Below, piece by piece: positions 1 through 64,000 of a stretch of DNA of 64,000 nt. The stretch is taken from assembly GCF_018271995.1 (NCBI RefSeq), contig NZ_JAGUCO010000028.1:1-64000 (forward strand), given 5' to 3'. The number at the start of each line of letters is the position of its first letter. Position 1 is the stretch's first letter. Under the pieces are notes generated by a model. The model was not told where the DNA came from, did not search any database, and worked only from the letters and a program-made list of their open reading frames with translations. The DNA is from Carboxylicivirga linearis (GTDB lineage Bacteria > Bacteroidota > Bacteroidia > Bacteroidales > Marinilabiliaceae). Position numbers and translations under genes: made by a program.

Positions 1-100
1 TACTTTTATTACTATTTATTACCATGTTCTACATTCCTTTTGAAATTGCATTCTATTTCTCTATAATTGAATCAGAAAAATGCAAAAATGACTCACTAAA

Positions 101-337
101 ATGATATTTAGAAGAACGATATTGAAACAAGATTTGGCCATTAAATTATATCCACAAAGCTCAAATATTAATGCAGCGATGCAGTTGCTCCGGAAAGAAA
201 TAAAACTATCACCGGAATTAAATAATAGACTTGAATTGTTGACAAGAAATAAACGAGCGCATTATTATACACACAAAGAGTTGGAGGTTATCCTGGAGCA
301 TTTTTGTATCAGTCAGGAAGAATTTGAGTTGTTATAA
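101..337 (+). CDS. DUF4248-like small protein, copy 1
   Basis: A 78-codon protein. It has the layout I associate with DUF4248, a small Bacteroidota family of unknown function: an N-terminal LAxxLYP segment, a central R-K-E-I helix, and a C-terminal ThKELEVILEHF segment resembling the usual FTPxQVxxIxxHLG ending. The family match is from memory of its pattern, not a search. It is clearly paralogous to the gene at 864-1100: the two agree in most positions, including a shared RAHYYTHK motif. No signal peptide or membrane segment is visible. DUF4248 genes often lie in mobile or accessory DNA, which fits this neighbourhood. The ATG start is supported by the paralogue beginning at the same residue. 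Function unknown. Confidence 0.65.
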   Translation: MIFRRTILKQDLAIKLYPQSSNINAAMQLLRKEIKLSPELNNRLELLTRNKRAHYYTHKELEVILEHFCISQEEFELL

Positions 338-863
338 GAACTTCTTTGGGGAAACAACGGTAAAAATGTACTGAAAAACTTGCGAAAACAAGCTTAAAAG
401 TACTATCGATACCAATAAACAGATAGCTTTTGAGTGCTTTTTCATGCTTCAGAGTACTTTCAGTGTATATAGAGACTATGCTCAGAGTATATTTCACTTG
501 CTTTTATATGCTTTGCCCATTTTGTAGAGTATATTAAGCGTGCTTTTTGAGAACTTATTTAATCACTTGAGCACTTTCAAAAGGCTTTGTAAATTTTAAT
601 CATACTTTGCTCAAATCACCGCCAATATGAAAACAATAATTATAGTACTCTAAGAAAAAACAATTATTAAAGAAGAGTATATTTTCAGTGCTTTCATGAG
701 ATTTTATAGAGCGAGTGGAGCAAAAAACTTAAAAAAGTTCTATTTGTCTTGAATTGGCTTAGTTATGACGCGATTTGGTATAGCTATAAATAACTCATTT
801 TGTGATTTATAATATAATTTTACAGCCATCAAAATGATGTAGAATTATATTAAACGCAATACG
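338..863. other. Gene-free spacer with degenerate AGAGTATATT/AGTGCTTT repeats
   Basis: No convincing gene lies between the two DUF4248-like paralogues. The space is very A+T rich and carries recurring short motifs: AGAGTACTTTCAGTG (451-465), AGAGTATATTT (484-494), AGAGTATATT (526-535) and AGAGTATATTTTCAGTG (674-690, followed by CTTTC), with several GTGCTTT or GCTTT echoes between them. Spacing is irregular, so this is not a simple tandem array. It could be a decayed repeat cluster, clustered protein-binding sites or low-complexity drift. Confidence 0.45.
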
Positions 864-1100
864 ATGATATTACCCCGAACAATATTAAAACAAGATTTAG
901 CTAAAAAACTATACCCACAAAGCTCAAATACAACTTCTGCCATGCAATTATTAAGGAAAGAAATAAAACAATCGCAGGAATTAAACTCCAAACTTGATTT
1001 ATTAGCCAGAAATAGGAGAGCACATTATTATACACACAAGCAATTGGAGGTTATCCTGGAACATTTTTGTATTAGTCAGAAAGAGTTTGAGGGGCTTTAA
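864..1100 (+). CDS. DUF4248-like small protein, copy 2
   Basis: A 78-codon paralogue of the gene at 101-337, same length and aligned without gaps. Conserved blocks are RTILKQDLA, LYPQSSN, AMQLLRKEIK, RAHYYTHK and LEVILEHFCISQ. The DNA is also similar across the coding part, while upstream spacers differ, so this looks like a gene-level duplication followed by divergence. The differences preserve the reading frame and protein character, so both copies appear to be under selection. No signal peptide. Function unknown; membership of DUF4248 is a pattern-based call. Confidence 0.65.
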   Translation: MILPRTILKQDLAKKLYPQSSNTTSAMQLLRKEIKQSQELNSKLDLLARNRRAHYYTHKQLEVILEHFCISQKEFEGL

Positions 1101-1129
1101 GACCGGATTGTAGATCTGCTTTGGTAATT

Positions 1130-1879
1130 TTAATTTACTTCTATAATTAGTTCCTTTTCATAACCATTATATTTCTCATCAATATATCCATGTGGATTAC
1201 AGATAACTTCCGTTTCATTAATCTTGTATCTCACAGGTGTATGCACATGACCGTGAAGCCAATATTGAGGCTTTTGCTCAATAATAAAATCCTCTAAATT
1301 GGAAGCATATGCAGAAGACACCGGATCTTCCTTATATTGATTTGGCACTGACTTTATACTGGGAGCATGGTGCGTTACTACAATATTTGTAACGGTATTA
1401 GATTCTATTAAGCTATTTTTAAGCCATGATATGGATTGATTATGAAGATTAAAAGTATCAATGGTTCTTAGGCGTGAATATGAAGGATCTCTTCTTATTT
1501 TCTTATAATCATTCATCTTCTCCTGACAAATGATTCCATATTTAATTGGATTACCAAATATTGAAAAATCAGTCCAAAGGGTAGCTCCATGGAATGTTAT
1601 ACCATCAATCTCTATCGATTCGTTTTCTAGCACATGAATATTTGTTCCTTTTGCAGCTTCTTTAATCTTTAGCAATGTTTTAGGGTAAGATCCCTTATAG
1701 TATTCATGATTACCCAATACATATATAACTGGCTTATTGGATATTTCTTTCACCATCCAACTTATTCCTTTTACACCAAGATTGATATCACCTGCAAACA
1801 CAACAATGTCAGCATTGTCAAAACGAAATTGATTAAACCCAAACTCTTGATGTATATCGCTAATGATCTGTATTTTCAT
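1130..1879 (-). CDS. Calcineurin-like metallophosphoesterase
   Basis: A 249-residue cytoplasmic phosphoesterase with a complete set of metal-binding motifs: SDIH (D8, H10), AGD (D31), GNHE (N57, H58, E59), VTHH (H170, H171) and the terminal LHGHVH (H209, H211, H213). This is the dimetal-phosphatase arrangement; the family hydrolyses phosphomono- or diesters, and the real substrate cannot be read from sequence. Its length is close to that of single-domain family members. Upstream, between 117 and 176 bp before the start, sit two TATACC/GGTATA dyads that could control it. It is convergent with the DUF4248-like gene at 864-1100. Confidence 0.88.
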   Translation of the reverse strand: MKIQIISDIHQEFGFNQFRFDNADIVVFAGDINLGVKGISWMVKEISNKPVIYVLGNHEYYKGSYPKTLLKIKEAAKGTNIHVLENESIEIDGITFHGATLWTDFSIFGNPIKYGIICQEKMNDYKKIRRDPSYSRLRTIDTFNLHNQSISWLKNSLIESNTVTNIVVTHHAPSIKSVPNQYKEDPVSSAYASNLEDFIIEQKPQYWLHGHVHTPVRYKINETEVICNPHGYIDEKYNGYEKELIIEVN

Positions 1880-1995
1880 CTGTTAAAGATATCTTCATTT
1901 GTCAGATGGAACTCTCTATGAATTTTAATTATTCTAATGTATGCAATTTAGAATATTAAAATTCATGTTCGTTTCATTCTATAATTGCATCTAAA

Positions 1996-2055
1996 ATACC
2001 CGTTCGGGTATAATTCTTAGCCATATTGGTCTATTTATACCTGATAGGGTATAAA
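1996..2055. promoter_or_regulatory. Two TATACC/GGTATA operator-like dyads
   Basis: Two inverted repeats are visible. ATACCCG-TT-CGGGTAT spans 1996-2011, and TTTATACC-N6-GGTATAAA spans 2034-2055 with perfect 8-bp arms. The centres are about 41 bp apart, near four helical turns. Shape and spacing suggest paired sites for a dimeric repressor, of the kind found ahead of XRE/HipB-type regulators (inference). No such regulator gene is nearby; the only gene reading away from the sites is the phosphoesterase at 1130-1879. Confidence 0.5.
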
Positions 2056-2118
2056 CAATTCATCTCATATACATGACATATTTAAGGAGATTGCGTAATT
2101 ACCAGAACAAACCAATTC

Positions 2119-2190
2119 TGTAGCATTTTTAGTATATGCCAATGTATCAAATTTAGTATATAGCGATGCATCATTTTTAGTATATAGTGG
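2119..2190. repeat. Three tandem 24-bp repeats (copy A of a flanking repeat)
   Basis: Three consecutive 24-bp units, 2119-2142, 2143-2166 and 2167-2190, each begin TGTA or TGCA and contain TTTAGTATAT at the same offset. The block is preceded by AACAAACCAATTCTGTAGCA. A near-identical block with the same lead-in and two units occurs at 5598-5657, so the pair brackets both AbiE loci as direct repeats. Not a CRISPR: there are no spacers. Confidence 0.75.
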
Positions 2191-2253
2191 CATATAGCTG
2201 TATTTCAAGGATAACAGAAGAATAACTCCGTATGAATATTAATAAAGCTTTAG

Positions 2254-3117
2254 TTACTTTCCCTCGAATATTCCTTTGTAAAACGATTCTAATACTGAAT
2301 AAGCATATTCAATTTCAACATCTAGTTTTCTGGACCATTCTCGAGCAATAGCTGACATAGAAGCATCAGATAAATTTTCTTTTAATACCGAATGAATTCT
2401 TTGCGATAAAGTCTCCGATTTATTTAGGAACACCCCGGCTTTTCTTCCCAATACTTCTGCAGCAATCTTCATCTGATCGAAGTCATCATCTGGAAAAATG
2501 TCATTGTGATTCTCAACAATATCGTCAAATTCTAAATCAAAATAATGTTTAATTATTTTAAGAATATCGGCCAAATCATTATCACGCTCTTCTGGTCTAT
2601 CGCTCCAGGCGACTAATTTTAGTATAATCATTCCAGGTAAAGGTGGAATATTAACCATTTTCTCTTCAATTGGAATAGAAACAGCCTCCTCCAACACTTC
2701 AGTAAATCCCAAAACATGTAAATCACTATAGCGCTTATTAAAATTAATAGTGTCCTGTTCTTCTATTTCCCCAAAAGGTAAAATATCAATAGCTACATTA
2801 AATTTATCAGAGTAAAATGTCCATGGTGCTTTTACTTTATTATACCCATTTTCAATTAATGCATCACTAATTCGCTCATACTCTGCCATGCTTGAAATCA
2901 TTATGGCAAAATCAATATCTTTGGTACCTATGCTTGGTTTAATTCCTTTTTTAAGAAGTTCTAAGGCTATAGCACTTACTCCAATTAAATAATAAGGAAT
3001 ATTGTGTGCTTTCATTATTTTATCAATGCACTCAAAGGTTTCCTTAAAATAAGGAATGGCCAGTTCCTTATAACTTTGGTTGGATGTATTCATTGAAAAT
3101 TTTTGTTGCTGTTTCAT
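2254..3117 (-). CDS. abiEii: AbiEii-family nucleotidyltransferase toxin (intact)
   Basis: Toxin half of a type IV AbiE toxin-antitoxin pair. The N-terminal part has the nucleotidyltransferase fold signature: a G-x-S near residue 46 and GTKDIDF with the metal-binding Asp pair D67 and D69. The family transfers nucleotides to RNA targets such as tRNA acceptor ends and blocks growth; here that is inferred from family. The C-terminal half is helical. It follows the antitoxin gene with overlapping ends. The open frame extends to 3153, but the ATG at 3117 (overlap 50 bp) or 3093 (overlap 26 bp) looks more natural. No frameshift or nonsense codon, unlike the second AbiE copy upstream. Confidence 0.8.
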   Translation of the reverse strand: MKQQQKFSMNTSNQSYKELAIPYFKETFECIDKIMKAHNIPYYLIGVSAIALELLKKGIKPSIGTKDIDFAIMISSMAEYERISDALIENGYNKVKAPWTFYSDKFNVAIDILPFGEIEEQDTINFNKRYSDLHVLGFTEVLEEAVSIPIEEKMVNIPPLPGMIILKLVAWSDRPEERDNDLADILKIIKHYFDLEFDDIVENHNDIFPDDDFDQMKIAAEVLGRKAGVFLNKSETLSQRIHSVLKENLSDASMSAIAREWSRKLDVEIEYAYSVLESFYKGIFEGK

Positions 3118-4039
3118 TATTTCGTTTTCCACCTTCCAATAACAATTCTGCATAAACCAAAATAGGAGGTGCTGTAGGCTTCTGTTTATCCTGTTCCCAG
3201 AACATTTCGTAAGCCTCTATCTGGCCGTTAGCTTTGGGTATCAAGCGATAGTTTTTCATTAAGTTCAAACGATTCTCCTTTGTATAAATAATCAGCTTTT
3301 CTGGACGAAGATAGTTTGTTAGTATATCTGCAGCAGGCTCTCCCCCCCAAACAGTTAATTCTTTTACTAAAACAATATCCTCCCAATTACCCTGAAAATC
3401 ATATCGCTCTTTCTTTAGCTTGGGTTTCAAAACTGTATCATATTCTATTACCCAACGATCTAATAACTCTTTCCGGTTTTCCCAAACGTATGTCTTATTA
3501 TTTAGCTGAAGAAGATAACCCGTTTCTTTAAGTCCTTCGATAACCTGAGGAATGCTACCTAATCCTACCTTAGTTAATTTTGCTAATTCGCGTTGTGGTA
3601 AATTGATATCTTCTTTATTATTAAGTAAGTGTAATAATACTTTTAATCCTGTTTTTGTAAATGCCCGATTACCTTTTTCTTTGGTCTGAATGCTTGTTTT
3701 TTGAGTATCTATAAAAAGGAAGATATTTTCCTGTTTTATAAAAGTATTACCATTTGTCTCCAGATAAGCTATGCCTTTTGCCCTTAATTCTTCCTTAACT
3801 TTTGGAAAAATCTGATTTGCAACAACCATAAAATTGCCATATTCTTTGCTGTTATATTCCAACTGCTGCACCTGATGTGGTCTGATCTCTTGCTTAAGTT
3901 CGACAACATAATGAACTCCATTACCCAAAGCTGGTATTTCCAGTACTCCATCTAATGGTGTATTATCTTTTAAGAGAACATCCATCCCGGTTATTTTCTT
4001 AAAATTATCCAATGCAATATGTAACATCTCCTGTTTCAT
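3068..4039 (-). CDS. abiEi: AbiEi-family antitoxin/transcriptional repressor (intact)
   Basis: About 323 residues. The N-terminal 120 residues look like a small alpha/beta domain (VVELKQ, FMVVANQIFPKV), followed by a winged-helix-like segment at roughly 130-190 (TKTGLKVLLHLL, LPQRELAKLTKVGLGSI) and a C-terminal domain ending in NEYIQPKL. This matches AbiEi antitoxins, which neutralise AbiEii and repress their own operon. The frame opens with a GTG at 4045, but the ATG at 4039 is a better start because the GTG falls inside the upstream operator. The stop overlaps the toxin gene. The symmetric GTTCAC array immediately upstream is the likely self-operator. Confidence 0.8.
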   Translation of the reverse strand: MKQEMLHIALDNFKKITGMDVLLKDNTPLDGVLEIPALGNGVHYVVELKQEIRPHQVQQLEYNSKEYGNFMVVANQIFPKVKEELRAKGIAYLETNGNTFIKQENIFLFIDTQKTSIQTKEKGNRAFTKTGLKVLLHLLNNKEDINLPQRELAKLTKVGLGSIPQVIEGLKETGYLLQLNNKTYVWENRKELLDRWVIEYDTVLKPKLKKERYDFQGNWEDIVLVKELTVWGGEPAADILTNYLRPEKLIIYTKENRLNLMKNYRLIPKANGQIEAYEMFWEQDKQKPTAPPILVYAELLLEGGKRNNETATKIFNEYIQPKL

Positions 4040-4090
4040 GTTCACAAATATACAACGTTCACGTTACGTGAACAAATGCTATTTGTGAAC
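4040..4090. promoter_or_regulatory. 51-bp nested dyad operator of the intact AbiE operon
   Basis: Four GTTCAC half-sites lie symmetrically around base 4065: forward at 4040-4045 and 4057-4062, reversed at 4068-4073 and 4085-4090. The inner pair forms the palindrome GTTCACGTTACGTGAAC (4057-4073); the outer pair extends to TTCACAAAT/ATTTGTGAA. It abuts the AbiEi start codon. AbiEi proteins are known to bind inverted repeats in their own promoters, so this is the predicted autoregulatory site. The binding itself is inference. Confidence 0.75.
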
Positions 4091-4160
4091 ATTTTCCAAA
4101 ATCACAAATTATCATTATTAGAAAAGAAGATATAGTTAAAGGTATACGATCTAAAACATG

Positions 4161-4634
4161 CTAAGCTGCACAGATTTTACCTCCATATAATTCGGCCATT
4201 GAGACTACAATGATGACTGCAAACTTGTCAAATTCATCCAGAACAGAATCAACCACCTGTATTAATTCTGTAGGGAAGACATTACCTCTGGTAATTGTAT
4301 TCGCTTCTATTTTGATTTGTGCGCCCTGACCCTGACAATTCAATTTAACGTCAGTTCCACCATTTAATGGAACGGTGTTGATTGTAATGCCCGGTACATT
4401 TCTTTCTAGATTCGCCTTGATTCTTCCCAAGCTTTTCTGAATATTTTTGAGGGCTTCGGTTCTGGAATCAAGTGGCTAATAAGTCAGGGCAATAACAACT
4501 GACAAACAAGGCATTTCCCTTATAAAAAGGTTAATAGCCGTACCTCCTTTTAGTGCAAATATTTCTTCTTTTGCTACATATGGTAGAACCTGTAGTAATA
4601 AATCCACTTGTGCTCTATATGCTGGTGAAATCAT
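4161..4634 (-). pseudogene. Decayed AbiEii-family nucleotidyltransferase toxin
   Basis: Reading from the ATG at 4634, the frame encodes an AbiEii/AbiGii-type N-terminus with the GGTAIN motif at residues 30-35. It then hits an in-frame TAG at codon 53 (4476-4478), continues in the same frame through SLGRIKAN and ELIQVVDSVLD, and ends at GGKICAA after 158 codons, where relatives continue for over 100 more residues. The expected DID catalytic pair reads LSVVIALTY, so both Asp are replaced (Val, Ala), each explicable by one base change. Nonsense codon, lost active site and truncation together make this a dead gene. Its ATG overlaps the upstream antitoxin stop as ATGA, preserving the ancestral operon layout. 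Confidence 0.85.
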
Positions 4635-5407
4635 AACTCTGCTAATTCTTTGGGTATTGTTATCTTATACTTTGAGCTGTATGCTCCACTTTCTGTTATC
4701 ATCCGGTCTCCGCTACCTAAATCTATCTTATCTGTTTTTAGGAATTGAAACCACTGATGATTTGCCTTTTCTGCCATATAAAGAAATAGACGTCTTACTT
4801 TCACTGATTTGCAAGCTGATAGAAGCTCGCTCACCAATCTAGGCTTTAAGTTGACCAATCCTTCTAAAACCTGATAGCATTCAACAAGGTCTGAATGTTG
4901 CGGAGCTAAAAACAGGCATTCCAATATGGCACGTTCGGGTGTTGATACATTAATTTTTGTATCTTTTATCTCCATTTCCTTGATGCCTGTTTTTTCAGGA
5001 AGAAATGAAGTGGGTTTCTGTAATAACTCTACATTCCAATTGTAATTTATAAACCAATTTGGCATTCTGGTTTGCAAGGGTGAGAATAGGTATATCGTTT
5101 ACTTGCTTAACCTGAAATAATGGCTGAATCCATGTAAGCTTAATGAAGTTAAAGCACCTACATGCACCTTAATGTTTAATTGATTTTGCATTGCATTCAC
5201 ACCTGCTTGCCATTCCAAGCTTTCGCCGGGCTTTTTATATGCACCTCTTCCTAAAGGTTCTATCCATCCGCTGTCCTTATAGTACCTGCGTAGATGTCTG
5301 GATACAACATTGTTGTCCAATACTGCTGCTGTTATCACATTATTGGGCTGCAATAGATTAAAAAGCTTCTTTAATTTTATGTCATTATGCGTAGTCATAC
5401 TACTCAT
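4631..5407 (-). pseudogene. AbiEi-type antitoxin split by one nonsense codon
   Basis: Two in-frame pieces make one antitoxin. The first, from about the ATG at 5407 (open upstream to 5452) to 5099, contains an N-terminal helix-turn-helix (NVITAAVLDNNVVSRHLRRY) and GALTSLSLHGFSHYF. An in-frame TAA at 5099-5101 interrupts it. The same frame then runs through TIYLFSPLQTRMPNW to a C-terminal domain ending KITIPKELAEL at 4631. The stop is one change from CAA (Gln). Restored length would be about 259 residues, normal for AbiEi antitoxins of this subtype. This protein does not resemble the intact AbiEi at 3068-4039, so the two pairs are different lineages, not a recent duplication. Confidence 0.8.
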
Positions 5408-5597
5408 TTTTAAACATAAATAAAGAATTGATTTAATAAAAGAACTAAACAACTTTAAATATATTACTTAATGAATAGTTATACTACGCAAAAATCCATC
5501 TTTATAAAGTTATTTATATTCTTTTCGTTGTCAAAAGCAATTAACCAATCAATAAAACCAAATGCTTATTATCCGGAACGCATAATTAAATACCACA

Positions 5598-5657
5598 ACA
5601 AACCAATTTTGTAGCATTTATAGTATATACCTATGTATCAAATTTAGTATAAAGCTA
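5598..5657. repeat. Two tandem 24-bp repeats (copy B of a flanking repeat)
   Basis: Units at 5610-5633 and 5634-5657 carry the same 24-bp pattern as 2119-2190, including ATCAAATTTAGTATA. The lead-in ACAAACCAATTTTGTAGCAT also matches copy A. The rest of the 5453-5743 space is A+T rich with no gene seen. Orientation is the same as copy A, so the two form direct repeats about 3.5 kb apart around the AbiE genes. Confidence 0.75.
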
Positions 5658-5743
5658 CATGCTGTTATATTTCAAAACGATACAAAACACATCTTATAGT
5701 AGCAAGATTGCCATTTTTATTATTCAACACTTATAACTATTAA

Positions 5744-6724
5744 CTATATATAATCACTAATAACTTCTTTTTGATAGCTTGATAAAATATTAGCAAATAC
5801 CTTATGATTAAATCGATACAGGCAGTACCTTATTTTAGTATATGGGTTTAATATTTGGTTCTGAGCTTTTTCTATTTTGTTTGAAAAAAGAATATTTTTC
5901 GTGATTGCCAGCTCTAAATCATGTTCGGTAAAATCCGAGTTCTGAATTAGAATCTCTTGCACAAAATTATCCACCTTATATTCATTAAATTTATAGTCGG
6001 TAAAGTGCTTTTTTGCTATGTATAAGAACCTAAAAACATCAAGAGGTAAACTGGTATCTAACGCCCCCTTTTTTCTTAAACGGTCGCTAATTATTTTTTC
6101 CTCTTGTAATATTTCTTTTTTAATACTGAGAAATTCTTCATCAGCTATTTCAAAAAGTGCAGATAATCGATTAATTCTTCGCTTTAGATTATGCGGTATA
6201 CTTTTTTTGTATTTAATCTTATGATCTAATATACTCCAGGCATCCTGAATTACGGTACGTATCTGCAATTCAAATTCTAACGAACTAAAGTCTGTAATAT
6301 TCGTTTCTGCTCCTCTCTTCTTTTTTAACCTTAACTGTAGGTGGAGACCCTTATATCCGAATTGATTTTCTGTTTTTTCAAGTAAACTTGTTTTATCAGT
6401 CGTCTCCATTACTCTAAAATGTTTTTTTAAACTCCGTTTTATGGAAACAAGATCATCAGAATAATAACAAACAGCTCTTACTCCTATTAAATCGGTTATA
6501 TAATCCTGAATCTGAAATGAAGAATCGGAATCAAGGTATGGTAAATATTTTCGGTTGAACTTTTTAATACACTCTTCAGCAGTTTTGAGCCTGAATAATA
6601 CCTGATCGACCTTATCAATATTCTCAATAATATTTGAGAAATGTTCCATAGCCTTTTGATGGTATGTAAGTTGTTGATGGTACCATTTTTTAAATTCTTT
6701 TATTCTTTCTTCAATTTGATTCAT
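5744..6724 (-). CDS. RelA/SpoT-domain small alarmone synthetase-like protein
   Basis: A 326-residue protein with one RelA_SpoT nucleotidyltransferase domain at about 40-175: RLKTAEECIKKF (45-56), DLIGVRAVCYY (78-88), GYKGLH (123-128), FELQIRT (151-157) and WSILDHKIKYK (163-173). These correspond to the synthetase G-loop and metal/nucleotide sites. There is no HD hydrolase, TGS or ACT domain, so it should make (p)ppGpp or a related pyrophosphorylated product and not destroy it. The C-terminal 150 residues are helical and unassigned. Some proteins of this class (toxSAS) are toxins that modify nucleotides or tRNA, and the neighbouring AbiE loci make that worth considering. Divergent from the acyltransferase gene. 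Confidence 0.82.
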   Translation of the reverse strand: MNQIEERIKEFKKWYHQQLTYHQKAMEHFSNIIENIDKVDQVLFRLKTAEECIKKFNRKYLPYLDSDSSFQIQDYITDLIGVRAVCYYSDDLVSIKRSLKKHFRVMETTDKTSLLEKTENQFGYKGLHLQLRLKKKRGAETNITDFSSLEFELQIRTVIQDAWSILDHKIKYKKSIPHNLKRRINRLSALFEIADEEFLSIKKEILQEEKIISDRLRKKGALDTSLPLDVFRFLYIAKKHFTDYKFNEYKVDNFVQEILIQNSDFTEHDLELAITKNILFSNKIEKAQNQILNPYTKIRYCLYRFNHKVFANILSSYQKEVISDYI

Positions 6725-6891
6725 GTCTTCTTAATATGATACTCTCAACTATTGGATAATCAGTAATGATAGTAAGTAATATTTGTAACTAAGCAATTCA
6801 TTGTCTCACATTTTGCTTAAATTACTATAATTTATTGATATTGCGCTAATCTTTGAAAAAGAATAAAGTTCTAAAAAGACAATCTCAAATA

Positions 6892-8172
6892 ATGAACGAT
6901 AAAGGTACCTTTTGGACTCCCTTAGATAATGCGGCTAAAATTTTTCCGGCCATTAGAAGCAAGGAAAACACTACTGTAATACGACTTTCTGCCAATTTAA
7001 AAGAGAGAGTCACGATTAGTAGTCTTTTCAAAGCTGTTAAACTTGCTGAAAAAAGATTCCCATATTTTAAGGTGAGTTTACATGGAGGTTTTTTCTGGTA
7101 TTACCTTGAACAGGTAAATAATCCAATAAGAATTATGCATGATAATGGAGTTACCTGCAAAGCTTTTAAGCGCAACCAAGAGAGCAATTTGTTTGTGAGA
7201 ATACTTGTTCATAAAAATAAGATAAGTGCCGAATTTTCGCATATACTTACTGATGGCTATGGTTTATTAACTTTTTTAAAAACCATACTTATTTATTATT
7301 TTCAGGATAAAGGTTTACTTGATACGAACCAAATAGATAGCTTTTATACAATGAAAGCAGATAAAGAGGAATATGAAGATGCTTACAATAGGTATTTTAA
7401 AGAGAATATTCCCCATGTGGTCAAACAACCAAAGGCATTTCATCTGCCATTTCATTTAAAGAAAAAGCCACGATTTCATCTTTTATTTGCAATTCTATCT
7501 ATTCAGCAAATAAAACAAAAGGCAAAGGAAAAAGGTGTAAGCATTACAGATTATCTGGTTGCTGTATACTTGTTAACTCTGCAGGATATCTATCATGAAT
7601 ACAAGAAGAATGGAATCTTCTCATCCAATAAAATCGCAAGGGTTCAGGTACCTGTAAATATTCGAAATATATACCCTACTAAGACTATGCGTAATTTTTC
7701 TCTTTTTGTTATGCCCGAAATAGACCTCCGATTAGGGAAATATACATTTGATGAGATACTAAAAGTTGTGTACCATAAAATGCAGTTAGAAACGGATGAA
7801 AAACTAATTAGTAAGATCATTTCGCGTAACGTTAGTAGTGAACGAAATTTAATTGTAAGAGGAATTCCCATTTGGCTCAAGAGTATCATTCTGTATTATA
7901 AATACCATTCGCAAGGAACCAATATGTATAGTGGTGTACTAACCAACTTAGGCAAAATAGAATTACCGGATCCTATTCGCCATAAAGTCGATTATTTTAC
8001 AATTTCACCTCCACCGCCTAACAAGCGCTTGAAGATTAACTGTGGTGTCATTGGTTATGAAGATAAGCTTACCTTAAGTTTTGGCAACATTACGAACTCC
8101 AATGAATTTGAGCGAAGATATCTTCACTTTCTATCTCAACAAGGTATAAATATTAGAATTACGAAACACTAA
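6892..8172 (+). CDS. Condensation/alcohol acetyltransferase-like acyltransferase
   Basis: About 426 residues from the ATG at 6892; the frame is open from a TTG at 6853. It contains HILTDGYG, an HxxxDG motif (about residue 117 from this start), which is the catalytic His-Asp of CoA-dependent acyltransferases and condensation domains. A second typical block is TNLGKIELPDPI near residue 360. Overall it resembles the AATase (PF07247) branch. No signal peptide or transmembrane segment. The substrate cannot be told. The DUF6320 gene begins 9 bp downstream and is almost certainly cotranscribed; I recall this pairing from other genomes. Confidence 0.7.
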   Translation: MNDKGTFWTPLDNAAKIFPAIRSKENTTVIRLSANLKERVTISSLFKAVKLAEKRFPYFKVSLHGGFFWYYLEQVNNPIRIMHDNGVTCKAFKRNQESNLFVRILVHKNKISAEFSHILTDGYGLLTFLKTILIYYFQDKGLLDTNQIDSFYTMKADKEEYEDAYNRYFKENIPHVVKQPKAFHLPFHLKKKPRFHLLFAILSIQQIKQKAKEKGVSITDYLVAVYLLTLQDIYHEYKKNGIFSSNKIARVQVPVNIRNIYPTKTMRNFSLFVMPEIDLRLGKYTFDEILKVVYHKMQLETDEKLISKIISRNVSSERNLIVRGIPIWLKSIILYYKYHSQGTNMYSGVLTNLGKIELPDPIRHKVDYFTISPPPPNKRLKINCGVIGYEDKLTLSFGNITNSNEFERRYLHFLSQQGINIRITKH

Positions 8173-8181
8173 AATTAGTTT

Positions 8182-8904
8182 ATGGATTATTGTAAGAATT
8201 GTGAAGTAGAATTGGATGAAGATATGATATGCTGCCCTTTATGTGGACTTAGTGCTGGAGCAGAACCTATTTCTGTTGATATTCCCAAAGAGAAACATCA
8301 CGATTTCAGGGATAAAACATTAAATGAAATTGAAAAACTCAGCTTTACTCAAAAACGAAAGCTTATCTGGAAGATATCCGGAATTATTCTGATGTCTGGT
8401 ATTATAATCACACTTATAATAAACTTCATAATAAGTCACAATATTAATTGGGCTAAGTATAATTTAATTGCCTCATTAGTAGCTTTTTCTAACATTAGTT
8501 TCGTTGTGTTTTTTCGAAAAAAACCTTTCGTCTTGCTCATTAGTAGTTTGATCTCCTTAACGATTTTGTTTTTGATGATAGATTATTTTAATGGAGAAAG
8601 TTACTGGGGGATACAACTCGGAATTCCTATTGTGACGTCCTTTTATATTTTATCACTTATTGTTTTAGTATTGATTCGTGTATCGAATCAGATTGGATTC
8701 AATATACTAGCTGTCATTTTTTTGGCCATAGCCATATTATTACTTAGCATTGAAATTTTTATATCTCTGTATTCTCATCAAATCATTAGACTTAACTGGA
8801 GTATTATTGCCGGGGTATCATTATTGCCCATTGCCGGTTTATTGTTTTTTGTGCATTATAAACTTAAAAAGGGAATAGAGTTAAAACGTTTTTTTCATAT
8901 TTAA
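8182..8904 (+). CDS. DUF6320-like membrane protein with N-terminal zinc ribbon
   Basis: A 240-residue protein. The first 22 residues form a zinc-ribbon knuckle pair (C4-x2-C7 and C18-x2-C21). Six or so hydrophobic segments follow from about residue 65 to 230, giving an integral inner-membrane protein with the ribbon in the cytoplasm. Basic residues end the protein. The layout fits DUF6320, which I associate with acyltransferases like the gene directly upstream. A joint role in acylating a lipid or cell-envelope component is plausible but inferred. Its stop overlaps the convergent CPBP-like gene by 4 bp. Confidence 0.6.
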   Translation: MDYCKNCEVELDEDMICCPLCGLSAGAEPISVDIPKEKHHDFRDKTLNEIEKLSFTQKRKLIWKISGIILMSGIIITLIINFIISHNINWAKYNLIASLVAFSNISFVVFFRKKPFVLLISSLISLTILFLMIDYFNGESYWGIQLGIPIVTSFYILSLIVLVLIRVSNQIGFNILAVIFLAIAILLLSIEIFISLYSHQIIRLNWSIIAGVSLLPIAGLLFFVHYKLKKGIELKRFFHI

Positions 8905-9524
8905 ATACCAATAAATATCTCTGACCAAAGATTACGATCCATTACATAATAAAGTAAAAAAGTCGCCATCCAACCGTGAGTGATCCCAATTGCCCAAAGG
9001 TTACGCCATTTAAGAAAAACTGAAGCCAAAATCAACTCTAGGAAAAAGGTGTATAGCATCAAAAAAGTATTTGGATAATGAATGATACCAAACAAGATTG
9101 AGACTATAAAAACCAAAAGAATAGCGCTGACTTTACCTTTGAAAAATGCAATTAAATTCATCAATATAATGTCAAGCATGATAAATTGTTGTATGACTCC
9201 CCAAAATGGATATAAAAGTAAAACCAATAGAATATGCCAGGATACATTGAGCGTATTATTGGTGTATGCATAAAACACACAAGCCGAACCATTAAGTAGA
9301 ATGATAGGTAATAATATTAGTAAAGACTGTTTAAAATCTTGCAGTTTAAATATTTCGAACTCTTTATTCGTTCTTTTACGAAACAATATATATCCAATCC
9401 AAAAAAAAGAAATTCCGACTATATATATAGTTCTAACATTCAGCCAATCTATCAGCAGATATTTTAAAATAGCAGTTAATAACAATACGATTAGTACAAA
9501 ATTCTTTTGTGTCCAATTTTTCAA
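8901..9524 (-). CDS. CPBP-like membrane protein lacking the Glu-Glu motif
   Basis: 207 residues with about six hydrophobic helices. The C-terminal half follows the CPBP (Abi/Rce1) intramembrane protease plan: PFWGVIQQF (106-114), FGIIH (145-149) and ITHGW (181-185). Motif 1 of active family members has a Glu-Glu pair; here it is Gln112-Gln113. The His of motifs 2 and 3 are present. This may therefore be a non-proteolytic relative or a variant. It overlaps the DUF6320 stop by 4 bp and follows a small hypothetical gene. Confidence 0.65.
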   Translation of the reverse strand: MKNWTQKNFVLIVLLLTAILKYLLIDWLNVRTIYIVGISFFWIGYILFRKRTNKEFEIFKLQDFKQSLLILLPIILLNGSACVFYAYTNNTLNVSWHILLVLLLYPFWGVIQQFIMLDIILMNLIAFFKGKVSAILLVFIVSILFGIIHYPNTFLMLYTFFLELILASVFLKWRNLWAIGITHGWMATFLLYYVMDRNLWSEIFIGI

Positions 9525-9545
9525 ATTAACTTACTTTTCTAATCA

Positions 9546-9842
9546 TTATAACTTATCGTTTTTCCCATAAAAATCTGCCTTATTAGGTCCTTTTTCCATT
9601 GTTAGAAAATCCCAAACCTCATTTAATATTTGTCTTTCTTCTATTTTAGAGAGCTTACTTCCTTCAATGTATTGTACTTCAGCTACATTCTGAAAAAATT
9701 TATCAAAATCGGTATAATAGCCTTCAACACGCAAAAAACGAACAAAAACTCTTGGAAAGCTTAACTTAATTACGAACTCGTATTCAGGGAAAAATAATTT
9801 ATTCGATCCTAAATAGTAATTCTTGTATTTATCTGGTATCAT
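9546..9842 (-). CDS. Hypothetical protein, 98 aa
   Basis: I do not recognise this protein. It has alternating hydrophobic and aromatic residues in the first 50 positions (FVIKLSFPRVFVRFLRVEGYY), suggesting a small beta-rich fold, then a charged helix (KIEERQILNEVWDFL) and a polar tail. No signal peptide or membrane segment. It lies 68 bp downstream of the histidine kinase stop and 21 bp upstream of the CPBP-like gene, all on the minus strand, so the three may share a transcript. Confidence 0.5.
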   Translation of the reverse strand: MIPDKYKNYYLGSNKLFFPEYEFVIKLSFPRVFVRFLRVEGYYTDFDKFFQNVAEVQYIEGSKLSKIEERQILNEVWDFLTMEKGPNKADFYGKNDKL

Positions 9843-9910
9843 AAGTATAATTTTTAGTTAAAACAGAACGAAAAGCATTTGGTTGGTTTATAGAGAAATA
9901 TCCAATACTA

Positions 9911-10738
9911 TCAGTATGTTTTTGAATTGGGTATCGTAAATTTAAATTCACTACCCTTGCCAATAATACTTTCAACCCAGATTTGTCCACCTTCAATCTC
10001 AACCAATTCTTTACAAAGCAGTAATCCAAATCCTGTACCGTATTCCTGATCGGTGCCTTGTATTGAATCTATTCCTTCTGATTTAAAAATATTCTGAAGC
10101 GTTTCTACAGATAATCCAACTCCATTATCTTTTACTGTTATCTCAATAAACTCATTTTTTAATTGGGCAGAAACTTCAATACTGCCTTTTTTATTAGAAA
10201 ACTTAATGGCATTATTGAGCAGATTCCTAAAAATAGTACCAACCATATTGACATCAACATAGGCATAAATATTCTCCGGTATACAATTGTTAACATTAAT
10301 GTTTTTTTGCTGAGCTGTTAAATTTGTAGTTAATATTGCTTCGGATAATAAATTTGAAACATTAACTTCTTCCGGATTAAAGGATAACTTTTTATTATGT
10401 ACACTCAGCCATTCTGAGAGATTTACAAGCAAATCAAACGAAATATTTGTTGTACTATACAGAATATTTAGAAAATTCTCAATTTCTTTTGGTTCATAAC
10501 CATGAAAATTATTCAGCAATAATTCCAATATTCCAAGAATACTGTTAAAGGGATTTCGTAATTCATGTGCGATAATCCTGTAAAATTTATCTTTTGTACT
10601 TATCAGATCTATTAATTCTCTTGTTCGCTGCTCTACTATTTTTTCAATATCTTCTTGTTGTTTTTTAATAATATGTTTTAGTTCAGCATTGTTCTGTTCT
10701 AAAATTTGAATATACTTTTCATTGGATACAGTTTTCAT
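9911..10738 (-). CDS. Soluble sensor-less histidine kinase
   Basis: 275 residues. An N-terminal coiled coil (about 7-45) leads into HisKA with the phosphoacceptor in IIAHELRNPF (H58). A HATPase_c domain follows with the N box (NLLNNAIKFS), G1 (VKDNGVGLS) and G2 (YGTGFGLLLCKELV). No transmembrane or PAS domain is present, so it would act in the cytoplasm, perhaps through the coiled coil or a partner. No response regulator is adjacent. The start follows a short A+T-rich leader. Confidence 0.85.
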   Translation of the reverse strand: MKTVSNEKYIQILEQNNAELKHIIKKQQEDIEKIVEQRTRELIDLISTKDKFYRIIAHELRNPFNSILGILELLLNNFHGYEPKEIENFLNILYSTTNISFDLLVNLSEWLSVHNKKLSFNPEEVNVSNLLSEAILTTNLTAQQKNINVNNCIPENIYAYVDVNMVGTIFRNLLNNAIKFSNKKGSIEVSAQLKNEFIEITVKDNGVGLSVETLQNIFKSEGIDSIQGTDQEYGTGFGLLLCKELVEIEGGQIWVESIIGKGSEFKFTIPNSKTY

Positions 10739-11061
10739 TCTATCTTTTTAATATTCCATTTCTTGAATAGATAAAGAGTATAAGTTACGGTAATTCTATT
10801 TTGATTACAACTAAAACGGATAACTTTGAAAGATTTAACGTAAAGACCATCAGTTTTCAATATCACTCTTACTTAGTAGTTTCACTCAATGAAATCTTAA
10901 GTTTAGAAATGTCGTATTCTTATATATTTAGGATGTTTTAATTAATCATACAAAATATTTTGACAAGAATATTTTTTTAGGTTCGGTTCCTTTTTGCTAT
11001 TTTTGGAGGGAAATGAGTTCATTAAAACGCATTTGAAACGGGCATTTTTTACCCAATTTTG

Positions 11062-11296
11062 GTGGACTTACAGTGGACTTTAAAAGTTGAATTCGTAAAA
11101 CATTGATAATTGGGCACTTAAAACATATTTTCAGTTCCCTCTCTCTCCGCTGAAAGCGAAAGCAATTTAAAGCAAAACCCTGTAAGTCAACACTTACAGG
11201 GTTTTTTAATGCGCAAATGTGTGCACAAAAAAGCAGAAAAAAGCATATTTCGCGGTGGACTTCAGGTGGACTTATATTTCACGATTTTAGTCCACC
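11062..11296. other. Possible attachment-site scar: paired GTGGACTT sites around a tRNA-end-like core
   Basis: GTGGACTT occurs at 11062-11069 and 11073-11080, then again at 11255-11262 and 11266-11273. Each pair is offset by exactly 11 bp, one helical turn, and an inverted AGTCCACC follows at 11289-11296. Between the pairs, near 11131-11150, is TTCCCTCTCTCTCCGC, which resembles the 3' end of a serine tRNA, though no tRNA body precedes it. The arrangement is like integrase arm sites around a core, but no integrase gene is present in the window. Confidence 0.4.
11174..11207. terminator. Strong bidirectional hairpin terminator
   Basis: A perfect 14-bp stem, AAAACCCTGTAAGT (11174-11187) with its complement at 11192-11205, closes on the loop CAAC and ends in a T run to 11207. 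The A run on the left gives a U tract for the opposite strand as well. No gene lies directly upstream on either side, consistent with a terminator left from removed or foreign DNA. Confidence 0.8.
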
Positions 11297-11502
11297 TCGA
11301 AAAAATCTAAAATGCGCTATAATGCTTGCTATGTCATAGTTTTTTGATTCTTTCTTGATAAACTCATAGGTATAATTTTACATCAAAATTTGGATCAGGA
11401 ACAAATGCTGGGTCTATGCATAGTTTTTTTTTTAAAACGACACAAGAAAAAAACCTACCATCAACCAAACCTCTAAATTATTTTCTAACTTACTAAAAAC
11501 AA

Positions 11503-11536
11503 AAAGCCCCAATCTTCAATAGAAAATCGGGGCTTT
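11503..11536 (-). terminator. Terminator of the minus-strand PUL arm
   Basis: AAAGCCCC (11503-11510) and GGGGCTTT (11529-11536) form an 8-bp stem 19 bp downstream of the GH20 stop. On the minus strand the stem is followed by a T-rich tract, giving a Rho-independent terminator for the SusC-to-GH20 arm. Confidence 0.85.
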
Positions 11537-11554
11537 ACTGTGGTTTAATTTATA

Positions 11555-13072
11555 TTAATACTCACAATCGGTCGCAATATATACCCGGTTATAATTTAAT
11601 TTCCAGCTATCGTATACCTTGAAGATGTATGGTAGCTTTCGGTTCATATTTTCCCAATCTCTTAAATCCTGATTAGTCCACGCAACTTCTGATAATAATG
11701 CAAAACGAGGGAAAATTCTCATTTCAGCGGTTTCATTACTAGTTACATATTCAGTCCAAAGGTTTCCTTGAACACCAATCACTTTATCGTGATATTTAGG
11801 ATCTAAATCGGCAGGAATAGGATCGTAATTATACGTTTTGTGCAAAGGCGTAGCATATGGAAATGCCAACGGCTCAAAATGCTCTTTATCATATGATACA
11901 TAGAAATCGAAATACATACGGTGATTCAATGTTGAAACCACTTCATTTCCTCTTTCTGCAGCAACTTTGGTCATGTTTTCTTTGGTCCAGAAGCGCCAGT
12001 GATAAACAGTAGCAGTCTTGCTCATATCGCCATCTAAAATCTCATCCCAACCGGCAATTTGCTTTCCTTTGGCATTTACCGTTTTTTCAATCTCTTTCAA
12101 AAACCATGATTGAAGCTCTTCTTCGTTTTTCAACCCAAGATCTTTAATCATCTTTTGGCATGATGCACTTTTCTCCCATTGCTCTTTAGGACACTCATCA
12201 CCTCCAATATGAATTAGATGGTAAGGGAACAAATCACAAACTTCGCTGATTACGTCTTTAGCAAACTGTAATGTTTTAGGATTACTTACATCCAACACAT
12301 CGTGAGACACTCCCCAATACTGTCGTACCTCGTATGACCTCTTAGGACCTAATTCGGGATAAGCATGCAAAGCTGCCATCATATGACCCGGCATATCAAT
12401 TTCAGGAATTACATCAATACCCAACTTAGCAGCATATTCAATTACTTCTTTGATTTGCTCCTGCGTATAATAATATCCTTTTCCGTACTCAACACCATCG
12501 GTAGGACAATCCATAATATCTGGCTTCCAACCCACTTGTGTTCCTTTTCTTATAGAACCTTTTTCGGTCAACAATGGATATTTCTTAATTTCAATTCTCC
12601 ATCCCTGATCATCAGATAAATGCCAGTGGAATTTATTTAATTTATGAAAAGCCATGCGATCCAAGGTCTTTTTCACAAACTCCATTCCCTGGAAGTGACG
12701 AGCCTCATCCAACATAAATCCACGATGCTTAAAACGTGGCTTATCGTCAATTTTAACCAAAGGCATGTAATTGGTTACTCCATCATTATCCTGCAATTGA
12801 GATAATGTTGCTTCTGCATACATCTTAGCCACATCGGTAGCATAAGTAATGGTAACTCCTTTTTTAGTTACTTCCAGCTTATATTCTTCTTCTCCCAGAT
12901 TTTTATCTTGCTCGTAGCTTACTTTTGGAGTTTCATCGTAAGTATAGCGACCAGCAACAACTTCCATGTTGTTTGGCTCCGGAATAACATGTGTTTGATA
13001 TACAATGTCGTTGTTTTGACAGCAACTAGCCAAAGCAACCGTTATTAGGGCAAATAGAAAAAACTTCTTCAT
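11555..13072 (-). CDS. GH20 beta-N-acetylhexosaminidase lipoprotein
   Basis: 505 residues. Lipobox LASC puts Cys17 as the lipidated residue. A short GH20b-like beta domain (about 30-105) precedes the catalytic barrel, whose HIGGDE motif supplies the Asp292-Glu293 pair of substrate-assisted catalysis; KLNKFHWHLSDDQGWR and IPEIDMPGH are further family hallmarks. The enzyme removes terminal GlcNAc or GalNAc; here the likely role is trimming GlcNAc from N-glycan antennae or the released chitobiose. Last gene of the minus-strand PUL arm, 54 bp after the GH29 stop and followed by a clear terminator. Confidence 0.93.
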   Translation of the reverse strand: MKKFFLFALITVALASCCQNNDIVYQTHVIPEPNNMEVVAGRYTYDETPKVSYEQDKNLGEEEYKLEVTKKGVTITYATDVAKMYAEATLSQLQDNDGVTNYMPLVKIDDKPRFKHRGFMLDEARHFQGMEFVKKTLDRMAFHKLNKFHWHLSDDQGWRIEIKKYPLLTEKGSIRKGTQVGWKPDIMDCPTDGVEYGKGYYYTQEQIKEVIEYAAKLGIDVIPEIDMPGHMMAALHAYPELGPKRSYEVRQYWGVSHDVLDVSNPKTLQFAKDVISEVCDLFPYHLIHIGGDECPKEQWEKSASCQKMIKDLGLKNEEELQSWFLKEIEKTVNAKGKQIAGWDEILDGDMSKTATVYHWRFWTKENMTKVAAERGNEVVSTLNHRMYFDFYVSYDKEHFEPLAFPYATPLHKTYNYDPIPADLDPKYHDKVIGVQGNLWTEYVTSNETAEMRIFPRFALLSEVAWTNQDLRDWENMNRKLPYIFKVYDSWKLNYNRVYIATDCEY

Positions 13073-13126
13073 ATTACTTAATTAAAAAAGTTGCCCCCAA
13101 TCAAGAGAACAACTTTCATTTAGTTA

Positions 13127-14575
13127 TTATAAATTCCTGTTATCAGCATCGATGGCAGCTTGTGACTTACCAAACGATTTACCAGCCATCTTTTCAACTT
13201 TCGAAATCTCAAAAGCAACTGCATATTGAGCAGTTCCTTTTTTCTTAGGCATATCTACCAAAGTAGAATTACCTTGTTGTGAGAAAGTCACCTGCTTTCC
13301 GGTTGCCACATCTGTTATTACAGCATCTTTAGCCACTAAACATCCCGACAACATTGCTTTTTCTGGTTGTTCGCCTTCTTCCAACATCACAATAGCATAT
13401 ACTTTCTTGCCATCTTTCGATTGGGTATATCGCACATTGGCTTCGGCATATGGTTCAACAGCTCTAGTGCTGTAGATGGCTTTACCATTAAGCTTCAACC
13501 AGGCTCCCATATCTTCAACTACTTCAACTTCTGCTTTGTTAAACCAACCTTCAGGTGAAGCACCCAGGTTCAACAACAGGTTTCCTCCTTTTGAAACAAT
13601 ATCAATCAACTTATGAGTTAAATCACGAGCTTCTTTCACGTTGGTTTCAACACTTTCTTCGAAACGATACGAGAAACAGCAATTAACAGTCATACAAGTC
13701 TCCCAAGGTATAGCTTCTGCCTCAGCAGGAATGTGTTGTTCTGGCGTGCGATAGTTTTCCCAGCGTCCGCCAACCCAACGATCAACCACCATAATACCCG
13801 GTTGCTTTTCACGACACATGGCTCCTACTCTGTCCATTCCCATATCTTGTCCTCTGTTGGCTTTATCAGCCCACGCACCGTCTAACCAAAGAATATCAAC
13901 ATCACCATAATTCGTCATCAACTCTTCCACTTGGTTATAGAAGAAATCTGTGTATTTCTTCCACCAGTCGGGATGACGCTCAATCTTATAGTTTACATTG
14001 CGACCAGGACTTTCAAATGATGGTGACCAATAATAAGGACTATGCCAGTCAGGTTTTGAAATATAAGCACCAATCATCATGTCTTTCTTGCGCATGGCAT
14101 CAAACAACGATCCTGTGATATCAGCATATTTAGCATGTGCATATGGATACTCTGGATTGGTGATTTTATAATCCGTTTGTTTGGTGTCCCACATCGTGAA
14201 ACCATCGTGATGCTTAGTTGTGAAAACAAAATACTTTGCTCCCATATCCGATGCCAGGTTTGCCCATTTGGCAGGATCAAACTTGGTTGGATTAAATTGC
14301 TTTGGTAAATCGAAATAATGCTCTCTAAATTCCTTCAAATTCTCGTGTGGAGTTAACCACTCAACGTCTTCTGACACTACCGGCCACGATTCGCATAAGC
14401 CTTCAACAGAGTAAGCTCCCCAGTGTACAAAAAACCCTAATTTAAGGTCTTGCCACTCGTCAAGCTTCTCCAATACCTGTGCATCTTCTTCTACTACATA
14501 CTCTTTACCTGCCCACTGAGCAAAAGAGGGTGATACAGCTAAAGTCAATGCTATTGATAAAAATATTTTTCTCAT
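13127..14575 (-). CDS. GH29 alpha-L-fucosidase, secreted
   Basis: 482 residues with a type I signal peptide ending SFAQ. The GH29 barrel shows KLGFFVHWGAYSV (45-57), FTTKHHDGF (118-126) and the nucleophile in ILWLDGAW (Asp232). LLLNLGASPEGWF is the family's C-terminal barrel block, followed by a small beta domain. It releases alpha-linked L-fucose; in this locus probably core or antennary fucose of N-glycans. The signal peptide lacks a lipobox, suggesting a periplasmic enzyme, in contrast with the lipoprotein GH29 at 17341-19569. Confidence 0.92.
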   Translation of the reverse strand: MRKIFLSIALTLAVSPSFAQWAGKEYVVEEDAQVLEKLDEWQDLKLGFFVHWGAYSVEGLCESWPVVSEDVEWLTPHENLKEFREHYFDLPKQFNPTKFDPAKWANLASDMGAKYFVFTTKHHDGFTMWDTKQTDYKITNPEYPYAHAKYADITGSLFDAMRKKDMMIGAYISKPDWHSPYYWSPSFESPGRNVNYKIERHPDWWKKYTDFFYNQVEELMTNYGDVDILWLDGAWADKANRGQDMGMDRVGAMCREKQPGIMVVDRWVGGRWENYRTPEQHIPAEAEAIPWETCMTVNCCFSYRFEESVETNVKEARDLTHKLIDIVSKGGNLLLNLGASPEGWFNKAEVEVVEDMGAWLKLNGKAIYSTRAVEPYAEANVRYTQSKDGKKVYAIVMLEEGEQPEKAMLSGCLVAKDAVITDVATGKQVTFSQQGNSTLVDMPKKKGTAQYAVAFEISKVEKMAGKSFGKSQAAIDADNRNL

Positions 14576-14591
14576 ACCTTTTCTTTTAGTG

Positions 14592-14659
14592 AACCACAGA
14601 TTATATAGATTACAATTTATCTATTAAAAAATCTGTTTCAATCCATTTAATCTGTGGTT
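14592..14659. repeat. Palindromic CCACAGATTA-type element between GH3 and GH29
   Basis: AACCACAGATTA (14592-14603) pairs perfectly with TAATCTGTGGTT (14648-14659); the 44-nt loop contains an inner ATAGAT/ATCTAT stem. It fills almost the whole 99-bp space between the two genes. The CCACAGATTA theme is familiar from dispersed palindromic repeats in many bacteria. It may act as an mRNA-processing or stability hairpin inside the operon transcript. Confidence 0.6.
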
Positions 14660-14674
14660 TAAATATAAAAGTTC

Positions 14675-17323
14675 TTAGTTTTCCAATTGATAACTGTTCT
14701 GCAAAGTAAATTCTTCTCGCAATGAGAGATCATTTGAATTTGATCCTGTCATTACTCGGAATTCTCCTGCTTCAACGGCCCATTTCTTATCAGCATTCCA
14801 CAATCGCAAATCTTGTTTACCTAAGGTAAAGGTGAAAGTCTTGGTTTCCCCAGCTTTAACCATTTGCTTATCAAAAGCCTTCAATGATTTGATTGGATTT
14901 GTTACCGATGATTTTAAATCGCGAACGTAAATCTGAACCACTTCTTTACCATCTACTTTTGAAGTATTGGTAACATCAACACTTACATTCACTTTAAAGT
15001 CACCTGTAGACTCATCAACAGCTACTTTCAGGTTATTATATTCAAATGATGAATAAGATAATCCGTATCCGAAAGGATATAAAGGTTGATCATCTTCATC
15101 AACATAACGATAGATGGTTGTTGGCTTTTGATTATAGTAAATTGGCAACTGACCTACCGACTTGGCAACCGATACAGGCATACGTCCTGATGGATTTGTC
15201 TTACCAAATAATACATTGGCAATGGCATTTCCACCTTGCTCACCGGCAAACCACGCCTCAACCAATGCATTTGCATTTTCCGAAACCCAGTTGGTAGACA
15301 ATGGACGTCCATTTTGCAATACAACAATATATGGTTTACCTAATTTATGAACTTCCTTAATCAACTCTTCCTGATCGGATGATAATCCTAATGTAGCTAC
15401 ATCGCGGTTCTCATTAACAGTCTTAGTGTTTTCTCCCACAGTGATGATAGCTAAATCAGACTGACGAGCCAATCTAACAGCACGAGCAATTCCTTCATCT
15501 TTCTTCGACCAACGCAACGATGCGGTTGCATGCCATTGATTATCGAAAAATTCGTAACGAACGTTGTATTTTACACCTTTCTTGAAGTCATATTTTGCTT
15601 TGGTAATAGGCGTTGTTCCTTTCCAGGCATCAACCACCAACTCATCGTTAATGTACAAACGCGAACCATCGTCAGAGCTGGTTCCAACCCATCCGTTTAC
15701 ATCTACATCGGTTTTGATATATCCTTCCCAACGTGCAGAAAAGAAATCATCTTCGATACCAGGATATGGATTCCAAGGCCATTCGAAATCTACTTCCTCA
15801 TCAACACGAGTAAGAGCCGGTTCACCTTTTAATTCCATATTGTTAAAGAAAGAGGCCTTCAGACCTTTTTTGCCGTTTCCGTGGAACAGATATTTACTAT
15901 CAATCACCGTTCCGCGACCAACAATAGTAGCTCCTTGCTCATATACAAATTGTGTTTTTGGAGAAGCTGCATTCAGTCCATCCATCAACGATACACCTTC
16001 AGCTCCGGATGCTGTGTAACCACCTAATTCAGCATAATTAGCCAAAGGACCTAACACCGCAATTTGCTTGTATTTATTTGGAGTCAATGGAAGTGTACCA
16101 TCATTTTCTAACAACACAATACCTTCTTCGGCAATATTTAGTGCAGTTTGAATATGATCATCGCAGTGGTAATATTCATCAATTCTTTCTTGTGTGATAA
16201 AAGGCTCTTCAAACAATCCTAAACTGAACTTAGTATAAAGAATTCCTTTTACAGCACGATCAATGTATTTCTCTTCCAGCTTACCTGTTTGAACCAAATC
16301 AATTAATGTAGCCTGATAGGTACTATCAGTAAAATCGTAGAACTGCATATCCATACCTGCTTGTGTAGCTTTACGAATCGCATCCTGCGGAGTCTCTGCA
16401 AAATGATGCACATTCCACAAGAAACGCATAGCGCCAAGGTCAGATACTGTATATCCTTTAAAACCCCACTCGTTACGTAACACATCAGTTAACAACCACT
16501 CGTTTCCGGTACATGGTATCCCATCTAACTCAGAGTAGGCCGACATTACATTTAAAGCACCGGCTTCTTTGATGGCACGCTCAAAGGTTGGTAAAAAATC
16601 CATACGGGCAGTGCGCTCGCCTAACAAAACTGGCGAAGCATTCGATCCAGAAATAGGAGCCGAGTGAACCGCATAATGCTTAGGACCAGCAATCATAGAA
16701 AAAGGCGATTTTGGCTCCAATCCGCCCATACCTTGTATCATCTGTACTCCCATTTCGGAAGTCAGGTATGTATCTTCTGAAAATAATTCAGCAACCCTTC
16801 CCCAACGAGGTTCGCGGGCAATACCCAAGGTAGGACCTAAAGCAACATGAGCACCGTTTATACGGGCTTCTGTTCCGATTACCTTACCTACTTTATTCAT
16901 CAATTCTTTATTCCACGAAGCACCCATGGCAATTGGCATAGGAAAAACGGTTGCTCCTTCTGTCAAATAACCATGAAGCATTTCCTCCATCAGCATCACC
17001 GGAATACCCAAACGTGAGTTTTCCATTGTGATACGTTGAACCGTATTATATTCGTCAGCTGTTTTAGGATAGAAATCGTGGATAGATCCTAAACCTAAAT
17101 CGCCAACTTGTTCAGCCACTTTATCTTCGTTAATTTCTCCTTCTACTTTCAGGTAATCTCCTCGGGTCATGTTCATCTGACGCACCTTTTCCTGAAGAGT
17201 CATCTCCTTTAACAGAAGTTCAACTCTTGTTTCTTCGGGCAACGATGCATCTTTCCACCCCTCTTTACTTCCGCAAGCCGAAACCACCAGGGCAACTAAA
17301 AATACTTGTGCTATTCTTTTCAT
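14675..17323 (-). CDS. GH3 beta-glycosidase with PA14 insert, lipoprotein
   Basis: 882 residues with lipobox VSAC (Cys17). The GH3 N-terminal barrel contains LGPTLGIAREPRWGR and the nucleophile in YTVSDLGAM (Asp295). A PA14 domain is inserted in the second domain at about 490-630 (ARWEGYIKTDV, SSDDGSRLYIND). GH3 C resumes (LGLSSDQEELI, VEAWFAGEQGG with a candidate acid/base Glu), then a fibronectin-III-like end. This architecture is usual for beta-glucosidases and beta-xylosidases; some GH3 enzymes take GlcNAc. Its target in an N-glycan locus is uncertain: beta-linked GlcNAc, xylose of plant N-glycans or glucose are options. Confidence 0.92.
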   Translation of the reverse strand: MKRIAQVFLVALVVSACGSKEGWKDASLPEETRVELLLKEMTLQEKVRQMNMTRGDYLKVEGEINEDKVAEQVGDLGLGSIHDFYPKTADEYNTVQRITMENSRLGIPVMLMEEMLHGYLTEGATVFPMPIAMGASWNKELMNKVGKVIGTEARINGAHVALGPTLGIAREPRWGRVAELFSEDTYLTSEMGVQMIQGMGGLEPKSPFSMIAGPKHYAVHSAPISGSNASPVLLGERTARMDFLPTFERAIKEAGALNVMSAYSELDGIPCTGNEWLLTDVLRNEWGFKGYTVSDLGAMRFLWNVHHFAETPQDAIRKATQAGMDMQFYDFTDSTYQATLIDLVQTGKLEEKYIDRAVKGILYTKFSLGLFEEPFITQERIDEYYHCDDHIQTALNIAEEGIVLLENDGTLPLTPNKYKQIAVLGPLANYAELGGYTASGAEGVSLMDGLNAASPKTQFVYEQGATIVGRGTVIDSKYLFHGNGKKGLKASFFNNMELKGEPALTRVDEEVDFEWPWNPYPGIEDDFFSARWEGYIKTDVDVNGWVGTSSDDGSRLYINDELVVDAWKGTTPITKAKYDFKKGVKYNVRYEFFDNQWHATASLRWSKKDEGIARAVRLARQSDLAIITVGENTKTVNENRDVATLGLSSDQEELIKEVHKLGKPYIVVLQNGRPLSTNWVSENANALVEAWFAGEQGGNAIANVLFGKTNPSGRMPVSVAKSVGQLPIYYNQKPTTIYRYVDEDDQPLYPFGYGLSYSSFEYNNLKVAVDESTGDFKVNVSVDVTNTSKVDGKEVVQIYVRDLKSSVTNPIKSLKAFDKQMVKAGETKTFTFTLGKQDLRLWNADKKWAVEAGEFRVMTGSNSNDLSLREEFTLQNSYQLEN

Positions 17324-17340
17324 ATGACGTGTTAATTGTT

Positions 17341-19569
17341 TTAAAACAAATCTATTTCAGCAATAGCTGCTTGTTTACTATCACCTGCAATTTCTACCGA
17401 CTTAATTCTCACATACCTTGCTTCAACAGCCTTTTCAAAGTAATGAGTTCGGGTAGTTGGCATATTGATAAGGTTACCAAATTCGAAATCATCAGCTTTT
17501 GTCCACGATCGTCCATTGGTACTTACTTCAATCACTCCGCGCTGAATCATTCCAGCATTATCAACTTTTTGAGGAGTATAAGCAAATCCTTTTACCGTTT
17601 TATTTTCTAATAAATCAATAGTGATAGAATGAGTACGTCCAGCTTTTGACAACCAGTAAGTATTGGCATCAGCATCGATAGCCAAATCTGCTTCATTACC
17701 TTTCAACTGCGAGCTTGATGCTTTTACTTTCCAATCTCTTTTAATCAAACCAACATTCTGAACTAATACAGGTCCTTGCTTATCGTTGTTGAAAGCACGG
17801 GCTTTTACCTCAGCTGATTCAATTAATACAGGCTCTGTATATAAAATTGATTCCTCAGTTGGCTCAGTACCATCCAAAGTATATCTAATATGCAAATTCT
17901 TATTCAGATTAGCGACCGGGTCCTTTCCATGTAATTTCCAACGAAACACATGTTTACTTGGCTCAATGGTTACCTTTCCTTCAACATCTCTCGAAAGCTG
18001 TAATTGAGGCGGTTGGACATCGCAATAATAAGCAGAGATAGTTGCTATAGCAGGATAATATCTTGAATCCAACACAGTGAAGCGGAATTTATCAGAAGTT
18101 ACTTCAGGGAAACGTAAAATTCGCTTATAGCCGATATTAGTTCCATTGGCAATTTCCTTCCACTCGCCTTTAATAAAAGCTTCCACTTTATGATCTGCAA
18201 CACGCTCACCATGCGATTGAATGGCTTCCTGAATCACAAAACGATTGATAGTAACCGGCTCCTTAGTGGTAATCTCGATACTTTTATTGGCATCATCCAA
18301 TAATTCGTAGGTTGATGTATTTCCATCCAAAATATTTTTGGCTGCAGAAGCCGATGCAAACAAATTAGTTCCATAGGTTTCTTTAATTCTTTCTCCAACT
18401 TCTTTCAGAACTTTCACATCTTCATCAGAAAATAATCCATCACGATTAGGGGGAATATTTAACAAGAAGATTGAATTTCCACCCACAGCTCGCTCATACA
18501 TATCAAAAACATCATCTGTACTACGAACCATTTGGGTTACATCATCACGATAAAACCATCCTTCACGAATAGATGTATTGGTTTCGGCAGGTTGATAATG
18601 CAAATATTTGCCTTCAACTAATTTTTCCTCGCTTCCCAAATCATGATCCATCAAATCGGGGAACATATTCATGGTTTGAGGATTATCCTGGTAAGGAATT
18701 ACATTCCATTCTGTATCGCGGGTATCTCCTTCTTCGTTACCACACCAACGAATATCTTCTTTACCGAAGATAACCGCATCCGGAGCCAAAGCTTTGATCA
18801 TTTTTCTCCAGGCACGATAATTATATTTTTGTCCGCCTTTACGCTTTGGATGAGCACCATCAAACCAAACTTCGTGAATAGGACCATACTCAGTCAACAA
18901 TTCAAACAGTTGATTCATGAAATACTCGTTGTAATCATCCACATTAGCTGTAAAAGTGGTTTTGTTTTCAAAAGGTCGACCTTCAACGGGGCGTGGAATT
19001 ACTCTGTCAGTATATGAACTTAAATTTCCATAAAGTCCATCAGGACTTTCTATCTGGTATAAATCAGCTGGTGACAAATAAACAGCTAATTTCAAACCGT
19101 ATTTCTGGCATGATGCAGAAAGGTCTTTCAAAACATCACCTTTTCCGTTTTTAAATGATGATGACATAATACCATGTTTGGTATAACGGCTCTGCCATAA
19201 AACAAATCCATCGTGATGCTTGGCTGTAAAAATAACTTTGGTCATTCCGGCAGCCTTTAGACTTTCGCACCACTGATCGGTATCAATATTTTTAAGGTCA
19301 AAAACCTTTGGATCTTCAAACCCATTACCCCATTCTTTCCTGGTAAAAGTATTAGGCCCGAAGTGAATAAAAGCAATATATTCATCTTCTAAAGCTTGCA
19401 TTTGCTCGGGAGTCGGAACAACGTGAGCAGCTTTTAAAATGATACTATCGGGAGTATCTGTTTCAGAAACAGGAATAGTGTTGGCAGTTTTCATCATTAA
19501 ACCCGACGGTTGCGAACACCCGGCAACCAAGGTTATGGCAAGCAGACAAATGGCAATAAGTTTTTCCAT
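17341..19569 (-). CDS. GH29 alpha-L-fucosidase lipoprotein with accessory beta domains
   Basis: 742 residues, lipobox VAGC (Cys18). GH29 barrel at about 50-400: AFIHFGPNTFT, FTAKHHDGF (114-122) and HEVWFDGAH with nucleophile Asp237; SIFLLNIPPNRDGLF closes the barrel. Then come a galactose-binding/F5-8-like segment (about 405-530), a chitobiase C-terminal-like segment with IRYTLDGTEPTEES, and a second F5/8 type C domain to the end. The FxxHFG/PNT signature is typical of the alpha-1,3/4-acting GH29 branch, so it may remove Lewis-type fucose, while the GH29 at 13127 takes other linkages (inference). 17 bp upstream of the GH3 gene. Confidence 0.9.
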   Translation of the reverse strand: MEKLIAICLLAITLVAGCSQPSGLMMKTANTIPVSETDTPDSIILKAAHVVPTPEQMQALEDEYIAFIHFGPNTFTRKEWGNGFEDPKVFDLKNIDTDQWCESLKAAGMTKVIFTAKHHDGFVLWQSRYTKHGIMSSSFKNGKGDVLKDLSASCQKYGLKLAVYLSPADLYQIESPDGLYGNLSSYTDRVIPRPVEGRPFENKTTFTANVDDYNEYFMNQLFELLTEYGPIHEVWFDGAHPKRKGGQKYNYRAWRKMIKALAPDAVIFGKEDIRWCGNEEGDTRDTEWNVIPYQDNPQTMNMFPDLMDHDLGSEEKLVEGKYLHYQPAETNTSIREGWFYRDDVTQMVRSTDDVFDMYERAVGGNSIFLLNIPPNRDGLFSDEDVKVLKEVGERIKETYGTNLFASASAAKNILDGNTSTYELLDDANKSIEITTKEPVTINRFVIQEAIQSHGERVADHKVEAFIKGEWKEIANGTNIGYKRILRFPEVTSDKFRFTVLDSRYYPAIATISAYYCDVQPPQLQLSRDVEGKVTIEPSKHVFRWKLHGKDPVANLNKNLHIRYTLDGTEPTEESILYTEPVLIESAEVKARAFNNDKQGPVLVQNVGLIKRDWKVKASSSQLKGNEADLAIDADANTYWLSKAGRTHSITIDLLENKTVKGFAYTPQKVDNAGMIQRGVIEVSTNGRSWTKADDFEFGNLINMPTTRTHYFEKAVEARYVRIKSVEIAGDSKQAAIAEIDLF

Positions 19570-19724
19570 ACTTTAGTTCTTAATTAAGTATAGTTATCAA
19601 TCAGATTAAAATTTCGGTTTTTAGCTTAACAAAAACTTACATTTCGAAACTAAATAAAACCTTATGCAAACTTTTTAAAAGTTATTTTGCTGTAAATATA
19701 AGGTTTTAAAATAAAAATAGTTTC

Positions 19725-19752
19725 TACACCTGCATGTTTATATGCAGGTGTA
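19725..19752 (-). terminator. Hairpin between susD and the enzyme genes
   Basis: TACACCTGCAT (19725-19735) and ATGCAGGTGTA (19742-19752) form a perfect 11-bp stem with a 6-nt loop, 39 bp downstream of the SusD stop. On the minus strand it is followed by GAAACTATTTTTA, only a loose U tract. It probably acts as a partial terminator or 3'-stabilising hairpin, letting SusC/SusD be expressed above the downstream enzymes, as is common in these loci. Confidence 0.65.
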
Positions 19753-19790
19753 AAAATCTATTTCTGGCTTATTCTCTCAGTATAAGTTAT

Positions 19791-21704
19791 TTAATCTTTT
19801 TTAGAAATCCACATATAAGTGGTAATAAAGTGACTACCACTTCCTACCTGGCCATATTCTGAAATCTGATTCTGCATTGCAGCCTCTACATGGTCTGGAT
19901 TATTGGTACGTTCTGCATTAGGGTAATTAATACGACGAGGTCTCCAACCTTCAGTGTCTCCACCATTATGAAATGGTACTGATGCATATTCACTGGTCGC
20001 AACAGGAACACCAAACTCTAGATTCTCAAGCACTAAATCCTCTGCCTTATAAACAGGAAGTTCCATTGTACTGGTTCCCGGACGTGGCAAGCCAACCGGT
20101 ACTACTTCAAGATTCGTTCTATTCCAAAGAGCATAGGCTTCGTATGCCCCTTGAGCAGTTAAGCAAGACTTCCAACGCTCTCTCCAGACTAATTCCAAAT
20201 CAACATCTTCCGACATCACCAAATCAAGGTAATCCTGAGTTAACCCTTCATAGGTAAGTGTTTCTCCTTCAAAAGCAGATTGCTTGCCAAGGTAAGTACT
20301 TGCTGAGGTTCCAAAATTATATAGTTCAGGGTACTTATTTAATGAAATTTCAATTGCCTTCTGAAGGTTTGAATTAGCATCACCCGGAACTGACCATCCA
20401 CGTAAAGCTGCTTCAGCCAAAATATAATAGCTTTCATCTCCACCAAATACAACAATTGGAGCTTCACGATTTCCAATGGTTTCGGGATTAATTGCAGCAG
20501 CTGTCAAATATTCATTATAAACATTTGTTGTATCAGCATCAATAAACCACTGACCAACTACTTTTTCCTGAATTGGCTCTCCATCTTCATTAAATATATT
20601 AACCAACATCAAGCCACGAGCAGCAAAATTATCTTCCCCTCCACCACTCTTAAATGTTGAGAAGGTAACAGGTTTCCATGGCTCACCTGTTCTGGCAGCC
20701 TGTTCAAAAGCATTGAAATACTTCTGACCGGTCCATGCTTTTAAGTCACTTCCATCAACATAGCCTTGTGCTGCGGTATAAAAAATTCGTGGATCACGGT
20801 TTTCCTGAGCCATTCTCAACCACTCTTCTCCTACAAAAATACGACCACCAGTGCCGCTTAAAACACTACCTGCACCATTTACAATCATACCCCAATCACC
20901 ACCAACTAAACCTGTTGGCATGATAGCAGCATCATCAATTGAAACAGATGTAATAAAACCTGCCTGATGAGCAGCAGCTTCTTCTACAGTTTGTTGCGCC
21001 CAGTTCGCATCTCCTTCAACCGCTCTCATTCCCATACGTAAAATCAATGAGTTAGCTAGTTTTGCCCAAGCCTCTTTTCTTTCATTGCCATTTCCAATAC
21101 CACCAAATATAATATCGTTAGTGGTTGAAAATGGAGCACTTTCAGTGTCAAGCAGAACATCACGATACTTTTTTAATGAGTCAACAGAAGATTTATAAAT
21201 ATCTTCCTGACTATCGTATTGAGGATATAAAATACCTTCGCGATAACCTAATCCTCCCTCGTGATATGGAATATCACCATATAAATCGGTTACTCGCTGA
21301 AATGCGAATTGCATTACAATGGTACCGATTGCATATTTTGCAGTATTATCCTGACTCTTATCTTCCTTTAAAATATACAACATTTCAACACCATTTCTGA
21401 TAGCATCGTTATACATTTCTAACATTTTTGCTTCGTTATAAGAGTCAACATTTCCATTATATCCTTGTCCGGTAAAATAAGATGAAGACATAATGCCTGA
21501 TAACGGGCCTGACATTAACAAGTTACCACGATGCTCTTCATGTGGCGAACCATTGTAACGCATCCATACACGTGTTAGTAAATACCCGGGATCAACCTCA
21601 GGCACTTTATTCGGATCATCATTGATATTGCCGAAATCGTCCATACATGCCGTATTCAATAATGATAATACGGCTATGAATATCCAAAATATATTTCGTT
21701 TCAT
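19791..21704 (-). CDS. SusD/RagB-family glycan-binding lipoprotein
   Basis: 637 residues with lipobox NTAC; the mature end CMDDF has acidic residues right after the Cys, resembling the surface-export signal of Bacteroidota lipoproteins. It fits the SusD-like_2 (PF12771) branch: DDPNKVPEVDPGYLL near the N-terminus, FQRVTDLYGDIPYHE, ILRMGMRAVEGDANWA helical repeats and ERWKSCLTAQGAYEAYALWNRT near the C-terminus. It caps the SusC transporter and binds the incoming glycan or glycopeptide at the cell surface. It starts 5 bp after the SusC stop. Confidence 0.93.
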   Translation of the reverse strand: MKRNIFWIFIAVLSLLNTACMDDFGNINDDPNKVPEVDPGYLLTRVWMRYNGSPHEEHRGNLLMSGPLSGIMSSSYFTGQGYNGNVDSYNEAKMLEMYNDAIRNGVEMLYILKEDKSQDNTAKYAIGTIVMQFAFQRVTDLYGDIPYHEGGLGYREGILYPQYDSQEDIYKSSVDSLKKYRDVLLDTESAPFSTTNDIIFGGIGNGNERKEAWAKLANSLILRMGMRAVEGDANWAQQTVEEAAAHQAGFITSVSIDDAAIMPTGLVGGDWGMIVNGAGSVLSGTGGRIFVGEEWLRMAQENRDPRIFYTAAQGYVDGSDLKAWTGQKYFNAFEQAARTGEPWKPVTFSTFKSGGGEDNFAARGLMLVNIFNEDGEPIQEKVVGQWFIDADTTNVYNEYLTAAAINPETIGNREAPIVVFGGDESYYILAEAALRGWSVPGDANSNLQKAIEISLNKYPELYNFGTSASTYLGKQSAFEGETLTYEGLTQDYLDLVMSEDVDLELVWRERWKSCLTAQGAYEAYALWNRTNLEVVPVGLPRPGTSTMELPVYKAEDLVLENLEFGVPVATSEYASVPFHNGGDTEGWRPRRINYPNAERTNNPDHVEAAMQNQISEYGQVGSGSHFITTYMWISKKD

Positions 21705-21709
21705 TGCTT

Positions 21710-24700
21710 TTAGAATTTAATATTTAAGTTAAAACCGTAGTTACGCGGTAAGGCAAGATTACCATACTCTACTCCTCCACCGCCATTGGCAATTGAATAA
21801 GAAGCCTGAGGATCTATATTATCAGTAGCTCTCCACAAATAACCAAGGTTACGAGCAAAAACTCCAACTGAAGCGCTTCTCATAAAGTTTACTTTTTCAA
21901 ACATAGATGTAGGGAAATGATACGTTAAATTGATTTCCTGAACAGCTAAATAAGAAGCATCATAAATAAATTGCTCATCAACACGTGCAATAGCTGCATA
22001 TAAATCCTGCGGTGCAGCAGTGGTTCCAACACCACCTAATTCGGTTGGGAACCACAATTGTCCTTCGGTATATTGATTACGTTGCAGTGTAGATTGATGG
22101 CGACCAGTATTATAAGCAGAAGATTCAGTGTTTGAATAGATATCTCCACCAAATTTACCGTCTAATACCAAAGTTGCCGACCAATTTTTATATTGAAACT
22201 GATTAACCCATCCAACCATTGTATGATGATATGCATTACCCAAGGTATGTAACTCATCAGTAACCATTGGACGACCGGTATTATCTAATGCAATATTACC
22301 TTCCTCATCTCTTCTGTATTTTGTACCTAAAATCTGACCATATGCTTCACCTTCTCTTGCAACAATGCTCACATTTGAACTTTCAAACAAAGTCAACTGA
22401 TTTACACGTTCTGTTAAATCCAATACTTTGTTCTTATTATAAGCATAATTTACTGTTGTATTCCAGCTAAAATTATTGGTTCTGATTGGCTCAGCATAAA
22501 TACTTGCTTCCACCCCGGCATTTTGAATTGAACCTGCATTTACAATTGCATTGCGATAACCAGTTGTTGGTGACACAGCTACTCTTACAATCTGATCAGT
22601 TGCTTTTGAATTATAGTAAGCCACATCTAGGCCCAAACGGTTATTGAAGAACTTTAAATCTAAACCAACCTCAACCGACTCGTTCATAGATGGTTTTAAG
22701 TGAGGATTTGGAATGGTATTTCCATCAATCTGACCATTACCGGCTTCACCTCCATTACCAGGCAGATTGTCCGATCCAATATTATAAAACGTTCTGGTCA
22801 TGTAAGGATCTGTATCTGAACCTACCTGAGCCCAAGAAGCACGAACCTTACCAAAACTAAACCATGCAGGAGCATCAAACAGCTCAGTAAAAATCAGAGA
22901 TGAACTAACAGATGGATAGAAGTACGAGTTATTGTTTACTGGCAATGTTGAAGACCAGTCGTTACGAGCTGAGAAATCAACATACAAAAATGAGTCATAC
23001 CTGAATTGTGCTGTTGCAAACAATGAGTTAATCTGTCTTTTTCTATAGTCAGCAGAGATACTTCGTTGCGTTCCAAAACCCGGACGCTGCATAGAATCAC
23101 TCAAAAATTCAGACTCAAAAGTATTAACCTGATCAAATTCTTGAATCATCATGGCGGCACCGGCATTTGCAGTCACTCCCCATTTTCCAAAGTCTTTATT
23201 ATAGGTAACTAATCCATCAACATTTGTTTCATTATCTCTTGCATTTGCCTGAACCAAGCGACCTCTTTCGTACCATGGAGTATACATTGGCCATAACGAC
23301 TGCGATTTATAAATAACATAGTCGTTACCATAACGCACCATTGCACTTAAATCCTCATTAAAATTGTATTTAACCTGACCCATTGTAATAAAACGATCCT
23401 TCTGGTACTCCTGTCTGATCTCATTTAAATTCCAATAAATATTTTGGTTTAGCTCTCCAAAACCAATTGGCATACCTGTAACAGGATCTTTATAATTCTT
23501 TAAATCGGAAAGAGGTACGTTATTAGGAGTACCCATTAAATTGGCGGCAAAGGGGCTTTCTCCAATTGACTGGTTTGTTGATCCTTCTTTTACATAGGAC
23601 AATTTACCAGTTAGCTCTAATTTATCGTTCCATGTCTTGGTTGAACCATTCATGGTAAATGTATTTCTTTCATACTCGGTATTAGGAACCATACCCGTAT
23701 TACTTAAATTACTATAAGACATACGTAGGGTTGCATTATCGGTATTGTGATTAATGGCAACACTGTTATTTAATGTAACTCCAAGGTTATTGAAGTCATT
23801 TTCATTATCGTAAAACTGATAAGGCGAAGTTACTCCTCTATAATCAGTGTAGTTATTAACATCATTATAACGAGCCCCCCACATTGACGTGTTATTTCGG
23901 GATTCATCACGATTTGTTGGAGCATTTCCATAGGTACCCTGACCATATTCTCTTTGCCAGTCGGCATAAATTCGAGCCTGATCAATGGTAGTATTCGAAC
24001 TAAAATCAACAGTAGTACCATTTGCTCCGGCTCCTGATTTAGTTGTAATCATTACTACCCCGTTAATAGCGCGAGATCCGTAAAGAGCCGTTGCAGCAGC
24101 ACCTTTTAATACTGATATATTCTCAATATCATCTGCTGCTATTCCAGACATACCGTTACCTGCATCAATACCTCCCTGCCCCTTATCATCGCCCGATGAA
24201 AAATTAGTGTTTGAAATAGGCACACCATCTACTACATATAAAGGTTCATTGGATCCATCTGCAATAGCTGTTCCACGAATAATTACTGATGCTGATCCTC
24301 CTGGACCTTGTGCCGTTGAATTTACCTGCACACCAGAAAGACGTCCTGATAGAGATGACATAGGGTTGGCCGATTTCGCACTTTCAAAAGCTTCATCACC
24401 TACCTCGGCAACAGAATAACCAAGAGCCTTCTTTTCTCTTTTAATACCTAATGCTGTTACTACAACATCGTCTAATATTTCTGAGTCATCATTTAAAGTA
24501 ACATTAATCACTTCCTTATCACCCACTATAATTTCTTTGGTCTGAAAACCGATAAATGAGAATTCCAAAACAGCATCTTCTTCTGATACACTTATTGTAT
24601 ATTCTCCATCAAAATTTGTTACAGTACCCATCGCAGTACCTTGAATTCTAATGTTAACACCCGGCAATGGCAACCCATCTGCAACCGATGTTACATTACC

Positions 24701-24769
24701 TGTTACTGTTTTTTGAGCATAAACATTACTCGCAAACAGAAGCAGAAAAACTAACCATAAATTTTTCAT
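21710..24769 (-). CDS. SusC-family TonB-dependent outer-membrane transporter
   Basis: 1,019 residues. Signal peptide ends VYAQ. A carboxypeptidase-like regulatory domain (about 20-100: VTGNVTSVADGLPLPGVNI) precedes a TonB-box-like LDDVVVTALGIKR, the plug (PLYVVDGVPI, ENISVLKGAAATALYGSRA) and a 22-strand beta-barrel ending in FNLNIKF with a C-terminal Phe. The protein imports oligosaccharides with energy from TonB. No N-terminal STN domain, so no direct FecI/FecR-type signalling is expected. First gene of the minus-strand arm; the 604-bp divergent region upstream should hold its promoter. Confidence 0.95.
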   Translation of the reverse strand: MKNLWLVFLLLFASNVYAQKTVTGNVTSVADGLPLPGVNIRIQGTAMGTVTNFDGEYTISVSEEDAVLEFSFIGFQTKEIIVGDKEVINVTLNDDSEILDDVVVTALGIKREKKALGYSVAEVGDEAFESAKSANPMSSLSGRLSGVQVNSTAQGPGGSASVIIRGTAIADGSNEPLYVVDGVPISNTNFSSGDDKGQGGIDAGNGMSGIAADDIENISVLKGAAATALYGSRAINGVVMITTKSGAGANGTTVDFSSNTTIDQARIYADWQREYGQGTYGNAPTNRDESRNNTSMWGARYNDVNNYTDYRGVTSPYQFYDNENDFNNLGVTLNNSVAINHNTDNATLRMSYSNLSNTGMVPNTEYERNTFTMNGSTKTWNDKLELTGKLSYVKEGSTNQSIGESPFAANLMGTPNNVPLSDLKNYKDPVTGMPIGFGELNQNIYWNLNEIRQEYQKDRFITMGQVKYNFNEDLSAMVRYGNDYVIYKSQSLWPMYTPWYERGRLVQANARDNETNVDGLVTYNKDFGKWGVTANAGAAMMIQEFDQVNTFESEFLSDSMQRPGFGTQRSISADYRKRQINSLFATAQFRYDSFLYVDFSARNDWSSTLPVNNNSYFYPSVSSSLIFTELFDAPAWFSFGKVRASWAQVGSDTDPYMTRTFYNIGSDNLPGNGGEAGNGQIDGNTIPNPHLKPSMNESVEVGLDLKFFNNRLGLDVAYYNSKATDQIVRVAVSPTTGYRNAIVNAGSIQNAGVEASIYAEPIRTNNFSWNTTVNYAYNKNKVLDLTERVNQLTLFESSNVSIVAREGEAYGQILGTKYRRDEEGNIALDNTGRPMVTDELHTLGNAYHHTMVGWVNQFQYKNWSATLVLDGKFGGDIYSNTESSAYNTGRHQSTLQRNQYTEGQLWFPTELGGVGTTAAPQDLYAAIARVDEQFIYDASYLAVQEINLTYHFPTSMFEKVNFMRSASVGVFARNLGYLWRATDNIDPQASYSIANGGGGVEYGNLALPRNYGFNLNIKF

Positions 24770-25373
24770 ACAATGAATATTAATTTAATTGAATTTAAGA
24801 GTGCATTTCATAAACTATGCACTTTCTTGCATATAAGCATAAACATTTGCACATTTTACACTTTTCGGGGCTAATATATGCGATATTTAATGCGCCTTTA
24901 TGCATTTTAATATTTGTTTTAATTTCTTACAATTTTTATACCAAAACATATAAGACACCAATAAAACTTAATTCTTTTTTCACAACCCACAACTCCAAAT
25001 ACCTTAAATACTGCATACCAAACAAACAACTTCACCTTTCCATTAAACACTAATCAAGCAAACATCATTAAATAGGCAATAACTAACATTCCAAAGCATT
25101 CAACCCATTAATTTATGTATAAAAACAAAAAATAAAGCATAATTCATGCACAAACATGCAAATAAGATATTAAATTTGCATTATTCACAGTAAGTCAACT
25201 CATATAGTTTATTTATAAACTATAGTGCTAAAAAAGCTTAATAAGCTCTTAAATGCTTTATTTAAAAAGAAAAATAACGCACACGAGTAATACATTATCA
25301 ACAAATAGATTTCACTGTGCAGAAACAGAAAAAGAATAACCCTTAGGTAATAAGTATATAAAGAATTAAGAAA
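24770..25373. promoter_or_regulatory. Divergent control region of the N-glycan locus
   Basis: 604 bp between susC and the PNGase gene with no credible ORF. It contains AGTGCAT-N10-ATGCACT (24801-24824), a perfect 7-bp-arm dyad 32 bp upstream of the susC start, and further ATGCA or TGCA motifs nearby and at about 25145-25160. TAAATTTG (25171-25178) matches the Bacteroidota -7 element TAnnTTTG for the plus strand, but I see no convincing -33 TTTG. The dyad is a candidate operator for the locus's DeoR protein. Confidence 0.45.
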
Positions 25374-26609
25374 ATGAATTTACAAAACATGAAATTTCAA
25401 TTACTAGTACCAATACTTTTCTACTTTGTATATTCTTGCACTCCTGCGCAAAAATCAATCGGAAACAAAGAGATTACAATCTTCAACAATGAACCAATTA
25501 ACTTTAATCCGGAACAAAACCGCACAAATCTCAATGATTCAATCATCAAAATAGAGAATGGAAGAATCATTCTTAAGAAAGTGACTTTACCCAAATATTC
25601 TAAACACGTAAACATTAGTATCGAAGCTGAAGTTGTTTCTGCAGGTGATCCCTGGGATAAAACAGGTTCACTATTTATTATACCTTCCTCAAGCCAAATT
25701 AATTTCCTGACTGATCATGATTCCTTTGTAAATATATATGAGGACACAAAGGACGAGGATTTATTTACCGGCATTACACCTATCGGCAAATACTCACCTT
25801 CCATTGAACTTTTACGCTTTATGACGCCCTTCGGAGTAGGCTACTACTCTCACGACCCTCAAATATTGAAACGTAAGCCCGTTTACATCCCTCATTGGGA
25901 AAACAAAGTAACTTGGCAACAAGACATCACTCAACTATGCAACGAACTTGAAAATGAAGTTTGGATAGGAGCCTTTATTGATGTATGGACCAAAGAGGGA
26001 TATCAATTATCGGCAAAACTCACATTTAAAGAAACCAAAGCCGAAGTATATCCACAAGAAGAAACCAAAGTAATTCCTTTAGTGAATACTGTTAGATATG
26101 CCGAATCACAAAGACTCTTTGATGGTTTTAATCGTAACGACATATCTTATGAGTTTGAATTAGATCAGGAATATTCATCGGCACACCTATATTATATTAC
26201 AACTGGACATGGAGGACACAGTACCGGTGATGAATTTGTAAAAAAGGAAAATATTGTTTCCGTTAACGGCCATGTACTATATAAAGATATACCCTGGAGA
26301 GATGATTGTGCCTCTTTCCGTCGTTTTAATCCTCACTCTGGTGTATGGACAAAAAAGAGAGTGGCACGTGTAGGAAATCTGAAAACTGGTGATACCAAAG
26401 AAATGGAAATCGAAGAATTTGAAGCATCATCTGATTTATCTCGTTCGAACTGGTGTCCGGGTTCACAAGTTGAACCATTTATTTTTCCTGTTGATAACCT
26501 ACACACAGGTACAAACACAATTACAATTAGCATTCCTGAGGCTCAAGCCGAAACAGAAAATGAATTGAATCACTGGAATGTATCAGCATATATTGTTCTA
26601 ACTAAATAA
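25374..26609 (+). CDS. PNGase F-like peptide-N-glycosidase, lipoprotein
   Basis: 411 residues (or 405 from the Met at codon 7) with lipobox VYSC. Two jelly-roll-like domains align with the PNGase F N and C domains: GDPWDKTGS (91-99) matches the region holding catalytic Asp60 of Flavobacterium PNGase F, LLRFMTPFGVG matches its IGRFITPYWVG, GDEF (285-288) places Glu287 at the Glu206 site, and SNWCPG (358-363) matches GWCPG. At the Glu118 site this protein reads FIDVW, an Asp203. The enzyme would hydrolyse the GlcNAc-Asn amide and release whole N-glycans at the cell surface or periplasm. Alignment is by eye. First gene of the plus arm. Confidence 0.8.
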   Translation: MNLQNMKFQLLVPILFYFVYSCTPAQKSIGNKEITIFNNEPINFNPEQNRTNLNDSIIKIENGRIILKKVTLPKYSKHVNISIEAEVVSAGDPWDKTGSLFIIPSSSQINFLTDHDSFVNIYEDTKDEDLFTGITPIGKYSPSIELLRFMTPFGVGYYSHDPQILKRKPVYIPHWENKVTWQQDITQLCNELENEVWIGAFIDVWTKEGYQLSAKLTFKETKAEVYPQEETKVIPLVNTVRYAESQRLFDGFNRNDISYEFELDQEYSSAHLYYITTGHGGHSTGDEFVKKENIVSVNGHVLYKDIPWRDDCASFRRFNPHSGVWTKKRVARVGNLKTGDTKEMEIEEFEASSDLSRSNWCPGSQVEPFIFPVDNLHTGTNTITISIPEAQAETENELNHWNVSAYIVLTK

Positions 26610-26631
26610 TTGCCCTTAAATCAAAAGAACC

Positions 26632-27393
26632 ATGTTAAAAGAAGAGAGACAAAATATAATACTCGAAAAAATAAAACAATCATCAAAGGTATTATCATCT
26701 GAACTCAGTGTTGATTTGGATGTTTCGGAAGACACCATTCGTCGTGATCTAAAAGAATTATCACAGAAGGGTTTAATACGCAAAGTACATGGCGGAGCTA
26801 TATTAAACGATAGTCATTCATATATTCCAATGAATTACGATGACAGAAAATCGTTTGCCGCCGAAGAGAAGCTACTAATCGCTCAAAAAGCCATTTCATT
26901 ATTAAAAGATGACATGCTTATTTTTATTGATGGCGGAACCACCAACCTCGAAATTGCCAAGCAGTTACCTTCTGACCTTCGTTTATCGGTAATGACAAAC
27001 TGCTTGCCGGTAGCATCGGAGTTACTATCAAAAGCAAATGTGCACACCTACTTTTTAGGAGGTGAATTTTTATCGGATGTACCCATAACGGTAGGCACTG
27101 ACACCTTAAATCTTTTAAACGAGGTAAATGCCGACATTTTTTTTATCGGAACCCGAAGCTTAAGCATAGATAGAGGCCTTACCGACATTGACAGATCAGA
27201 GGTTTTGGTAAAAAGAAAAATGGCCGAACGAAGCGCTAAAACAGTTTCGGTTGCATTAAGTGAGAAACTAGACTCTGTTCAGAATTTCAATATTATTCCA
27301 ATAGAAAAACTGGATATTTTAATAACAGAATTAAATCCTGACAATCCAATTCTCAGACCCTATACAAATCTGAGTGGATTACAAGTTATTTAA
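26632..27393 (+). CDS. DeoR-family transcriptional regulator
   Basis: 253 residues. N-terminal winged HTH (LSVDLDVSEDTIRRDLKEL, then GLIRKVHGGA, about 22-57), the signature of DeoR/GlpR repressors. The C-terminal DeoRC domain (about 75-235: IFIDGGTTNLEIAKQL, FFIGTRSLSIDRGLTD) binds phosphorylated sugars. It sits 22 bp after the PNGase gene, inside the plus arm, and is the only regulator in the 33-kb locus. It likely represses one or both arms until a sugar phosphate from mannose, GlcNAc or fucose appears (inference). Confidence 0.9.
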   Translation: MLKEERQNIILEKIKQSSKVLSSELSVDLDVSEDTIRRDLKELSQKGLIRKVHGGAILNDSHSYIPMNYDDRKSFAAEEKLLIAQKAISLLKDDMLIFIDGGTTNLEIAKQLPSDLRLSVMTNCLPVASELLSKANVHTYFLGGEFLSDVPITVGTDTLNLLNEVNADIFFIGTRSLSIDRGLTDIDRSEVLVKRKMAERSAKTVSVALSEKLDSVQNFNIIPIEKLDILITELNPDNPILRPYTNLSGLQVI

Positions 27394-27493
27394 TCTGATC
27401 TAATACTAACTGATTAATCCAAATACATTGGCAAACACTTGACAATTTGCAATATGAAGAAGATTTTGAAATAGAAAGAAGTAAAACAATACA

Positions 27494-28249
27494 ATGTATA
27501 AATTAGAAGTAAGTACGTATAGCATTGAAGGCGTTAAAGAAGCTCTAAAATTGGGCGCGGACAGATTGGAGCTATGCAGTAATGTTAAAGAAGGAGGCAC
27601 TACTCCTAGTTTTGGCTTCGTTAAAGCTGCACTAAAAACTGGACATCCAAATGTGTTTATTATTGTTCGTCCTCGCGGTGGTGATTTCTTATATACCGAT
27701 GATGAATTTGATATCATTAAAAAGGATATTATCGAAGCTAAAAAGATGGGAGTTCATGGAGTGGTAAGTGGTATTTTAAATGCAGACGGAACCATTGACA
27801 AACCACGAACCCGTCAGTTAATTGAGTTGGCCGCTCCAATGAAGTTTACTTTTCACCGAGCGTTTGATATGACTTGCGACTACAAAAAGGCATTGGCTGA
27901 TTTAATTGACCTTGGGGTTGACACCGTGTTAACTTCGGGCACAAAAAACACGGCCATTGAAGGTAAAGAAATCATAAAAGAACTGGTTGAACTGGCTCAG
28001 GGAAAAATCAACGTATTGGTAGGAAGTGGTGTTAACCCATCAAACATGGAAGAACTACAACAAAGCACCAATGCGCAGGAGTATCATATGTCGGCCATTA
28101 AAATGGTTAAGTCAAAAATGGAATTTTTCAATCCAAACTTAAACATGGGTAACGTTGATTCAGACGAATATATGAAACAAACTGTAGATGCAGATAAAAT
28201 TGCAAAAGCAGTTGAAGTCATTAAAAAGCTAAATAAATTAGGTTGTTAG
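27494..28249 (+). CDS. cutC: CutC-family TIM-barrel protein
   Basis: 251 residues matching CutC closely: LEVSTYSIEGVKEALKLGAD, RLELCSNVKEGGTTPSFG, VFIIVRPRGGDFLYTDDE, FHRAFDM and VLTSGTKNTA. CutC was named for copper tolerance in E. coli, but the fold is a (beta/alpha)8 barrel with a conserved pocket and its true activity is unsettled. It is cytoplasmic (no signal peptide) and lies between the DeoR regulator and the beta-mannosidase, about 100 bp from each. No copper gene is near, so the context argues for a role in handling an N-glycan breakdown product (inference). Confidence 0.9.
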   Translation: MYKLEVSTYSIEGVKEALKLGADRLELCSNVKEGGTTPSFGFVKAALKTGHPNVFIIVRPRGGDFLYTDDEFDIIKKDIIEAKKMGVHGVVSGILNADGTIDKPRTRQLIELAAPMKFTFHRAFDMTCDYKKALADLIDLGVDTVLTSGTKNTAIEGKEIIKELVELAQGKINVLVGSGVNPSNMEELQQSTNAQEYHMSAIKMVKSKMEFFNPNLNMGNVDSDEYMKQTVDADKIAKAVEVIKKLNKLGC

Positions 28250-28346
28250 GTTTTAGATGATAGAAGTTAGTCTTCTCTTTTCATCATTTAGTCTAGCAAC
28301 AAATATTGAATTCATAACAGGTAACTATAGATAAAAATTCAGTCTT

Positions 28347-30896
28347 ATGCTACACAAATTATTACAACTATCGTTTATACTTGGCTTTATAGCTCTGTAT
28401 TCCTGTTCATCTGGCGATCAATCGATAAAAAGTTACGAATTACAAGCCGACTGGACTTTTCGTCAAGCAGATAAAGAAGAGTGGCATCCGGCAACTGTGC
28501 CAGGCAATGTCCATATCGATTTAGAAAAAGCTGGCATTATCAACGATCCATATTACGGCACCAACGAAGACAGTGTACAATGGATTGAACATAAAGACTG
28601 GATTTACAGTGGCGAATTTAGCATTGATAAAGAAACGCTTGATTTCGACAACATAGAATTGGAATTTCTGGGATTGGATACCTATGCCGATGTAACATTG
28701 AATGGACAGAGATTATTTAGTTCGGACAATATGTTCGTGGCCTTTTCGAGCAAGGTAAAGAAATACCTGAAACCAGGTAAAAACCATTTGGAAGTTCTGT
28801 TTCACTCGCCCATTAAAACGGCGATGCCTCTGTACGAAAAATCGAAATATACATACCCTGCCGACAATGATCGTTCGGAAGAACATTTGAGTGTGTATAC
28901 TCGTAAAGCTCCTTATCATTATGGTTGGGATTGGGGTCCTCGTTTTGTGACTTCCGGCATTTGGCGACCCATTAAAATAAATGCATGGAACGATGCCCGC
29001 ATAACCGATGTTCATTTTGTGCAAAAATCACTAACAGAAGAGAAAGCTGAACTATCTTTCGAATACGAAATTGAAGCAACAGTAGCCGAAACAGCAACTA
29101 TTTCATTATCATTTGGCGATGCTATCAAAACAAACAAAGAAGTTGATTTAAAGAAAGGTATCAACAAAGCTTCCATCAATATAACTGTAGACAAACCAGA
29201 GTACTGGTGGCCCAATGGAATGGGTGAACAGAAGTTATATGCTGCTACTTCGGAATTAAAAACCAATGGTCAGCTACTGGATTCTAAAACACAAAAAATT
29301 GGTTTACGTACCATTGAGGTAATCAATGAACCAGACTCCTTAGGTGTGAGTTTTTACTTTAAAGTAAATGGCATTCCAACCTTTATGCGTGGTGTCAATT
29401 ACATTCCTAACGATTGCTTTTTGGGTAGAATGACTGACTCCATCTATCAGAATAATTTTGATGATTTGCTTGCATCGAACATGAATATGCTTCGCTTTTG
29501 GGGCGGTGGCGTATACGAAGATGATCGTTTCTTTGAGTTAGCTGATGAAAAAGGGATTCTTTTGTGGCAAGATTTTATGTTTGCCTGCACCATGTATCCA
29601 TCTGATGATGCCTTTTTAGACAATGTTGCCAAAGAAGCCGATTACAATATCAAACGCCTTCGAAACCATCCTAGTTTAGCCATTTGGTGCGGTAATAACG
29701 AAGTAAAAGTAGGATGGCACAACTGGGGCTGGCAGGATAAATACGGTTATACCGAAGATGATCAGAAAGAACTTTTGGAAGGATATGATAAACTATTCAA
29801 CAAGCTTTTACCAAATAAACTCAAAGAGTTGGATTCTAAACGTTTCTATTACGATTCATCACCCATTAGTAATTGGGGCGATGTAAAAGACATGAAAATT
29901 GCCGACAACCATTACTGGGGTGTTTGGTGGGGTAAACATGAGTTTGAGAAGTTGAATGAATATGTTCCCCGTTTTATGAGCGAATTCGGATTTCAGTCCT
30001 TCCCTCCTATGGAAACTATCAAAGAATTTTCGGAAGAAAAAGACTGGGATATCGAATCGGATGTGATGAAAACGCATCAGAAGAGCTCTATTGGAAATGT
30101 AACCATCAAGGAATACATGCAGCGCGATTACAAAATGCCGAACAACTTTGAGGATTTTGTATACCTGAATCAGATAATGCAAGCCGAAGGTATGCGCGTT
30201 GGTTTTGAGGCTCAACGTCGCAATAAACCATTCTGTATGGGAAGTCTTTATTGGCAGCTAAACGATGTTTGGCCGGTAGTTTCATGGTCGGGCATTGATT
30301 ATTACGGTCGTTGGAAAGCCATGCAATATTTCATCAAAAAAGCCTATGAACCTGTAATCACATCTGCTGTTGTAGAAGATGGAAATCTGAATATTCATCT
30401 GATTTCGGATAAGATTACCGATACTAAGGTGAGCAGTTTATTACAAATTATAAAGCTAGATGGAACTGTTATTTGGGAGCAAAACAAAAAATTTACATTG
30501 GAAGCAAATGCCAATGATGTTATTCTTGATACACCTTTGAGCAAGTTAATCGGCAATCATTCCAAAAACAAAGTTGTTTTGGTTATGAATACGCAATACG
30601 ATTCGAACCAAACCGAAACAATTTTCTTATTCTCTAAAGTGAAGAATTTGGCTTTGCAAAATGCCGATATCGACATTCAGGTTAAAGAGAGCGGAAATTC
30701 AGCTGAAGTAACCTTGAAGAGTCCTGTTTTTGTTAAAAACATCGAGATTATTGCAGATGGTTTCAATGGAAAGTGGTCGGATAACTACTTCGATATGATT
30801 CCAAACAAAGAATACAAAATCAGCTTTAACAGCAACGCTCCAATACGTGATTTAAAATCCAAATTACAAGTTAAATCTGTTATTAACACCTACTAA
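28347..30896 (+). CDS. GH2 beta-mannosidase lipoprotein
   Basis: 849 residues, lipobox LYSC (Cys20). Sugar-binding domain (LQADWTFRQA, ATVPGNVHIDLEKAG), Ig-like domain, then the GH2 barrel with acid/base Glu452 in WCGNNEV and nucleophile Glu546 in FMSEFGFQSFP. YWWPNGMGEQKLY and HYGWDWGPRF are typical of beta-mannosidases. It would split the Man-beta-1,4-GlcNAc bond at the N-glycan core after the alpha-mannoses are removed. The next gene begins 2 bp after the stop, showing tight operon structure. Confidence 0.93.
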   Translation: MLHKLLQLSFILGFIALYSCSSGDQSIKSYELQADWTFRQADKEEWHPATVPGNVHIDLEKAGIINDPYYGTNEDSVQWIEHKDWIYSGEFSIDKETLDFDNIELEFLGLDTYADVTLNGQRLFSSDNMFVAFSSKVKKYLKPGKNHLEVLFHSPIKTAMPLYEKSKYTYPADNDRSEEHLSVYTRKAPYHYGWDWGPRFVTSGIWRPIKINAWNDARITDVHFVQKSLTEEKAELSFEYEIEATVAETATISLSFGDAIKTNKEVDLKKGINKASINITVDKPEYWWPNGMGEQKLYAATSELKTNGQLLDSKTQKIGLRTIEVINEPDSLGVSFYFKVNGIPTFMRGVNYIPNDCFLGRMTDSIYQNNFDDLLASNMNMLRFWGGGVYEDDRFFELADEKGILLWQDFMFACTMYPSDDAFLDNVAKEADYNIKRLRNHPSLAIWCGNNEVKVGWHNWGWQDKYGYTEDDQKELLEGYDKLFNKLLPNKLKELDSKRFYYDSSPISNWGDVKDMKIADNHYWGVWWGKHEFEKLNEYVPRFMSEFGFQSFPPMETIKEFSEEKDWDIESDVMKTHQKSSIGNVTIKEYMQRDYKMPNNFEDFVYLNQIMQAEGMRVGFEAQRRNKPFCMGSLYWQLNDVWPVVSWSGIDYYGRWKAMQYFIKKAYEPVITSAVVEDGNLNIHLISDKITDTKVSSLLQIIKLDGTVIWEQNKKFTLEANANDVILDTPLSKLIGNHSKNKVVLVMNTQYDSNQTETIFLFSKVKNLALQNADIDIQVKESGNSAEVTLKSPVFVKNIEIIADGFNGKWSDNYFDMIPNKEYKISFNSNAPIRDLKSKLQVKSVINTY

Positions 30897-30898
30897 AC

Positions 30899-32059
30899 AT
30901 GAATAAATCAATTTTATTTGTTTTGCTTGCTGTACTATCATTTTCATGCAGCAGTTATGATGAAGAATTAAAAAAGGCACTTGATTTAAGTGGCGAAAAC
31001 AAAGCTGTATTGGAAAAAGTCATCAATCATTATGATGGCGAACAACAGGAAGCAGCAAAATTTCTGATCAGATATATGCCGGAACGCGACTTAAAAATAT
31101 TGGATTTTGAGTTCCTGACTGAAAATATCGATTATGCATACATTGCCCGCGAAGAATTTCCTTGGGCCAAAGACTTAGATAAAGACATTTTCTTTAACGA
31201 AGTGCTTCCATATGCATCTTTAAACGAAAGAAGAGATCGCTGGCGTCCTGATTTCTACACGCGTTTTAAAAAGTTTGTTGTTGATACCAAAAACATGGAA
31301 GAAGCCATCTGGGCTGTAAACAAGCATATTCTTAAAGAAGTAAATGTGGAATACAACACCAAACGCGACAAACCTGATCAAAGTCCGTATGAATCGATGG
31401 ATATTAATATGGCATCGTGCTCAGGCTTATCTATTTTATTGGTTGATGCCTTTCGTGCAGTAGGGATTCCCGCACGCGTAGCAGGTACTCCAAACTGGTA
31501 CAACAACTCGGGTAATCACAACTGGGTTGAAGTTTATGTAAACGAAGGATGGCATTTTACCGAATATTATCCATCAGGCACTTTGGACGAAGCCTGGTTT
31601 TTGGAACGTGCCGGCAAAGCAAACGACGATGATGCTTATCAGTGGATTTATGCTTCTTCGTACAAACCTACCGGATTATCGTTTCCATTGGTTTGGGACG
31701 AAAACATCAAATACGTTTATGCTACCAACGAAACTGAGCGTTACAAGAAAAATTATGATGAACAAAACCTAGGAGTTGTTGATGGAATTCCTGTTAGAGT
31801 AGTAATGTTATTGGGCGATCAATGTAGCGTCAGCGGAAACAACCGTGTAAGAGCCGAAGTTCAATTAACGCTTGATGGCGACACCATCGACAGTGGTTTT
31901 ACCAGTGGATCGGAAGATGATATGAATCGTTACCTGACTTTTTCTCTGGCTAAAGACAAAAAGTATGAGTTAAAATATATCGACTCAAAAGGAAAATCAG
32001 TTACCGAACCCATCAGCCCTAAAGCTGAGGAAGAAGAGCAAATAATACTAAGCTTTTAA
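30899..32059 (+). CDS. Transglutaminase-like (papain-fold) lipoprotein
   Basis: 386 residues, lipobox SFSC (Cys17) with acidic residues soon after (CSSYDEEL), suggesting surface display. A transglutaminase-core domain at about 130-225 contains nucleophile Cys174 in NMASCSGLS and His207 in GNHNWVEVY; the usual Asp position reads HFTEYYPSG, so a Glu may serve. Proteins of this family in bacteria often act as peptidases or amidases, not cross-linkers. The C-terminal third looks beta-rich. Position between beta-mannosidase and C69 peptidase suggests processing of the peptide part of glycoproteins. Confidence 0.82.
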   Translation: MNKSILFVLLAVLSFSCSSYDEELKKALDLSGENKAVLEKVINHYDGEQQEAAKFLIRYMPERDLKILDFEFLTENIDYAYIAREEFPWAKDLDKDIFFNEVLPYASLNERRDRWRPDFYTRFKKFVVDTKNMEEAIWAVNKHILKEVNVEYNTKRDKPDQSPYESMDINMASCSGLSILLVDAFRAVGIPARVAGTPNWYNNSGNHNWVEVYVNEGWHFTEYYPSGTLDEAWFLERAGKANDDDAYQWIYASSYKPTGLSFPLVWDENIKYVYATNETERYKKNYDEQNLGVVDGIPVRVVMLLGDQCSVSGNNRVRAEVQLTLDGDTIDSGFTSGSEDDMNRYLTFSLAKDKKYELKYIDSKGKSVTEPISPKAEEEEQIILSF

Positions 32060-32067
32060 GCACAATT

Positions 32068-33690
32068 ATGACAAAACACCTTTTACCAATAGCCATACTA
32101 TTTTTATCATGGATATCAGCTGACGCATGCACCAATTTCCTGATTACCAAAGGTGCATCAGCCGATCATCATAACTATATCTTTTACTCGAACGATGGAG
32201 CCTATGCACCGAGTTTTCCGGTGCATCCGGCTGGTTCGTATAAGAATTGCGATTCCATTCGAATCTTTTCCTATCCCAACCAAAAGGAAGGCTATATTCC
32301 GCGTGCAAAACACGAATATCATACCATTGGTTACCATATTAATGAGTTCAATGTGAGCATTGGTGAAACCACCTTTGGTGGTCGCGAAGAATTACATAAC
32401 ACAGACGAGTTTCTTGAATACTGGCACCTGATGGAGTTAGGCTTACAGCGTTCGAAAACGGCTCGCGAAATGATTGATGTAATTGCTGAGTTGGTTCAGG
32501 AATATGGTTACGGTTCTCCGGGCGAAAGCTTTTCTATTGCCGATCCCGATGAGATTTGGTTGATGGAAATGGTAGGTAAAGGAATAGACACTAAAGGTGC
32601 TGTTTGGGCTGCCGTTCGTATTCCGGATGGATATATTTCAGCTCATGCCAACCACGCGCGCATTGGTGAGATAGAAATGGATAATCCAGATAACTATAGG
32701 TACTCTCCCGACGTTATCGATTTTGCCATCGAAAAAGGATATTATCATCCTGAGAGTGGAAAAGCGTTCAGCTTTTGCGATACATATGATCCGGTTACTC
32801 CAGCAAAATTGCGTTACACCGAAATGCGTGTTTGGGACTTCTTCCGAAGAACAGCTCCTTCGCAAAACATATCAACCGATTATGCCAGAGGTGTTGAAGG
32901 TGCCGAAAGAATGCCATTATGGATTAAGCCTGATGAGAAGTTATCATTTGAAACAATCATTGCTTTAACACGCAGCCATTACGATGGAACACTCTGGGAC
33001 ATGGAGAAAGGCCTAAAAGCCGGACCTCATGGAAATCCCAATCGCTCTCGTCCGTTAACTTTTGAAGTGGATGGCATGGAAGCATCGTGGGAACGTCCTA
33101 TTTCAACACCGTTAACAGCATATGCTTTTGTTGCTGAGTTAAAAACCAACAAAAAGAAAGAAGCTAATTCGGTGCTGTGGTTAGGTTTGGATAATACTTA
33201 CACCAATATCTACATGCCTTTTAATGCATGCGTTAGTCAGATTCCGCAATCGTATAACAACACCAAATACGATGCTTTTTCGTGGAATTCGATGTGGTGG
33301 GTCTTCAATTTTGTTGGCAACTACATCAACCTTCGCTACTCCGATATGATTCAGGATGTAAAAACAAAACAGGCAAGCATTCAAAAAGATATTATTGCTG
33401 ATTTCAGAGCTTTAGAAGAATCAACCCAATCAATCAACAAGAAGAAGCGAAGTGATGAGTATACTCAATTTAGTGAAGATCAATCAGAACAGCTTCTTCA
33501 AAACTGGACACAACTTTCCAACTTCCTTATTACAAAGTATAATGATGGAATGGTGAGAGATGAAAAAATGAGAACCAAAACAGTGGGTTATTCCGATGAT
33601 TTTTATCGAAAAGCCATTGAAGATGACAAGGAGCGAATTTTACCAGTTTGGCAAGAAAGCAAAGAGAATAAAGAACCTCGAAACTATTAA
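32068..33690 (+). CDS. C69-family dipeptidase (Ntn hydrolase), secreted
   Basis: 540 residues. A signal peptide ends ...SADA, and the next residue is Cys21 in CTNFLITKGAS, the expected N-terminal nucleophile of peptidase family C69 (PF03577). Cleavage by signal peptidase would itself expose the catalytic Cys. Other family blocks are FYSNDGAYAPSFPV, ETTFGGRE, YGYGSPGESFSIADP and AHANHARIG. The enzyme cleaves di- or short peptides. It follows the transglutaminase-like gene by 8 bp and overlaps the operator-free start of the CBM9-like gene, so it is part of the same transcript. Confidence 0.9.
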   Translation: MTKHLLPIAILFLSWISADACTNFLITKGASADHHNYIFYSNDGAYAPSFPVHPAGSYKNCDSIRIFSYPNQKEGYIPRAKHEYHTIGYHINEFNVSIGETTFGGREELHNTDEFLEYWHLMELGLQRSKTAREMIDVIAELVQEYGYGSPGESFSIADPDEIWLMEMVGKGIDTKGAVWAAVRIPDGYISAHANHARIGEIEMDNPDNYRYSPDVIDFAIEKGYYHPESGKAFSFCDTYDPVTPAKLRYTEMRVWDFFRRTAPSQNISTDYARGVEGAERMPLWIKPDEKLSFETIIALTRSHYDGTLWDMEKGLKAGPHGNPNRSRPLTFEVDGMEASWERPISTPLTAYAFVAELKTNKKKEANSVLWLGLDNTYTNIYMPFNACVSQIPQSYNNTKYDAFSWNSMWWVFNFVGNYINLRYSDMIQDVKTKQASIQKDIIADFRALEESTQSINKKKRSDEYTQFSEDQSEQLLQNWTQLSNFLITKYNDGMVRDEKMRTKTVGYSDDFYRKAIEDDKERILPVWQESKENKEPRNY

Positions 33691-33691
33691 A

Positions 33692-34753
33692 ATGAAGCAC
33701 CTACTTATCGTTTTATTTAGCATTGGTATTCAGTTACAGGCTCAAGAGTTCCGATTTATTGAACCGGAGCGATATTTGTGTCAGAAAATTGACCATGACT
33801 TTACCATTGATGGCAACATCAAAAAAGAAGAATGGCAAGAGGCTGCCTGGACGAATCTATTTGTCGATATTGAAGGTAGATACATCAAAAAGCCTTATTA
33901 CGACACACGTGCTAAAATGCTGTGGAGCGATCAGTATCTGTATTTCGCTTTCGAACTGAAAGACCATCATATTTGGGCAAATATCACAGAAAAAGATGCA
34001 GTTATTTTTCATGATAACGACATTGAATTATTTATCGACGCCAATGGTGATACACACAATTATATTGAATTAGAGCTAAACGCTCTTAATACCGTTTGGG
34101 ATTTATTCCTTTCAAAACCCTATCGCGAAGGTGGTCCGGTTTTAAATGAATTCGACATGACTGGGTTAATAACGGCCGTTCAAATCAATGGTACTATAAA
34201 CGATCCAAACGACAAAGATGAGTCATGGACAGTTGAAGTAGCTATTCCCTGGAAAAACCTTGTGACAACTTCTCAATATCGTCGCATACCAAAGCACGGC
34301 AAAAGCATGCGCATCAACTTCTCGCGTGTTCAGTGGGACACTGAAGTGATTGATGGCAAATACGAAAAGCTTCGAAACAAAGAAACAGGTAAACTGCTTC
34401 CTGAAAACAACTGGATTTGGTCGCCTATGGGTGAAATTGATATGCACCGTCCCGAACTATGGGGTATTGTTACTTTTGTAGATCATCAGGATAATCAATC
34501 CTTTTATAATCCCGACGAAGAAACGTTACGCCAATTATTGGCCCATATCTACAAACAACAACGACTTGAAAAGAATAAAAACGGAAAATATTTCCAATCG
34601 CTGAAGCCATTAAATATCAAACCTGATCTACTTAAAAAATATCATATACAAATAAATGTTTTGGAATTCACTTATGAAATAATTGGATCCACTCCTGACA
34701 AAAAAATTAGCTATTACTGTAATAACGAAGGTAGGTTAATTCAAATTCAATAA
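33692..34753 (+). CDS. CBM9-like carbohydrate-binding protein
   Basis: About 353 residues from the ATG at 33692, 1 bp after the C69 stop; the longer frame from 33596 lies inside that gene and would hide the signal peptide. Signal peptide ends QLQAQ. The main domain (about 40-230) shows CBM9-like features: FTIDGNIKKEEWQEA, AKMLWSDQYLYFAFELKD, VIFHDNDIELFID and WTVEVAIPWKNL. No catalytic signature. The extra C-terminal 100 residues are unassigned. Such proteins are frequent in PULs and probably hold glycan fragments in the periplasm, but the ligand is unknown. Confidence 0.8.
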   Translation: MKHLLIVLFSIGIQLQAQEFRFIEPERYLCQKIDHDFTIDGNIKKEEWQEAAWTNLFVDIEGRYIKKPYYDTRAKMLWSDQYLYFAFELKDHHIWANITEKDAVIFHDNDIELFIDANGDTHNYIELELNALNTVWDLFLSKPYREGGPVLNEFDMTGLITAVQINGTINDPNDKDESWTVEVAIPWKNLVTTSQYRRIPKHGKSMRINFSRVQWDTEVIDGKYEKLRNKETGKLLPENNWIWSPMGEIDMHRPELWGIVTFVDHQDNQSFYNPDEETLRQLLAHIYKQQRLEKNKNGKYFQSLKPLNIKPDLLKKYHIQINVLEFTYEIIGSTPDKKISYYCNNEGRLIQIQ

Positions 34754-34762
34754 ACGGAACTT

Positions 34763-35815
34763 ATGAAGTTACACACCCTTTTTATAGCTCTAATTTCGGT
34801 ATTATTCTTCTCATGTTCTCCTCAAAAGAAAACTCAGGAAGAAGATACTAAAAACTGGATTTGGGTTCATGCCAATAAAGACAGAACGGTTGAAGAATGG
34901 ACCAGACTGTTGAAGCAGTATAATTCAATTGGAGTAAAAGCCATATTATTGGGTGCCAACACTGAAGTACTGGAAAGAGTAATTCCTTTGGCTCATCAAC
35001 AAAATATAGAAGTACATGCGTGGATGTGGACTTTAAATAAGAATGGCGATAGCATTGCCGCCCAACACCCCGACTGGTTTTCGGTGAACCGTTTAGGAGA
35101 ATCGTGCTATGACAAAAAGCCTTATGTTGGATATTACAGTTGGGTTTGTCCTTCCATTCCACAGGTTCAGGAGCACATTTTAAACAAAGTACAATCCCTA
35201 CTTGACATTGAAGGGGTAGATGGCATTCATCTGGATTATGTGCGTTATTGCGATGCCATTCTGCCCAAAGGCTTGTGGGCAAAATATGATATTATTCAGG
35301 ATAAAGTTTATCCGCAATGGGATTACGGCTACAATCCTTCTAACATTAAATTATTCAAAGCATTATATGGCTATAGCCCACTAGATTTGGATGATCCCAA
35401 TACCGACGAAAACTGGGTTGAATTCCGATTAAGCACCGTAACGGATTTGGTGAATAAAATTGCAGATCTGGTGCACAGTCAAAACAAACAATTATCGGCA
35501 GCAGTCTTTCCATCTCCCCGTTTATCAAGAAAAATGGTTTATCAACCATGGGATCAATGGAACCTGGATGCAGCCTTACCAATGATCTACCATAATTTTT
35601 ACGAAGAAGACATAGCCTGGATTGGAGAGACTACAGCAGATGGTGTTGCAATTGTAGACGGTAAATTTCCAATTTACACGGGATTGTTTGTACACGATTT
35701 GAAAGAAGAGGATTTAAAAACAGCCACCGAATTGGCCGTTAAATCCGGAGCTAATGGTTGGTGTTTGTTCGATGCCAACAGCTTTGAGAAATTTCATCAA
35801 TCAAAAATAGATTAA
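34763..35815 (+). CDS. Putative glycosidase of the GHL10-like barrel group, lipoprotein
   Basis: 350 residues, lipobox FFSC (Cys18). The body reads as one TIM barrel: NWIWVHANKD, VEVHAWMWTL-type strand, CPSIPQVQEHILNKV and GVDGIHLDYVRY with Asp153, His156 and Asp158 in a strand-4-like position, then LSAAVFPSP and DAALPMIYHNFY. This is the pattern of the GHL10 (PF02638) group of uncharacterised hydrolases. Cofactor or substrate cannot be read. It is tightly packed between the CBM9-like and GH92 genes (TAATG overlap with the latter), so it probably cuts a linkage in the same glycoprotein substrate. Confidence 0.78.
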   Translation: MKLHTLFIALISVLFFSCSPQKKTQEEDTKNWIWVHANKDRTVEEWTRLLKQYNSIGVKAILLGANTEVLERVIPLAHQQNIEVHAWMWTLNKNGDSIAAQHPDWFSVNRLGESCYDKKPYVGYYSWVCPSIPQVQEHILNKVQSLLDIEGVDGIHLDYVRYCDAILPKGLWAKYDIIQDKVYPQWDYGYNPSNIKLFKALYGYSPLDLDDPNTDENWVEFRLSTVTDLVNKIADLVHSQNKQLSAAVFPSPRLSRKMVYQPWDQWNLDAALPMIYHNFYEEDIAWIGETTADGVAIVDGKFPIYTGLFVHDLKEEDLKTATELAVKSGANGWCLFDANSFEKFHQSKID

Positions 35816-38073
35816 TGATAAAAATATATACAGCAATAATAATCAGCCTTTTATTGTGGTCATGCTCAAACAAACAGCCTGCCGGCAACAACGATGCGAG
35901 CATACTGAACTACGTAAATCCGTTTATGGGAACGGACGGCCCCGGTAACACCTATCCGGGTGCTCAATACCCATTCGGAGCAGTTCAGCTAAGTCCCGAT
36001 CATGGTTTAAGCGGCTGGGATCGTATTTCGGGATACTCCTACCCCGACACGGTTATCAGCGGTTTTAGCCATATGCATTTAAGCGGAACCGGCGCTGGCG
36101 ATTTATACGATTTGCTCTTCATGCCCATCAACAAAAGAAGTTCGAGAACACTCAATGAGAATGGCAACAGACATTTTTCAGTTTTCTCTCATATCAATGA
36201 AGGTGCCTCGCCAGGATACTATTGGGTGTTGCTTCAGGACTTCGGCATAAAAGCAGAAATGACCGCAAGTGCCCGCGGGGGAGTACAGAGATATCATTTT
36301 CCTGCGGACACAGGCAAGGCTGTTATTCTTGATTTGGGATATGCTTTGAATTGGGATGGCCCAACCGACACGTACATTAAAGTGGTTGATAATCAAACTT
36401 TGGTTGGATACCGAAAATCATCAGGTTGGGCAGCCGATCAACGCGTGTATTTCAAAGCTGAATTTTCACTACCCTTCTCTGGTTATCAGCTTTTTGAAGA
36501 AGATAAAAAGGTAAAATTAGAAGCAAAAGCGAAACACACCAAAATAAGAGTCAATTTCGATTCTAATAAAGAAGAGGTAATTGAGATTAAAGTGGCATTG
36601 GCATCATCCAATATTGAAGGCGCTGAAGCCAACTTTGCTGCTGAATTAGCTAATAAAGACTTTGCTGCTATAAAAGCTGAGTCAGAACAAGCTTGGACAA
36701 AAGAATTATCCAAGATTAACGTTGAATCAAGGGATGATGAGTTAAAAAGGACTTTCTACACTACGCTTTATCAAACCATGCTGAATCCGCGTATTTACTC
36801 TGATGTAAACGGATATTACAAAGCCCCGAACGGAAAAGTAGAGAAAGCTGAAGGCTATACGCGCTATGAGTTATTCTCGCTTTGGGATACTTTCAGAGCA
36901 GCTCATCCTCTGTACACCATTATGCACCCAAGTCGGGTTCAGGACATAGTGAAATCTTTTATGGCACATTATCGCGAAACAGGATTGCTTCCTGTTTGGT
37001 CGCTCGAAGGCAACGAAACCAATATGATGATTGGTTATCATGCAGTTCCGGTAATTGTTGATGCCTATTTGAAAGGATTATTGCTTGATTGTGATGCCAA
37101 TGAATTATACGAGGCTTGCAAAGCATCAGCCATGCAGGATGGAAAACGCATTGACGAATACAAAGCAAGAGGTTTTGTCTCGGCTGATAAAAAACACGAA
37201 AACTGGTCTGTTTCATTAACCTTAGAATATGCATACAACGACTGGTGTATCGCTCAACTGGCAAAAGATTTAGATAAAGTAGAGGATTATCAATATTTTA
37301 AGAAACGATCTGAGAATTGGGCCAATCATTACGATGGCGAAAGCTCATTCCTCAGAACCATAGAAGCCGATGGTTCTTTTATCAAACACTTTATTCCAAA
37401 AGAATATACCGATGATTACTGCGAATCAAATGCATGGCAGTATTTCTGGTTTGTACCGCATAATATTCAAGGCCTGATAAACCAACTAGGCTCATCGCAA
37501 CGCTTTGAAGAAAAGCTGGATTCTATGTTTAACTATTATCCGGAAGAAGATGATCAACTGCCTATCTTCAGCACGGGTATGATTGGCCAATATGCACACG
37601 GAAATGAACCCAGTCATCATGTTGGCTATTTGTACAATTACATTGGCAAACCCTGGAAAACGCAGGCGATCGTTCGACAAATTGCCGAGAGTCAATATTC
37701 ACCCACTCCGAATGGACATTGTGGCAACGAAGATTGCGGACAAATGTCGGCTTGGTTTGTTTATTCAGCACTAGGATTTTACCCGGTTAATCCGGCCGAT
37801 GGAATCTATGTTATTGGCACTCCAATGCTGGATAAAGCCAGTATCAAGCTCGAAAATGGCAAACAATTTGCAGTAATAGCTGAAAATCTTTCAAAAGAAA
37901 ATAAATACATACAGGAAGCTTTTTTAAATGGCAAACCTTTAAAAGAATCCTATATCCAACATCAGGAAATAATGAAAGGTGGCGAACTGATTTTTAAAAT
38001 GGGATCGGAACCCAACATTTATTTATGGACTGATAAAAACGCTTACCCTCCATCTGACGAACAAAAAAACTAA
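35815..38073 (+). CDS. GH92 alpha-mannosidase lipoprotein
   Basis: 752 residues, lipobox LWSC. Canonical GH92: YVNPFMGTDGPGNTYPGAQ and FGAVQLSPDHG at the N-terminal beta domain, FSHMHLSGTGAGD, the EGNET segment (Glu401) and GNEDCGQMSAW (637-647) in the alpha-toroid domain. GH92 enzymes are calcium-dependent inverting exo-alpha-mannosidases, usually for alpha-1,2 linkages. Being a lipoprotein, it may act on the surface or on the periplasmic face of the membrane. Start codon overlaps the preceding stop by 1 bp. Confidence 0.95.
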   Translation: MIKIYTAIIISLLLWSCSNKQPAGNNDASILNYVNPFMGTDGPGNTYPGAQYPFGAVQLSPDHGLSGWDRISGYSYPDTVISGFSHMHLSGTGAGDLYDLLFMPINKRSSRTLNENGNRHFSVFSHINEGASPGYYWVLLQDFGIKAEMTASARGGVQRYHFPADTGKAVILDLGYALNWDGPTDTYIKVVDNQTLVGYRKSSGWAADQRVYFKAEFSLPFSGYQLFEEDKKVKLEAKAKHTKIRVNFDSNKEEVIEIKVALASSNIEGAEANFAAELANKDFAAIKAESEQAWTKELSKINVESRDDELKRTFYTTLYQTMLNPRIYSDVNGYYKAPNGKVEKAEGYTRYELFSLWDTFRAAHPLYTIMHPSRVQDIVKSFMAHYRETGLLPVWSLEGNETNMMIGYHAVPVIVDAYLKGLLLDCDANELYEACKASAMQDGKRIDEYKARGFVSADKKHENWSVSLTLEYAYNDWCIAQLAKDLDKVEDYQYFKKRSENWANHYDGESSFLRTIEADGSFIKHFIPKEYTDDYCESNAWQYFWFVPHNIQGLINQLGSSQRFEEKLDSMFNYYPEEDDQLPIFSTGMIGQYAHGNEPSHHVGYLYNYIGKPWKTQAIVRQIAESQYSPTPNGHCGNEDCGQMSAWFVYSALGFYPVNPADGIYVIGTPMLDKASIKLENGKQFAVIAENLSKENKYIQEAFLNGKPLKESYIQHQEIMKGGELIFKMGSEPNIYLWTDKNAYPPSDEQKN

Positions 38074-38077
38074 TAAA

Positions 38078-39076
38078 ATGAGTGGAAGAAGAAACTTTAT
38101 CAAAATGGCTTTAATGGGAGGCGCCGCCGTTGCCTCTCAGGGACTGAAAGCGCGTACGCTTAAAGCAACAGGATTTAAAGGAAACTCTGGTAGTAAACCT
38201 TTGGTTATTTCCACCTGGAATCATGGCATACCTGCCAATGCAGAAGCCTGGAAAATCTTAAGTACAGGCGGCAAGTCGATTGATGCAGTTGAAAAAGGAG
38301 TGATGATCCCCGAAGGCGATCCAGAAGTTCGAAGCGTTGGATACGGAGGCTATCCCGACAGAGATGGTCATGTTACATTAGATGCTTCCATTATGGACTA
38401 CAATATGGATACCGGTGCCGTTTGTTTCCTCGAAGGAATAAAACATCCAATCAATGTGGCACGATTGGTGATGGATAAAACTCCACATGTGATGTTGTCT
38501 GGCGAGGGAGCACTGCAGTTTGCTTTGGAACAAGGTTTCAAAACCGAGAATCTTCTTACTGAAAAATCGAAGAAAGATTGGGAAGAGTGGAAAAAGAAAT
38601 CGGACTACAAACCTGTTATCAACATCGAAAATCACGATACCATTGGAATGTTAGCCATTGATGAAAAAGGACGCGTGGCAGGTGCATGTACTACTTCAGG
38701 TGCATCATGGAAAATGCATGGTCGTGTGGGTGATTCGCCAATTGTAGGTGCCGGTTTATTTGTGGATGGTGAAGTTGGTGGAGCCACAGCAACAGGATTG
38801 GGAGAAGCTGTAATTCGTACTGCCGGTAGTGCTATTGTAGTTGAATTAATGCGCAACGGGATGTCGCCATTTGATGCCTGCAAAGAAGCCACTCACCGCA
38901 TTTACAAGCAGCACAAAGGTCGTCCTGAATTCGATTACCTGCAAGTTGGATTTATTGCTATTAACAAGCATGGCGAATACGGTAGTTACAGTCTTCGTAA
39001 AGGTTTTAACTACGCCGTTTTCGACGAAAAAGGTGGTAACCGCATGGAAGATGCTGTATATTATTACGAAGAATAA
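38078..39076 (+). CDS. Glycosylasparaginase (N4-(beta-N-acetylglucosaminyl)-L-asparaginase)
   Basis: 332 residues. The N-terminus GRRNFIKMALMGGA is a Tat-type signal (twin Arg). The Ntn-hydrolase precursor shows the autocleavage site ENHDTIGMLA, where Thr188 becomes the new N-terminal nucleophile, and downstream GDSPIVGAGLFVDG and ATATGLGEAVIR complete the family pattern. The enzyme cuts GlcNAc-Asn, the linkage remaining when a glycan is trimmed without PNGase or on short glycopeptides. It begins 4 bp after the GH92 stop. Confidence 0.93.
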   Translation: MSGRRNFIKMALMGGAAVASQGLKARTLKATGFKGNSGSKPLVISTWNHGIPANAEAWKILSTGGKSIDAVEKGVMIPEGDPEVRSVGYGGYPDRDGHVTLDASIMDYNMDTGAVCFLEGIKHPINVARLVMDKTPHVMLSGEGALQFALEQGFKTENLLTEKSKKDWEEWKKKSDYKPVINIENHDTIGMLAIDEKGRVAGACTTSGASWKMHGRVGDSPIVGAGLFVDGEVGGATATGLGEAVIRTAGSAIVVELMRNGMSPFDACKEATHRIYKQHKGRPEFDYLQVGFIAINKHGEYGSYSLRKGFNYAVFDEKGGNRMEDAVYYYEE

Positions 39077-39383
39077 AATATACTTAAACAAAGCTTAACC
39101 AATTTTGTACTGTTTTGGCCTCATAATGAAAGACGAATGTTATGAAGTTGAAATATAGTAAGACCAGGAAGCTGAGAACTTGTTCGAAGATCACCTGGCC
39201 GCACTTAATTTCAACAAAAAACATGAGTCATTCAGTATGTAACCTTGATTTTCTTTGTTTCGTTTCTTGTATCAAGACAAGAAATGAAAAGCCCCCGCGG
39301 CTTGAGCGGTGATTATCAAGACTAAGTTGCAGTTATGCATTGGCCACACAATTTTGTTTATCTAAAAGAATATTGGATTGCAT
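39077..39383. other. Gene-free spacer with hairpin repeat
   Basis: No ORF. TTTCGTTTCTTGT (39258-39270) and ACAAGAAATGAAA (39277-39289) form a 13-bp stem with one mismatch, followed by AGCCCCCGCGGC. The left part reads like decayed sequence. The hairpin looks like a dispersed Bacteroidota intergenic repeat and may end or attenuate transcription before the second GH92. Confidence 0.45.
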
Positions 39384-42300
39384 ATGAATATACTCAAAAA
39401 AAAATTGAAGCCATTGATCAAGATAATTCCAATAGCCCTTCTTATATTATTGGTATCAACTACTAATGCACAAGAAAAAAAGGACTACACTCATTACGTT
39501 GATCCCTTTATCGGAACGGGCGGACACGGACATACCTTCCCCGGAGCTACTTTACCTTTTGGAATGGTTCAACTAAGCCCTGATACAGGTATTGAAGGCT
39601 GGGACTGGTGTTCTGGTTATCATGAATCGGACAGTTCGGTAATTGGTTTTTCGCATACCCATTTAAGCGGAACAGGAGGAGCAGATTATGGCGATGTATT
39701 ATTGATGCCAACTGTTGGAAACGTTAATTTTCAACCGGGTACCAAAGCCGATCCTGATGCTGGTTATCGAAGTCGTTTTAGTCATGATAATGAGATAGCT
39801 TCACCCGGATATTATTCGGTATTGTTAGATGATTATAATATCAAGGCCGAATTAACTGCCACGCTTCGCACTGGAATGCATAAATACACTTTTCCTGAAT
39901 CAGATGAGGCACATATCATTCTTGATCTGGAGCATGGTATTGCCAATAACGTTACCAATGCTGATATCCAAGTTCTTTCCGATACAAAGGTTGAAGGAAC
40001 TCGTTTCTCACAAGGCTGGGCAAGCGATCAACGATTGTTTTTTGCCATGGAATTTTCAAAACCCTTTGATAAGGTTCTGTTAGCTCAAGAAGATAAATTG
40101 GTAAAATCAAACACCAAAGCCGAAGGCAAAAGCATTAAAGCAGCGTTCAATTACCACACTAATGAAGGTGAAACCATCATTATAAAAGTGGCTATTTCAT
40201 CCGTATCGTGCGAAAATGCTTGGGCCAATATGGAAGCTGAAAACAAAGGTTTTGATTTTGATGCAACCTTAGCTCAGGCAAAAGAAACGTGGAATAAAGA
40301 GCTTTCGAAAATTAAAGTGGAAGGTGGTTCTGACGATGAAAAAGTAATTTTCTATACTGCTTTGTATCATACCAAAATACATCCAAATACTTTCCAGGAT
40401 GTGAATGGCGAATACCGTGGTATGGATATGAAGATTCACAAAGCGGAAGGTCGCAGTCATTACACTTTGTACTCGTTATGGGACACCTTCCGTGGATTAC
40501 ATCCTCTGTATTCAATTGTTGATACAAAATACAACAACGATTTTATTAAATCGATGATTGCCAAATACAATGAATCGGGCCGTTTACCGGTATGGGAATT
40601 ATGGAGCAACGAAACCAATACGATGATTGGCTATCATTCTGTGCCCGTTATTGCCGATGCTATTTTAAAAGGATATTACACCGGCGATGTGCAAGAAGCC
40701 TATCAGGCCATGCTTTCTTCAGCTATGGCTGACGGACAAGGCCTGAATGACTACAAACATATGCACTATATTCCTCGCGAAAAAGAAGCAAATTCAGTTT
40801 CAAAAACCGTGGAATATGCATTTGATGATTATTGCATTGCTCTGGTTGCACTCAAATTAGGCAAGATCGATGATTACAAAGAATTCACGCTTCGATCACT
40901 TAATTACAGAAATGTATTTGATCCGGAAACTAAATTTATGCGTGGCCGCGATGAAAACGGAGTTTGGAATCCTGACTTTGATCCAATGGCTATTACTTTG
41001 TTTGGTTCGGGCGATTTCACCGAAGGAAACTCATGGCACTACTCCTTCTTTGCGCCTCATGATATTAATGGTTTGATAAAGCTTTATGGTGGTAAAGATG
41101 CATTTATTGCCAAGCTGGATGAGATGTTCGAGCAGGATGCTGTTAATGATAATGAGCATGCGCATGATGTAACGGGTTTGATTGGTCAGTATGCGCAAGG
41201 CAACGAACCATCGCACCATGTGATTTACACTTACAACTTTGCTCAACGTCCGGATAAAACGCAAGCCATGATTCGTCGAGTAATGAAAGAGATGTACACT
41301 ACCGACAAAGATGGCTACAGCGGAAATGAAGACACGGGGCAGATGTCGGCTTGGTACGTATTGTCTTCTATGGGTTTCTATTCAATGAATCCGGTAAGCG
41401 GTGAATACATTATCGGCAGTCCTGTTTTTGATAAGGTCACCATCAATCTTGAGAATGGTAAGCAGTTTATTATTGAAGCGAATAATAACTCTGATGATAA
41501 TGTTTATATAAGCTCTGCTACATTGAATGGGAAAGCATACGATTATACGTACATCAAGCATACTGATATAATGCAAGGTGGAAAGCTAACCTTCGAAATG
41601 AGCTCAACACCTCAAAGTTGGGGAACATCAATTGAAGCTGCTCCGATTGAATTAGCGGCTAATGAAGACATTGAGATTGAGCCACGTGCCAACAAGGCAT
41701 TTATGCCTTATTCGGCTTCATCAGCGCAAATTTTCAAAGATCAACTGCCTGTTGAATTGCTTTGTCAGACAGAAGGAGTTACTATCTATTACACTTTAGA
41801 TGGGACGAGCCCAACAACAGAATCAAAGGTTTATAGCAAACCAATTATTCTGAAAAGGTCAACTACATTAAAAGCGATCAGTATCAAGGAAGGCTATATT
41901 ACCAGTGATGTTAAAAGCATTCAGTTCCGCAAGGCATACTTCAATGATGGAAAATCAGAATATCCGGTTCTCTCGACTGAGGCAACCATATCGCAAGCCT
42001 ATAATCCAGGTAAACAAACTCTAATTGATGGTAAGTTAGGTTCTAACAATTATCGCGATGGGTTGTGGACAGGAACCAACGATAAGAAATTTGATGCAGT
42101 TATCGACTTAGGCACGAAGAAGAAAATCAGCCAGGTAACCATTAATTTCACTCAGAACACGGGTTCTTGGATCTTCCCTCCTAAATCAATTACTATTTTA
42201 GGATCGAATGATGGTGAGAACTTTACAGAAATTGCAAACGAGCAATACGAATTACCATCACACCATGTTGATATACTTGTGTTGACAAAAACCATAGCAT

Positions 42301-42419
42301 CAAAAACAAAAGCACGATACCTAAAAGTAATCATCGAAAGTGCGGGTAAATTACCTAGCTGGCATTCGGGTTCAGGTTTGCCATCGTACTTGTTTATTGA
42401 TGAAATTACAGTAGAGTAA
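39384..42419 (+). CDS. GH92 alpha-mannosidase with chitobiase-C and F5/8 C domains
   Basis: 1,011 residues from the ATG at 39384 (a TTG two codons upstream is less likely). Signal peptide ends TTNAQ with no lipobox. GH92 body at about 25-760: YVDPFIGTGGHGHTFPGA, WSNETNTMIGYHSVP, GNEDTGQMSAW. A chitobiase C-terminal-like segment (VTIYYTLDGTSPTTES, about 810-850) and an F5/8 type C domain (about 870-1010) follow and probably bind the glycoprotein. Catalytic motifs agree with the GH92 at 35815, so both are expected to be active alpha-mannosidases. It lies 307 bp after the glycosylasparaginase and may have its own promoter. Confidence 0.95.
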   Translation: MNILKKKLKPLIKIIPIALLILLVSTTNAQEKKDYTHYVDPFIGTGGHGHTFPGATLPFGMVQLSPDTGIEGWDWCSGYHESDSSVIGFSHTHLSGTGGADYGDVLLMPTVGNVNFQPGTKADPDAGYRSRFSHDNEIASPGYYSVLLDDYNIKAELTATLRTGMHKYTFPESDEAHIILDLEHGIANNVTNADIQVLSDTKVEGTRFSQGWASDQRLFFAMEFSKPFDKVLLAQEDKLVKSNTKAEGKSIKAAFNYHTNEGETIIIKVAISSVSCENAWANMEAENKGFDFDATLAQAKETWNKELSKIKVEGGSDDEKVIFYTALYHTKIHPNTFQDVNGEYRGMDMKIHKAEGRSHYTLYSLWDTFRGLHPLYSIVDTKYNNDFIKSMIAKYNESGRLPVWELWSNETNTMIGYHSVPVIADAILKGYYTGDVQEAYQAMLSSAMADGQGLNDYKHMHYIPREKEANSVSKTVEYAFDDYCIALVALKLGKIDDYKEFTLRSLNYRNVFDPETKFMRGRDENGVWNPDFDPMAITLFGSGDFTEGNSWHYSFFAPHDINGLIKLYGGKDAFIAKLDEMFEQDAVNDNEHAHDVTGLIGQYAQGNEPSHHVIYTYNFAQRPDKTQAMIRRVMKEMYTTDKDGYSGNEDTGQMSAWYVLSSMGFYSMNPVSGEYIIGSPVFDKVTINLENGKQFIIEANNNSDDNVYISSATLNGKAYDYTYIKHTDIMQGGKLTFEMSSTPQSWGTSIEAAPIELAANEDIEIEPRANKAFMPYSASSAQIFKDQLPVELLCQTEGVTIYYTLDGTSPTTESKVYSKPIILKRSTTLKAISIKEGYITSDVKSIQFRKAYFNDGKSEYPVLSTEATISQAYNPGKQTLIDGKLGSNNYRDGLWTGTNDKKFDAVIDLGTKKKISQVTINFTQNTGSWIFPPKSITILGSNDGENFTEIANEQYELPSHHVDILVLTKTIASKTKARYLKVIIESAGKLPSWHSGSGLPSYLFIDEITVE

Positions 42420-42529
42420 AAAATAAATAGTTTATTAGTTTTAAGACAGTAGGCAGTAGTTTATCAGCAGTATCGAGATGATTATTTTGCTGAAAAAGCA
42501 AAAATACTGATAAACAACAGGAACTAAAT

Positions 42530-42660
42530 ATCTCCAGAGGAGATACATATTTATAGCTTATGAGAATAAGATATTGTACACAACCTCAGAGAGGTTGAAT
42601 AAAATCTAATACGAATTCACCCCTTCAACCTCCCATTCGGGGGTTAGGGATTAATTAGAA
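42530..42660. repeat. Dispersed-repeat-like intergenic sequence
   Basis: The 253-bp gap between two GH92 genes includes CTCCAGAGGAG, the stem CAACCTC-AGA-GAGGTTG (42581-42597) and a C-rich stretch followed by CGGGGGTTAGGG. I recognise this style from dispersed intergenic repeats of Bacteroidota. No gene or clear terminator is seen. Family assignment is from memory. Confidence 0.4.
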
Positions 42661-42672
42661 AAAAATTCAAAT

Positions 42673-44904
42673 ATGAAACGAATATTAACCATCATAACAG
42701 CAGTTGGCCTCTTGAGTTCTGTAAGTGCTCAAAACCCGGCCGACTATGTGAATCCTTTTATCGGTAGCGATAATTACGGGACCACAAACCCGGGGGCCAT
42801 TGTGCCTCGCGGAATGATTTCGGCTGTTCCATTTAATGTATCTGGTCGTCCCAACAAACACGAGAAGGACAGTGATTGGTGGAGTACCCCCTACTCTAAC
42901 GTAAATGAAACATTTACGGGTTTTAGTCATGTTAATCTTTCTGGTGTGGGATGCCCTGATTTGGGAACCATCATTCTTATGCCCACAACCGGAGAGCTTA
43001 AAACAAGCCCTGGTGAATATGCCACCAGCTATAGCGATGAAGAAGCCGAACCGGGTTATTATTCCAATAAACTGACTCGTTACGACATCAAAACAGAAGT
43101 AACAGCTAGTGTACGCAGCGCTGTCAACCGATATACTTTCCCTGCTGGTCAGGCCAATGTCCTATTAAATTTAGGATTAGGATTGACCAACGAGCAAGAC
43201 GGTTATTTGCGCATTACATCCAATAACGAGGTTGAAGGATTCAGAACCGTTGGATCGTTTTGTTACAACAGTCCGGAAGAGATTTATCCGGTTTATTTTG
43301 TAATTAAGTTAGATAAAAAAGCGGATACCTTTGGTACCTGGAAAAAACCTCCTCACTATAATGGTGTGGAAGGAAACTGGATGGGTTACAATGGTAAAAC
43401 TCGTTTGATGAAGGAATATACCAAGCCTTTAGTTGGCGACAGTATCGGTGCTTATTTTACTTATCATTTCGATAAGGAAACAGAAGTTGAAGTGCAAGTG
43501 GGCGTTAGTTATGTAAGCATCGAAAATGCCCGTGAGAACCTTCATAAAGAGATTGCCAACAAGCATTTTAACGAGATTCGTACCGAAGCCTACAATAAAT
43601 GGAATGAAACACTTTCGCGCATCAAAGTAAAAGGTGGAACTGAAGATCAGAAAACCATTTTCTACACTGCATTATATCACACACATATTCATCCCAACAC
43701 TTTGAATGACATAAACGGTGAATACCCAACTGTTGGCTCAGGTAAAATTGGTCACACGGATGGAACTCGTTACACTGTTTTCTCTTTATGGGACACTTAT
43801 CGCAACATGCATCAATTAATGAGTTTAGTATACCCTGATGAACAATTGGGAATGGTTCGTTCGATGATTGATATGTATAAAGAAAATGGCTGGTTGCCTA
43901 AATGGGAACTAAATTCCACCGAAACTTTTACAATGGTGGGTGATCCTGCGGCCGTTGTGATTAGCGATACTTACATGCGAGGCATCCGCGATTTTGATAC
44001 TGAGATGGCCATGGAAGCTATGCTAAAAAGTGCCACTCAAACAGAGAATAATCCGTTGCGTCCGGAGTTGAACGAATATCTAAAGCATCAATACATACCT
44101 GTTCAGGAAGAATTTGACGGATCGGTTTCAACAACCTTGGAATATGGTGCTGCTGACTTTGCTATTGCACAGATGGCAAAAGAACTCGGGCAGACATCAA
44201 CCTATAAAACCTTTATGAAACGTGCCGGATATTACAAAAACATGTACGACAAAGGCGAAGGTGTGATGCGTCCACGCATGAGTGATGGTAGCTGGTTTGC
44301 CCCTTTCTCGCCCATGGACGGAGCTAATTTTAAGCCCGTAACCGGTTTTATCGAAGGAACCTCATGGCATTATTCATTTATGGTTCCTTATGATGCAAAA
44401 GGTTTGATCAAACTGAACGGTGGCAATAAAAAGTTTGTTGACAAATTGCAAAGTGTATTCGACAATGGACTTTACGAACCCGATAACGAGCCGGATATGG
44501 GTTATGCTTTCCTTTTTAATTATGTGAAAGGTGAAGAGTGGCGTACGCAAAAAGAAGTTCGGAAAATTGTGGATCACGATTACTCAAACACTCCGGGAGG
44601 AATACCAGGAAACGACGATACCGGAACCATGTCGGCCTGGCTGGCTTTTGCCATGATGGGAATTTACCCTGATGCTCCGGCTGTTCCTCAATACACTATC
44701 TGCAGTCCTTATTTCGATGAGATTACCATTGAACTAGATTCGGGCTTTTACAGCGGCAAAAACTTTATCATCGAAACAGTGAAGACAAACAGAAAAGCTT
44801 CAACTATTGAAAAGATGGAATTAAATGGCCAACCACTTAAAAGTTATTTTATCAGTCACAATGACATTGTGAAAGGTGGTAAATTAAAGATTTGGCTTAA
44901 ATAA
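42673..44904 (+). CDS. GH92-family mannosidase, divergent motif variant
   Basis: 743 residues with a type I signal peptide ending SVSAQ. N-terminal domain carries YVNPFIGSDNYGTTNPGA and FSHVNLSGVGCPDLG. In the toroid domain the usual NET-IGYHSVP segment reads STETFTMVGDPAAVV, losing the His, and GNEDxGQMSAW reads GNDDTGTMSAW. The acidic residues remain, so it should be catalytic, but the pocket that selects the linkage is different from the other two copies. It may act on alpha-1,3, alpha-1,6 or mannosyl-phosphate linkages (inference). Last gene of the plus arm, followed by a terminator. Confidence 0.9.
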   Translation: MKRILTIITAVGLLSSVSAQNPADYVNPFIGSDNYGTTNPGAIVPRGMISAVPFNVSGRPNKHEKDSDWWSTPYSNVNETFTGFSHVNLSGVGCPDLGTIILMPTTGELKTSPGEYATSYSDEEAEPGYYSNKLTRYDIKTEVTASVRSAVNRYTFPAGQANVLLNLGLGLTNEQDGYLRITSNNEVEGFRTVGSFCYNSPEEIYPVYFVIKLDKKADTFGTWKKPPHYNGVEGNWMGYNGKTRLMKEYTKPLVGDSIGAYFTYHFDKETEVEVQVGVSYVSIENARENLHKEIANKHFNEIRTEAYNKWNETLSRIKVKGGTEDQKTIFYTALYHTHIHPNTLNDINGEYPTVGSGKIGHTDGTRYTVFSLWDTYRNMHQLMSLVYPDEQLGMVRSMIDMYKENGWLPKWELNSTETFTMVGDPAAVVISDTYMRGIRDFDTEMAMEAMLKSATQTENNPLRPELNEYLKHQYIPVQEEFDGSVSTTLEYGAADFAIAQMAKELGQTSTYKTFMKRAGYYKNMYDKGEGVMRPRMSDGSWFAPFSPMDGANFKPVTGFIEGTSWHYSFMVPYDAKGLIKLNGGNKKFVDKLQSVFDNGLYEPDNEPDMGYAFLFNYVKGEEWRTQKEVRKIVDHDYSNTPGGIPGNDDTGTMSAWLAFAMMGIYPDAPAVPQYTICSPYFDEITIELDSGFYSGKNFIIETVKTNRKASTIEKMELNGQPLKSYFISHNDIVKGGKLKIWLK

Positions 44905-44967
44905 CATCTAGCTTAACAGTTTACAGGCAAAAATCAGCAGTTAAACTTATAGCAATTACAGAATAAT

Positions 44968-45000
44968 AAAGCCGCTTCCTTATCTGGGAGCGGCTTTTAC
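44968..45000. terminator. Bidirectional terminator after the plus-strand PUL arm
   Basis: AAAGCCGCT (44968-44976) pairs with AGCGGCTTT (44989-44997), with a T run on one side and A run on the other. It lies 63 bp after the last GH92 stop and 12 bp before the end of the convergent HxlR gene, serving both. Confidence 0.88.
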
Positions 45001-45008
45001 TTTCATAT

Positions 45009-45383
45009 CTATTTTAATCTATCATTCTCCTCAAGAACATTTTGCCTATGTGTTGTACCCCATTTTTGTAGCTGAAGAATAATTGACACTAATTCCTTAC
45101 CTGCATCGGTTAAAGAATATTCTACTGATTTTAAGTTATCATTTAGTTCTGTTCGAAGCACAACACCATTAATTTCCAGATCCTTTAATTCCTTTGAAAG
45201 AATTCGTGGAGATATTCCATGACATTTTTTCATTTCATTAAAACGCTTAGGTTCTGAGCTTAAACAAAGGATTAACCTCATCTTCCACTTTCCATTCAAC
45301 ACGCCCATTAAATCATTGAGTGGCAGGAAAAATCCATTACAATCACCAGATCCGGAACATTTAGTATACGTCATTAGTTTCAA
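45009..45383 (-). CDS. HxlR-family transcriptional regulator
   Basis: 124 residues (a second Met at codon 4 is equally possible). Winged-helix HxlR pattern: LNGKWKMRLILCLSSEPKRF, ISPRILSKELKDLEINGVV and VEYSLTDAGKELV. Two Cys near the N-terminus (CSGSGDC) could sense thiol-reactive compounds such as aldehydes or quinones, as in related regulators. HxlR of Bacillus activates the formaldehyde-responsive hxlAB operon; the hxlA-hxlB pair lies 2 kb away, but a different gene intervenes, so linkage is only suggestive. Divergent from a small membrane protein. Confidence 0.88.
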   Translation of the reverse strand: MKLMTYTKCSGSGDCNGFFLPLNDLMGVLNGKWKMRLILCLSSEPKRFNEMKKCHGISPRILSKELKDLEINGVVLRTELNDNLKSVEYSLTDAGKELVSIILQLQKWGTTHRQNVLEENDRLK

Positions 45384-45467
45384 ATAAGTAACCGGTTACA
45401 AAAAGAATACTTTAGCAAAAGTAAAAGAATAAACTGTTTAATTTGTAGAAATTCAAGCAAAGGAGAA

Positions 45468-45740
45468 ATGAATATTGCGATTGTGTCACTAGTATCATTA
45501 ATTATGAATCTGTTTCTTGGCAGGTGGAGAGCTAAATTTAAAAAAATGACACTACCCTGGTGGCTTCTTATTCATGCCTCTATACCAGTTCTTATTCCCT
45601 TACGCATTTGGTTAGATACTCCTAAAATATGGATTCCATTGTTTATTGTTGTTGCCATAATTGGTCAATTTATTGGTTCGAGATACCTTGCGAATAACAC
45701 AGTTTCTGTGATAGAAGCAGACAAAACAAAATCTGTCTAA
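45468..45740 (+). CDS. Small membrane protein, 90 aa
   Basis: Three hydrophobic segments (about 3-18, 29-46, 51-72) make this a small inner-membrane protein with the conserved-looking LGRWRAKFKKMTLPWWLLIHASIPVL-type core (basic loop then WW). I do not recognise a family. It is divergent from the HxlR gene with an 84-bp gap, the usual position of a gene controlled by the regulator. Its function is unknown. Confidence 0.65.
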   Translation: MNIAIVSLVSLIMNLFLGRWRAKFKKMTLPWWLLIHASIPVLIPLRIWLDTPKIWIPLFIVVAIIGQFIGSRYLANNTVSVIEADKTKSV

Positions 45741-45753
45741 TAACCGAAAAAAT

Positions 45754-47196
45754 TTAACTAATTATTTTCGGGTTATATCTCAATTTCACTAATGCGTTTA
45801 TCAACCCACGAAAAATAAAACCATGAAAAGGTAATACGGAATACCAATATAATCTTCCGGTTAATCCTTTCGGGCGAAAAGTGGCTGTTTGTATAAGGGT
45901 ATCTTCTTCTATCCGAAATTCGAGCCATGCTTCTCCGGGTAATTTCATTTCGGCTAGTAACAATAATCGTTTCTCCTCTTTATCAGCATATAGTACTCTC
46001 CAAAAATCCAATGTATCTCCAGCATTAATACTATTCACATTAGTGCGTCCCCTCCGTAAACCAACGCCTCCAGCCATTTTATCCATTATGCCTCTTAACT
46101 TCCATAACCAGTTTCCATAATACCAACCGGTTTCACCTCCCAGTCGCCAAATATTTTCAATACAAGCACTCTCATCAGACACCTGCTTTTTTCTAATATC
46201 TTTAAAACATCCATATTGAGGCACACGTATATAATCCGAAATCATAAAGTTCATTCGTCCACTAATGGTTGAATCCTTCCAGCTGGAAACAATTTCATTT
46301 TGTTCAATCTTTTTAAAAGCCCGTTGAATACATTCTTTGTAAGAAAGTGGTTCTAGTTCTAATAATCGATTAATTGCATCATCTTTTGCTACCACCTCAA
46401 CCTTCATGCTGTCAACCAACGAAACAGCCAGCTTGTATGAAGTAGAAGTCACAAAATACAACCAATAAGAAGATAATTTGGGTGTCATTACCGGAACAGT
46501 CCAAATATATCTCTTCAGCCCCCGAACTTCGGCAAATTTCAACAACATCTCTTTATAGGTCAGAATTTCGTTTCCTCCTATATCAAAACTGCTATTAAAT
46601 AATTCTTTTTTATCAATAACCCCGGTAAGAATAGTAATTACATCAGTAATACCTATGGGTTGACATTTGGTTTTAAGCCAACGGGGCGTAATCATTACAG
46701 GTAATTTCTCAACCAAATCTCGAATAATTTCAAAAGAAGCACTACCTGAACCAATAATAATTCCAGCACGAACCGTTGTTAAAGCATATTTACCTTTACC
46801 TAACTCTATTTCGACCGATTTTCGTGATGAGAGATGTTTTGATAACGTTTGCGAATTAACAATTCCACTCAGATAAATAACCTGCATTACTTGTGTCTTA
46901 CGTAAATATTCGCGAAAGTTAATAGCAGACTGCTTCTCCAACTCACTATAATTTTTGGATGAAGACATTGAATGAACCAGATAATACGCAATGTCAATAT
47001 CTTTAGGAATAGTAACCAGAGTCTCTTTCCGAGTCAAGTCAAGCTCAATTACTTCAATCTTTTCAAATAATGATTTTTCGGGATGAAACTTCTTACGATC
47101 TCTGACGCAGCATACCACATTATATCCCTTATCAACCAAAATTGGTAATAAGCGCTTGCCAATATATCCAGTAGCACCAGTTAGCAGAACTTTCAT
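45754..47196 (-). CDS. SDR-family NAD(P)-binding protein with DUF2867 domain
   Basis: About 480 residues from the ATG at 47196; the frame opens at 47229 but the nucleotide-binding strand begins right at this Met (MKVLLTGATGYIGKRLL). GATGYIG is the glycine-rich NAD(P) loop of extended SDR proteins. From about 320 the protein carries a DUF2867-like region (NIWRLGGETGWYYGNWLW, ETLIQTATFRPKGLTGRLYWY). The combination is a common Bacteroidota/Proteobacteria protein of unknown substrate, sometimes called an NADH-ubiquinone-related epimerase-like protein. It is convergent with the small membrane gene. Confidence 0.85.
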   Translation of the reverse strand: MKVLLTGATGYIGKRLLPILVDKGYNVVCCVRDRKKFHPEKSLFEKIEVIELDLTRKETLVTIPKDIDIAYYLVHSMSSSKNYSELEKQSAINFREYLRKTQVMQVIYLSGIVNSQTLSKHLSSRKSVEIELGKGKYALTTVRAGIIIGSGSASFEIIRDLVEKLPVMITPRWLKTKCQPIGITDVITILTGVIDKKELFNSSFDIGGNEILTYKEMLLKFAEVRGLKRYIWTVPVMTPKLSSYWLYFVTSTSYKLAVSLVDSMKVEVVAKDDAINRLLELEPLSYKECIQRAFKKIEQNEIVSSWKDSTISGRMNFMISDYIRVPQYGCFKDIRKKQVSDESACIENIWRLGGETGWYYGNWLWKLRGIMDKMAGGVGLRRGRTNVNSINAGDTLDFWRVLYADKEEKRLLLLAEMKLPGEAWLEFRIEEDTLIQTATFRPKGLTGRLYWYSVLPFHGFIFRGLINALVKLRYNPKIIS

Positions 47197-47313
47197 ATTA
47201 CATGATTTATTTATTAAACAATCATTCATTGAATAAGTTACTAAAAAACAATTGTCAATAAAATATAAATCAATACAATAAGTAAACTATCTAAAAGGCA
47301 GATCTGACACAAA

Positions 47314-47339
47314 AAAGCCCGGAATTACTTCAGGGCTTT
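47314..47339 (-). terminator. Terminator of hxlB-hxlA
   Basis: AAAGCCC (47314-47320) and GGGCTTT (47333-47339) form the base of a stem that continues GAA/TTC after one mismatch. It sits 33 bp past the hxlA stop on the minus strand, followed there by a T-rich run. Confidence 0.82.
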
Positions 47340-47371
47340 CAAACTATACTCCTTTGGGGAAAGGGTATTTA

Positions 47372-48004
47372 TTAAGCTGCACTTAATGCAACTTTCAATG
47401 CTTTTGCTGCAGCAGCAGGATCTTCAGCTCCATAAATTGCGCCTCCGGCAACAGCGACAACGGCTCCTGAATTTTTAACTGCTTCGATGCTACTTAAGTT
47501 AACTCCTCCGGCGATAGATACCGGAACACCGGCTCTTGCGGCTTCATCAATCAATACCTGAATAGAATAACCGTCTTTAGCTTGCTCATCCAAACCTGCA
47601 TGCAACTCCACAAACTCTACTCCAAGTTCAATAACTTCCTGTGCTCTTTTAACACGGTCTGGAATTCCAATGGTATCTACTACCACACCTTTATTATATT
47701 CTTTAGCTTTAGCAACTGCTCCGGCAATGGTTGCATCATCAACCGATCCTAAAATAGTGATGTAATCGGCACCTGCCTGAAAAGCCATTTCAGCTTCTAA
47801 TGCACCCGCATCAGCTGTTTTAAAATCAGCAAATACTTTTTTATCAGGGAAAGCCTTTTTCATTGCTGTAATAGCACGCAAGCCTTCACTCTTAATAAGT
47901 GGAGTACCCAACTCAATAATATCGATATAAGGTGCCACTTTTGTTGCTAATGCAATTGCATCTTCGGTTTTTAGCAGATCAATTGCTACTTGTAATTTTG
48001 CCAT
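47372..48004 (-). CDS. hxlA: 3-hexulose-6-phosphate synthase
   Basis: 210 residues of the OMP-decarboxylase superfamily barrel: LQVAIDLL (4-11), VFADFKTADAG (57-67) with the catalytic Asp-Lys-Asp-like set, ITILGSVDDATI, GVVVDTIGIPD, FVELHAGLDEQA and SIAGGVNLSSIEAV. The enzyme joins formaldehyde to ribulose 5-phosphate, or in reverse splits hexulose 6-phosphate to feed ribulose 5-phosphate. The C-terminal Ala-rich end is normal. It lies 39 bp after hxlB in one operon, under the divergent AraC gene. Related ulaD/sgbH decarboxylases are the main alternative, but the hxlB partner favours this call. Confidence 0.9.
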   Translation of the reverse strand: MAKLQVAIDLLKTEDAIALATKVAPYIDIIELGTPLIKSEGLRAITAMKKAFPDKKVFADFKTADAGALEAEMAFQAGADYITILGSVDDATIAGAVAKAKEYNKGVVVDTIGIPDRVKRAQEVIELGVEFVELHAGLDEQAKDGYSIQVLIDEAARAGVPVSIAGGVNLSSIEAVKNSGAVVAVAGGAIYGAEDPAAAAKALKVALSAA

Positions 48005-48043
48005 AATATTTAAATGTTTATTTGTTTTTTAATCAATAATTAT

Positions 48044-48652
48044 CTATTCCATATTGGTATGACGCTTCCATAAGTCATCGCGGCTTACACCCGACTCCTG
48101 CCATAAATGCTGAATGATAGCATCGAAAAGCAACAAAAAGGATTGTTCGAATAAACTTCCGGCATATTGATGTGAAACAGTTTTATTCAGTTGTTGCTTT
48201 CCGGCAGCAGGGATAATGATTCGATGAGCAGATAATACTGCAAGTGGCGACGCCGGATTAGTTGTAAAGCTTATAATTTCCGCTCCACATTTACGAGCTG
48301 TTTCAGCTGCCTTTACGATATTTGATGTAGTTCCCGAACCCGATCCGGCAATCAATAAATCGCCCTCTGTAATTGCAGGACTAGTTGTTTCACCCACTAC
48401 ATGAACATTGAATCCTAAATGCATCAATCGCATTGCAGCTGCATTAATCATAAACCCGGTACGTCCGGCTCCCAATAAAAATATGGATTTTGCTTTTTTA
48501 ATGGAATTTTCGATTTCCGATATCTCATTCAACTCAATATGACTAAACAGTTGTTGATGTTCTGAAATAATCATTCCCAACGCTTGTTGAACCCCCTCTT
48601 TTTGTGTTAATGTATCTGTATATTCCATAGCCTTCATATTATTACATTGCAA
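48044..48652 (-). CDS. hxlB: 6-phospho-3-hexuloisomerase (SIS domain)
   Basis: About 200 residues (Met at codon 6 or 9 may be the true start). Sugar isomerase (SIS) fold: SIFLLGAGRTGFMINAAAMRL, VVGETTSPAITEGDLLIAGSGSG and EIISFTTNPASPLA. It interconverts 3-hexulose 6-phosphate and fructose 6-phosphate, the second step of the ribulose monophosphate pathway. First gene of the operon; 153 bp separate it from the divergent AraC-type regulator. Confidence 0.9.
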   Translation of the reverse strand: MQCNNMKAMEYTDTLTQKEGVQQALGMIISEHQQLFSHIELNEISEIENSIKKAKSIFLLGAGRTGFMINAAAMRLMHLGFNVHVVGETTSPAITEGDLLIAGSGSGTTSNIVKAAETARKCGAEIISFTTNPASPLAVLSAHRIIIPAAGKQQLNKTVSHQYAGSLFEQSFLLLFDAIIQHLWQESGVSRDDLWKRHTNME

Positions 48653-48805
48653 AACTAGAACAGAAAAAAAGATGCTGAAGTATACTATTTGATAGTTGTA
48701 TGGTATAATTTGCCCATATCCATACTACCTATTGGATATTCTGATATTTTTGTGGTACAATATGGAAATAAGCTATATTTCAAGTCACGATAAAGGGGAA
48801 AGATC

Positions 48806-49648
48806 ATGTTAGAAAATCAAGTTATTTACATCCGCAATTTAGATAATTGTCCACCTTCTTATTTAGACGATCCGGCAAGAAGAGAATTTTTTGAAATTGT
48901 TTGGCTATACGATGAGGATGCTTTACATATACCTCAACATTCATTTCAAACATTGCGTGGAGATTGGATTTATCTGATTCCTCCTTACCGCGTACATCAG
49001 TTAAATAAAGCAGGTAAAAAGGGTATTCTAATATCTTTTAAACGTGAGTTAGTCGAAGGCGATTTAAAGGAATTTATTCTTGATATATTTCGCATGTTTA
49101 ATATTCAGGGCGAATTTTCATGCCTTCAGGTAAACGAGCAAAGTGCCAAAGGACTGGCTTCGGTTTTTGATCTTCTTATGGAAGAATACCAAAAAGAAGA
49201 AAGCCAATTGGTGATGATAAAAGCCTTGCTAAAAGTATTTCTTCTTAAATTAATCGAGCTTAAGGAGCAACATTTTACCAAGCAGGATATTAACGAAAAG
49301 CGTATTTACGAATTTATGCTTTTACTTGAAATGAATTATTTGGAGGAACGCACAGCCGAGTTTTATGCCGATAAATTAGGCATCAGTGCCAAACGATTAA
49401 ATCAGATATTAAAAGAAAAACTGAATAAAACAGCCATGCAGTTGATTCACGATCGTGTGGTACTGGAAGCCAAACGGCAAATTATTCATAGTGAAAACAC
49501 CATTAAAGAAATTGGTTTTAACCTGGGATTTAAAGACAGTTCTTACTTCAGTCGTTTTTTTAAACAGTTAACCAAACAAACTCCGCAAGAATTTCAGCAA
49601 AGTGTAAAAGAGCATGTGCAGAAGCAAGACAATACTTTAATAAATTAA
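48806..49648 (+). CDS. AraC-family transcriptional regulator
   Basis: 280 residues. An N-terminal cupin-like effector domain (about 20-140, FEIVWLYDEDALHIPQHSFQ, IYLIPPYRVHQL) and a C-terminal double HTH (about 170-270: FYADKLGISAKRLNQILKEK and IKEIGFNLGFKDSSYFSRFFK). Divergent from hxlB-hxlA, so it is the probable activator of the ribulose-monophosphate genes. The ligand is unknown. Convergent with the HTH gene at 49673. Confidence 0.9.
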   Translation: MLENQVIYIRNLDNCPPSYLDDPARREFFEIVWLYDEDALHIPQHSFQTLRGDWIYLIPPYRVHQLNKAGKKGILISFKRELVEGDLKEFILDIFRMFNIQGEFSCLQVNEQSAKGLASVFDLLMEEYQKEESQLVMIKALLKVFLLKLIELKEQHFTKQDINEKRIYEFMLLLEMNYLEERTAEFYADKLGISAKRLNQILKEKLNKTAMQLIHDRVVLEAKRQIIHSENTIKEIGFNLGFKDSSYFSRFFKQLTKQTPQEFQQSVKEHVQKQDNTLIN

Positions 49649-49656
49649 TAAAGAAT

Positions 49657-49685
49657 TGAGTTTGTATATTGATTATTCAAACTCA
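49657..49685. terminator. Stem between convergent regulator genes
   Basis: TGAGTTTG (49657-49664) and CAAACTCA (49678-49685) form an 8-bp stem with a 13-nt loop followed by GTTTT. It overlaps the last codons of the minus-strand HTH gene. A weak bidirectional terminator is the simplest reading. Confidence 0.45.
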
Positions 49686-50647
49686 GTTTTCAGCTTTTGC
49701 ACTTTACTTTTTAGCTGGTTGAAGAATCGGAATCGTTCACGTTCTGATGTTCCACTCAGCTGCATCGATTTTATTTTAGTGTTATCAATCCACCTTTCGG
49801 TTTCTTCATTAAAAGCCTGATCAGTTGTAAAAATGGCATTGATGGTAAAAAGTTTAATGGATGTAGTTGTCCCCTTAGGGCTTTTCATTTGAATAAAGTC
49901 ATTTTGCATATCCACCGGACTCAGATAGAAATTAAAAGGCGTAGCTATTCCTTTATATACTTTGGATGCAACCTGAGTTTTTTGCTCAATATCTTTTACC
50001 ATACTTTGCAATTGCTCAACCAAAAGCAATGCGTTTTCATTGGATTCGAAACTACCAATATCGTTATAATAACTTATCAAATTAAGGATAGGTTCAATGG
50101 TGTGATCACTCCATATTTCAGTAGATGGAATTTGTAAGAAGGAATCAACAATTGAATGATAAGTTGTTTCAAGCTTATCCTTATCCAATTGCTTAACAAA
50201 AGCCTCATAAGTAATTACTTCGTTGGTTAAACTCCGAAAAAGAGCATACACTTTAAAGAAGGTAAGCTCAGTGTAAGGCAAAAAATGAAAAACAGGAACA
50301 TCCTGTGCAGTTATCTTACATTCGGCTTTACCACTTTTTGCTAATGCAATATAAAGCTGAGCTAAACGATTCATATACTTCTCATATGCATCAGAAGAAC
50401 CAAAACTCAATGGAGTATAATTAAACGGAATTGAATCAACCCGATGATTCATTAAATGATCGAGCGAAATACCAAAATGCGAACACAATAATTTCAGCTC
50501 ACTTAACGATAATTCCTTATCACCTCTAATACGTCGGTAAGTTGAGTCGGAACTAATCTGTAACAAATCACCAATTACATCAGCTAATCGTAAATTAGGC
50601 TCTAAATTATTCTTAATCTCATCAAAAAGCTTCTGTTGAATCTCCAT
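49673..50647 (-). CDS. HTH-domain protein with helical C-terminal domain
   Basis: 324 residues. The first 65 residues form an HTH of the XRE/BetR kind (LADVIGDLLQISSDSTYRRIRGDKELSLSELKLL). The rest is helical with no recognisable catalytic motif. This architecture recurs in Bacteroidota as uncharacterised regulators. No obvious target is adjacent; it is convergent with the AraC gene and has a 232-bp empty space upstream. Confidence 0.75.
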   Translation of the reverse strand: MEIQQKLFDEIKNNLEPNLRLADVIGDLLQISSDSTYRRIRGDKELSLSELKLLCSHFGISLDHLMNHRVDSIPFNYTPLSFGSSDAYEKYMNRLAQLYIALAKSGKAECKITAQDVPVFHFLPYTELTFFKVYALFRSLTNEVITYEAFVKQLDKDKLETTYHSIVDSFLQIPSTEIWSDHTIEPILNLISYYNDIGSFESNENALLLVEQLQSMVKDIEQKTQVASKVYKGIATPFNFYLSPVDMQNDFIQMKSPKGTTTSIKLFTINAIFTTDQAFNEETERWIDNTKIKSMQLSGTSERERFRFFNQLKSKVQKLKTEFE

Positions 50648-50879
50648 TTTAATGAATGATAAATCAATAATTGAAGTATTATTATTTGCAATTATCCGTA
50701 AATATAGAATTTATCCAACGGATTATTGCAAATTGCAAGAAGAATCAACAGTACTTCTACTTATATACCAGCTATTTTTTATTGAATATCCATAATTAGC
50801 TTCAACCTCTTTGAAATAGCCGTTTTAGATCCTTCCTACAGCTCTCTACATTTGTTATCAAACAATAAATAAAATCGCC

Positions 50880-51074
50880 ATGATAAAATATTATTTACTT
50901 CTTCCTATTATTGTTTGGGGAGGATACAAAATCGTCAAATTTGAAAAATCATTAGAGAATGATAAAGGAAATACTAGATACGAACAAGCTGCAAATTGCG
51001 AACACCATTACTCGCATCAAAAGCTAGTAAAGCCAGTTAGTATTTTTAACTATTCCAACCACCCGTCACTATGA
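50880..51074 (+). CDS. Possible small hypothetical protein, 64 aa
   Basis: An ORF with a hydrophobic N-terminus (YYLLLPIIVWGGYKIV) and a polar tail containing Cys and His (CEHHYSH). It overlaps the convergent DUF4198 stop by 6 bp. Nothing else supports it, but it opens in an otherwise empty space and its N-terminus looks like a membrane anchor. Could be spurious. Confidence 0.3.
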   Translation: MIKYYLLLPIIVWGGYKIVKFEKSLENDKGNTRYEQAANCEHHYSHQKLVKPVSIFNYSNHPSL

Positions 51075-51872
51075 TGGCAAATTAACCTCGAGTGTTAACG
51101 AAGTATTGTAACTTTCCCAATAACCATCATCATTTTTTGTATGGATGGTCACAAATAATAACACCAAGCCGGCTTTCTTTGCCGTAAAACTAAATACTCC
51201 ATTATCATTAGTATAAATATTACTATCGCGAGAATTTTCTACGTCGTATAAATCACCAATTCGTTTTTTATCGTAATGCTCATTGTTATAAACTACCACA
51301 ATACGGGTATCAGCAACAGGTCTTCCATCCTGATAAACTTTGAACGAATTTTCTTGATCCACAATTATCTTATTGGGAGATGATAATGGTATTATTTCCA
51401 CCCCTTTGCTAACTAATGTAGGTTCATAATTAGGTTTGCCTTTCATCAAATATGTATCAGCACTGCTATAATACTGAAGTGTGGTCATGGTTCCCGTATG
51501 ATTCTTAATATCATCGGAAAAATACAATTTCCCTTCTGCCGTTTCTATAGCCTTATATTTAGGTCCTTTGCGTAAAGCAGCATGAATACGATATGTACCT
51601 TCCAACGAAATTTCAGGTTCTAAATAACAGGCAGCACTTGTTTTGGCAGTTGGTTTAAGCTCAATTTGCTCTTGTTTAGGACCAAACATGATGTAAGATG
51701 GAGCTACCATGGCAAAATCAGCTTGAAAAGGAAATTCGGTAAACGAAGATTCAATCTGTAAGCGATTATGAAGAATGATAAATTGGTTTGGTTTTAAAAA
51801 AGGAACATGTGCCTTAGCTGTAAAGCTATTCAAAGACAAAACAATGGCTGCAACTGTCAATAAAATTCTCAT
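51069..51872 (-). CDS. DUF4198 periplasmic protein under B12 riboswitch control
   Basis: 267 residues with a signal peptide ending TAKA, then HVPFLKPNQF, the usual start of mature DUF4198 (COG5266) proteins with a His at position 1. The domain is all-beta, with an Ig-like C-terminal part (RPVADTRIVVVYNN, TNDNGVFSFTAKKAGLVLL). This family is linked with nickel and cobalt uptake. The cobalamin riboswitch directly upstream on the same strand fits a cobalt- or corrinoid-scavenging role; the metal or ligand is inferred. Confidence 0.85.
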   Translation of the reverse strand: MRILLTVAAIVLSLNSFTAKAHVPFLKPNQFIILHNRLQIESSFTEFPFQADFAMVAPSYIMFGPKQEQIELKPTAKTSAACYLEPEISLEGTYRIHAALRKGPKYKAIETAEGKLYFSDDIKNHTGTMTTLQYYSSADTYLMKGKPNYEPTLVSKGVEIIPLSSPNKIIVDQENSFKVYQDGRPVADTRIVVVYNNEHYDKKRIGDLYDVENSRDSNIYTNDNGVFSFTAKKAGLVLLFVTIHTKNDDGYWESYNTSLTLEVNLPS

Positions 51873-51973
51873 CAGATACTTATTAATTGGTTTAAAAAAT
51901 GCAGCTTAAGAGATGAGAATAGAATAACAATTGCCAACTATTATCTTATGCCTTTCTCCCGAAAGCTACGATA

Positions 51974-52135
51974 CTTGTATTCGGCAGGTCTTCTGACTTG
52001 TTCCTGTTTTATCGCCTTCCCAACGCTAATGGTTAGTGGCAGAGATGATAAAACACTTAGTAGAACTTACAGCTACGGGGATAGTTCCTGAATTACACAG
52101 GATTCCCTTTTAATCGATAAGAACCGAATATCAAG
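51974..52135 (-). promoter_or_regulatory. Cobalamin riboswitch
   Basis: On the minus strand the outer P1 helix pairs CTTG-A-TATTCGG (from 52135) with CCGAATACAAG (to 51974). Between them are GCCACT...GGGAAGGC (about 52035-52014), the conserved core of the B12 element, and near the 3' end AGTCAGAAGACCTGCC (about 51997-51982), the B12 box. It precedes the DUF4198 start by about 100 nt, so it is expected to shut that gene off when adenosyl- or other cobalamin is plentiful. Class assignment is by motif; a covariance model was not run. Confidence 0.92.
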
Positions 52136-52336
52136 ACCAAAAGTAAAGAAAGATTTTTGACCCAAATAGAATATTATCCGATATTTTACACTCTGTGGAT
52201 TAATTAAAAAGTAACAGATTATTTATTAAGCTGATATACAGTTCCGGCTTTTATATACTTCTTTATAATTTCATAATTGGCTCCTACATCTGTAATGCGT
52301 TTAAACTTCACACACTTAAAATTCAAAACGTTATCT
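52136..52336. other. Spacer with out-of-frame coding-like tail
   Basis: Between the SGNH hydrolase stop and the riboswitch. On the minus strand, in the +1 frame relative to that gene, about 38 codons run without a stop to TAA near 52217, including VKFKRITDVGANYEIIKKY and AGTVYQLNK. There is no ATG. It may be a leftover of a longer C-terminus or of another gene. Confidence 0.35.
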
Positions 52337-54634
52337 TTATTCAGCTAAATAAACAACACCATCAATTTTTAATTCCTGACCTTGTATAACACTTACAAAC
52401 TTGTAAAAATCGACACCAGTCTCATATATATTGGTGATAAAAACCTGACCTTTTGCTGCGCGCATACTTTTGCTATTTGTTTCAATCATCGAGAGTGAGT
52501 ACCGACAATCATCCAGCCATTTAAGTTTATATTTCGTTGTTGTCCCTTTGTAGTATTCATATTGAAAGTCTGGATCTCTTTCGATAATCATAAAAGTACC
52601 ATCAGGCATCTGGTATTTAAATTTTCCAACCTTAAAAGTTCCGCAATCCGTATTAATAAATTCGTAATTTTTTGTCTTCTCCTTTTCAATATCATCAAAA
52701 AACTCATTGGCTAATTCACCCTCCTTTAATTCCTGAGATAAAATTTGGCCTATCTGAACGGTTTCTTTGTTTTTTGAATCTATGCTCAATGCCATTAAAA
52801 AATACTTCCTTGCTAATTCAGTATTTCGTAATTGTATATAATCCCAGGCTAATTTGTTTAATATATCAATATGATCGTCATTTGATTTTAAGTCTTTCTT
52901 TTTCTTAACTATTTCTTTAAGAACATTTATTTTATCAGCGAATTGCTCACCATTATCGCTAGCTGCAACTATGTAATTATAATATTTTAGTGCCTCTTCC
53001 GGCATGTCAAGTTGTGTATACGACTCTGACAACTGTTGTGCTCCGGCAACTGTTGGATGTAGCTTAAATTCTTTGGAATAATAAAATGCTGCCTTTACCA
53101 TATTTTGGGCATTCATACTTAATAAGGCTGCCTTCTTTAAAAAACTTGCTTCTAATGGATTTATCAAAGCAAAAGCTTCACTTATTTTTAATGCCTCCTT
53201 TTTATTTCCCCTTTTTAGCTCCGAAGTATAAAGTTTTCCCTGAACTTTATCCCACGAAGTTTCACCAAGAGTGTATTTTAATACATCTTTTTGCAATTCA
53301 CTTTTAGCATCAATTAAGTTTTGCTTTGGTTTGGGATTGTTAGTAAAAGGCCATTCATTCAACATATAATCAATTTGATAAGCTCCTTTCAGTGAATCTA
53401 CTTCATTAACCGGCATTTCATCCAATAACTGCTCAAAGCTCATCGCTGCACTCCAATCTTTATCAACAAGTTGATTCTCTTTTATTTTATTAAAAAAGGC
53501 ATCTGATAGCAATGCATAACCATATAAATTAGGATGTACATGCTCCAATAAGGTTTCATTTCCTATAATACCATGCGGAGAGGCCTGTTCAAAACGTGAT
53601 TTCGCATCAACAAACTCCACATGATTATATGAGTTAGCTATCTTCTTAATTTCCTCATTTATTCCTTCTGGAGCTCTGAACCTCAACAAATCGTATTCTT
53701 TAGCTTTTACAAACAGCTTTTTCGCCTCTTTAAAGTCATTATTGTTATAGAATTCCCAAGCCCTTTCAAAACTTTTTAAGGCTGAATATTCTGAATCAGC
53801 ATCACTGATAAATGGTTTTAAATCCTTTTCGTTACTCACCAAATTACTAATAAAGACAGGAATAGCCTCTTCATTCAAAACCTCCAAAGTAAGATTTATA
53901 TTATACTTGAATTGATCAATGGCCTGCCAATATTTTTCTGACTCATAGGCAATCTTTTTATCAGCAGGCATATGTTGCATCAAGCTTTTCTCAGAAATTT
54001 TATCATCCTTATCCCCAAACCCATCAACAATATTATATACTAATTGAAATAATTTTAACTCTCTTAATCTGATAATGCTTTTTACAATCTTTGGGTTATT
54101 GCCGACTTTCAATGTGGAACCAACGCCCAGCGCTCCGTAATACTCGTTATGACCAACATAAATTAAAACCGCATCAGGATCGTAATCAACAAGCTCTTCA
54201 GCAAAATCGGCTATAGTATATGAATTAACGGCGGTTAACGATAGGTTTATAATTTCAAAATTAACATCAGGAAATGTAAACATTAGCCGATACTTAAGCC
54301 AACGATGAAAAGATCCATTAAATCCATAAGGAAAACCTACTGTTGTTGATTCTCCTAACACAAAAATCCGATAGGTATCTTTTGACTTTTCTTTTAAAAA
54401 TGGCTCATAATATCCTATAGTAGCCTGCTCTTCACTCATGAAAAATTTCTCCGAAGCGAAATCATTCATCACATAGTAATCAGGATATGTTTCGCTTTCT
54501 ACAAAAAGATCATAGTTATGACCGTACCCGACCAACCTTAGTATTAATTCAAACAACAAAATTAAAAGCAGTGAAAACGAAATGGATAAAATTCTGAATA
54601 ACCAGACCTTATTACTTTTGGATTTGTTTTTCAT
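52337..54634 (-). CDS. SGNH/GDSL-family hydrolase with TPR-like repeats
   Basis: 765 residues with an N-terminal signal anchor (about 10-35). The SGNH fold is visible: FVLGESTTVG (Ser96 in block I), the GHNEYYG Asn block near residue 160 and EHVHPNLYGY with the catalytic Asp/Glu-x-x-His near 365. Helical TPR-like repeats occupy about 440-640 (EALKYYNYIVAA, ELARKYFLMALSID). The C-terminal 120 residues are a separate beta-rich part. Esterases of this type often deacylate or acylate cell-surface polysaccharides. Substrate unknown. Confidence 0.83.
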   Translation of the reverse strand: MKNKSKSNKVWLFRILSISFSLLLILLFELILRLVGYGHNYDLFVESETYPDYYVMNDFASEKFFMSEEQATIGYYEPFLKEKSKDTYRIFVLGESTTVGFPYGFNGSFHRWLKYRLMFTFPDVNFEIINLSLTAVNSYTIADFAEELVDYDPDAVLIYVGHNEYYGALGVGSTLKVGNNPKIVKSIIRLRELKLFQLVYNIVDGFGDKDDKISEKSLMQHMPADKKIAYESEKYWQAIDQFKYNINLTLEVLNEEAIPVFISNLVSNEKDLKPFISDADSEYSALKSFERAWEFYNNNDFKEAKKLFVKAKEYDLLRFRAPEGINEEIKKIANSYNHVEFVDAKSRFEQASPHGIIGNETLLEHVHPNLYGYALLSDAFFNKIKENQLVDKDWSAAMSFEQLLDEMPVNEVDSLKGAYQIDYMLNEWPFTNNPKPKQNLIDAKSELQKDVLKYTLGETSWDKVQGKLYTSELKRGNKKEALKISEAFALINPLEASFLKKAALLSMNAQNMVKAAFYYSKEFKLHPTVAGAQQLSESYTQLDMPEEALKYYNYIVAASDNGEQFADKINVLKEIVKKKKDLKSNDDHIDILNKLAWDYIQLRNTELARKYFLMALSIDSKNKETVQIGQILSQELKEGELANEFFDDIEKEKTKNYEFINTDCGTFKVGKFKYQMPDGTFMIIERDPDFQYEYYKGTTTKYKLKWLDDCRYSLSMIETNSKSMRAAKGQVFITNIYETGVDFYKFVSVIQGQELKIDGVVYLAE

Positions 54635-54824
54635 ATTAATTGAATTTAGGGTAACCTAAATTAACTAATTTGAGAAACTTTAAAAATTGTTTCTTCAAAA
54701 TTACGCAACCCAAAATCCTAAATATTCGACAGTTGCACCTCTTATTTTGGAAACTACAGAAAATTCCATGAGGGCTTATAGCTCAATATAATTGCCCGCT
54801 AATTCTCTATTTCAATCGCAGAAA

Positions 54825-55769
54825 TCACTCTTTATTACAAACCCAAATCTTACGCGTGAACTTAACCTTTCCACTTTTACCAACATTACAACAATCTATT
54901 AATTCTAACCCCGCATTACTAATGATTTCTGTAATATCAGTTATTGATACAATTACCAATCGATGGGCAACCTGCATGGCCGATTCTATAATATATTTGA
55001 AAGTACTGTCATCTGCCGAACTAAATACATTGTATGGCAAATCAATAATGGCGGCATCATAATTATGAGCAATATCCTTTATGTCGGATCGATAAACATT
55101 TGCAGAGTAACCGAAGTAAGCAATATTTTCGCGTGACTGCCGGCACACCTTCCAGTTAATATCACACCCCTCGATATTATAACCTGCATAACATGCTTCT
55201 AACATAATGGTACCAACACCACAACATGCATCCAGTAGCTTTTTTGATCGATCGGCGTTAGATGCAATATTAACGAGTGCTTTCGCAATATTTATATTGA
55301 TAGAATTACTGTACGAAAAAGGCTTTTTCTTGTGTTCGTTCCATGAAAAGTTATTTTTAATCAAGACTCCAAAGTGCCAAACTCCTTGATAATTGCATAA
55401 ACCGTAGGTTACAGTTGGATTATAATAATCAGGATCTCCGTCAATACTGTACCCAATATCTTTTAATTTCTCGAGCCTTTTTTTATAAACAGTTGGGTCA
55501 CCTTCAAGTACAACATATTCAACTTTAAAGCCATCAACACAAATCGCTTCTTTTTTAATTTCCTGAATTAAAGTCTCATAATTATCGGAAGACAATTTAA
55601 CATCAAGCCTTTTTCTGATGAAAGCACTACTAGATGGTTCTATTTTTTGGGAAGATAAAAGCATTTTATTGCTTTCTTCCTTTCCGAAGATAGATCTAGA
55701 TTCTAACTTACATAACTCACTTTCGTAATTGTCATATATAAAAGTGTAAATATAATTGGGTCTCTGCAT
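54825..55769 (-). CDS. TRM11-like SAM-dependent RNA methyltransferase
   Basis: 314 residues. C-terminal Rossmann methyltransferase with SAM motif LLDACCGVGTIMLEACYAG, acidic IEGCDIN and the catalytic IIDLPYN, typical of N2-guanosine (TRM11/TrmN-like) RNA methyltransferases. The N-terminal 150 residues occupy the place of a THUMP-like RNA-binding module but are diverged. The likely target is tRNA, by family. It stands alone between the SGNH gene and the kinase pair. Confidence 0.85.
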   Translation of the reverse strand: MQRPNYIYTFIYDNYESELCKLESRSIFGKEESNKMLLSSQKIEPSSSAFIRKRLDVKLSSDNYETLIQEIKKEAICVDGFKVEYVVLEGDPTVYKKRLEKLKDIGYSIDGDPDYYNPTVTYGLCNYQGVWHFGVLIKNNFSWNEHKKKPFSYSNSININIAKALVNIASNADRSKKLLDACCGVGTIMLEACYAGYNIEGCDINWKVCRQSRENIAYFGYSANVYRSDIKDIAHNYDAAIIDLPYNVFSSADDSTFKYIIESAMQVAHRLVIVSITDITEIISNAGLELIDCCNVGKSGKVKFTRKIWVCNKE

Positions 55770-55910
55770 TTATTCCTTTATTGTTTAATCTATGGAATAT
55801 GATTGCTTTGTTTTTGACTTATCAGCTAATCAATTTTATACACAAAACTTTTTTCACTAAAGGTTAAAAGTAAGAGTTTACAATAAAACCATAAGCTATA
55901 CTTTTACTTT

Positions 55911-57050
55911 TTAGTTTAAAGGGAGTTGAATTTCAACCACAGCTCCATTGTCATTTCTTATATTTAAATGCCCTTGATGATTTTCAGCAATTAACTTTGA
56001 AAGGTATAATTCAAGACCTGGATTTCCATCAATATGAGTTGAGATAAAGGCTTTTATTCCTTTTTGAAGTAATAAATCAGGAAATCCATTCCCTTCATCT
56101 TTTATTGATAATGAGTATAAATGATCAGAAGTACTTCCTGACAAGATTATTTTACTATTGGGGGAAGAATGTTGAATCGCATTCGCAAGGATAATACTTA
56201 TACAAAGTGTGAAATATTTCATGTCCACATTTAACTCTTTGTTTTCAACTTTATAATCCAACTCAATATTTTTAGCATTTAGTTTCTCTGCTTGAGAATC
56301 CACAACCTGGTTAATCAAGTTGTTAATATCTGCTTTTACCAAATTCAAGGCTTTCTGACCTCTGGAGCTTAAATTTGATATATCCAGAGCTTGAAACGAA
56401 AATGCTTCCAAACGCTTGCACGATTCATCTAGCTGATTAATCATTTCAAGAATGACCTCATCTTTAATAGTCGCCTTAATTACATTTACAAAGCCGATAA
56501 TTCCATTCAGCGGAGTTCGTATTTCATGATTGATAATGCTAAGAAACTCGTTCTTTGACTGGTCCAATTCAGACAGATCCTTATTTGCTCTGGATAACTT
56601 ATCATTTACAACAACTAATTCCTCAGTTCGCTTTTCTACTTTTCTTTCTAATGATTGATTTAAATCTTGTAATTCATCTTTACTTTGTTTGAGAGCAATA
56701 TGAGTTGTGATTCTGGCAAGAAGTTCCGGGGTATTAAATGGTTTTGATAAATAATCAACGCCACCAACCTCAAATCCTTTTGAAATGCTTTCATTTTCAT
56801 TCATTGCTGTCAAAAAGATCAAAGGAATATCTTTAGCCTTAGATTGTTTGATCTTTTGACAAGTCTCAAACCCATCCATTCCGGGCATCATTATATCCAT
56901 TAATATCAGATCAAAACTTTCGGATTCAAGCATATCCAAAGCATCCTCTCCATTCAATACATACTCAACCTCAAAATTATTTTCAGTTAGAACATTCCCC
57001 AATAATTGAATGTTTTTAGGATTATCATCAACAATTAATATCCTCCCCAT
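55911..57050 (-). CDS. Response regulator-histidine kinase fusion (REC-HisKA-HATPase)
   Basis: 379 residues. N-terminal receiver with phospho-Asp52 in LILMDIMMPG and Lys near 105 (YLSKPF). A coiled coil follows (NQSLERKVEKRTEELVVVND), then HisKA with INHEIRTPLNG and a HATPase domain (AIQHSSPNSK, IKDEGNGF) whose G2 region is shortened (PGLELYLSKLI). No DNA-binding output. It begins 36 bp after the giant PAS kinase and probably receives phosphate from it, passing it on as an intermediate kinase. Confidence 0.9.
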   Translation of the reverse strand: MGRILIVDDNPKNIQLLGNVLTENNFEVEYVLNGEDALDMLESESFDLILMDIMMPGMDGFETCQKIKQSKAKDIPLIFLTAMNENESISKGFEVGGVDYLSKPFNTPELLARITTHIALKQSKDELQDLNQSLERKVEKRTEELVVVNDKLSRANKDLSELDQSKNEFLSIINHEIRTPLNGIIGFVNVIKATIKDEVILEMINQLDESCKRLEAFSFQALDISNLSSRGQKALNLVKADINNLINQVVDSQAEKLNAKNIELDYKVENKELNVDMKYFTLCISIILANAIQHSSPNSKIILSGSTSDHLYSLSIKDEGNGFPDLLLQKGIKAFISTHIDGNPGLELYLSKLIAENHQGHLNIRNDNGAVVEIQLPLN

Positions 57051-57085
57051 TTTAAATACTTTTACAAATTCCCCATACTTTTCTG

Positions 57086-60000
57086 CTACCCCAGAATACT
57101 TTCCAGTTTATTCAAAATTTCATGTACCTTTTTCAAATTAAAAGATGAAATAGCGGCCTTAAATTCAATTCCCAAAAGTTCTAAATTATGACTATTAATT
57201 TCATTCCCGGCTTTTATAATAATATCGGCAATAATTTTTTGCCCTTTCACTGTCTTGCGTAATTTAGCCTGCTTCCAAACATCATCTAATTGTTTTTTTA
57301 AATAATCAACACTCTCAGATGTTAAAACAGCTGAACCTTCTAAATGTACCTCATCATCTACATCTTCATATTTAAAGTATTGCACCAAAATATTAATCAA
57401 TTCTTCGGTGAGTATTGGCTTTGTAAGAGTTGCATTAAAATCATCGGACAACACTATTTTTTCGGGTGATTCCAGTACTGATGCCGTGCAGGCAACAATA
57501 GGTATATGGCTGGTTTCGGCATTTGCTTTCAATCTTTCAGTCACCTCATTTCCATCTTCACCCGGCATTCGAATATCCATAAAAATTAATGCCGGATTCA
57601 ACTCTACTGCCTGGGCAAAACCACTTGCTCCGTTTTCAGCTTCATAAACATCAAATCCAAGCAGTTGTAAATGACTAGCCAATAAGTCGCGATTACTTTT
57701 TACATCATCAACAATTAGTATTTTGGCTCGCTCAAATTTTATGTCACCGTTTACTATTTTTTCATCTTCAGCTGTTATTAGCTCTTCGGTTATTTCAACA
57801 TCAGGTATTTCAATTATAAACTTACTTCCCTTTCCTGCTTCACTTTCTACCTTTAAATCTCCATTAAATAAATGAATAATTCTTTTTGAGATACCTAGTC
57901 CTAATCCTGTTCCTCCATAGTGCCTCGATATTGACTCATCTTGCTGCTTAAAATCTTCAAAGATTATATCCAGTTTATCTTTTGCAATACCAACTCCTGT
58001 ATCCTCAATTGTTATTACAAGTGTAAGATTTTTAGAAGTAATTCTTTTGGCATCTGCATTTAGCTTAACAAATCCTTTATGTGTGAATTTAAGGGCATTA
58101 CTTACAACATTGATAAGCACTTGATTTAGTCGAAGTTCATCCAACATTAATCCTTGAGGTATATTTTCCGATATACTTACATTTAGGTTTAATCCTTTTT
58201 CTTTGGCTTTGTGTTGAAATAACATCTCAATATCAATAAAGAGATTGGCTAGTTTTACAGCTTCGTAATTAAGTTGAAATTTGCCGGCCTCAATTTTAGA
58301 AAGATCCAAAATATCATTAATCAATTTCAACAAAGTTTTACTACTTGAATGAATAGAATTAACGTAATTCTCCAACGTTGAATCTTCAACCTTCTTTGCT
58401 AATATTTCAGAGAATCCGATAATTGCATTCATTGGAGTGCGAATTTCGTGACTCATATTTGCTAAAAAAGAGCTTTTTGCTTTATTGGCTGTCTGAGCCC
58501 GCTCTTTTTCAATCAAAATCTGATTCTCATACTCCTTTCTATTATTAATATTAATCAGTATTTGACAAAAAAGTTGAAGTAGTTCTATTTCCTGAACGGA
58601 ATAATTTCTGGTTTTATTTAAGGCATCAAAACTTACAAACCCTATTAATCTATTCCCACTAATCATTGGAATGCTGAGTATACCTTTAAATCCCGCATTT
58701 ACCAGGTGTGACCGTAATTGCTCATTTTTTATCTTTCGAACGTCGGGATAATAATTGATTTCATTTCTCTTTTGTTTTTCAAGCCACTCAGGCATTATTT
58801 GCAGTACCGGAAAATCTTGCACCGGCCCTTTTATCTGAGGTACTCCTTCATTACACCACTGATACCTTATGCTACAGTACGTAATATCTTTATTATACTC
58901 ATATACCGTAATTCTGCTTGAATCAATAAAGGTACCTATCCTATCCAGCGCATTATTTATTGCTTCACCTAATTTACTAATATCAATATTGATATAGTTC
59001 GAAGATATATCAATCAATATTTGTCGCATTTCAGTTTGCTGTTTCAATTCATTCTGAAACTGCTTTAATTCAGTTATATCAAGCATTGCTGCAACAGCAC
59101 AATCTCTGGATTCGTAACGTATAGGTTGCAATGATATAAGGCTTTCACGTTTTTCGTTACTAACCTGGTCGTATAACTGTAATTCGGCATTGATAACCGC
59201 TCCTTGCTCCATTAGTTTTGTCATCAGCATTTCCTGATCTTCGGCTGAAATGATCATACTACTATCTTCAGCAGAGAACAATTTATTATCAATCTCTCCT
59301 GATAAATTCATTAGTTCTTTTGCAGCTGGGTTAAACCTTAATAACTCACTTGTATGCAAATCAACCACAACAACCGGATTAGGATTATTATCAATAATGG
59401 AGTCGGCTGCATTTTTAGCTTCCGCTAATTCTTCCTGCATCCTTTTCACATCGCTAATATCAGTATAGGTTCCCACAACTCGGCTAGGTTGTCCATCCGC
59501 AGACCATTTAACAACCTTTCCTCTATCTAGTACCCATTTATAAGAACCATCTTTACATACTACTCTATGCTCGTTTTGATATAAATCTGTTTTGTTTTTT
59601 ATATGATACTGCATTCCATTTAGGACAATATCCTGATCTTCGGGATGAATAATTCTTAAATCCTTTAACCAATCAGAAGGAACTTCACCTTCTTCGTATC
59701 CTAAAATATTACATAACTGTTTTGACAAATGCACATTACCCGATTCAAAATCCCAATCCCAAATACCAATATTACTTCCTTCAATAGAAAACTGCCAGCG
59801 CAACTCATTCTCTCTGAGCTTTTCTTCCAATGCTTTTCGTTCTGTAATGTCATCTATCATACAAAGAACGCACGTTTGCTCATTGTAAGTGGTTAAGGCC
59901 AAATTAACATTACATTCAAACAAGCTATCATTATTGGCTTTTAACTGATAGTGCTTCTCACAATGCCCCTTTTTCCTTGCCTCCTCTATATGATCAGTTA

Positions 60001-63000
60001 TTTTAATGTTGGTTTTTTCACCATCGGATTGCATCTCCGGGAAAAATAACATAAACGAACGATCAATTAGCTGGTTTTTGGCTTCTGCATGAAAGAGGCT
60101 AACTCCTTTTTTATTACAATCCAGAATTAAAGAACCATTTTCATTTAGAATGAAAATAGCATTCATATTTTGCTCAAAGAGGTTTCGAAAATTCTGCTCC
60201 TTTTGTTTGATTTTTGTTTCCTGCTCTTTACGTTCATGTATATCCACCAGAATACAATGTATTCTTATCGCATTTCCTTCCTCATCATTTTGCACCCGCC
60301 CATCGAGCATTACAATAAGTTCTGATCCATCTTTTTTTCGTAAAACCAGTTCGGTTGAAACATAACCGGTATCCATTAAGCTATTAACACAACTATCAAA
60401 GGTTTCATTGGTAGGTTGTACCCATAAGTCACCAAATGAACGACCAATCAATTCTTCTCGACTATAACCGAGTAAATTAAGATACCAATTATTTACATCG
60501 ATATATTTCCCATTGTTATCAAGTGAATGGTAGGCAACAGGTGCATTTTCGAAAAGATTTCGAAATCGTAATTCACTTGCTTGTAATATTTCTTCTTGTT
60601 TCACCCTTTGGGTAATATCTTCAACCAAAACAGCATAATGATTTAATTTAGGTGAAAAGATATTTAGATTGTAATGGTGATTATTATTCTCAAACTGCAG
60701 TTTTTTTGGAACTCCGCCTTTTGCAACTTCGGCAACCATATTAATATCGAGTAAACTCTGCATCGAAGTATCTTTTAATAGCTTCCCCTTAACATCCTCT
60801 GTTAGTGTTGGAACCATTTGCTTAAGGGCACTATTAAATCTCAGAATTTTTATATCAATTGGCTTTCCTTCATCATCAAATATTACTTCATTCTCAGCAA
60901 ATCCAGTTACCATATTTTCAAACAGTATTTCAAACTGCTCCCGCGATTCAATAATTTCTGATTCCTGTTGTTTTCTTTCTGTAATATCTTCGAATAATGA
61001 AAAAAAGCGTCCTTTATTATCGGGAAACACTCTCAGAGACAGAAATTTTTCAATGGAAGCTGAATATACTTCAGCCTCGTATGGCACACGGGTTTTAACA
61101 ACTTGATCAAAAATATTTAAATCAATTTCAGATATATCATGTAATTCGCTGAATAGTTTACCAAGGTCATTATCCGAAAAATTAGTATGGATCTTTTTAT
61201 AGGCATTGTTACAACTATTAATTCTAAAGTCGATAGCTTTACCCTGACCATCTCGAATTAGCTCACTTACAGTTAAACCTGATGTCATATTATCAAATAA
61301 TGACTGTAAGTTTTCGCGTGATTCAATCAATTCTTTTTCTTTGCTAACTTGTTCGGTTATGTCCTGAGAAAAGCCATACATTCTTAACAGCTTGCCTGTC
61401 TTGTCATACCATTTCTCCCCTACAACTTTGAACCAAACGAGCTTACCATCATTAATTCTTTTAAAAGGATAAATTCGTTCATAGTTTGCTTCTCGATGTT
61501 CAATAGCGTATGTTAAAGCTTTATGTTCTTGCTCGGCTGTTTTAGCATCAATAGCTGCAATACCATTTAACCAAACATTGACATCAATCCCGGTTCCTTC
61601 ATAAGAAGAATCCATACCATACATAACAAGCGTTTTGGCTGCGGCAAACAACTTAAGTGGTTCAGCTCCAAAATCAGCATACCAATAACCAGTATTTGAT
61701 AATTTTAAGGCGGTTGATGAGAGCATATTTGCTTTTTCAAGCTCTTCCTTGTCTTTTCGTTTTTGAGTTATTTCTTCCTTTATGGCAATAAATTGGGTAA
61801 TTTCATCAGCTGCATTTTTTACAGGTGAAATAATTGCTGACTCCCAAAACAATTCTCCATTCTTCTTTTTATTGCAAATATCACCTTTCCAGGTAAAACC
61901 CTGATTGATAGTATTCCATAACTGATAATAAAATTCTTGTGGATGAACTCCTGATTTTAAAAAGGAAAGTTTTTGACCTATCACTTCCTTTACCTCGTAA
62001 CCCGTTGTCTTAGCAAATGATTCATTTACATACTCTATAATTCCCTCTTTATCTGTTATAATAATACAAGCCAAACTACTTTCTACGGCTTTTGAAAACA
62101 GAGTTAATTTCTGGGTACGTTCTTCAACCTGTTTCTCAAGGTCTTCTTTATATACATTTAGTTCTTTATTTATTTTTAGAATTTCATTTTCTGCCAACTT
62201 CGATTCGGTAACATCCTGAAGTACCCCTTTTATTTTAATTATCTTCCCATTCTCATATTCACTAACACCCTTATTATGTAACCACTTAGTTTTACCACTT
62301 AAGGTTTGAATACGATACTGAAAATCAAAAGATTTACCCATCAGAGCTTGCTGCCAAGTATTTTGGGCAAGCATCATGTCATCAGGATGCATTAGCTTAA
62401 AAATATCTTCAAGGAATAACTTATCATTGGCTGGCACTTCAATTATTGCTTTTAGATTTTCTGTTATTATAAACTCCATATCTGGAAACAATAATTCCCA
62501 GGCACCAACTTTAGCTATTTTACCCGACTCAGAAAAAAAATGTTCTTTCCTTTTTAATTCATTCTCCGTTCTTCGTAAAACCGTAACATCCCTTGAAACA
62601 ATAAGTAAACATTTATTATGCAGTGAAAATTTACTCTGTAGAAATACATAGTCTCCGTTCTTAATTTTAAGTCTTAAATCAATCTCTTTTTGGGGAGAAG
62701 ATATATCTGATGCATTGCTATTCTCCTTATTTATTTCACTAAAATATTGTAGTAGCTCTGTAAAGTTTTTCTGATCTGCAGGATGAATAAGATCAATATA
62801 TGATTTACCAATTAACTCATTAGGTTTGTAGCTTAGAATATTTACACATGATGGACTAACATATTTAAATTCCACCTTTTCATTCAAGGTCAAAAGAGTG
62901 AAGAGTTCAAACGAGTTTATCATTGCATCCTCAAATAACTCCCTCTTTTTCTTTAACTCCCTGTTTTCAGCTTTCAGAGTTTCAATCTCGATTAATAACT

Positions 63001-63031
63001 CCTGCTCACTCAATCCCCGATCTTTCATAAT
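57086..63031 (-). CDS. Giant multi-PAS hybrid histidine kinase
   Basis: About 1,981 residues from the Met at 63031 (frame opens at 63079). After a coiled coil I count about ten PAS-like modules in a row (residues about 40-1400), each closing with a D-[IV]-T-E/H motif such as ITERK or DVTESK, then a GAF domain (about 1415-1570), HisKA with NMSHEIRTPMNAI, HATPase (HYGGTGLGLGISKRI) and a receiver (IFMDIRMPG). The C-terminal 110 residues are helical without an HPt His. No transmembrane segment, so it senses cytoplasmic or diffusible signals. Ten input modules on one chain is far above the usual number. Pairs with the REC-kinase downstream. Confidence 0.92.
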   Translation of the reverse strand: MMKDRGLSEQELLIEIETLKAENRELKKKRELFEDAMINSFELFTLLTLNEKVEFKYVSPSCVNILSYKPNELIGKSYIDLIHPADQKNFTELLQYFSEINKENSNASDISSPQKEIDLRLKIKNGDYVFLQSKFSLHNKCLLIVSRDVTVLRRTENELKRKEHFFSESGKIAKVGAWELLFPDMEFIITENLKAIIEVPANDKLFLEDIFKLMHPDDMMLAQNTWQQALMGKSFDFQYRIQTLSGKTKWLHNKGVSEYENGKIIKIKGVLQDVTESKLAENEILKINKELNVYKEDLEKQVEERTQKLTLFSKAVESSLACIIITDKEGIIEYVNESFAKTTGYEVKEVIGQKLSFLKSGVHPQEFYYQLWNTINQGFTWKGDICNKKKNGELFWESAIISPVKNAADEITQFIAIKEEITQKRKDKEELEKANMLSSTALKLSNTGYWYADFGAEPLKLFAAAKTLVMYGMDSSYEGTGIDVNVWLNGIAAIDAKTAEQEHKALTYAIEHREANYERIYPFKRINDGKLVWFKVVGEKWYDKTGKLLRMYGFSQDITEQVSKEKELIESRENLQSLFDNMTSGLTVSELIRDGQGKAIDFRINSCNNAYKKIHTNFSDNDLGKLFSELHDISEIDLNIFDQVVKTRVPYEAEVYSASIEKFLSLRVFPDNKGRFFSLFEDITERKQQESEIIESREQFEILFENMVTGFAENEVIFDDEGKPIDIKILRFNSALKQMVPTLTEDVKGKLLKDTSMQSLLDINMVAEVAKGGVPKKLQFENNNHHYNLNIFSPKLNHYAVLVEDITQRVKQEEILQASELRFRNLFENAPVAYHSLDNNGKYIDVNNWYLNLLGYSREELIGRSFGDLWVQPTNETFDSCVNSLMDTGYVSTELVLRKKDGSELIVMLDGRVQNDEEGNAIRIHCILVDIHERKEQETKIKQKEQNFRNLFEQNMNAIFILNENGSLILDCNKKGVSLFHAEAKNQLIDRSFMLFFPEMQSDGEKTNIKITDHIEEARKKGHCEKHYQLKANNDSLFECNVNLALTTYNEQTCVLCMIDDITERKALEEKLRENELRWQFSIEGSNIGIWDWDFESGNVHLSKQLCNILGYEEGEVPSDWLKDLRIIHPEDQDIVLNGMQYHIKNKTDLYQNEHRVVCKDGSYKWVLDRGKVVKWSADGQPSRVVGTYTDISDVKRMQEELAEAKNAADSIIDNNPNPVVVVDLHTSELLRFNPAAKELMNLSGEIDNKLFSAEDSSMIISAEDQEMLMTKLMEQGAVINAELQLYDQVSNEKRESLISLQPIRYESRDCAVAAMLDITELKQFQNELKQQTEMRQILIDISSNYINIDISKLGEAINNALDRIGTFIDSSRITVYEYNKDITYCSIRYQWCNEGVPQIKGPVQDFPVLQIMPEWLEKQKRNEINYYPDVRKIKNEQLRSHLVNAGFKGILSIPMISGNRLIGFVSFDALNKTRNYSVQEIELLQLFCQILININNRKEYENQILIEKERAQTANKAKSSFLANMSHEIRTPMNAIIGFSEILAKKVEDSTLENYVNSIHSSSKTLLKLINDILDLSKIEAGKFQLNYEAVKLANLFIDIEMLFQHKAKEKGLNLNVSISENIPQGLMLDELRLNQVLINVVSNALKFTHKGFVKLNADAKRITSKNLTLVITIEDTGVGIAKDKLDIIFEDFKQQDESISRHYGGTGLGLGISKRIIHLFNGDLKVESEAGKGSKFIIEIPDVEITEELITAEDEKIVNGDIKFERAKILIVDDVKSNRDLLASHLQLLGFDVYEAENGASGFAQAVELNPALIFMDIRMPGEDGNEVTERLKANAETSHIPIVACTASVLESPEKIVLSDDFNATLTKPILTEELINILVQYFKYEDVDDEVHLEGSAVLTSESVDYLKKQLDDVWKQAKLRKTVKGQKIIADIIIKAGNEINSHNLELLGIEFKAAISSFNLKKVHEILNKLESILG

Positions 63032-63203
63032 AATGCTTAATAGACTGCATTGTATCCCCCAAATACAATAGCTACTCAAAGATACAATTCATTTGCTGAT
63101 TTATCTATACAAACAATTTTTATCTAAACAAGTTTAAATCAACTACTATACAACAACTTAATTCTATTAAAAACACAAATACCAATAATGCTTTCAAACG
63201 AAA

Positions 63204-64000
63204 TTACGTTAGTTTTTTCGTCACTTCTTTTAAATGACTTTCAACAGCAGCATTTAATATCCGAACAGTTTCTCGAGCCTGTTCTCCCGGAACAGGATTA
63301 GATTCACGCATAACTATACATTTAAACAAATCGCGATAAAAATCAGGATAGCATCCTGCTTCGGTTTCAATTTTACCTTTATATTCTACGCCATTAATAT
63401 CCGTCACTAGTGTTCCCCAATTACCTTCTGCTTCTTTTCCCCAATCGGCACCTGTTGGCAATTGCCCTTTATCCAATAATTCCTCCTGTGGATCTCCACC
63501 AAATTTCAAATACGAGCCTTCTACACCATTTAAAGTATACATGGGTCCCGGTGATTTTACCAGATACGACGATCGCAGAATAACCTGCAGATTTGGATAA
63601 TCCAATCGTATATTCATATAATCATTCACCACCGACCGATCTCTTACTTTTGCCAGTTTGGCTGTAACAGCTTCAGGCATTCCCACCAATTGTACCACCT
63701 GATCAACCAAATGAGCTCCCAGATTAAACAGTACACCAACTCTGTCGTCTCCCTCCTCTTTCCAGCTTCCTTCGCGAATCTCTTTTCTATATCGATCGTA
63801 ATGAATCTCCAACTCAACTAAACGCCCCAATAAGCCCTGATCGATTATCTTCTTAACTGTTTTATAGTTTCCATCATACCTTCTGTTTTGATAGACTGAA
63901 AGCACCTTATTTTGCTTTTTAGCCAGCTCTATTAACTCATCAGCCTCTTCAACTGATAAAGTGAATGGCTTTTCGGTCACCACATGTTTCCCTGCCAGCA
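63204..64000 (-). CDS. Gfo/Idh/MocA-family oxidoreductase (partial, runs off window end)
   Basis: The reading frame continues past the last base: LAGKHVVTEKP is read in frame at 63968-64000, so the 5' end is outside and any in-window start is not real. KHVVTEKPFTLSVEEADEL with the catalytic-region Lys of EKP, then LSVYQNRRYDGN and NLGAHLVDQVVQL (Asp-x-x-x-His-like) match the family. It oxidises or reduces a sugar or inositol-type substrate with NAD(P). Stop codon at 63204, then an empty 124-bp gap to the PAS kinase. Confidence 0.9.
   Translation of the reverse strand, partial: LAGKHVVTEKPFTLSVEEADELIELAKKQNKVLSVYQNRRYDGNYKTVKKIIDQGLLGRLVELEIHYDRYRKEIREGSWKEEGDDRVGVLFNLGAHLVDQVVQLVGMPEAVTAKLAKVRDRSVVNDYMNIRLDYPNLQVILRSSYLVKSPGPMYTLNGVEGSYLKFGGDPQEELLDKGQLPTGADWGKEAEGNWGTLVTDINGVEYKGKIETEAGCYPDFYRDLFKCIVMRESNPVPGEQARETVRILNAAVESHLKEVTKKLT

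Follow-up and report, generated by a model that had tools for sequence, protein, structure and literature searches.

A plant N-glycan pathway of Bacteroides massiliensis combines a PNGase with GH92, GH3 and GH29 enzymes and a SusC/SusD pair, is spread over several loci, and has been suggested to deglycosylate its substrates in the periplasm after import (Crouch et al. 2022, PMC9522356). The PNGase of that pathway belongs to group 2. Group 1 enzymes carry Asp at the gate position that is Glu in PNGase F, and one group 1 Bacteroides enzyme that was tested, BF0811 of Bacteroides fragilis, released N-glycans of the complex and high-mannose types and left plant ones in place; the terms "CutC" and "glycosylasparaginase" are absent from the main text of that paper (PMC9522356). 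The nix cluster of Xanthomonas, which is proteobacterial, includes a fucosidase, a hexosaminidase, a beta-mannosidase, an alpha-mannosidase, a TonB receptor and cutC (XAC3091), and the next locus number, XAC3092, is an asparaginase called N-glycan related. The sections describing this cluster name no PNGase, and in them both papers link cutC to the cluster yet treat it as a copper gene (PMC6718126, PMC5700972). Elizabethkingia meningoseptica is a further point of reference, with PNGase F, a type II PNGase and a glycosylasparaginase. CutC proteins have been solved from human (3iwp), Shigella (1twd), Bacillus (4r9x) and Streptococcus (2bdq), and a copper role is assumed for them.

Here we analysed a window of 64,000 nucleotides from Carboxylicivirga linearis, in which positions 11555-44904 are predicted from gene content to form a Bacteroidota-type locus for N-glycan utilisation in which PNGase would act first (Table 1). 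As in other polysaccharide utilisation loci, an adjacent SusC/SusD pair stands with co-oriented glycan-degrading enzymes, and by predicted activity the N-glycan core families are all present, namely PNGase, three GH92, GH2, GH20 and glycosylasparaginase (GA). A sequence-only reading had proposed N-glycoprotein degradation by two divergent arms, and the gene families support it: every family it named is in place, with Pfam matches above curated cut-offs for GH20, two GH29, GH3, SusD-like and SusC parts in the minus arm, and for PNGase F, GH2 beta-mannosidase-type domains, a C69 peptidase, three GH92 and Asparaginase_2 in the plus arm. By its pair of peptidase-like proteins it probably meant the C69 and transglutaminase-like ones. 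Left unmentioned in it were other members of the plus arm, namely CutC, GHL10, a DeoR regulator and a CBM9 protein. The locus thus resembles the B. massiliensis pathway in uniting PNGase, GH92, GH3 and GH29 with SusC/SusD, but in a single block and with a group 1 PNGase that has the Asp gate of the group to which BF0811 belongs (PMC9522356). It shares with the nix cluster the functions listed above, and with Elizabethkingia the PNGase and GA enzyme families.

Table 1. Predicted features of the locus in window coordinates. Lipobox and Tat-like starts were called by pattern and eye only; the start of the CBM9 protein is from reading the translation (the ORF listing begins at 33596).
Feature	Coordinates	Strand	Basis
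GH20 beta-N-acetylhexosaminidase, lipoprotein-like N-terminus	11555..13072	-	PF00728 E 2.5e-113; lipobox by pattern
GH29 alpha-L-fucosidase	13127..14575	-	PF01120; nearest solved are alpha-L-fucosidases 6gn6, 9eu1
GH3 with PA14 domain	14675..17323	-	PF00933/PF01915/PF07691
GH29 fucosidase with F5/8 domains	17341..19569	-	Pfam and solved relatives
SusD-like outer-membrane lipoprotein	19791..21704	-	PF12771/PF12741
SusC/RagA TonB-linked importer	21710..24769	-	TIGR04056 636.6 bits
Divergent intergenic region between the arms, AT-rich, 604 bp	24770..25373		sequence inspection
PNGase F-like amidase, group 1	25374..26609	+	PF09112/PF09113; Asp203 gate, no N-terminal bowl domain
DeoR-family regulator	26632..27393	+	PF00455/PF08220
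CutC, TIM barrel, without signal-like N-terminus	27494..28249	+	PF03932 E 2.3e-67
GH2 beta-mannosidase, lipoprotein-like N-terminus	28347..30896	+	Pfam; solved beta-mannosidase 2je8 E 1e-250
Transglutaminase-like protein	30899..32059	+	PF01841
C69 dipeptidase-family protein	32068..33690	+	PF03577
CBM9-domain protein, signal-like N-terminus	33692..34753	+	PF06452
GHL10 glycosidase-like protein, lipoprotein-like N-terminus	34763..35815	+	PF02638
GH92 alpha-mannosidase family	35815..38073	+	PF07971 E 9.3e-177
Glycosylasparaginase, Tat-like signal (RRNFIK)	38078..39076	+	Asparaginase_2; solved relatives
GH92 alpha-mannosidase family with CHB_HEX_C and F5/8 domains	39378..42419	+	Pfam
GH92 alpha-mannosidase family	42673..44904	+	PF07971 E 2.2e-164

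The G+C content is 0.35-0.41 across the locus (4-kb blocks) versus 0.31-0.35 in the flanking blocks, with one exception of 0.37 at 44001-48000. The Bacteroidota promoter pattern TTTG-N17-22-TAnnTTTG matched 5 times against 4.4 expected, with no match between the two arms, and we therefore claim no promoter; a search of that intergenic region for repeats gave nothing convincing.

Taken together, we consider it quite probable from gene content that this is an N-glycoprotein utilisation locus in which CutC is a cytosolic pathway enzyme and not a copper protein. SusC/SusD would import glycopeptides, or glycans already freed, through the outer membrane, and the PNGase would cut whole glycans off peptides. 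Fucose would be taken off by the GH29 enzymes, terminal GlcNAc by GH20 and GH3, which may also release xylose or some other beta-linked sugar, alpha-mannose by the three GH92 enzymes and the core beta-mannose by GH2, while GH20 would split chitobiose. The C69 and transglutaminase-like proteins may attack the peptide side, GA would make the last cut between GlcNAc and Asn, and DeoR probably regulates the arm. After import, CutC would act in the cytosol on a hexosamine product, probably phosphorylated.

The sequence-only reading favoured high-mannose, paucimannose or fucosylated insect-, algal- or plant-like glycans, and for N-glycans of the plant or insect type, taken here as those bearing xylose and a core alpha1,3-fucose, the evidence divides. 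The window PNGase (411 aa) lacks the N-terminal bowl domain and carries Asp203 at the gate, which places it in group 1. Its nearest solved relatives are 4qhb (E 4e-113) and 3ks7 (E 3e-112), which we take to be the Bacteroides group 1 enzymes studied in the plant N-glycan paper, 3ks7 presumably being BF0811 itself. Among 11 aligned PNGases, made up of the window enzyme and 10 out of 20 further ones, five of 410-426 aa have Asp at the gate and six of 557-616 aa have Gly. The in-locus enzyme is therefore of the group whose tested member spared plant N-glycans, which argues against this target. On the other side, the GH29 at 17341..19569 is kin to alpha-1,3/4-fucosidases (3ues/3mo4, ranking after a top match, 4zrx, named only as an F5/8 type C domain protein), the two nearest solved relatives of the GH3 are named beta-xylosidase or xylosidase (7zb3, 8c7f; many of the next are beta-glucosidases), and a second PNGase of group 2, with Gly at the gate, lies elsewhere in the genome on contig C104. 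With plant-fitting enzymes on one side and the Asp gate on the other, sequence leaves the substrate undecided, and we regard a plant- or insect-type target as possible but doubtful. The claim that a sialidase is missing holds for the locus, but on contig C107 a BNR_2 sialidase-like gene adjoins GH92 and GH3. A search of the whole assembly detected no GH18.

The Asparaginase_2 protein is assigned by sequence as a glycosylasparaginase rather than an isoaspartyl peptidase. Its best solved relatives are named glycosylasparaginase (E about 1e-125), whereas the top-scoring isoaspartyl peptidase reaches about 1e-39. In the alignment, the beta chain of the solved enzymes begins at residue 188, the Thr of HDT, in keeping with a catalytic Thr. 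The solved glycosylasparaginases, with which it aligns over most of its length, are presumably the Elizabethkingia enzyme. Glycosylasparaginase requires an Asn whose amino and carboxyl groups are both free, and the protein therefore probably clears the GlcNAc-Asn remaining after peptide digestion. On this general knowledge PNGase and GA are better seen as complementary than as the two independent routes proposed earlier.

In the transglutaminase-like protein, Cys174 and His207 are invariant in 15 aligned sequences. Kinship to cytosolic PNGase was considered and rejected: a "peptide N-glycanase" (2f4m) came only third in a PDB profile search (E 0.12), after 3e8v (2.5e-19, to a different part of the protein) and 3isr, a putative cysteine protease (1.5e-8). 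The model is moderate (pLDDT 74) and Foldseek gave cysteine-protease and transglutaminase folds at low TM-scores, and we therefore assign it to the transglutaminase superfamily only.

CutC is the sole copy found in the assembly, and it and DeoR are the only plus-arm proteins without a signal-like N-terminus. It belongs to its family by both Pfam (PF03932) and fold (model pLDDT 97; Foldseek TM 0.75-0.95 over the query against solved CutC proteins), and scores 231.5 bits against NCBIfam PRK11572, below the cut-off of 311. E26, C28, R59 and D125 are invariant in 59 aligned sequences (of 61 CutC rows), and H121, R122, T147, S148, G177, G179 and H198 are kept in at least 90% of them. By eye on the model these residues lie at or near strand C-termini, and their conservation is enzyme-like. 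After CutC itself, many of the next Foldseek matches are enzymes acting on phosphorylated substrates, among them phosphoribosylanthranilate isomerase. E. coli also carries CutC (control rows), and we know of no N-glycan locus there. CutC occurs in organisms from bacteria to humans, and we found no agreed function for it.

In contrast to the copper role assumed for the solved proteins, the setting of the window CutC is N-glycan and hexosamine catabolism, and this setting recurs. Within Bacteroidota, CutC is an operon partner of N-glycan enzymes beyond chance. Among 198 genomes of the class, CutC occurs in 68, GA in 84 and both in 64 (Fisher p 6e-29, kinship ignored), with GA in 64 of the 68 genomes that have CutC versus 20 of the 130 that lack it. 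Before distances were counted, GA and isoaspartyl peptidases were separated by eye on the basis of score and identity. The two genes lie within 300 bp in 23 of the 64 genomes, within 5 kb in 29 (about 0.2 expected) and within 15 kb in 35, a set that includes the window's own pair; they are on different contigs in 26 and far apart on one contig in three more. Where contigs were split, 18 genomes were readable, and GH2 or GH20 neighboured CutC in only 8. Forty class regions (20 with CutC far from GA, 18 with GA close and two about 10 kb off) were drawn up, of which 34 entered the counts; having been chosen by GA distance, they were not used as an unbiased count.

Neighbourhoods across the order point the same way. 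From 102 other genomes with CutC above the cut-off we took 60, 12 for having GA and 48 as one per family without GA, and counted transglutaminase-like, GH2, GH20, GH29, GH92 and GA relatives as partners. The immediate co-directional neighbour of CutC was such a relative in 25 of the 48 loci and in 6 of the 12, whereas across 40 control regions the same test picked out 1 gene among 543 (30 genomes, all regions on contigs of at least about 100 kb; some CutC regions, by contrast, were cut short on short contigs). In the 13 order genomes with both CutC and GA, the distance was at most 5 kb in 3 and within about 10 kb in 5. The transglutaminase-like gene adjoined CutC in 14 of the 48 loci but in none of the 12 GA-bearing genomes (one-sided P 0.028), which is no more than suggestive that it stands in for GA.

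A further set, from named genomes, comprised the best 80 among the matches listed, ranked by similarity to an alignment of 11 CutC sequences and hence no random sample; four (L224, L229, L232, L258) were dropped because the ORF caller gave no CutC frame. Of the 76 remaining, 38 had a partner beside CutC with C69 counted (GA in 20), and 35 with stricter coverage and C69 excluded (GA in 19). L294, L302 and L303 carry GH20-GA-CutC-GH2 operons, and a Chitinophaga operon (L199) joins a sugar-transporter-like protein, ROK kinase, GA, CutC, GH20 and a glucosamine-6-phosphate-deaminase-like protein. Outside Bacteroidota the linkage is weak, with a partner in 3 of 16 counted loci versus 35 of 60 inside; in one more outside locus, L218, a gene neighbouring CutC matches N-glycanase_C. 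PNGase does not usually belong to this partnership: 19 further PNGase regions, spanning up to 20 kb with two of them shorter, all lacked CutC, and only three held relatives of the other window enzymes (L045, GH2; L049, SusD, GH29 and GH20; L056, GH29).

It could be argued that CutC is a mere passenger of an N-glycan locus, placed there by chance or shared regulation and serving copper handling or housekeeping. RNAi or silencing of animal CUTC raised copper sensitivity (PMC11083455), and the passage on cutC in PMC6718126 files it under copper metabolism; in E. coli, by contrast, the copper sensitivity linked to cutC has been attributed to the sRNA MicL (PMC6538781). Moreover, 77 of 171 CutC loci lacked an immediate partner, most markedly outside Bacteroidota, where this held for 13 of 16. 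However, the close spacing to GA in the class and the excess of partners over control genes in the order both speak against a passenger. So does the CutC tree (FastTree only, long branches flagged), on which GA adjacency needs at least 16 changes over 38 rows against a mean of 34.7 in 30 shuffles, so that adjacency is partly inherited and not one frozen operon. We therefore judge the passenger reading unlikely. That the substrate is another fucosylated, mannose-containing glycan, for example algal or fungal, with PNGase and GA in other amidase roles, is very improbable: GHL10 (for which a sequence search at E 0.001 gave no solved structure), CBM9 and xylosidase-like GH3 are, to our knowledge, not typical of described N-glycan loci and sequence alone cannot reveal substrates, but PNGase F, GA, beta-mannosidase-like GH2, GH92 and GH20 jointly cover the N-glycan core.

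Returning to CutC as a pathway enzyme, we regard it as possible, though less likely than not, that CutC is no copper protein but a phosphate-handling barrel enzyme that breaks down hexosamines in the cytosol, with a substrate from the N-glycan core. In the boldest form, which we offer tentatively, PNGase, GA and perhaps transglutaminase-like enzymes would free sugars from the Asn amide as glycosylamines, and CutC would take 1-amino-GlcNAc or its 6-phosphate, in a reaction likened to that of phosphoribosylanthranilate isomerase, which works on an N-glycoside.

By itself, the glycoprotein locus adds an unusually complete example to a known type of system. Its CutC gene goes further, since the linkage to GA and other N-glycan enzymes yields a concrete, cheap functional hypothesis and named operons in which to test it. 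The gene context points to an unrecognised role for a protein usually labelled a copper protein and, if true, a hexosamine role of CutC would extend to human CUTC.

The sequence-only reading had described a near-complete N-glycoprotein degradation locus in two divergent arms, and this locus is confirmed as one of a type already known, with every family that it named present at 11555-44904. The window covers nearly the whole of its contig, which measures 64,586 bases within a 6.05-Mb assembly. The two arms are separated by a 604-base AT-rich gap. Outward from this gap, the minus arm encodes SusC, SusD, a GH29 protein with F5/8 domains, a GH3 protein with PA14, a second GH29 and GH20, and the order of the plus arm is PNGase F, DeoR, CutC, GH2 beta-mannosidase, transglutaminase-like, C69, CBM9, GHL10, GH92, glycosylasparaginase (GA) and two further GH92. 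The GH2 start lies 97 bases downstream of CutC, and from GH2 to GA the genes follow one another closely, either overlapping by 1 base or separated by no more than 9 (gene coordinates, with a corrected CBM9 start). The GHL10 protein had no PDB sequence match at E 0.001. The G+C content is 0.35-0.41 within the locus (12001-44000) as compared to 0.31-0.35 in most flanking blocks, and this elevation may reflect lateral acquisition. Elsewhere in the window, a cobalamin riboswitch (Rfam RF00174, 108.7 bits) precedes a DUF4198 gene by ~90 bases, and a hybrid histidine kinase of 1997 aa with many PAS domains adjoins a response-regulator/kinase gene.

Coordinates of features in the window and in other fetched genomic regions (L-numbers)
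Feature	Location	Strand
AT-rich gap between arms	window 24770-25373	
CutC	window 27494-28249	+
Transglutaminase-like secreted protein	window 30899-32059	+
Transglutaminase-like secreted protein	L108:8796-11408	
Transglutaminase-like secreted protein	L225:8740-9957	
CBM9 protein and GHL10 protein, adjacent	window 33692-35815	+
GA	window 38078-39076	+
DUF4198 gene	window 51069-51872	
Cobalamin riboswitch	window 51966-52156	-
Response-regulator/kinase gene	window 55911-57050	
Hybrid histidine kinase	window 57086-63079	-
Second PNGase of the same genome	L036:8237-9931	

By sequence comparison the GH2 protein has solved beta-mannosidases as very close relatives, and GA aligns with solved glycosylasparaginases, with Thr188 opening the beta chain. 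The nearest solved relative of one GH29 is 4zrx, followed by alpha-1,3/4-fucosidases, while the second is nearest to other alpha-L-fucosidases; both nearest solved relatives of GH3 carry the name xylosidase. By the definition of PMC9522356 the window PNGase falls in group 1, having Asp203 at the position of the group 2 Gly and no N-terminal bowl domain, and BF0811, the group 1 PNGase tested in that study, did not release plant N-glycans. The second PNGase, encoded on another contig (G000:C104), has Gly at the gate and a PNGase_F-II_N domain, placing it in group 2; a C69 gene is located ~6 kb away. A search of the genome found no GH18 in the assembly, which does hold three GH130 and two BNR_2 matches. 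A further contig (C107, region L037) carries another glycan cluster of sulfatase, BNR_2 sialidase-like, GH92 and GH3 genes, with GH29 and SusC further on and on the opposite strand. The locus may therefore serve complex, high-mannose or plant-type N-glycans, among which the sequence does not decide.

It is not obvious why a glycan locus should hold a copper protein, and we therefore examined the neighbours of CutC elsewhere. Within the order sample CutC exceeded the cut-off in 103 of 247 genomes. We fetched 60 CutC regions, 12 chosen because the genome has GA and 48, one per family, from genomes without it, along with 40 regions as controls, drawn from the contigs of 30 of those same genomes. 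Relatives of the window GA, GH2, GH20, GH92, GH29 or transglutaminase-like protein ("partners") were present in 34/60 CutC regions as compared to 1/40 controls (p 2.6e-9), and were immediate co-directional neighbours of CutC in 31/60 (25/48 in the GA-less subset) as compared to 1/543 control genes. Transglutaminase-like genes, encoding ~400-aa and ~870-aa forms, were the commonest neighbours in the GA-less loci (14 of 48, and 0 of 12 from GA genomes), followed by GH2 (5), GH20 (4), GH29 (3) and GH92 (1).

GA itself occurred in 24/247 order genomes, of which 13 also had CutC above the cut-off; the two genes lay within ~10 kb in five of these, the window counted, and within 5 kb in three. Among 198 genomes of the class sample, CutC was found in 68, GA in 84 and both in 64, a co-occurrence whose Fisher value (p 6e-29) ignores kinship. 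The distance between them was at most 300 bases in 23/64 and at most 5 kb in 29/64, where ~0.2 would be expected; the window, at 10.0 kb, is one of the 64. Among named genomes, a partner or C69 sat beside CutC in 38 of 76 usable loci from the best 80 of the listed matches, and in 20 of those 38 it was GA, in taxa including Pedobacter, Mucilaginibacter, Chitinophaga, Cytophagales, Saprospiraceae and one Acidobacteriales genome. Counted in this way, the rate was 35/60 in Bacteroidota and 3/16 outside (GA once, GH20 twice); in one further Ignavibacteriae locus an N-glycanase_C-matching protein adjoins CutC. A GH20-GA-CutC-GH2 operon recurred in three regions (L294, L302, L303), one of which includes GH92 and two of which have an upstream transporter-like protein, and a Chitinophaga operon (L199) combined sugar-transporter-like, ROK kinase, GA, CutC, two phosphatase-superfamily, GH20 and glucosamine-6-phosphate-deaminase-like proteins. 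GA adjacency was also mapped onto a quick CutC tree of 171 rows, 38 of which show it. A minimum of 16 changes is required there, as compared to a mean of 34.7 in 30 shuffles, and the adjacency is therefore partly inherited and partly rebuilt.

Several observations weigh against a link. An N-glycan-type immediate neighbour was lacking in 77/171 CutC loci, CutC and GA were on separate contigs in 26/64 class genomes (10 of the 18 readable ones having no partner beside CutC), and CutC was in none of the 19 other PNGase regions examined. CutC also occurs in E. coli and Lactococcus, for which we know of no N-glycan locus.

The literature searched, with subscription papers mostly outside its scope, yielded no role for CutC in N-glycan or hexosamine metabolism. 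Parts of two Xanthomonas papers touch on the association: nix N-glycan genes sit with cutC, there listed under copper metabolism (PMC6718126), and the predicted links of VirK include CutC, one of the nix enzymes and an asparaginase related to N-glycans (PMC5700972). As for copper, passages of PMC6538781 attribute the copper sensitivity of cutC mutants wholly to loss of MicL, and passages of PMC11083455 describe copper binding by human CUTC as weak, a chaperone role as unlikely, and copper sensitivity as higher upon CUTC silencing.

The predicted structure of the window CutC is confident (pLDDT 97), and beyond CutC the nearest folds in the rows listed are TIM barrels including MJ1099, KDPGal aldolase and phosphoribosylanthranilate isomerase (TM over query 0.47-0.68). 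Many of these barrels use phosphorylated substrates. Acids, Arg, His and Cys that are invariant or nearly so, together with a GxG that follows strand 7, map by eye to the C-terminal ends of strands or close to them, which is where TIM-barrel enzymes act. From this fold and these residues we infer that CutC may act as an enzyme on a phosphorylated compound derived from GlcNAc; a glycosylamine substrate would be a guess built on general knowledge of PNGase and GA products. A function of CutC in the N-glycan setting is a proposal; it is this setting that forms the new content of the finding, and the linkage of CutC to N-glycan enzymes within Bacteroidota is well supported.
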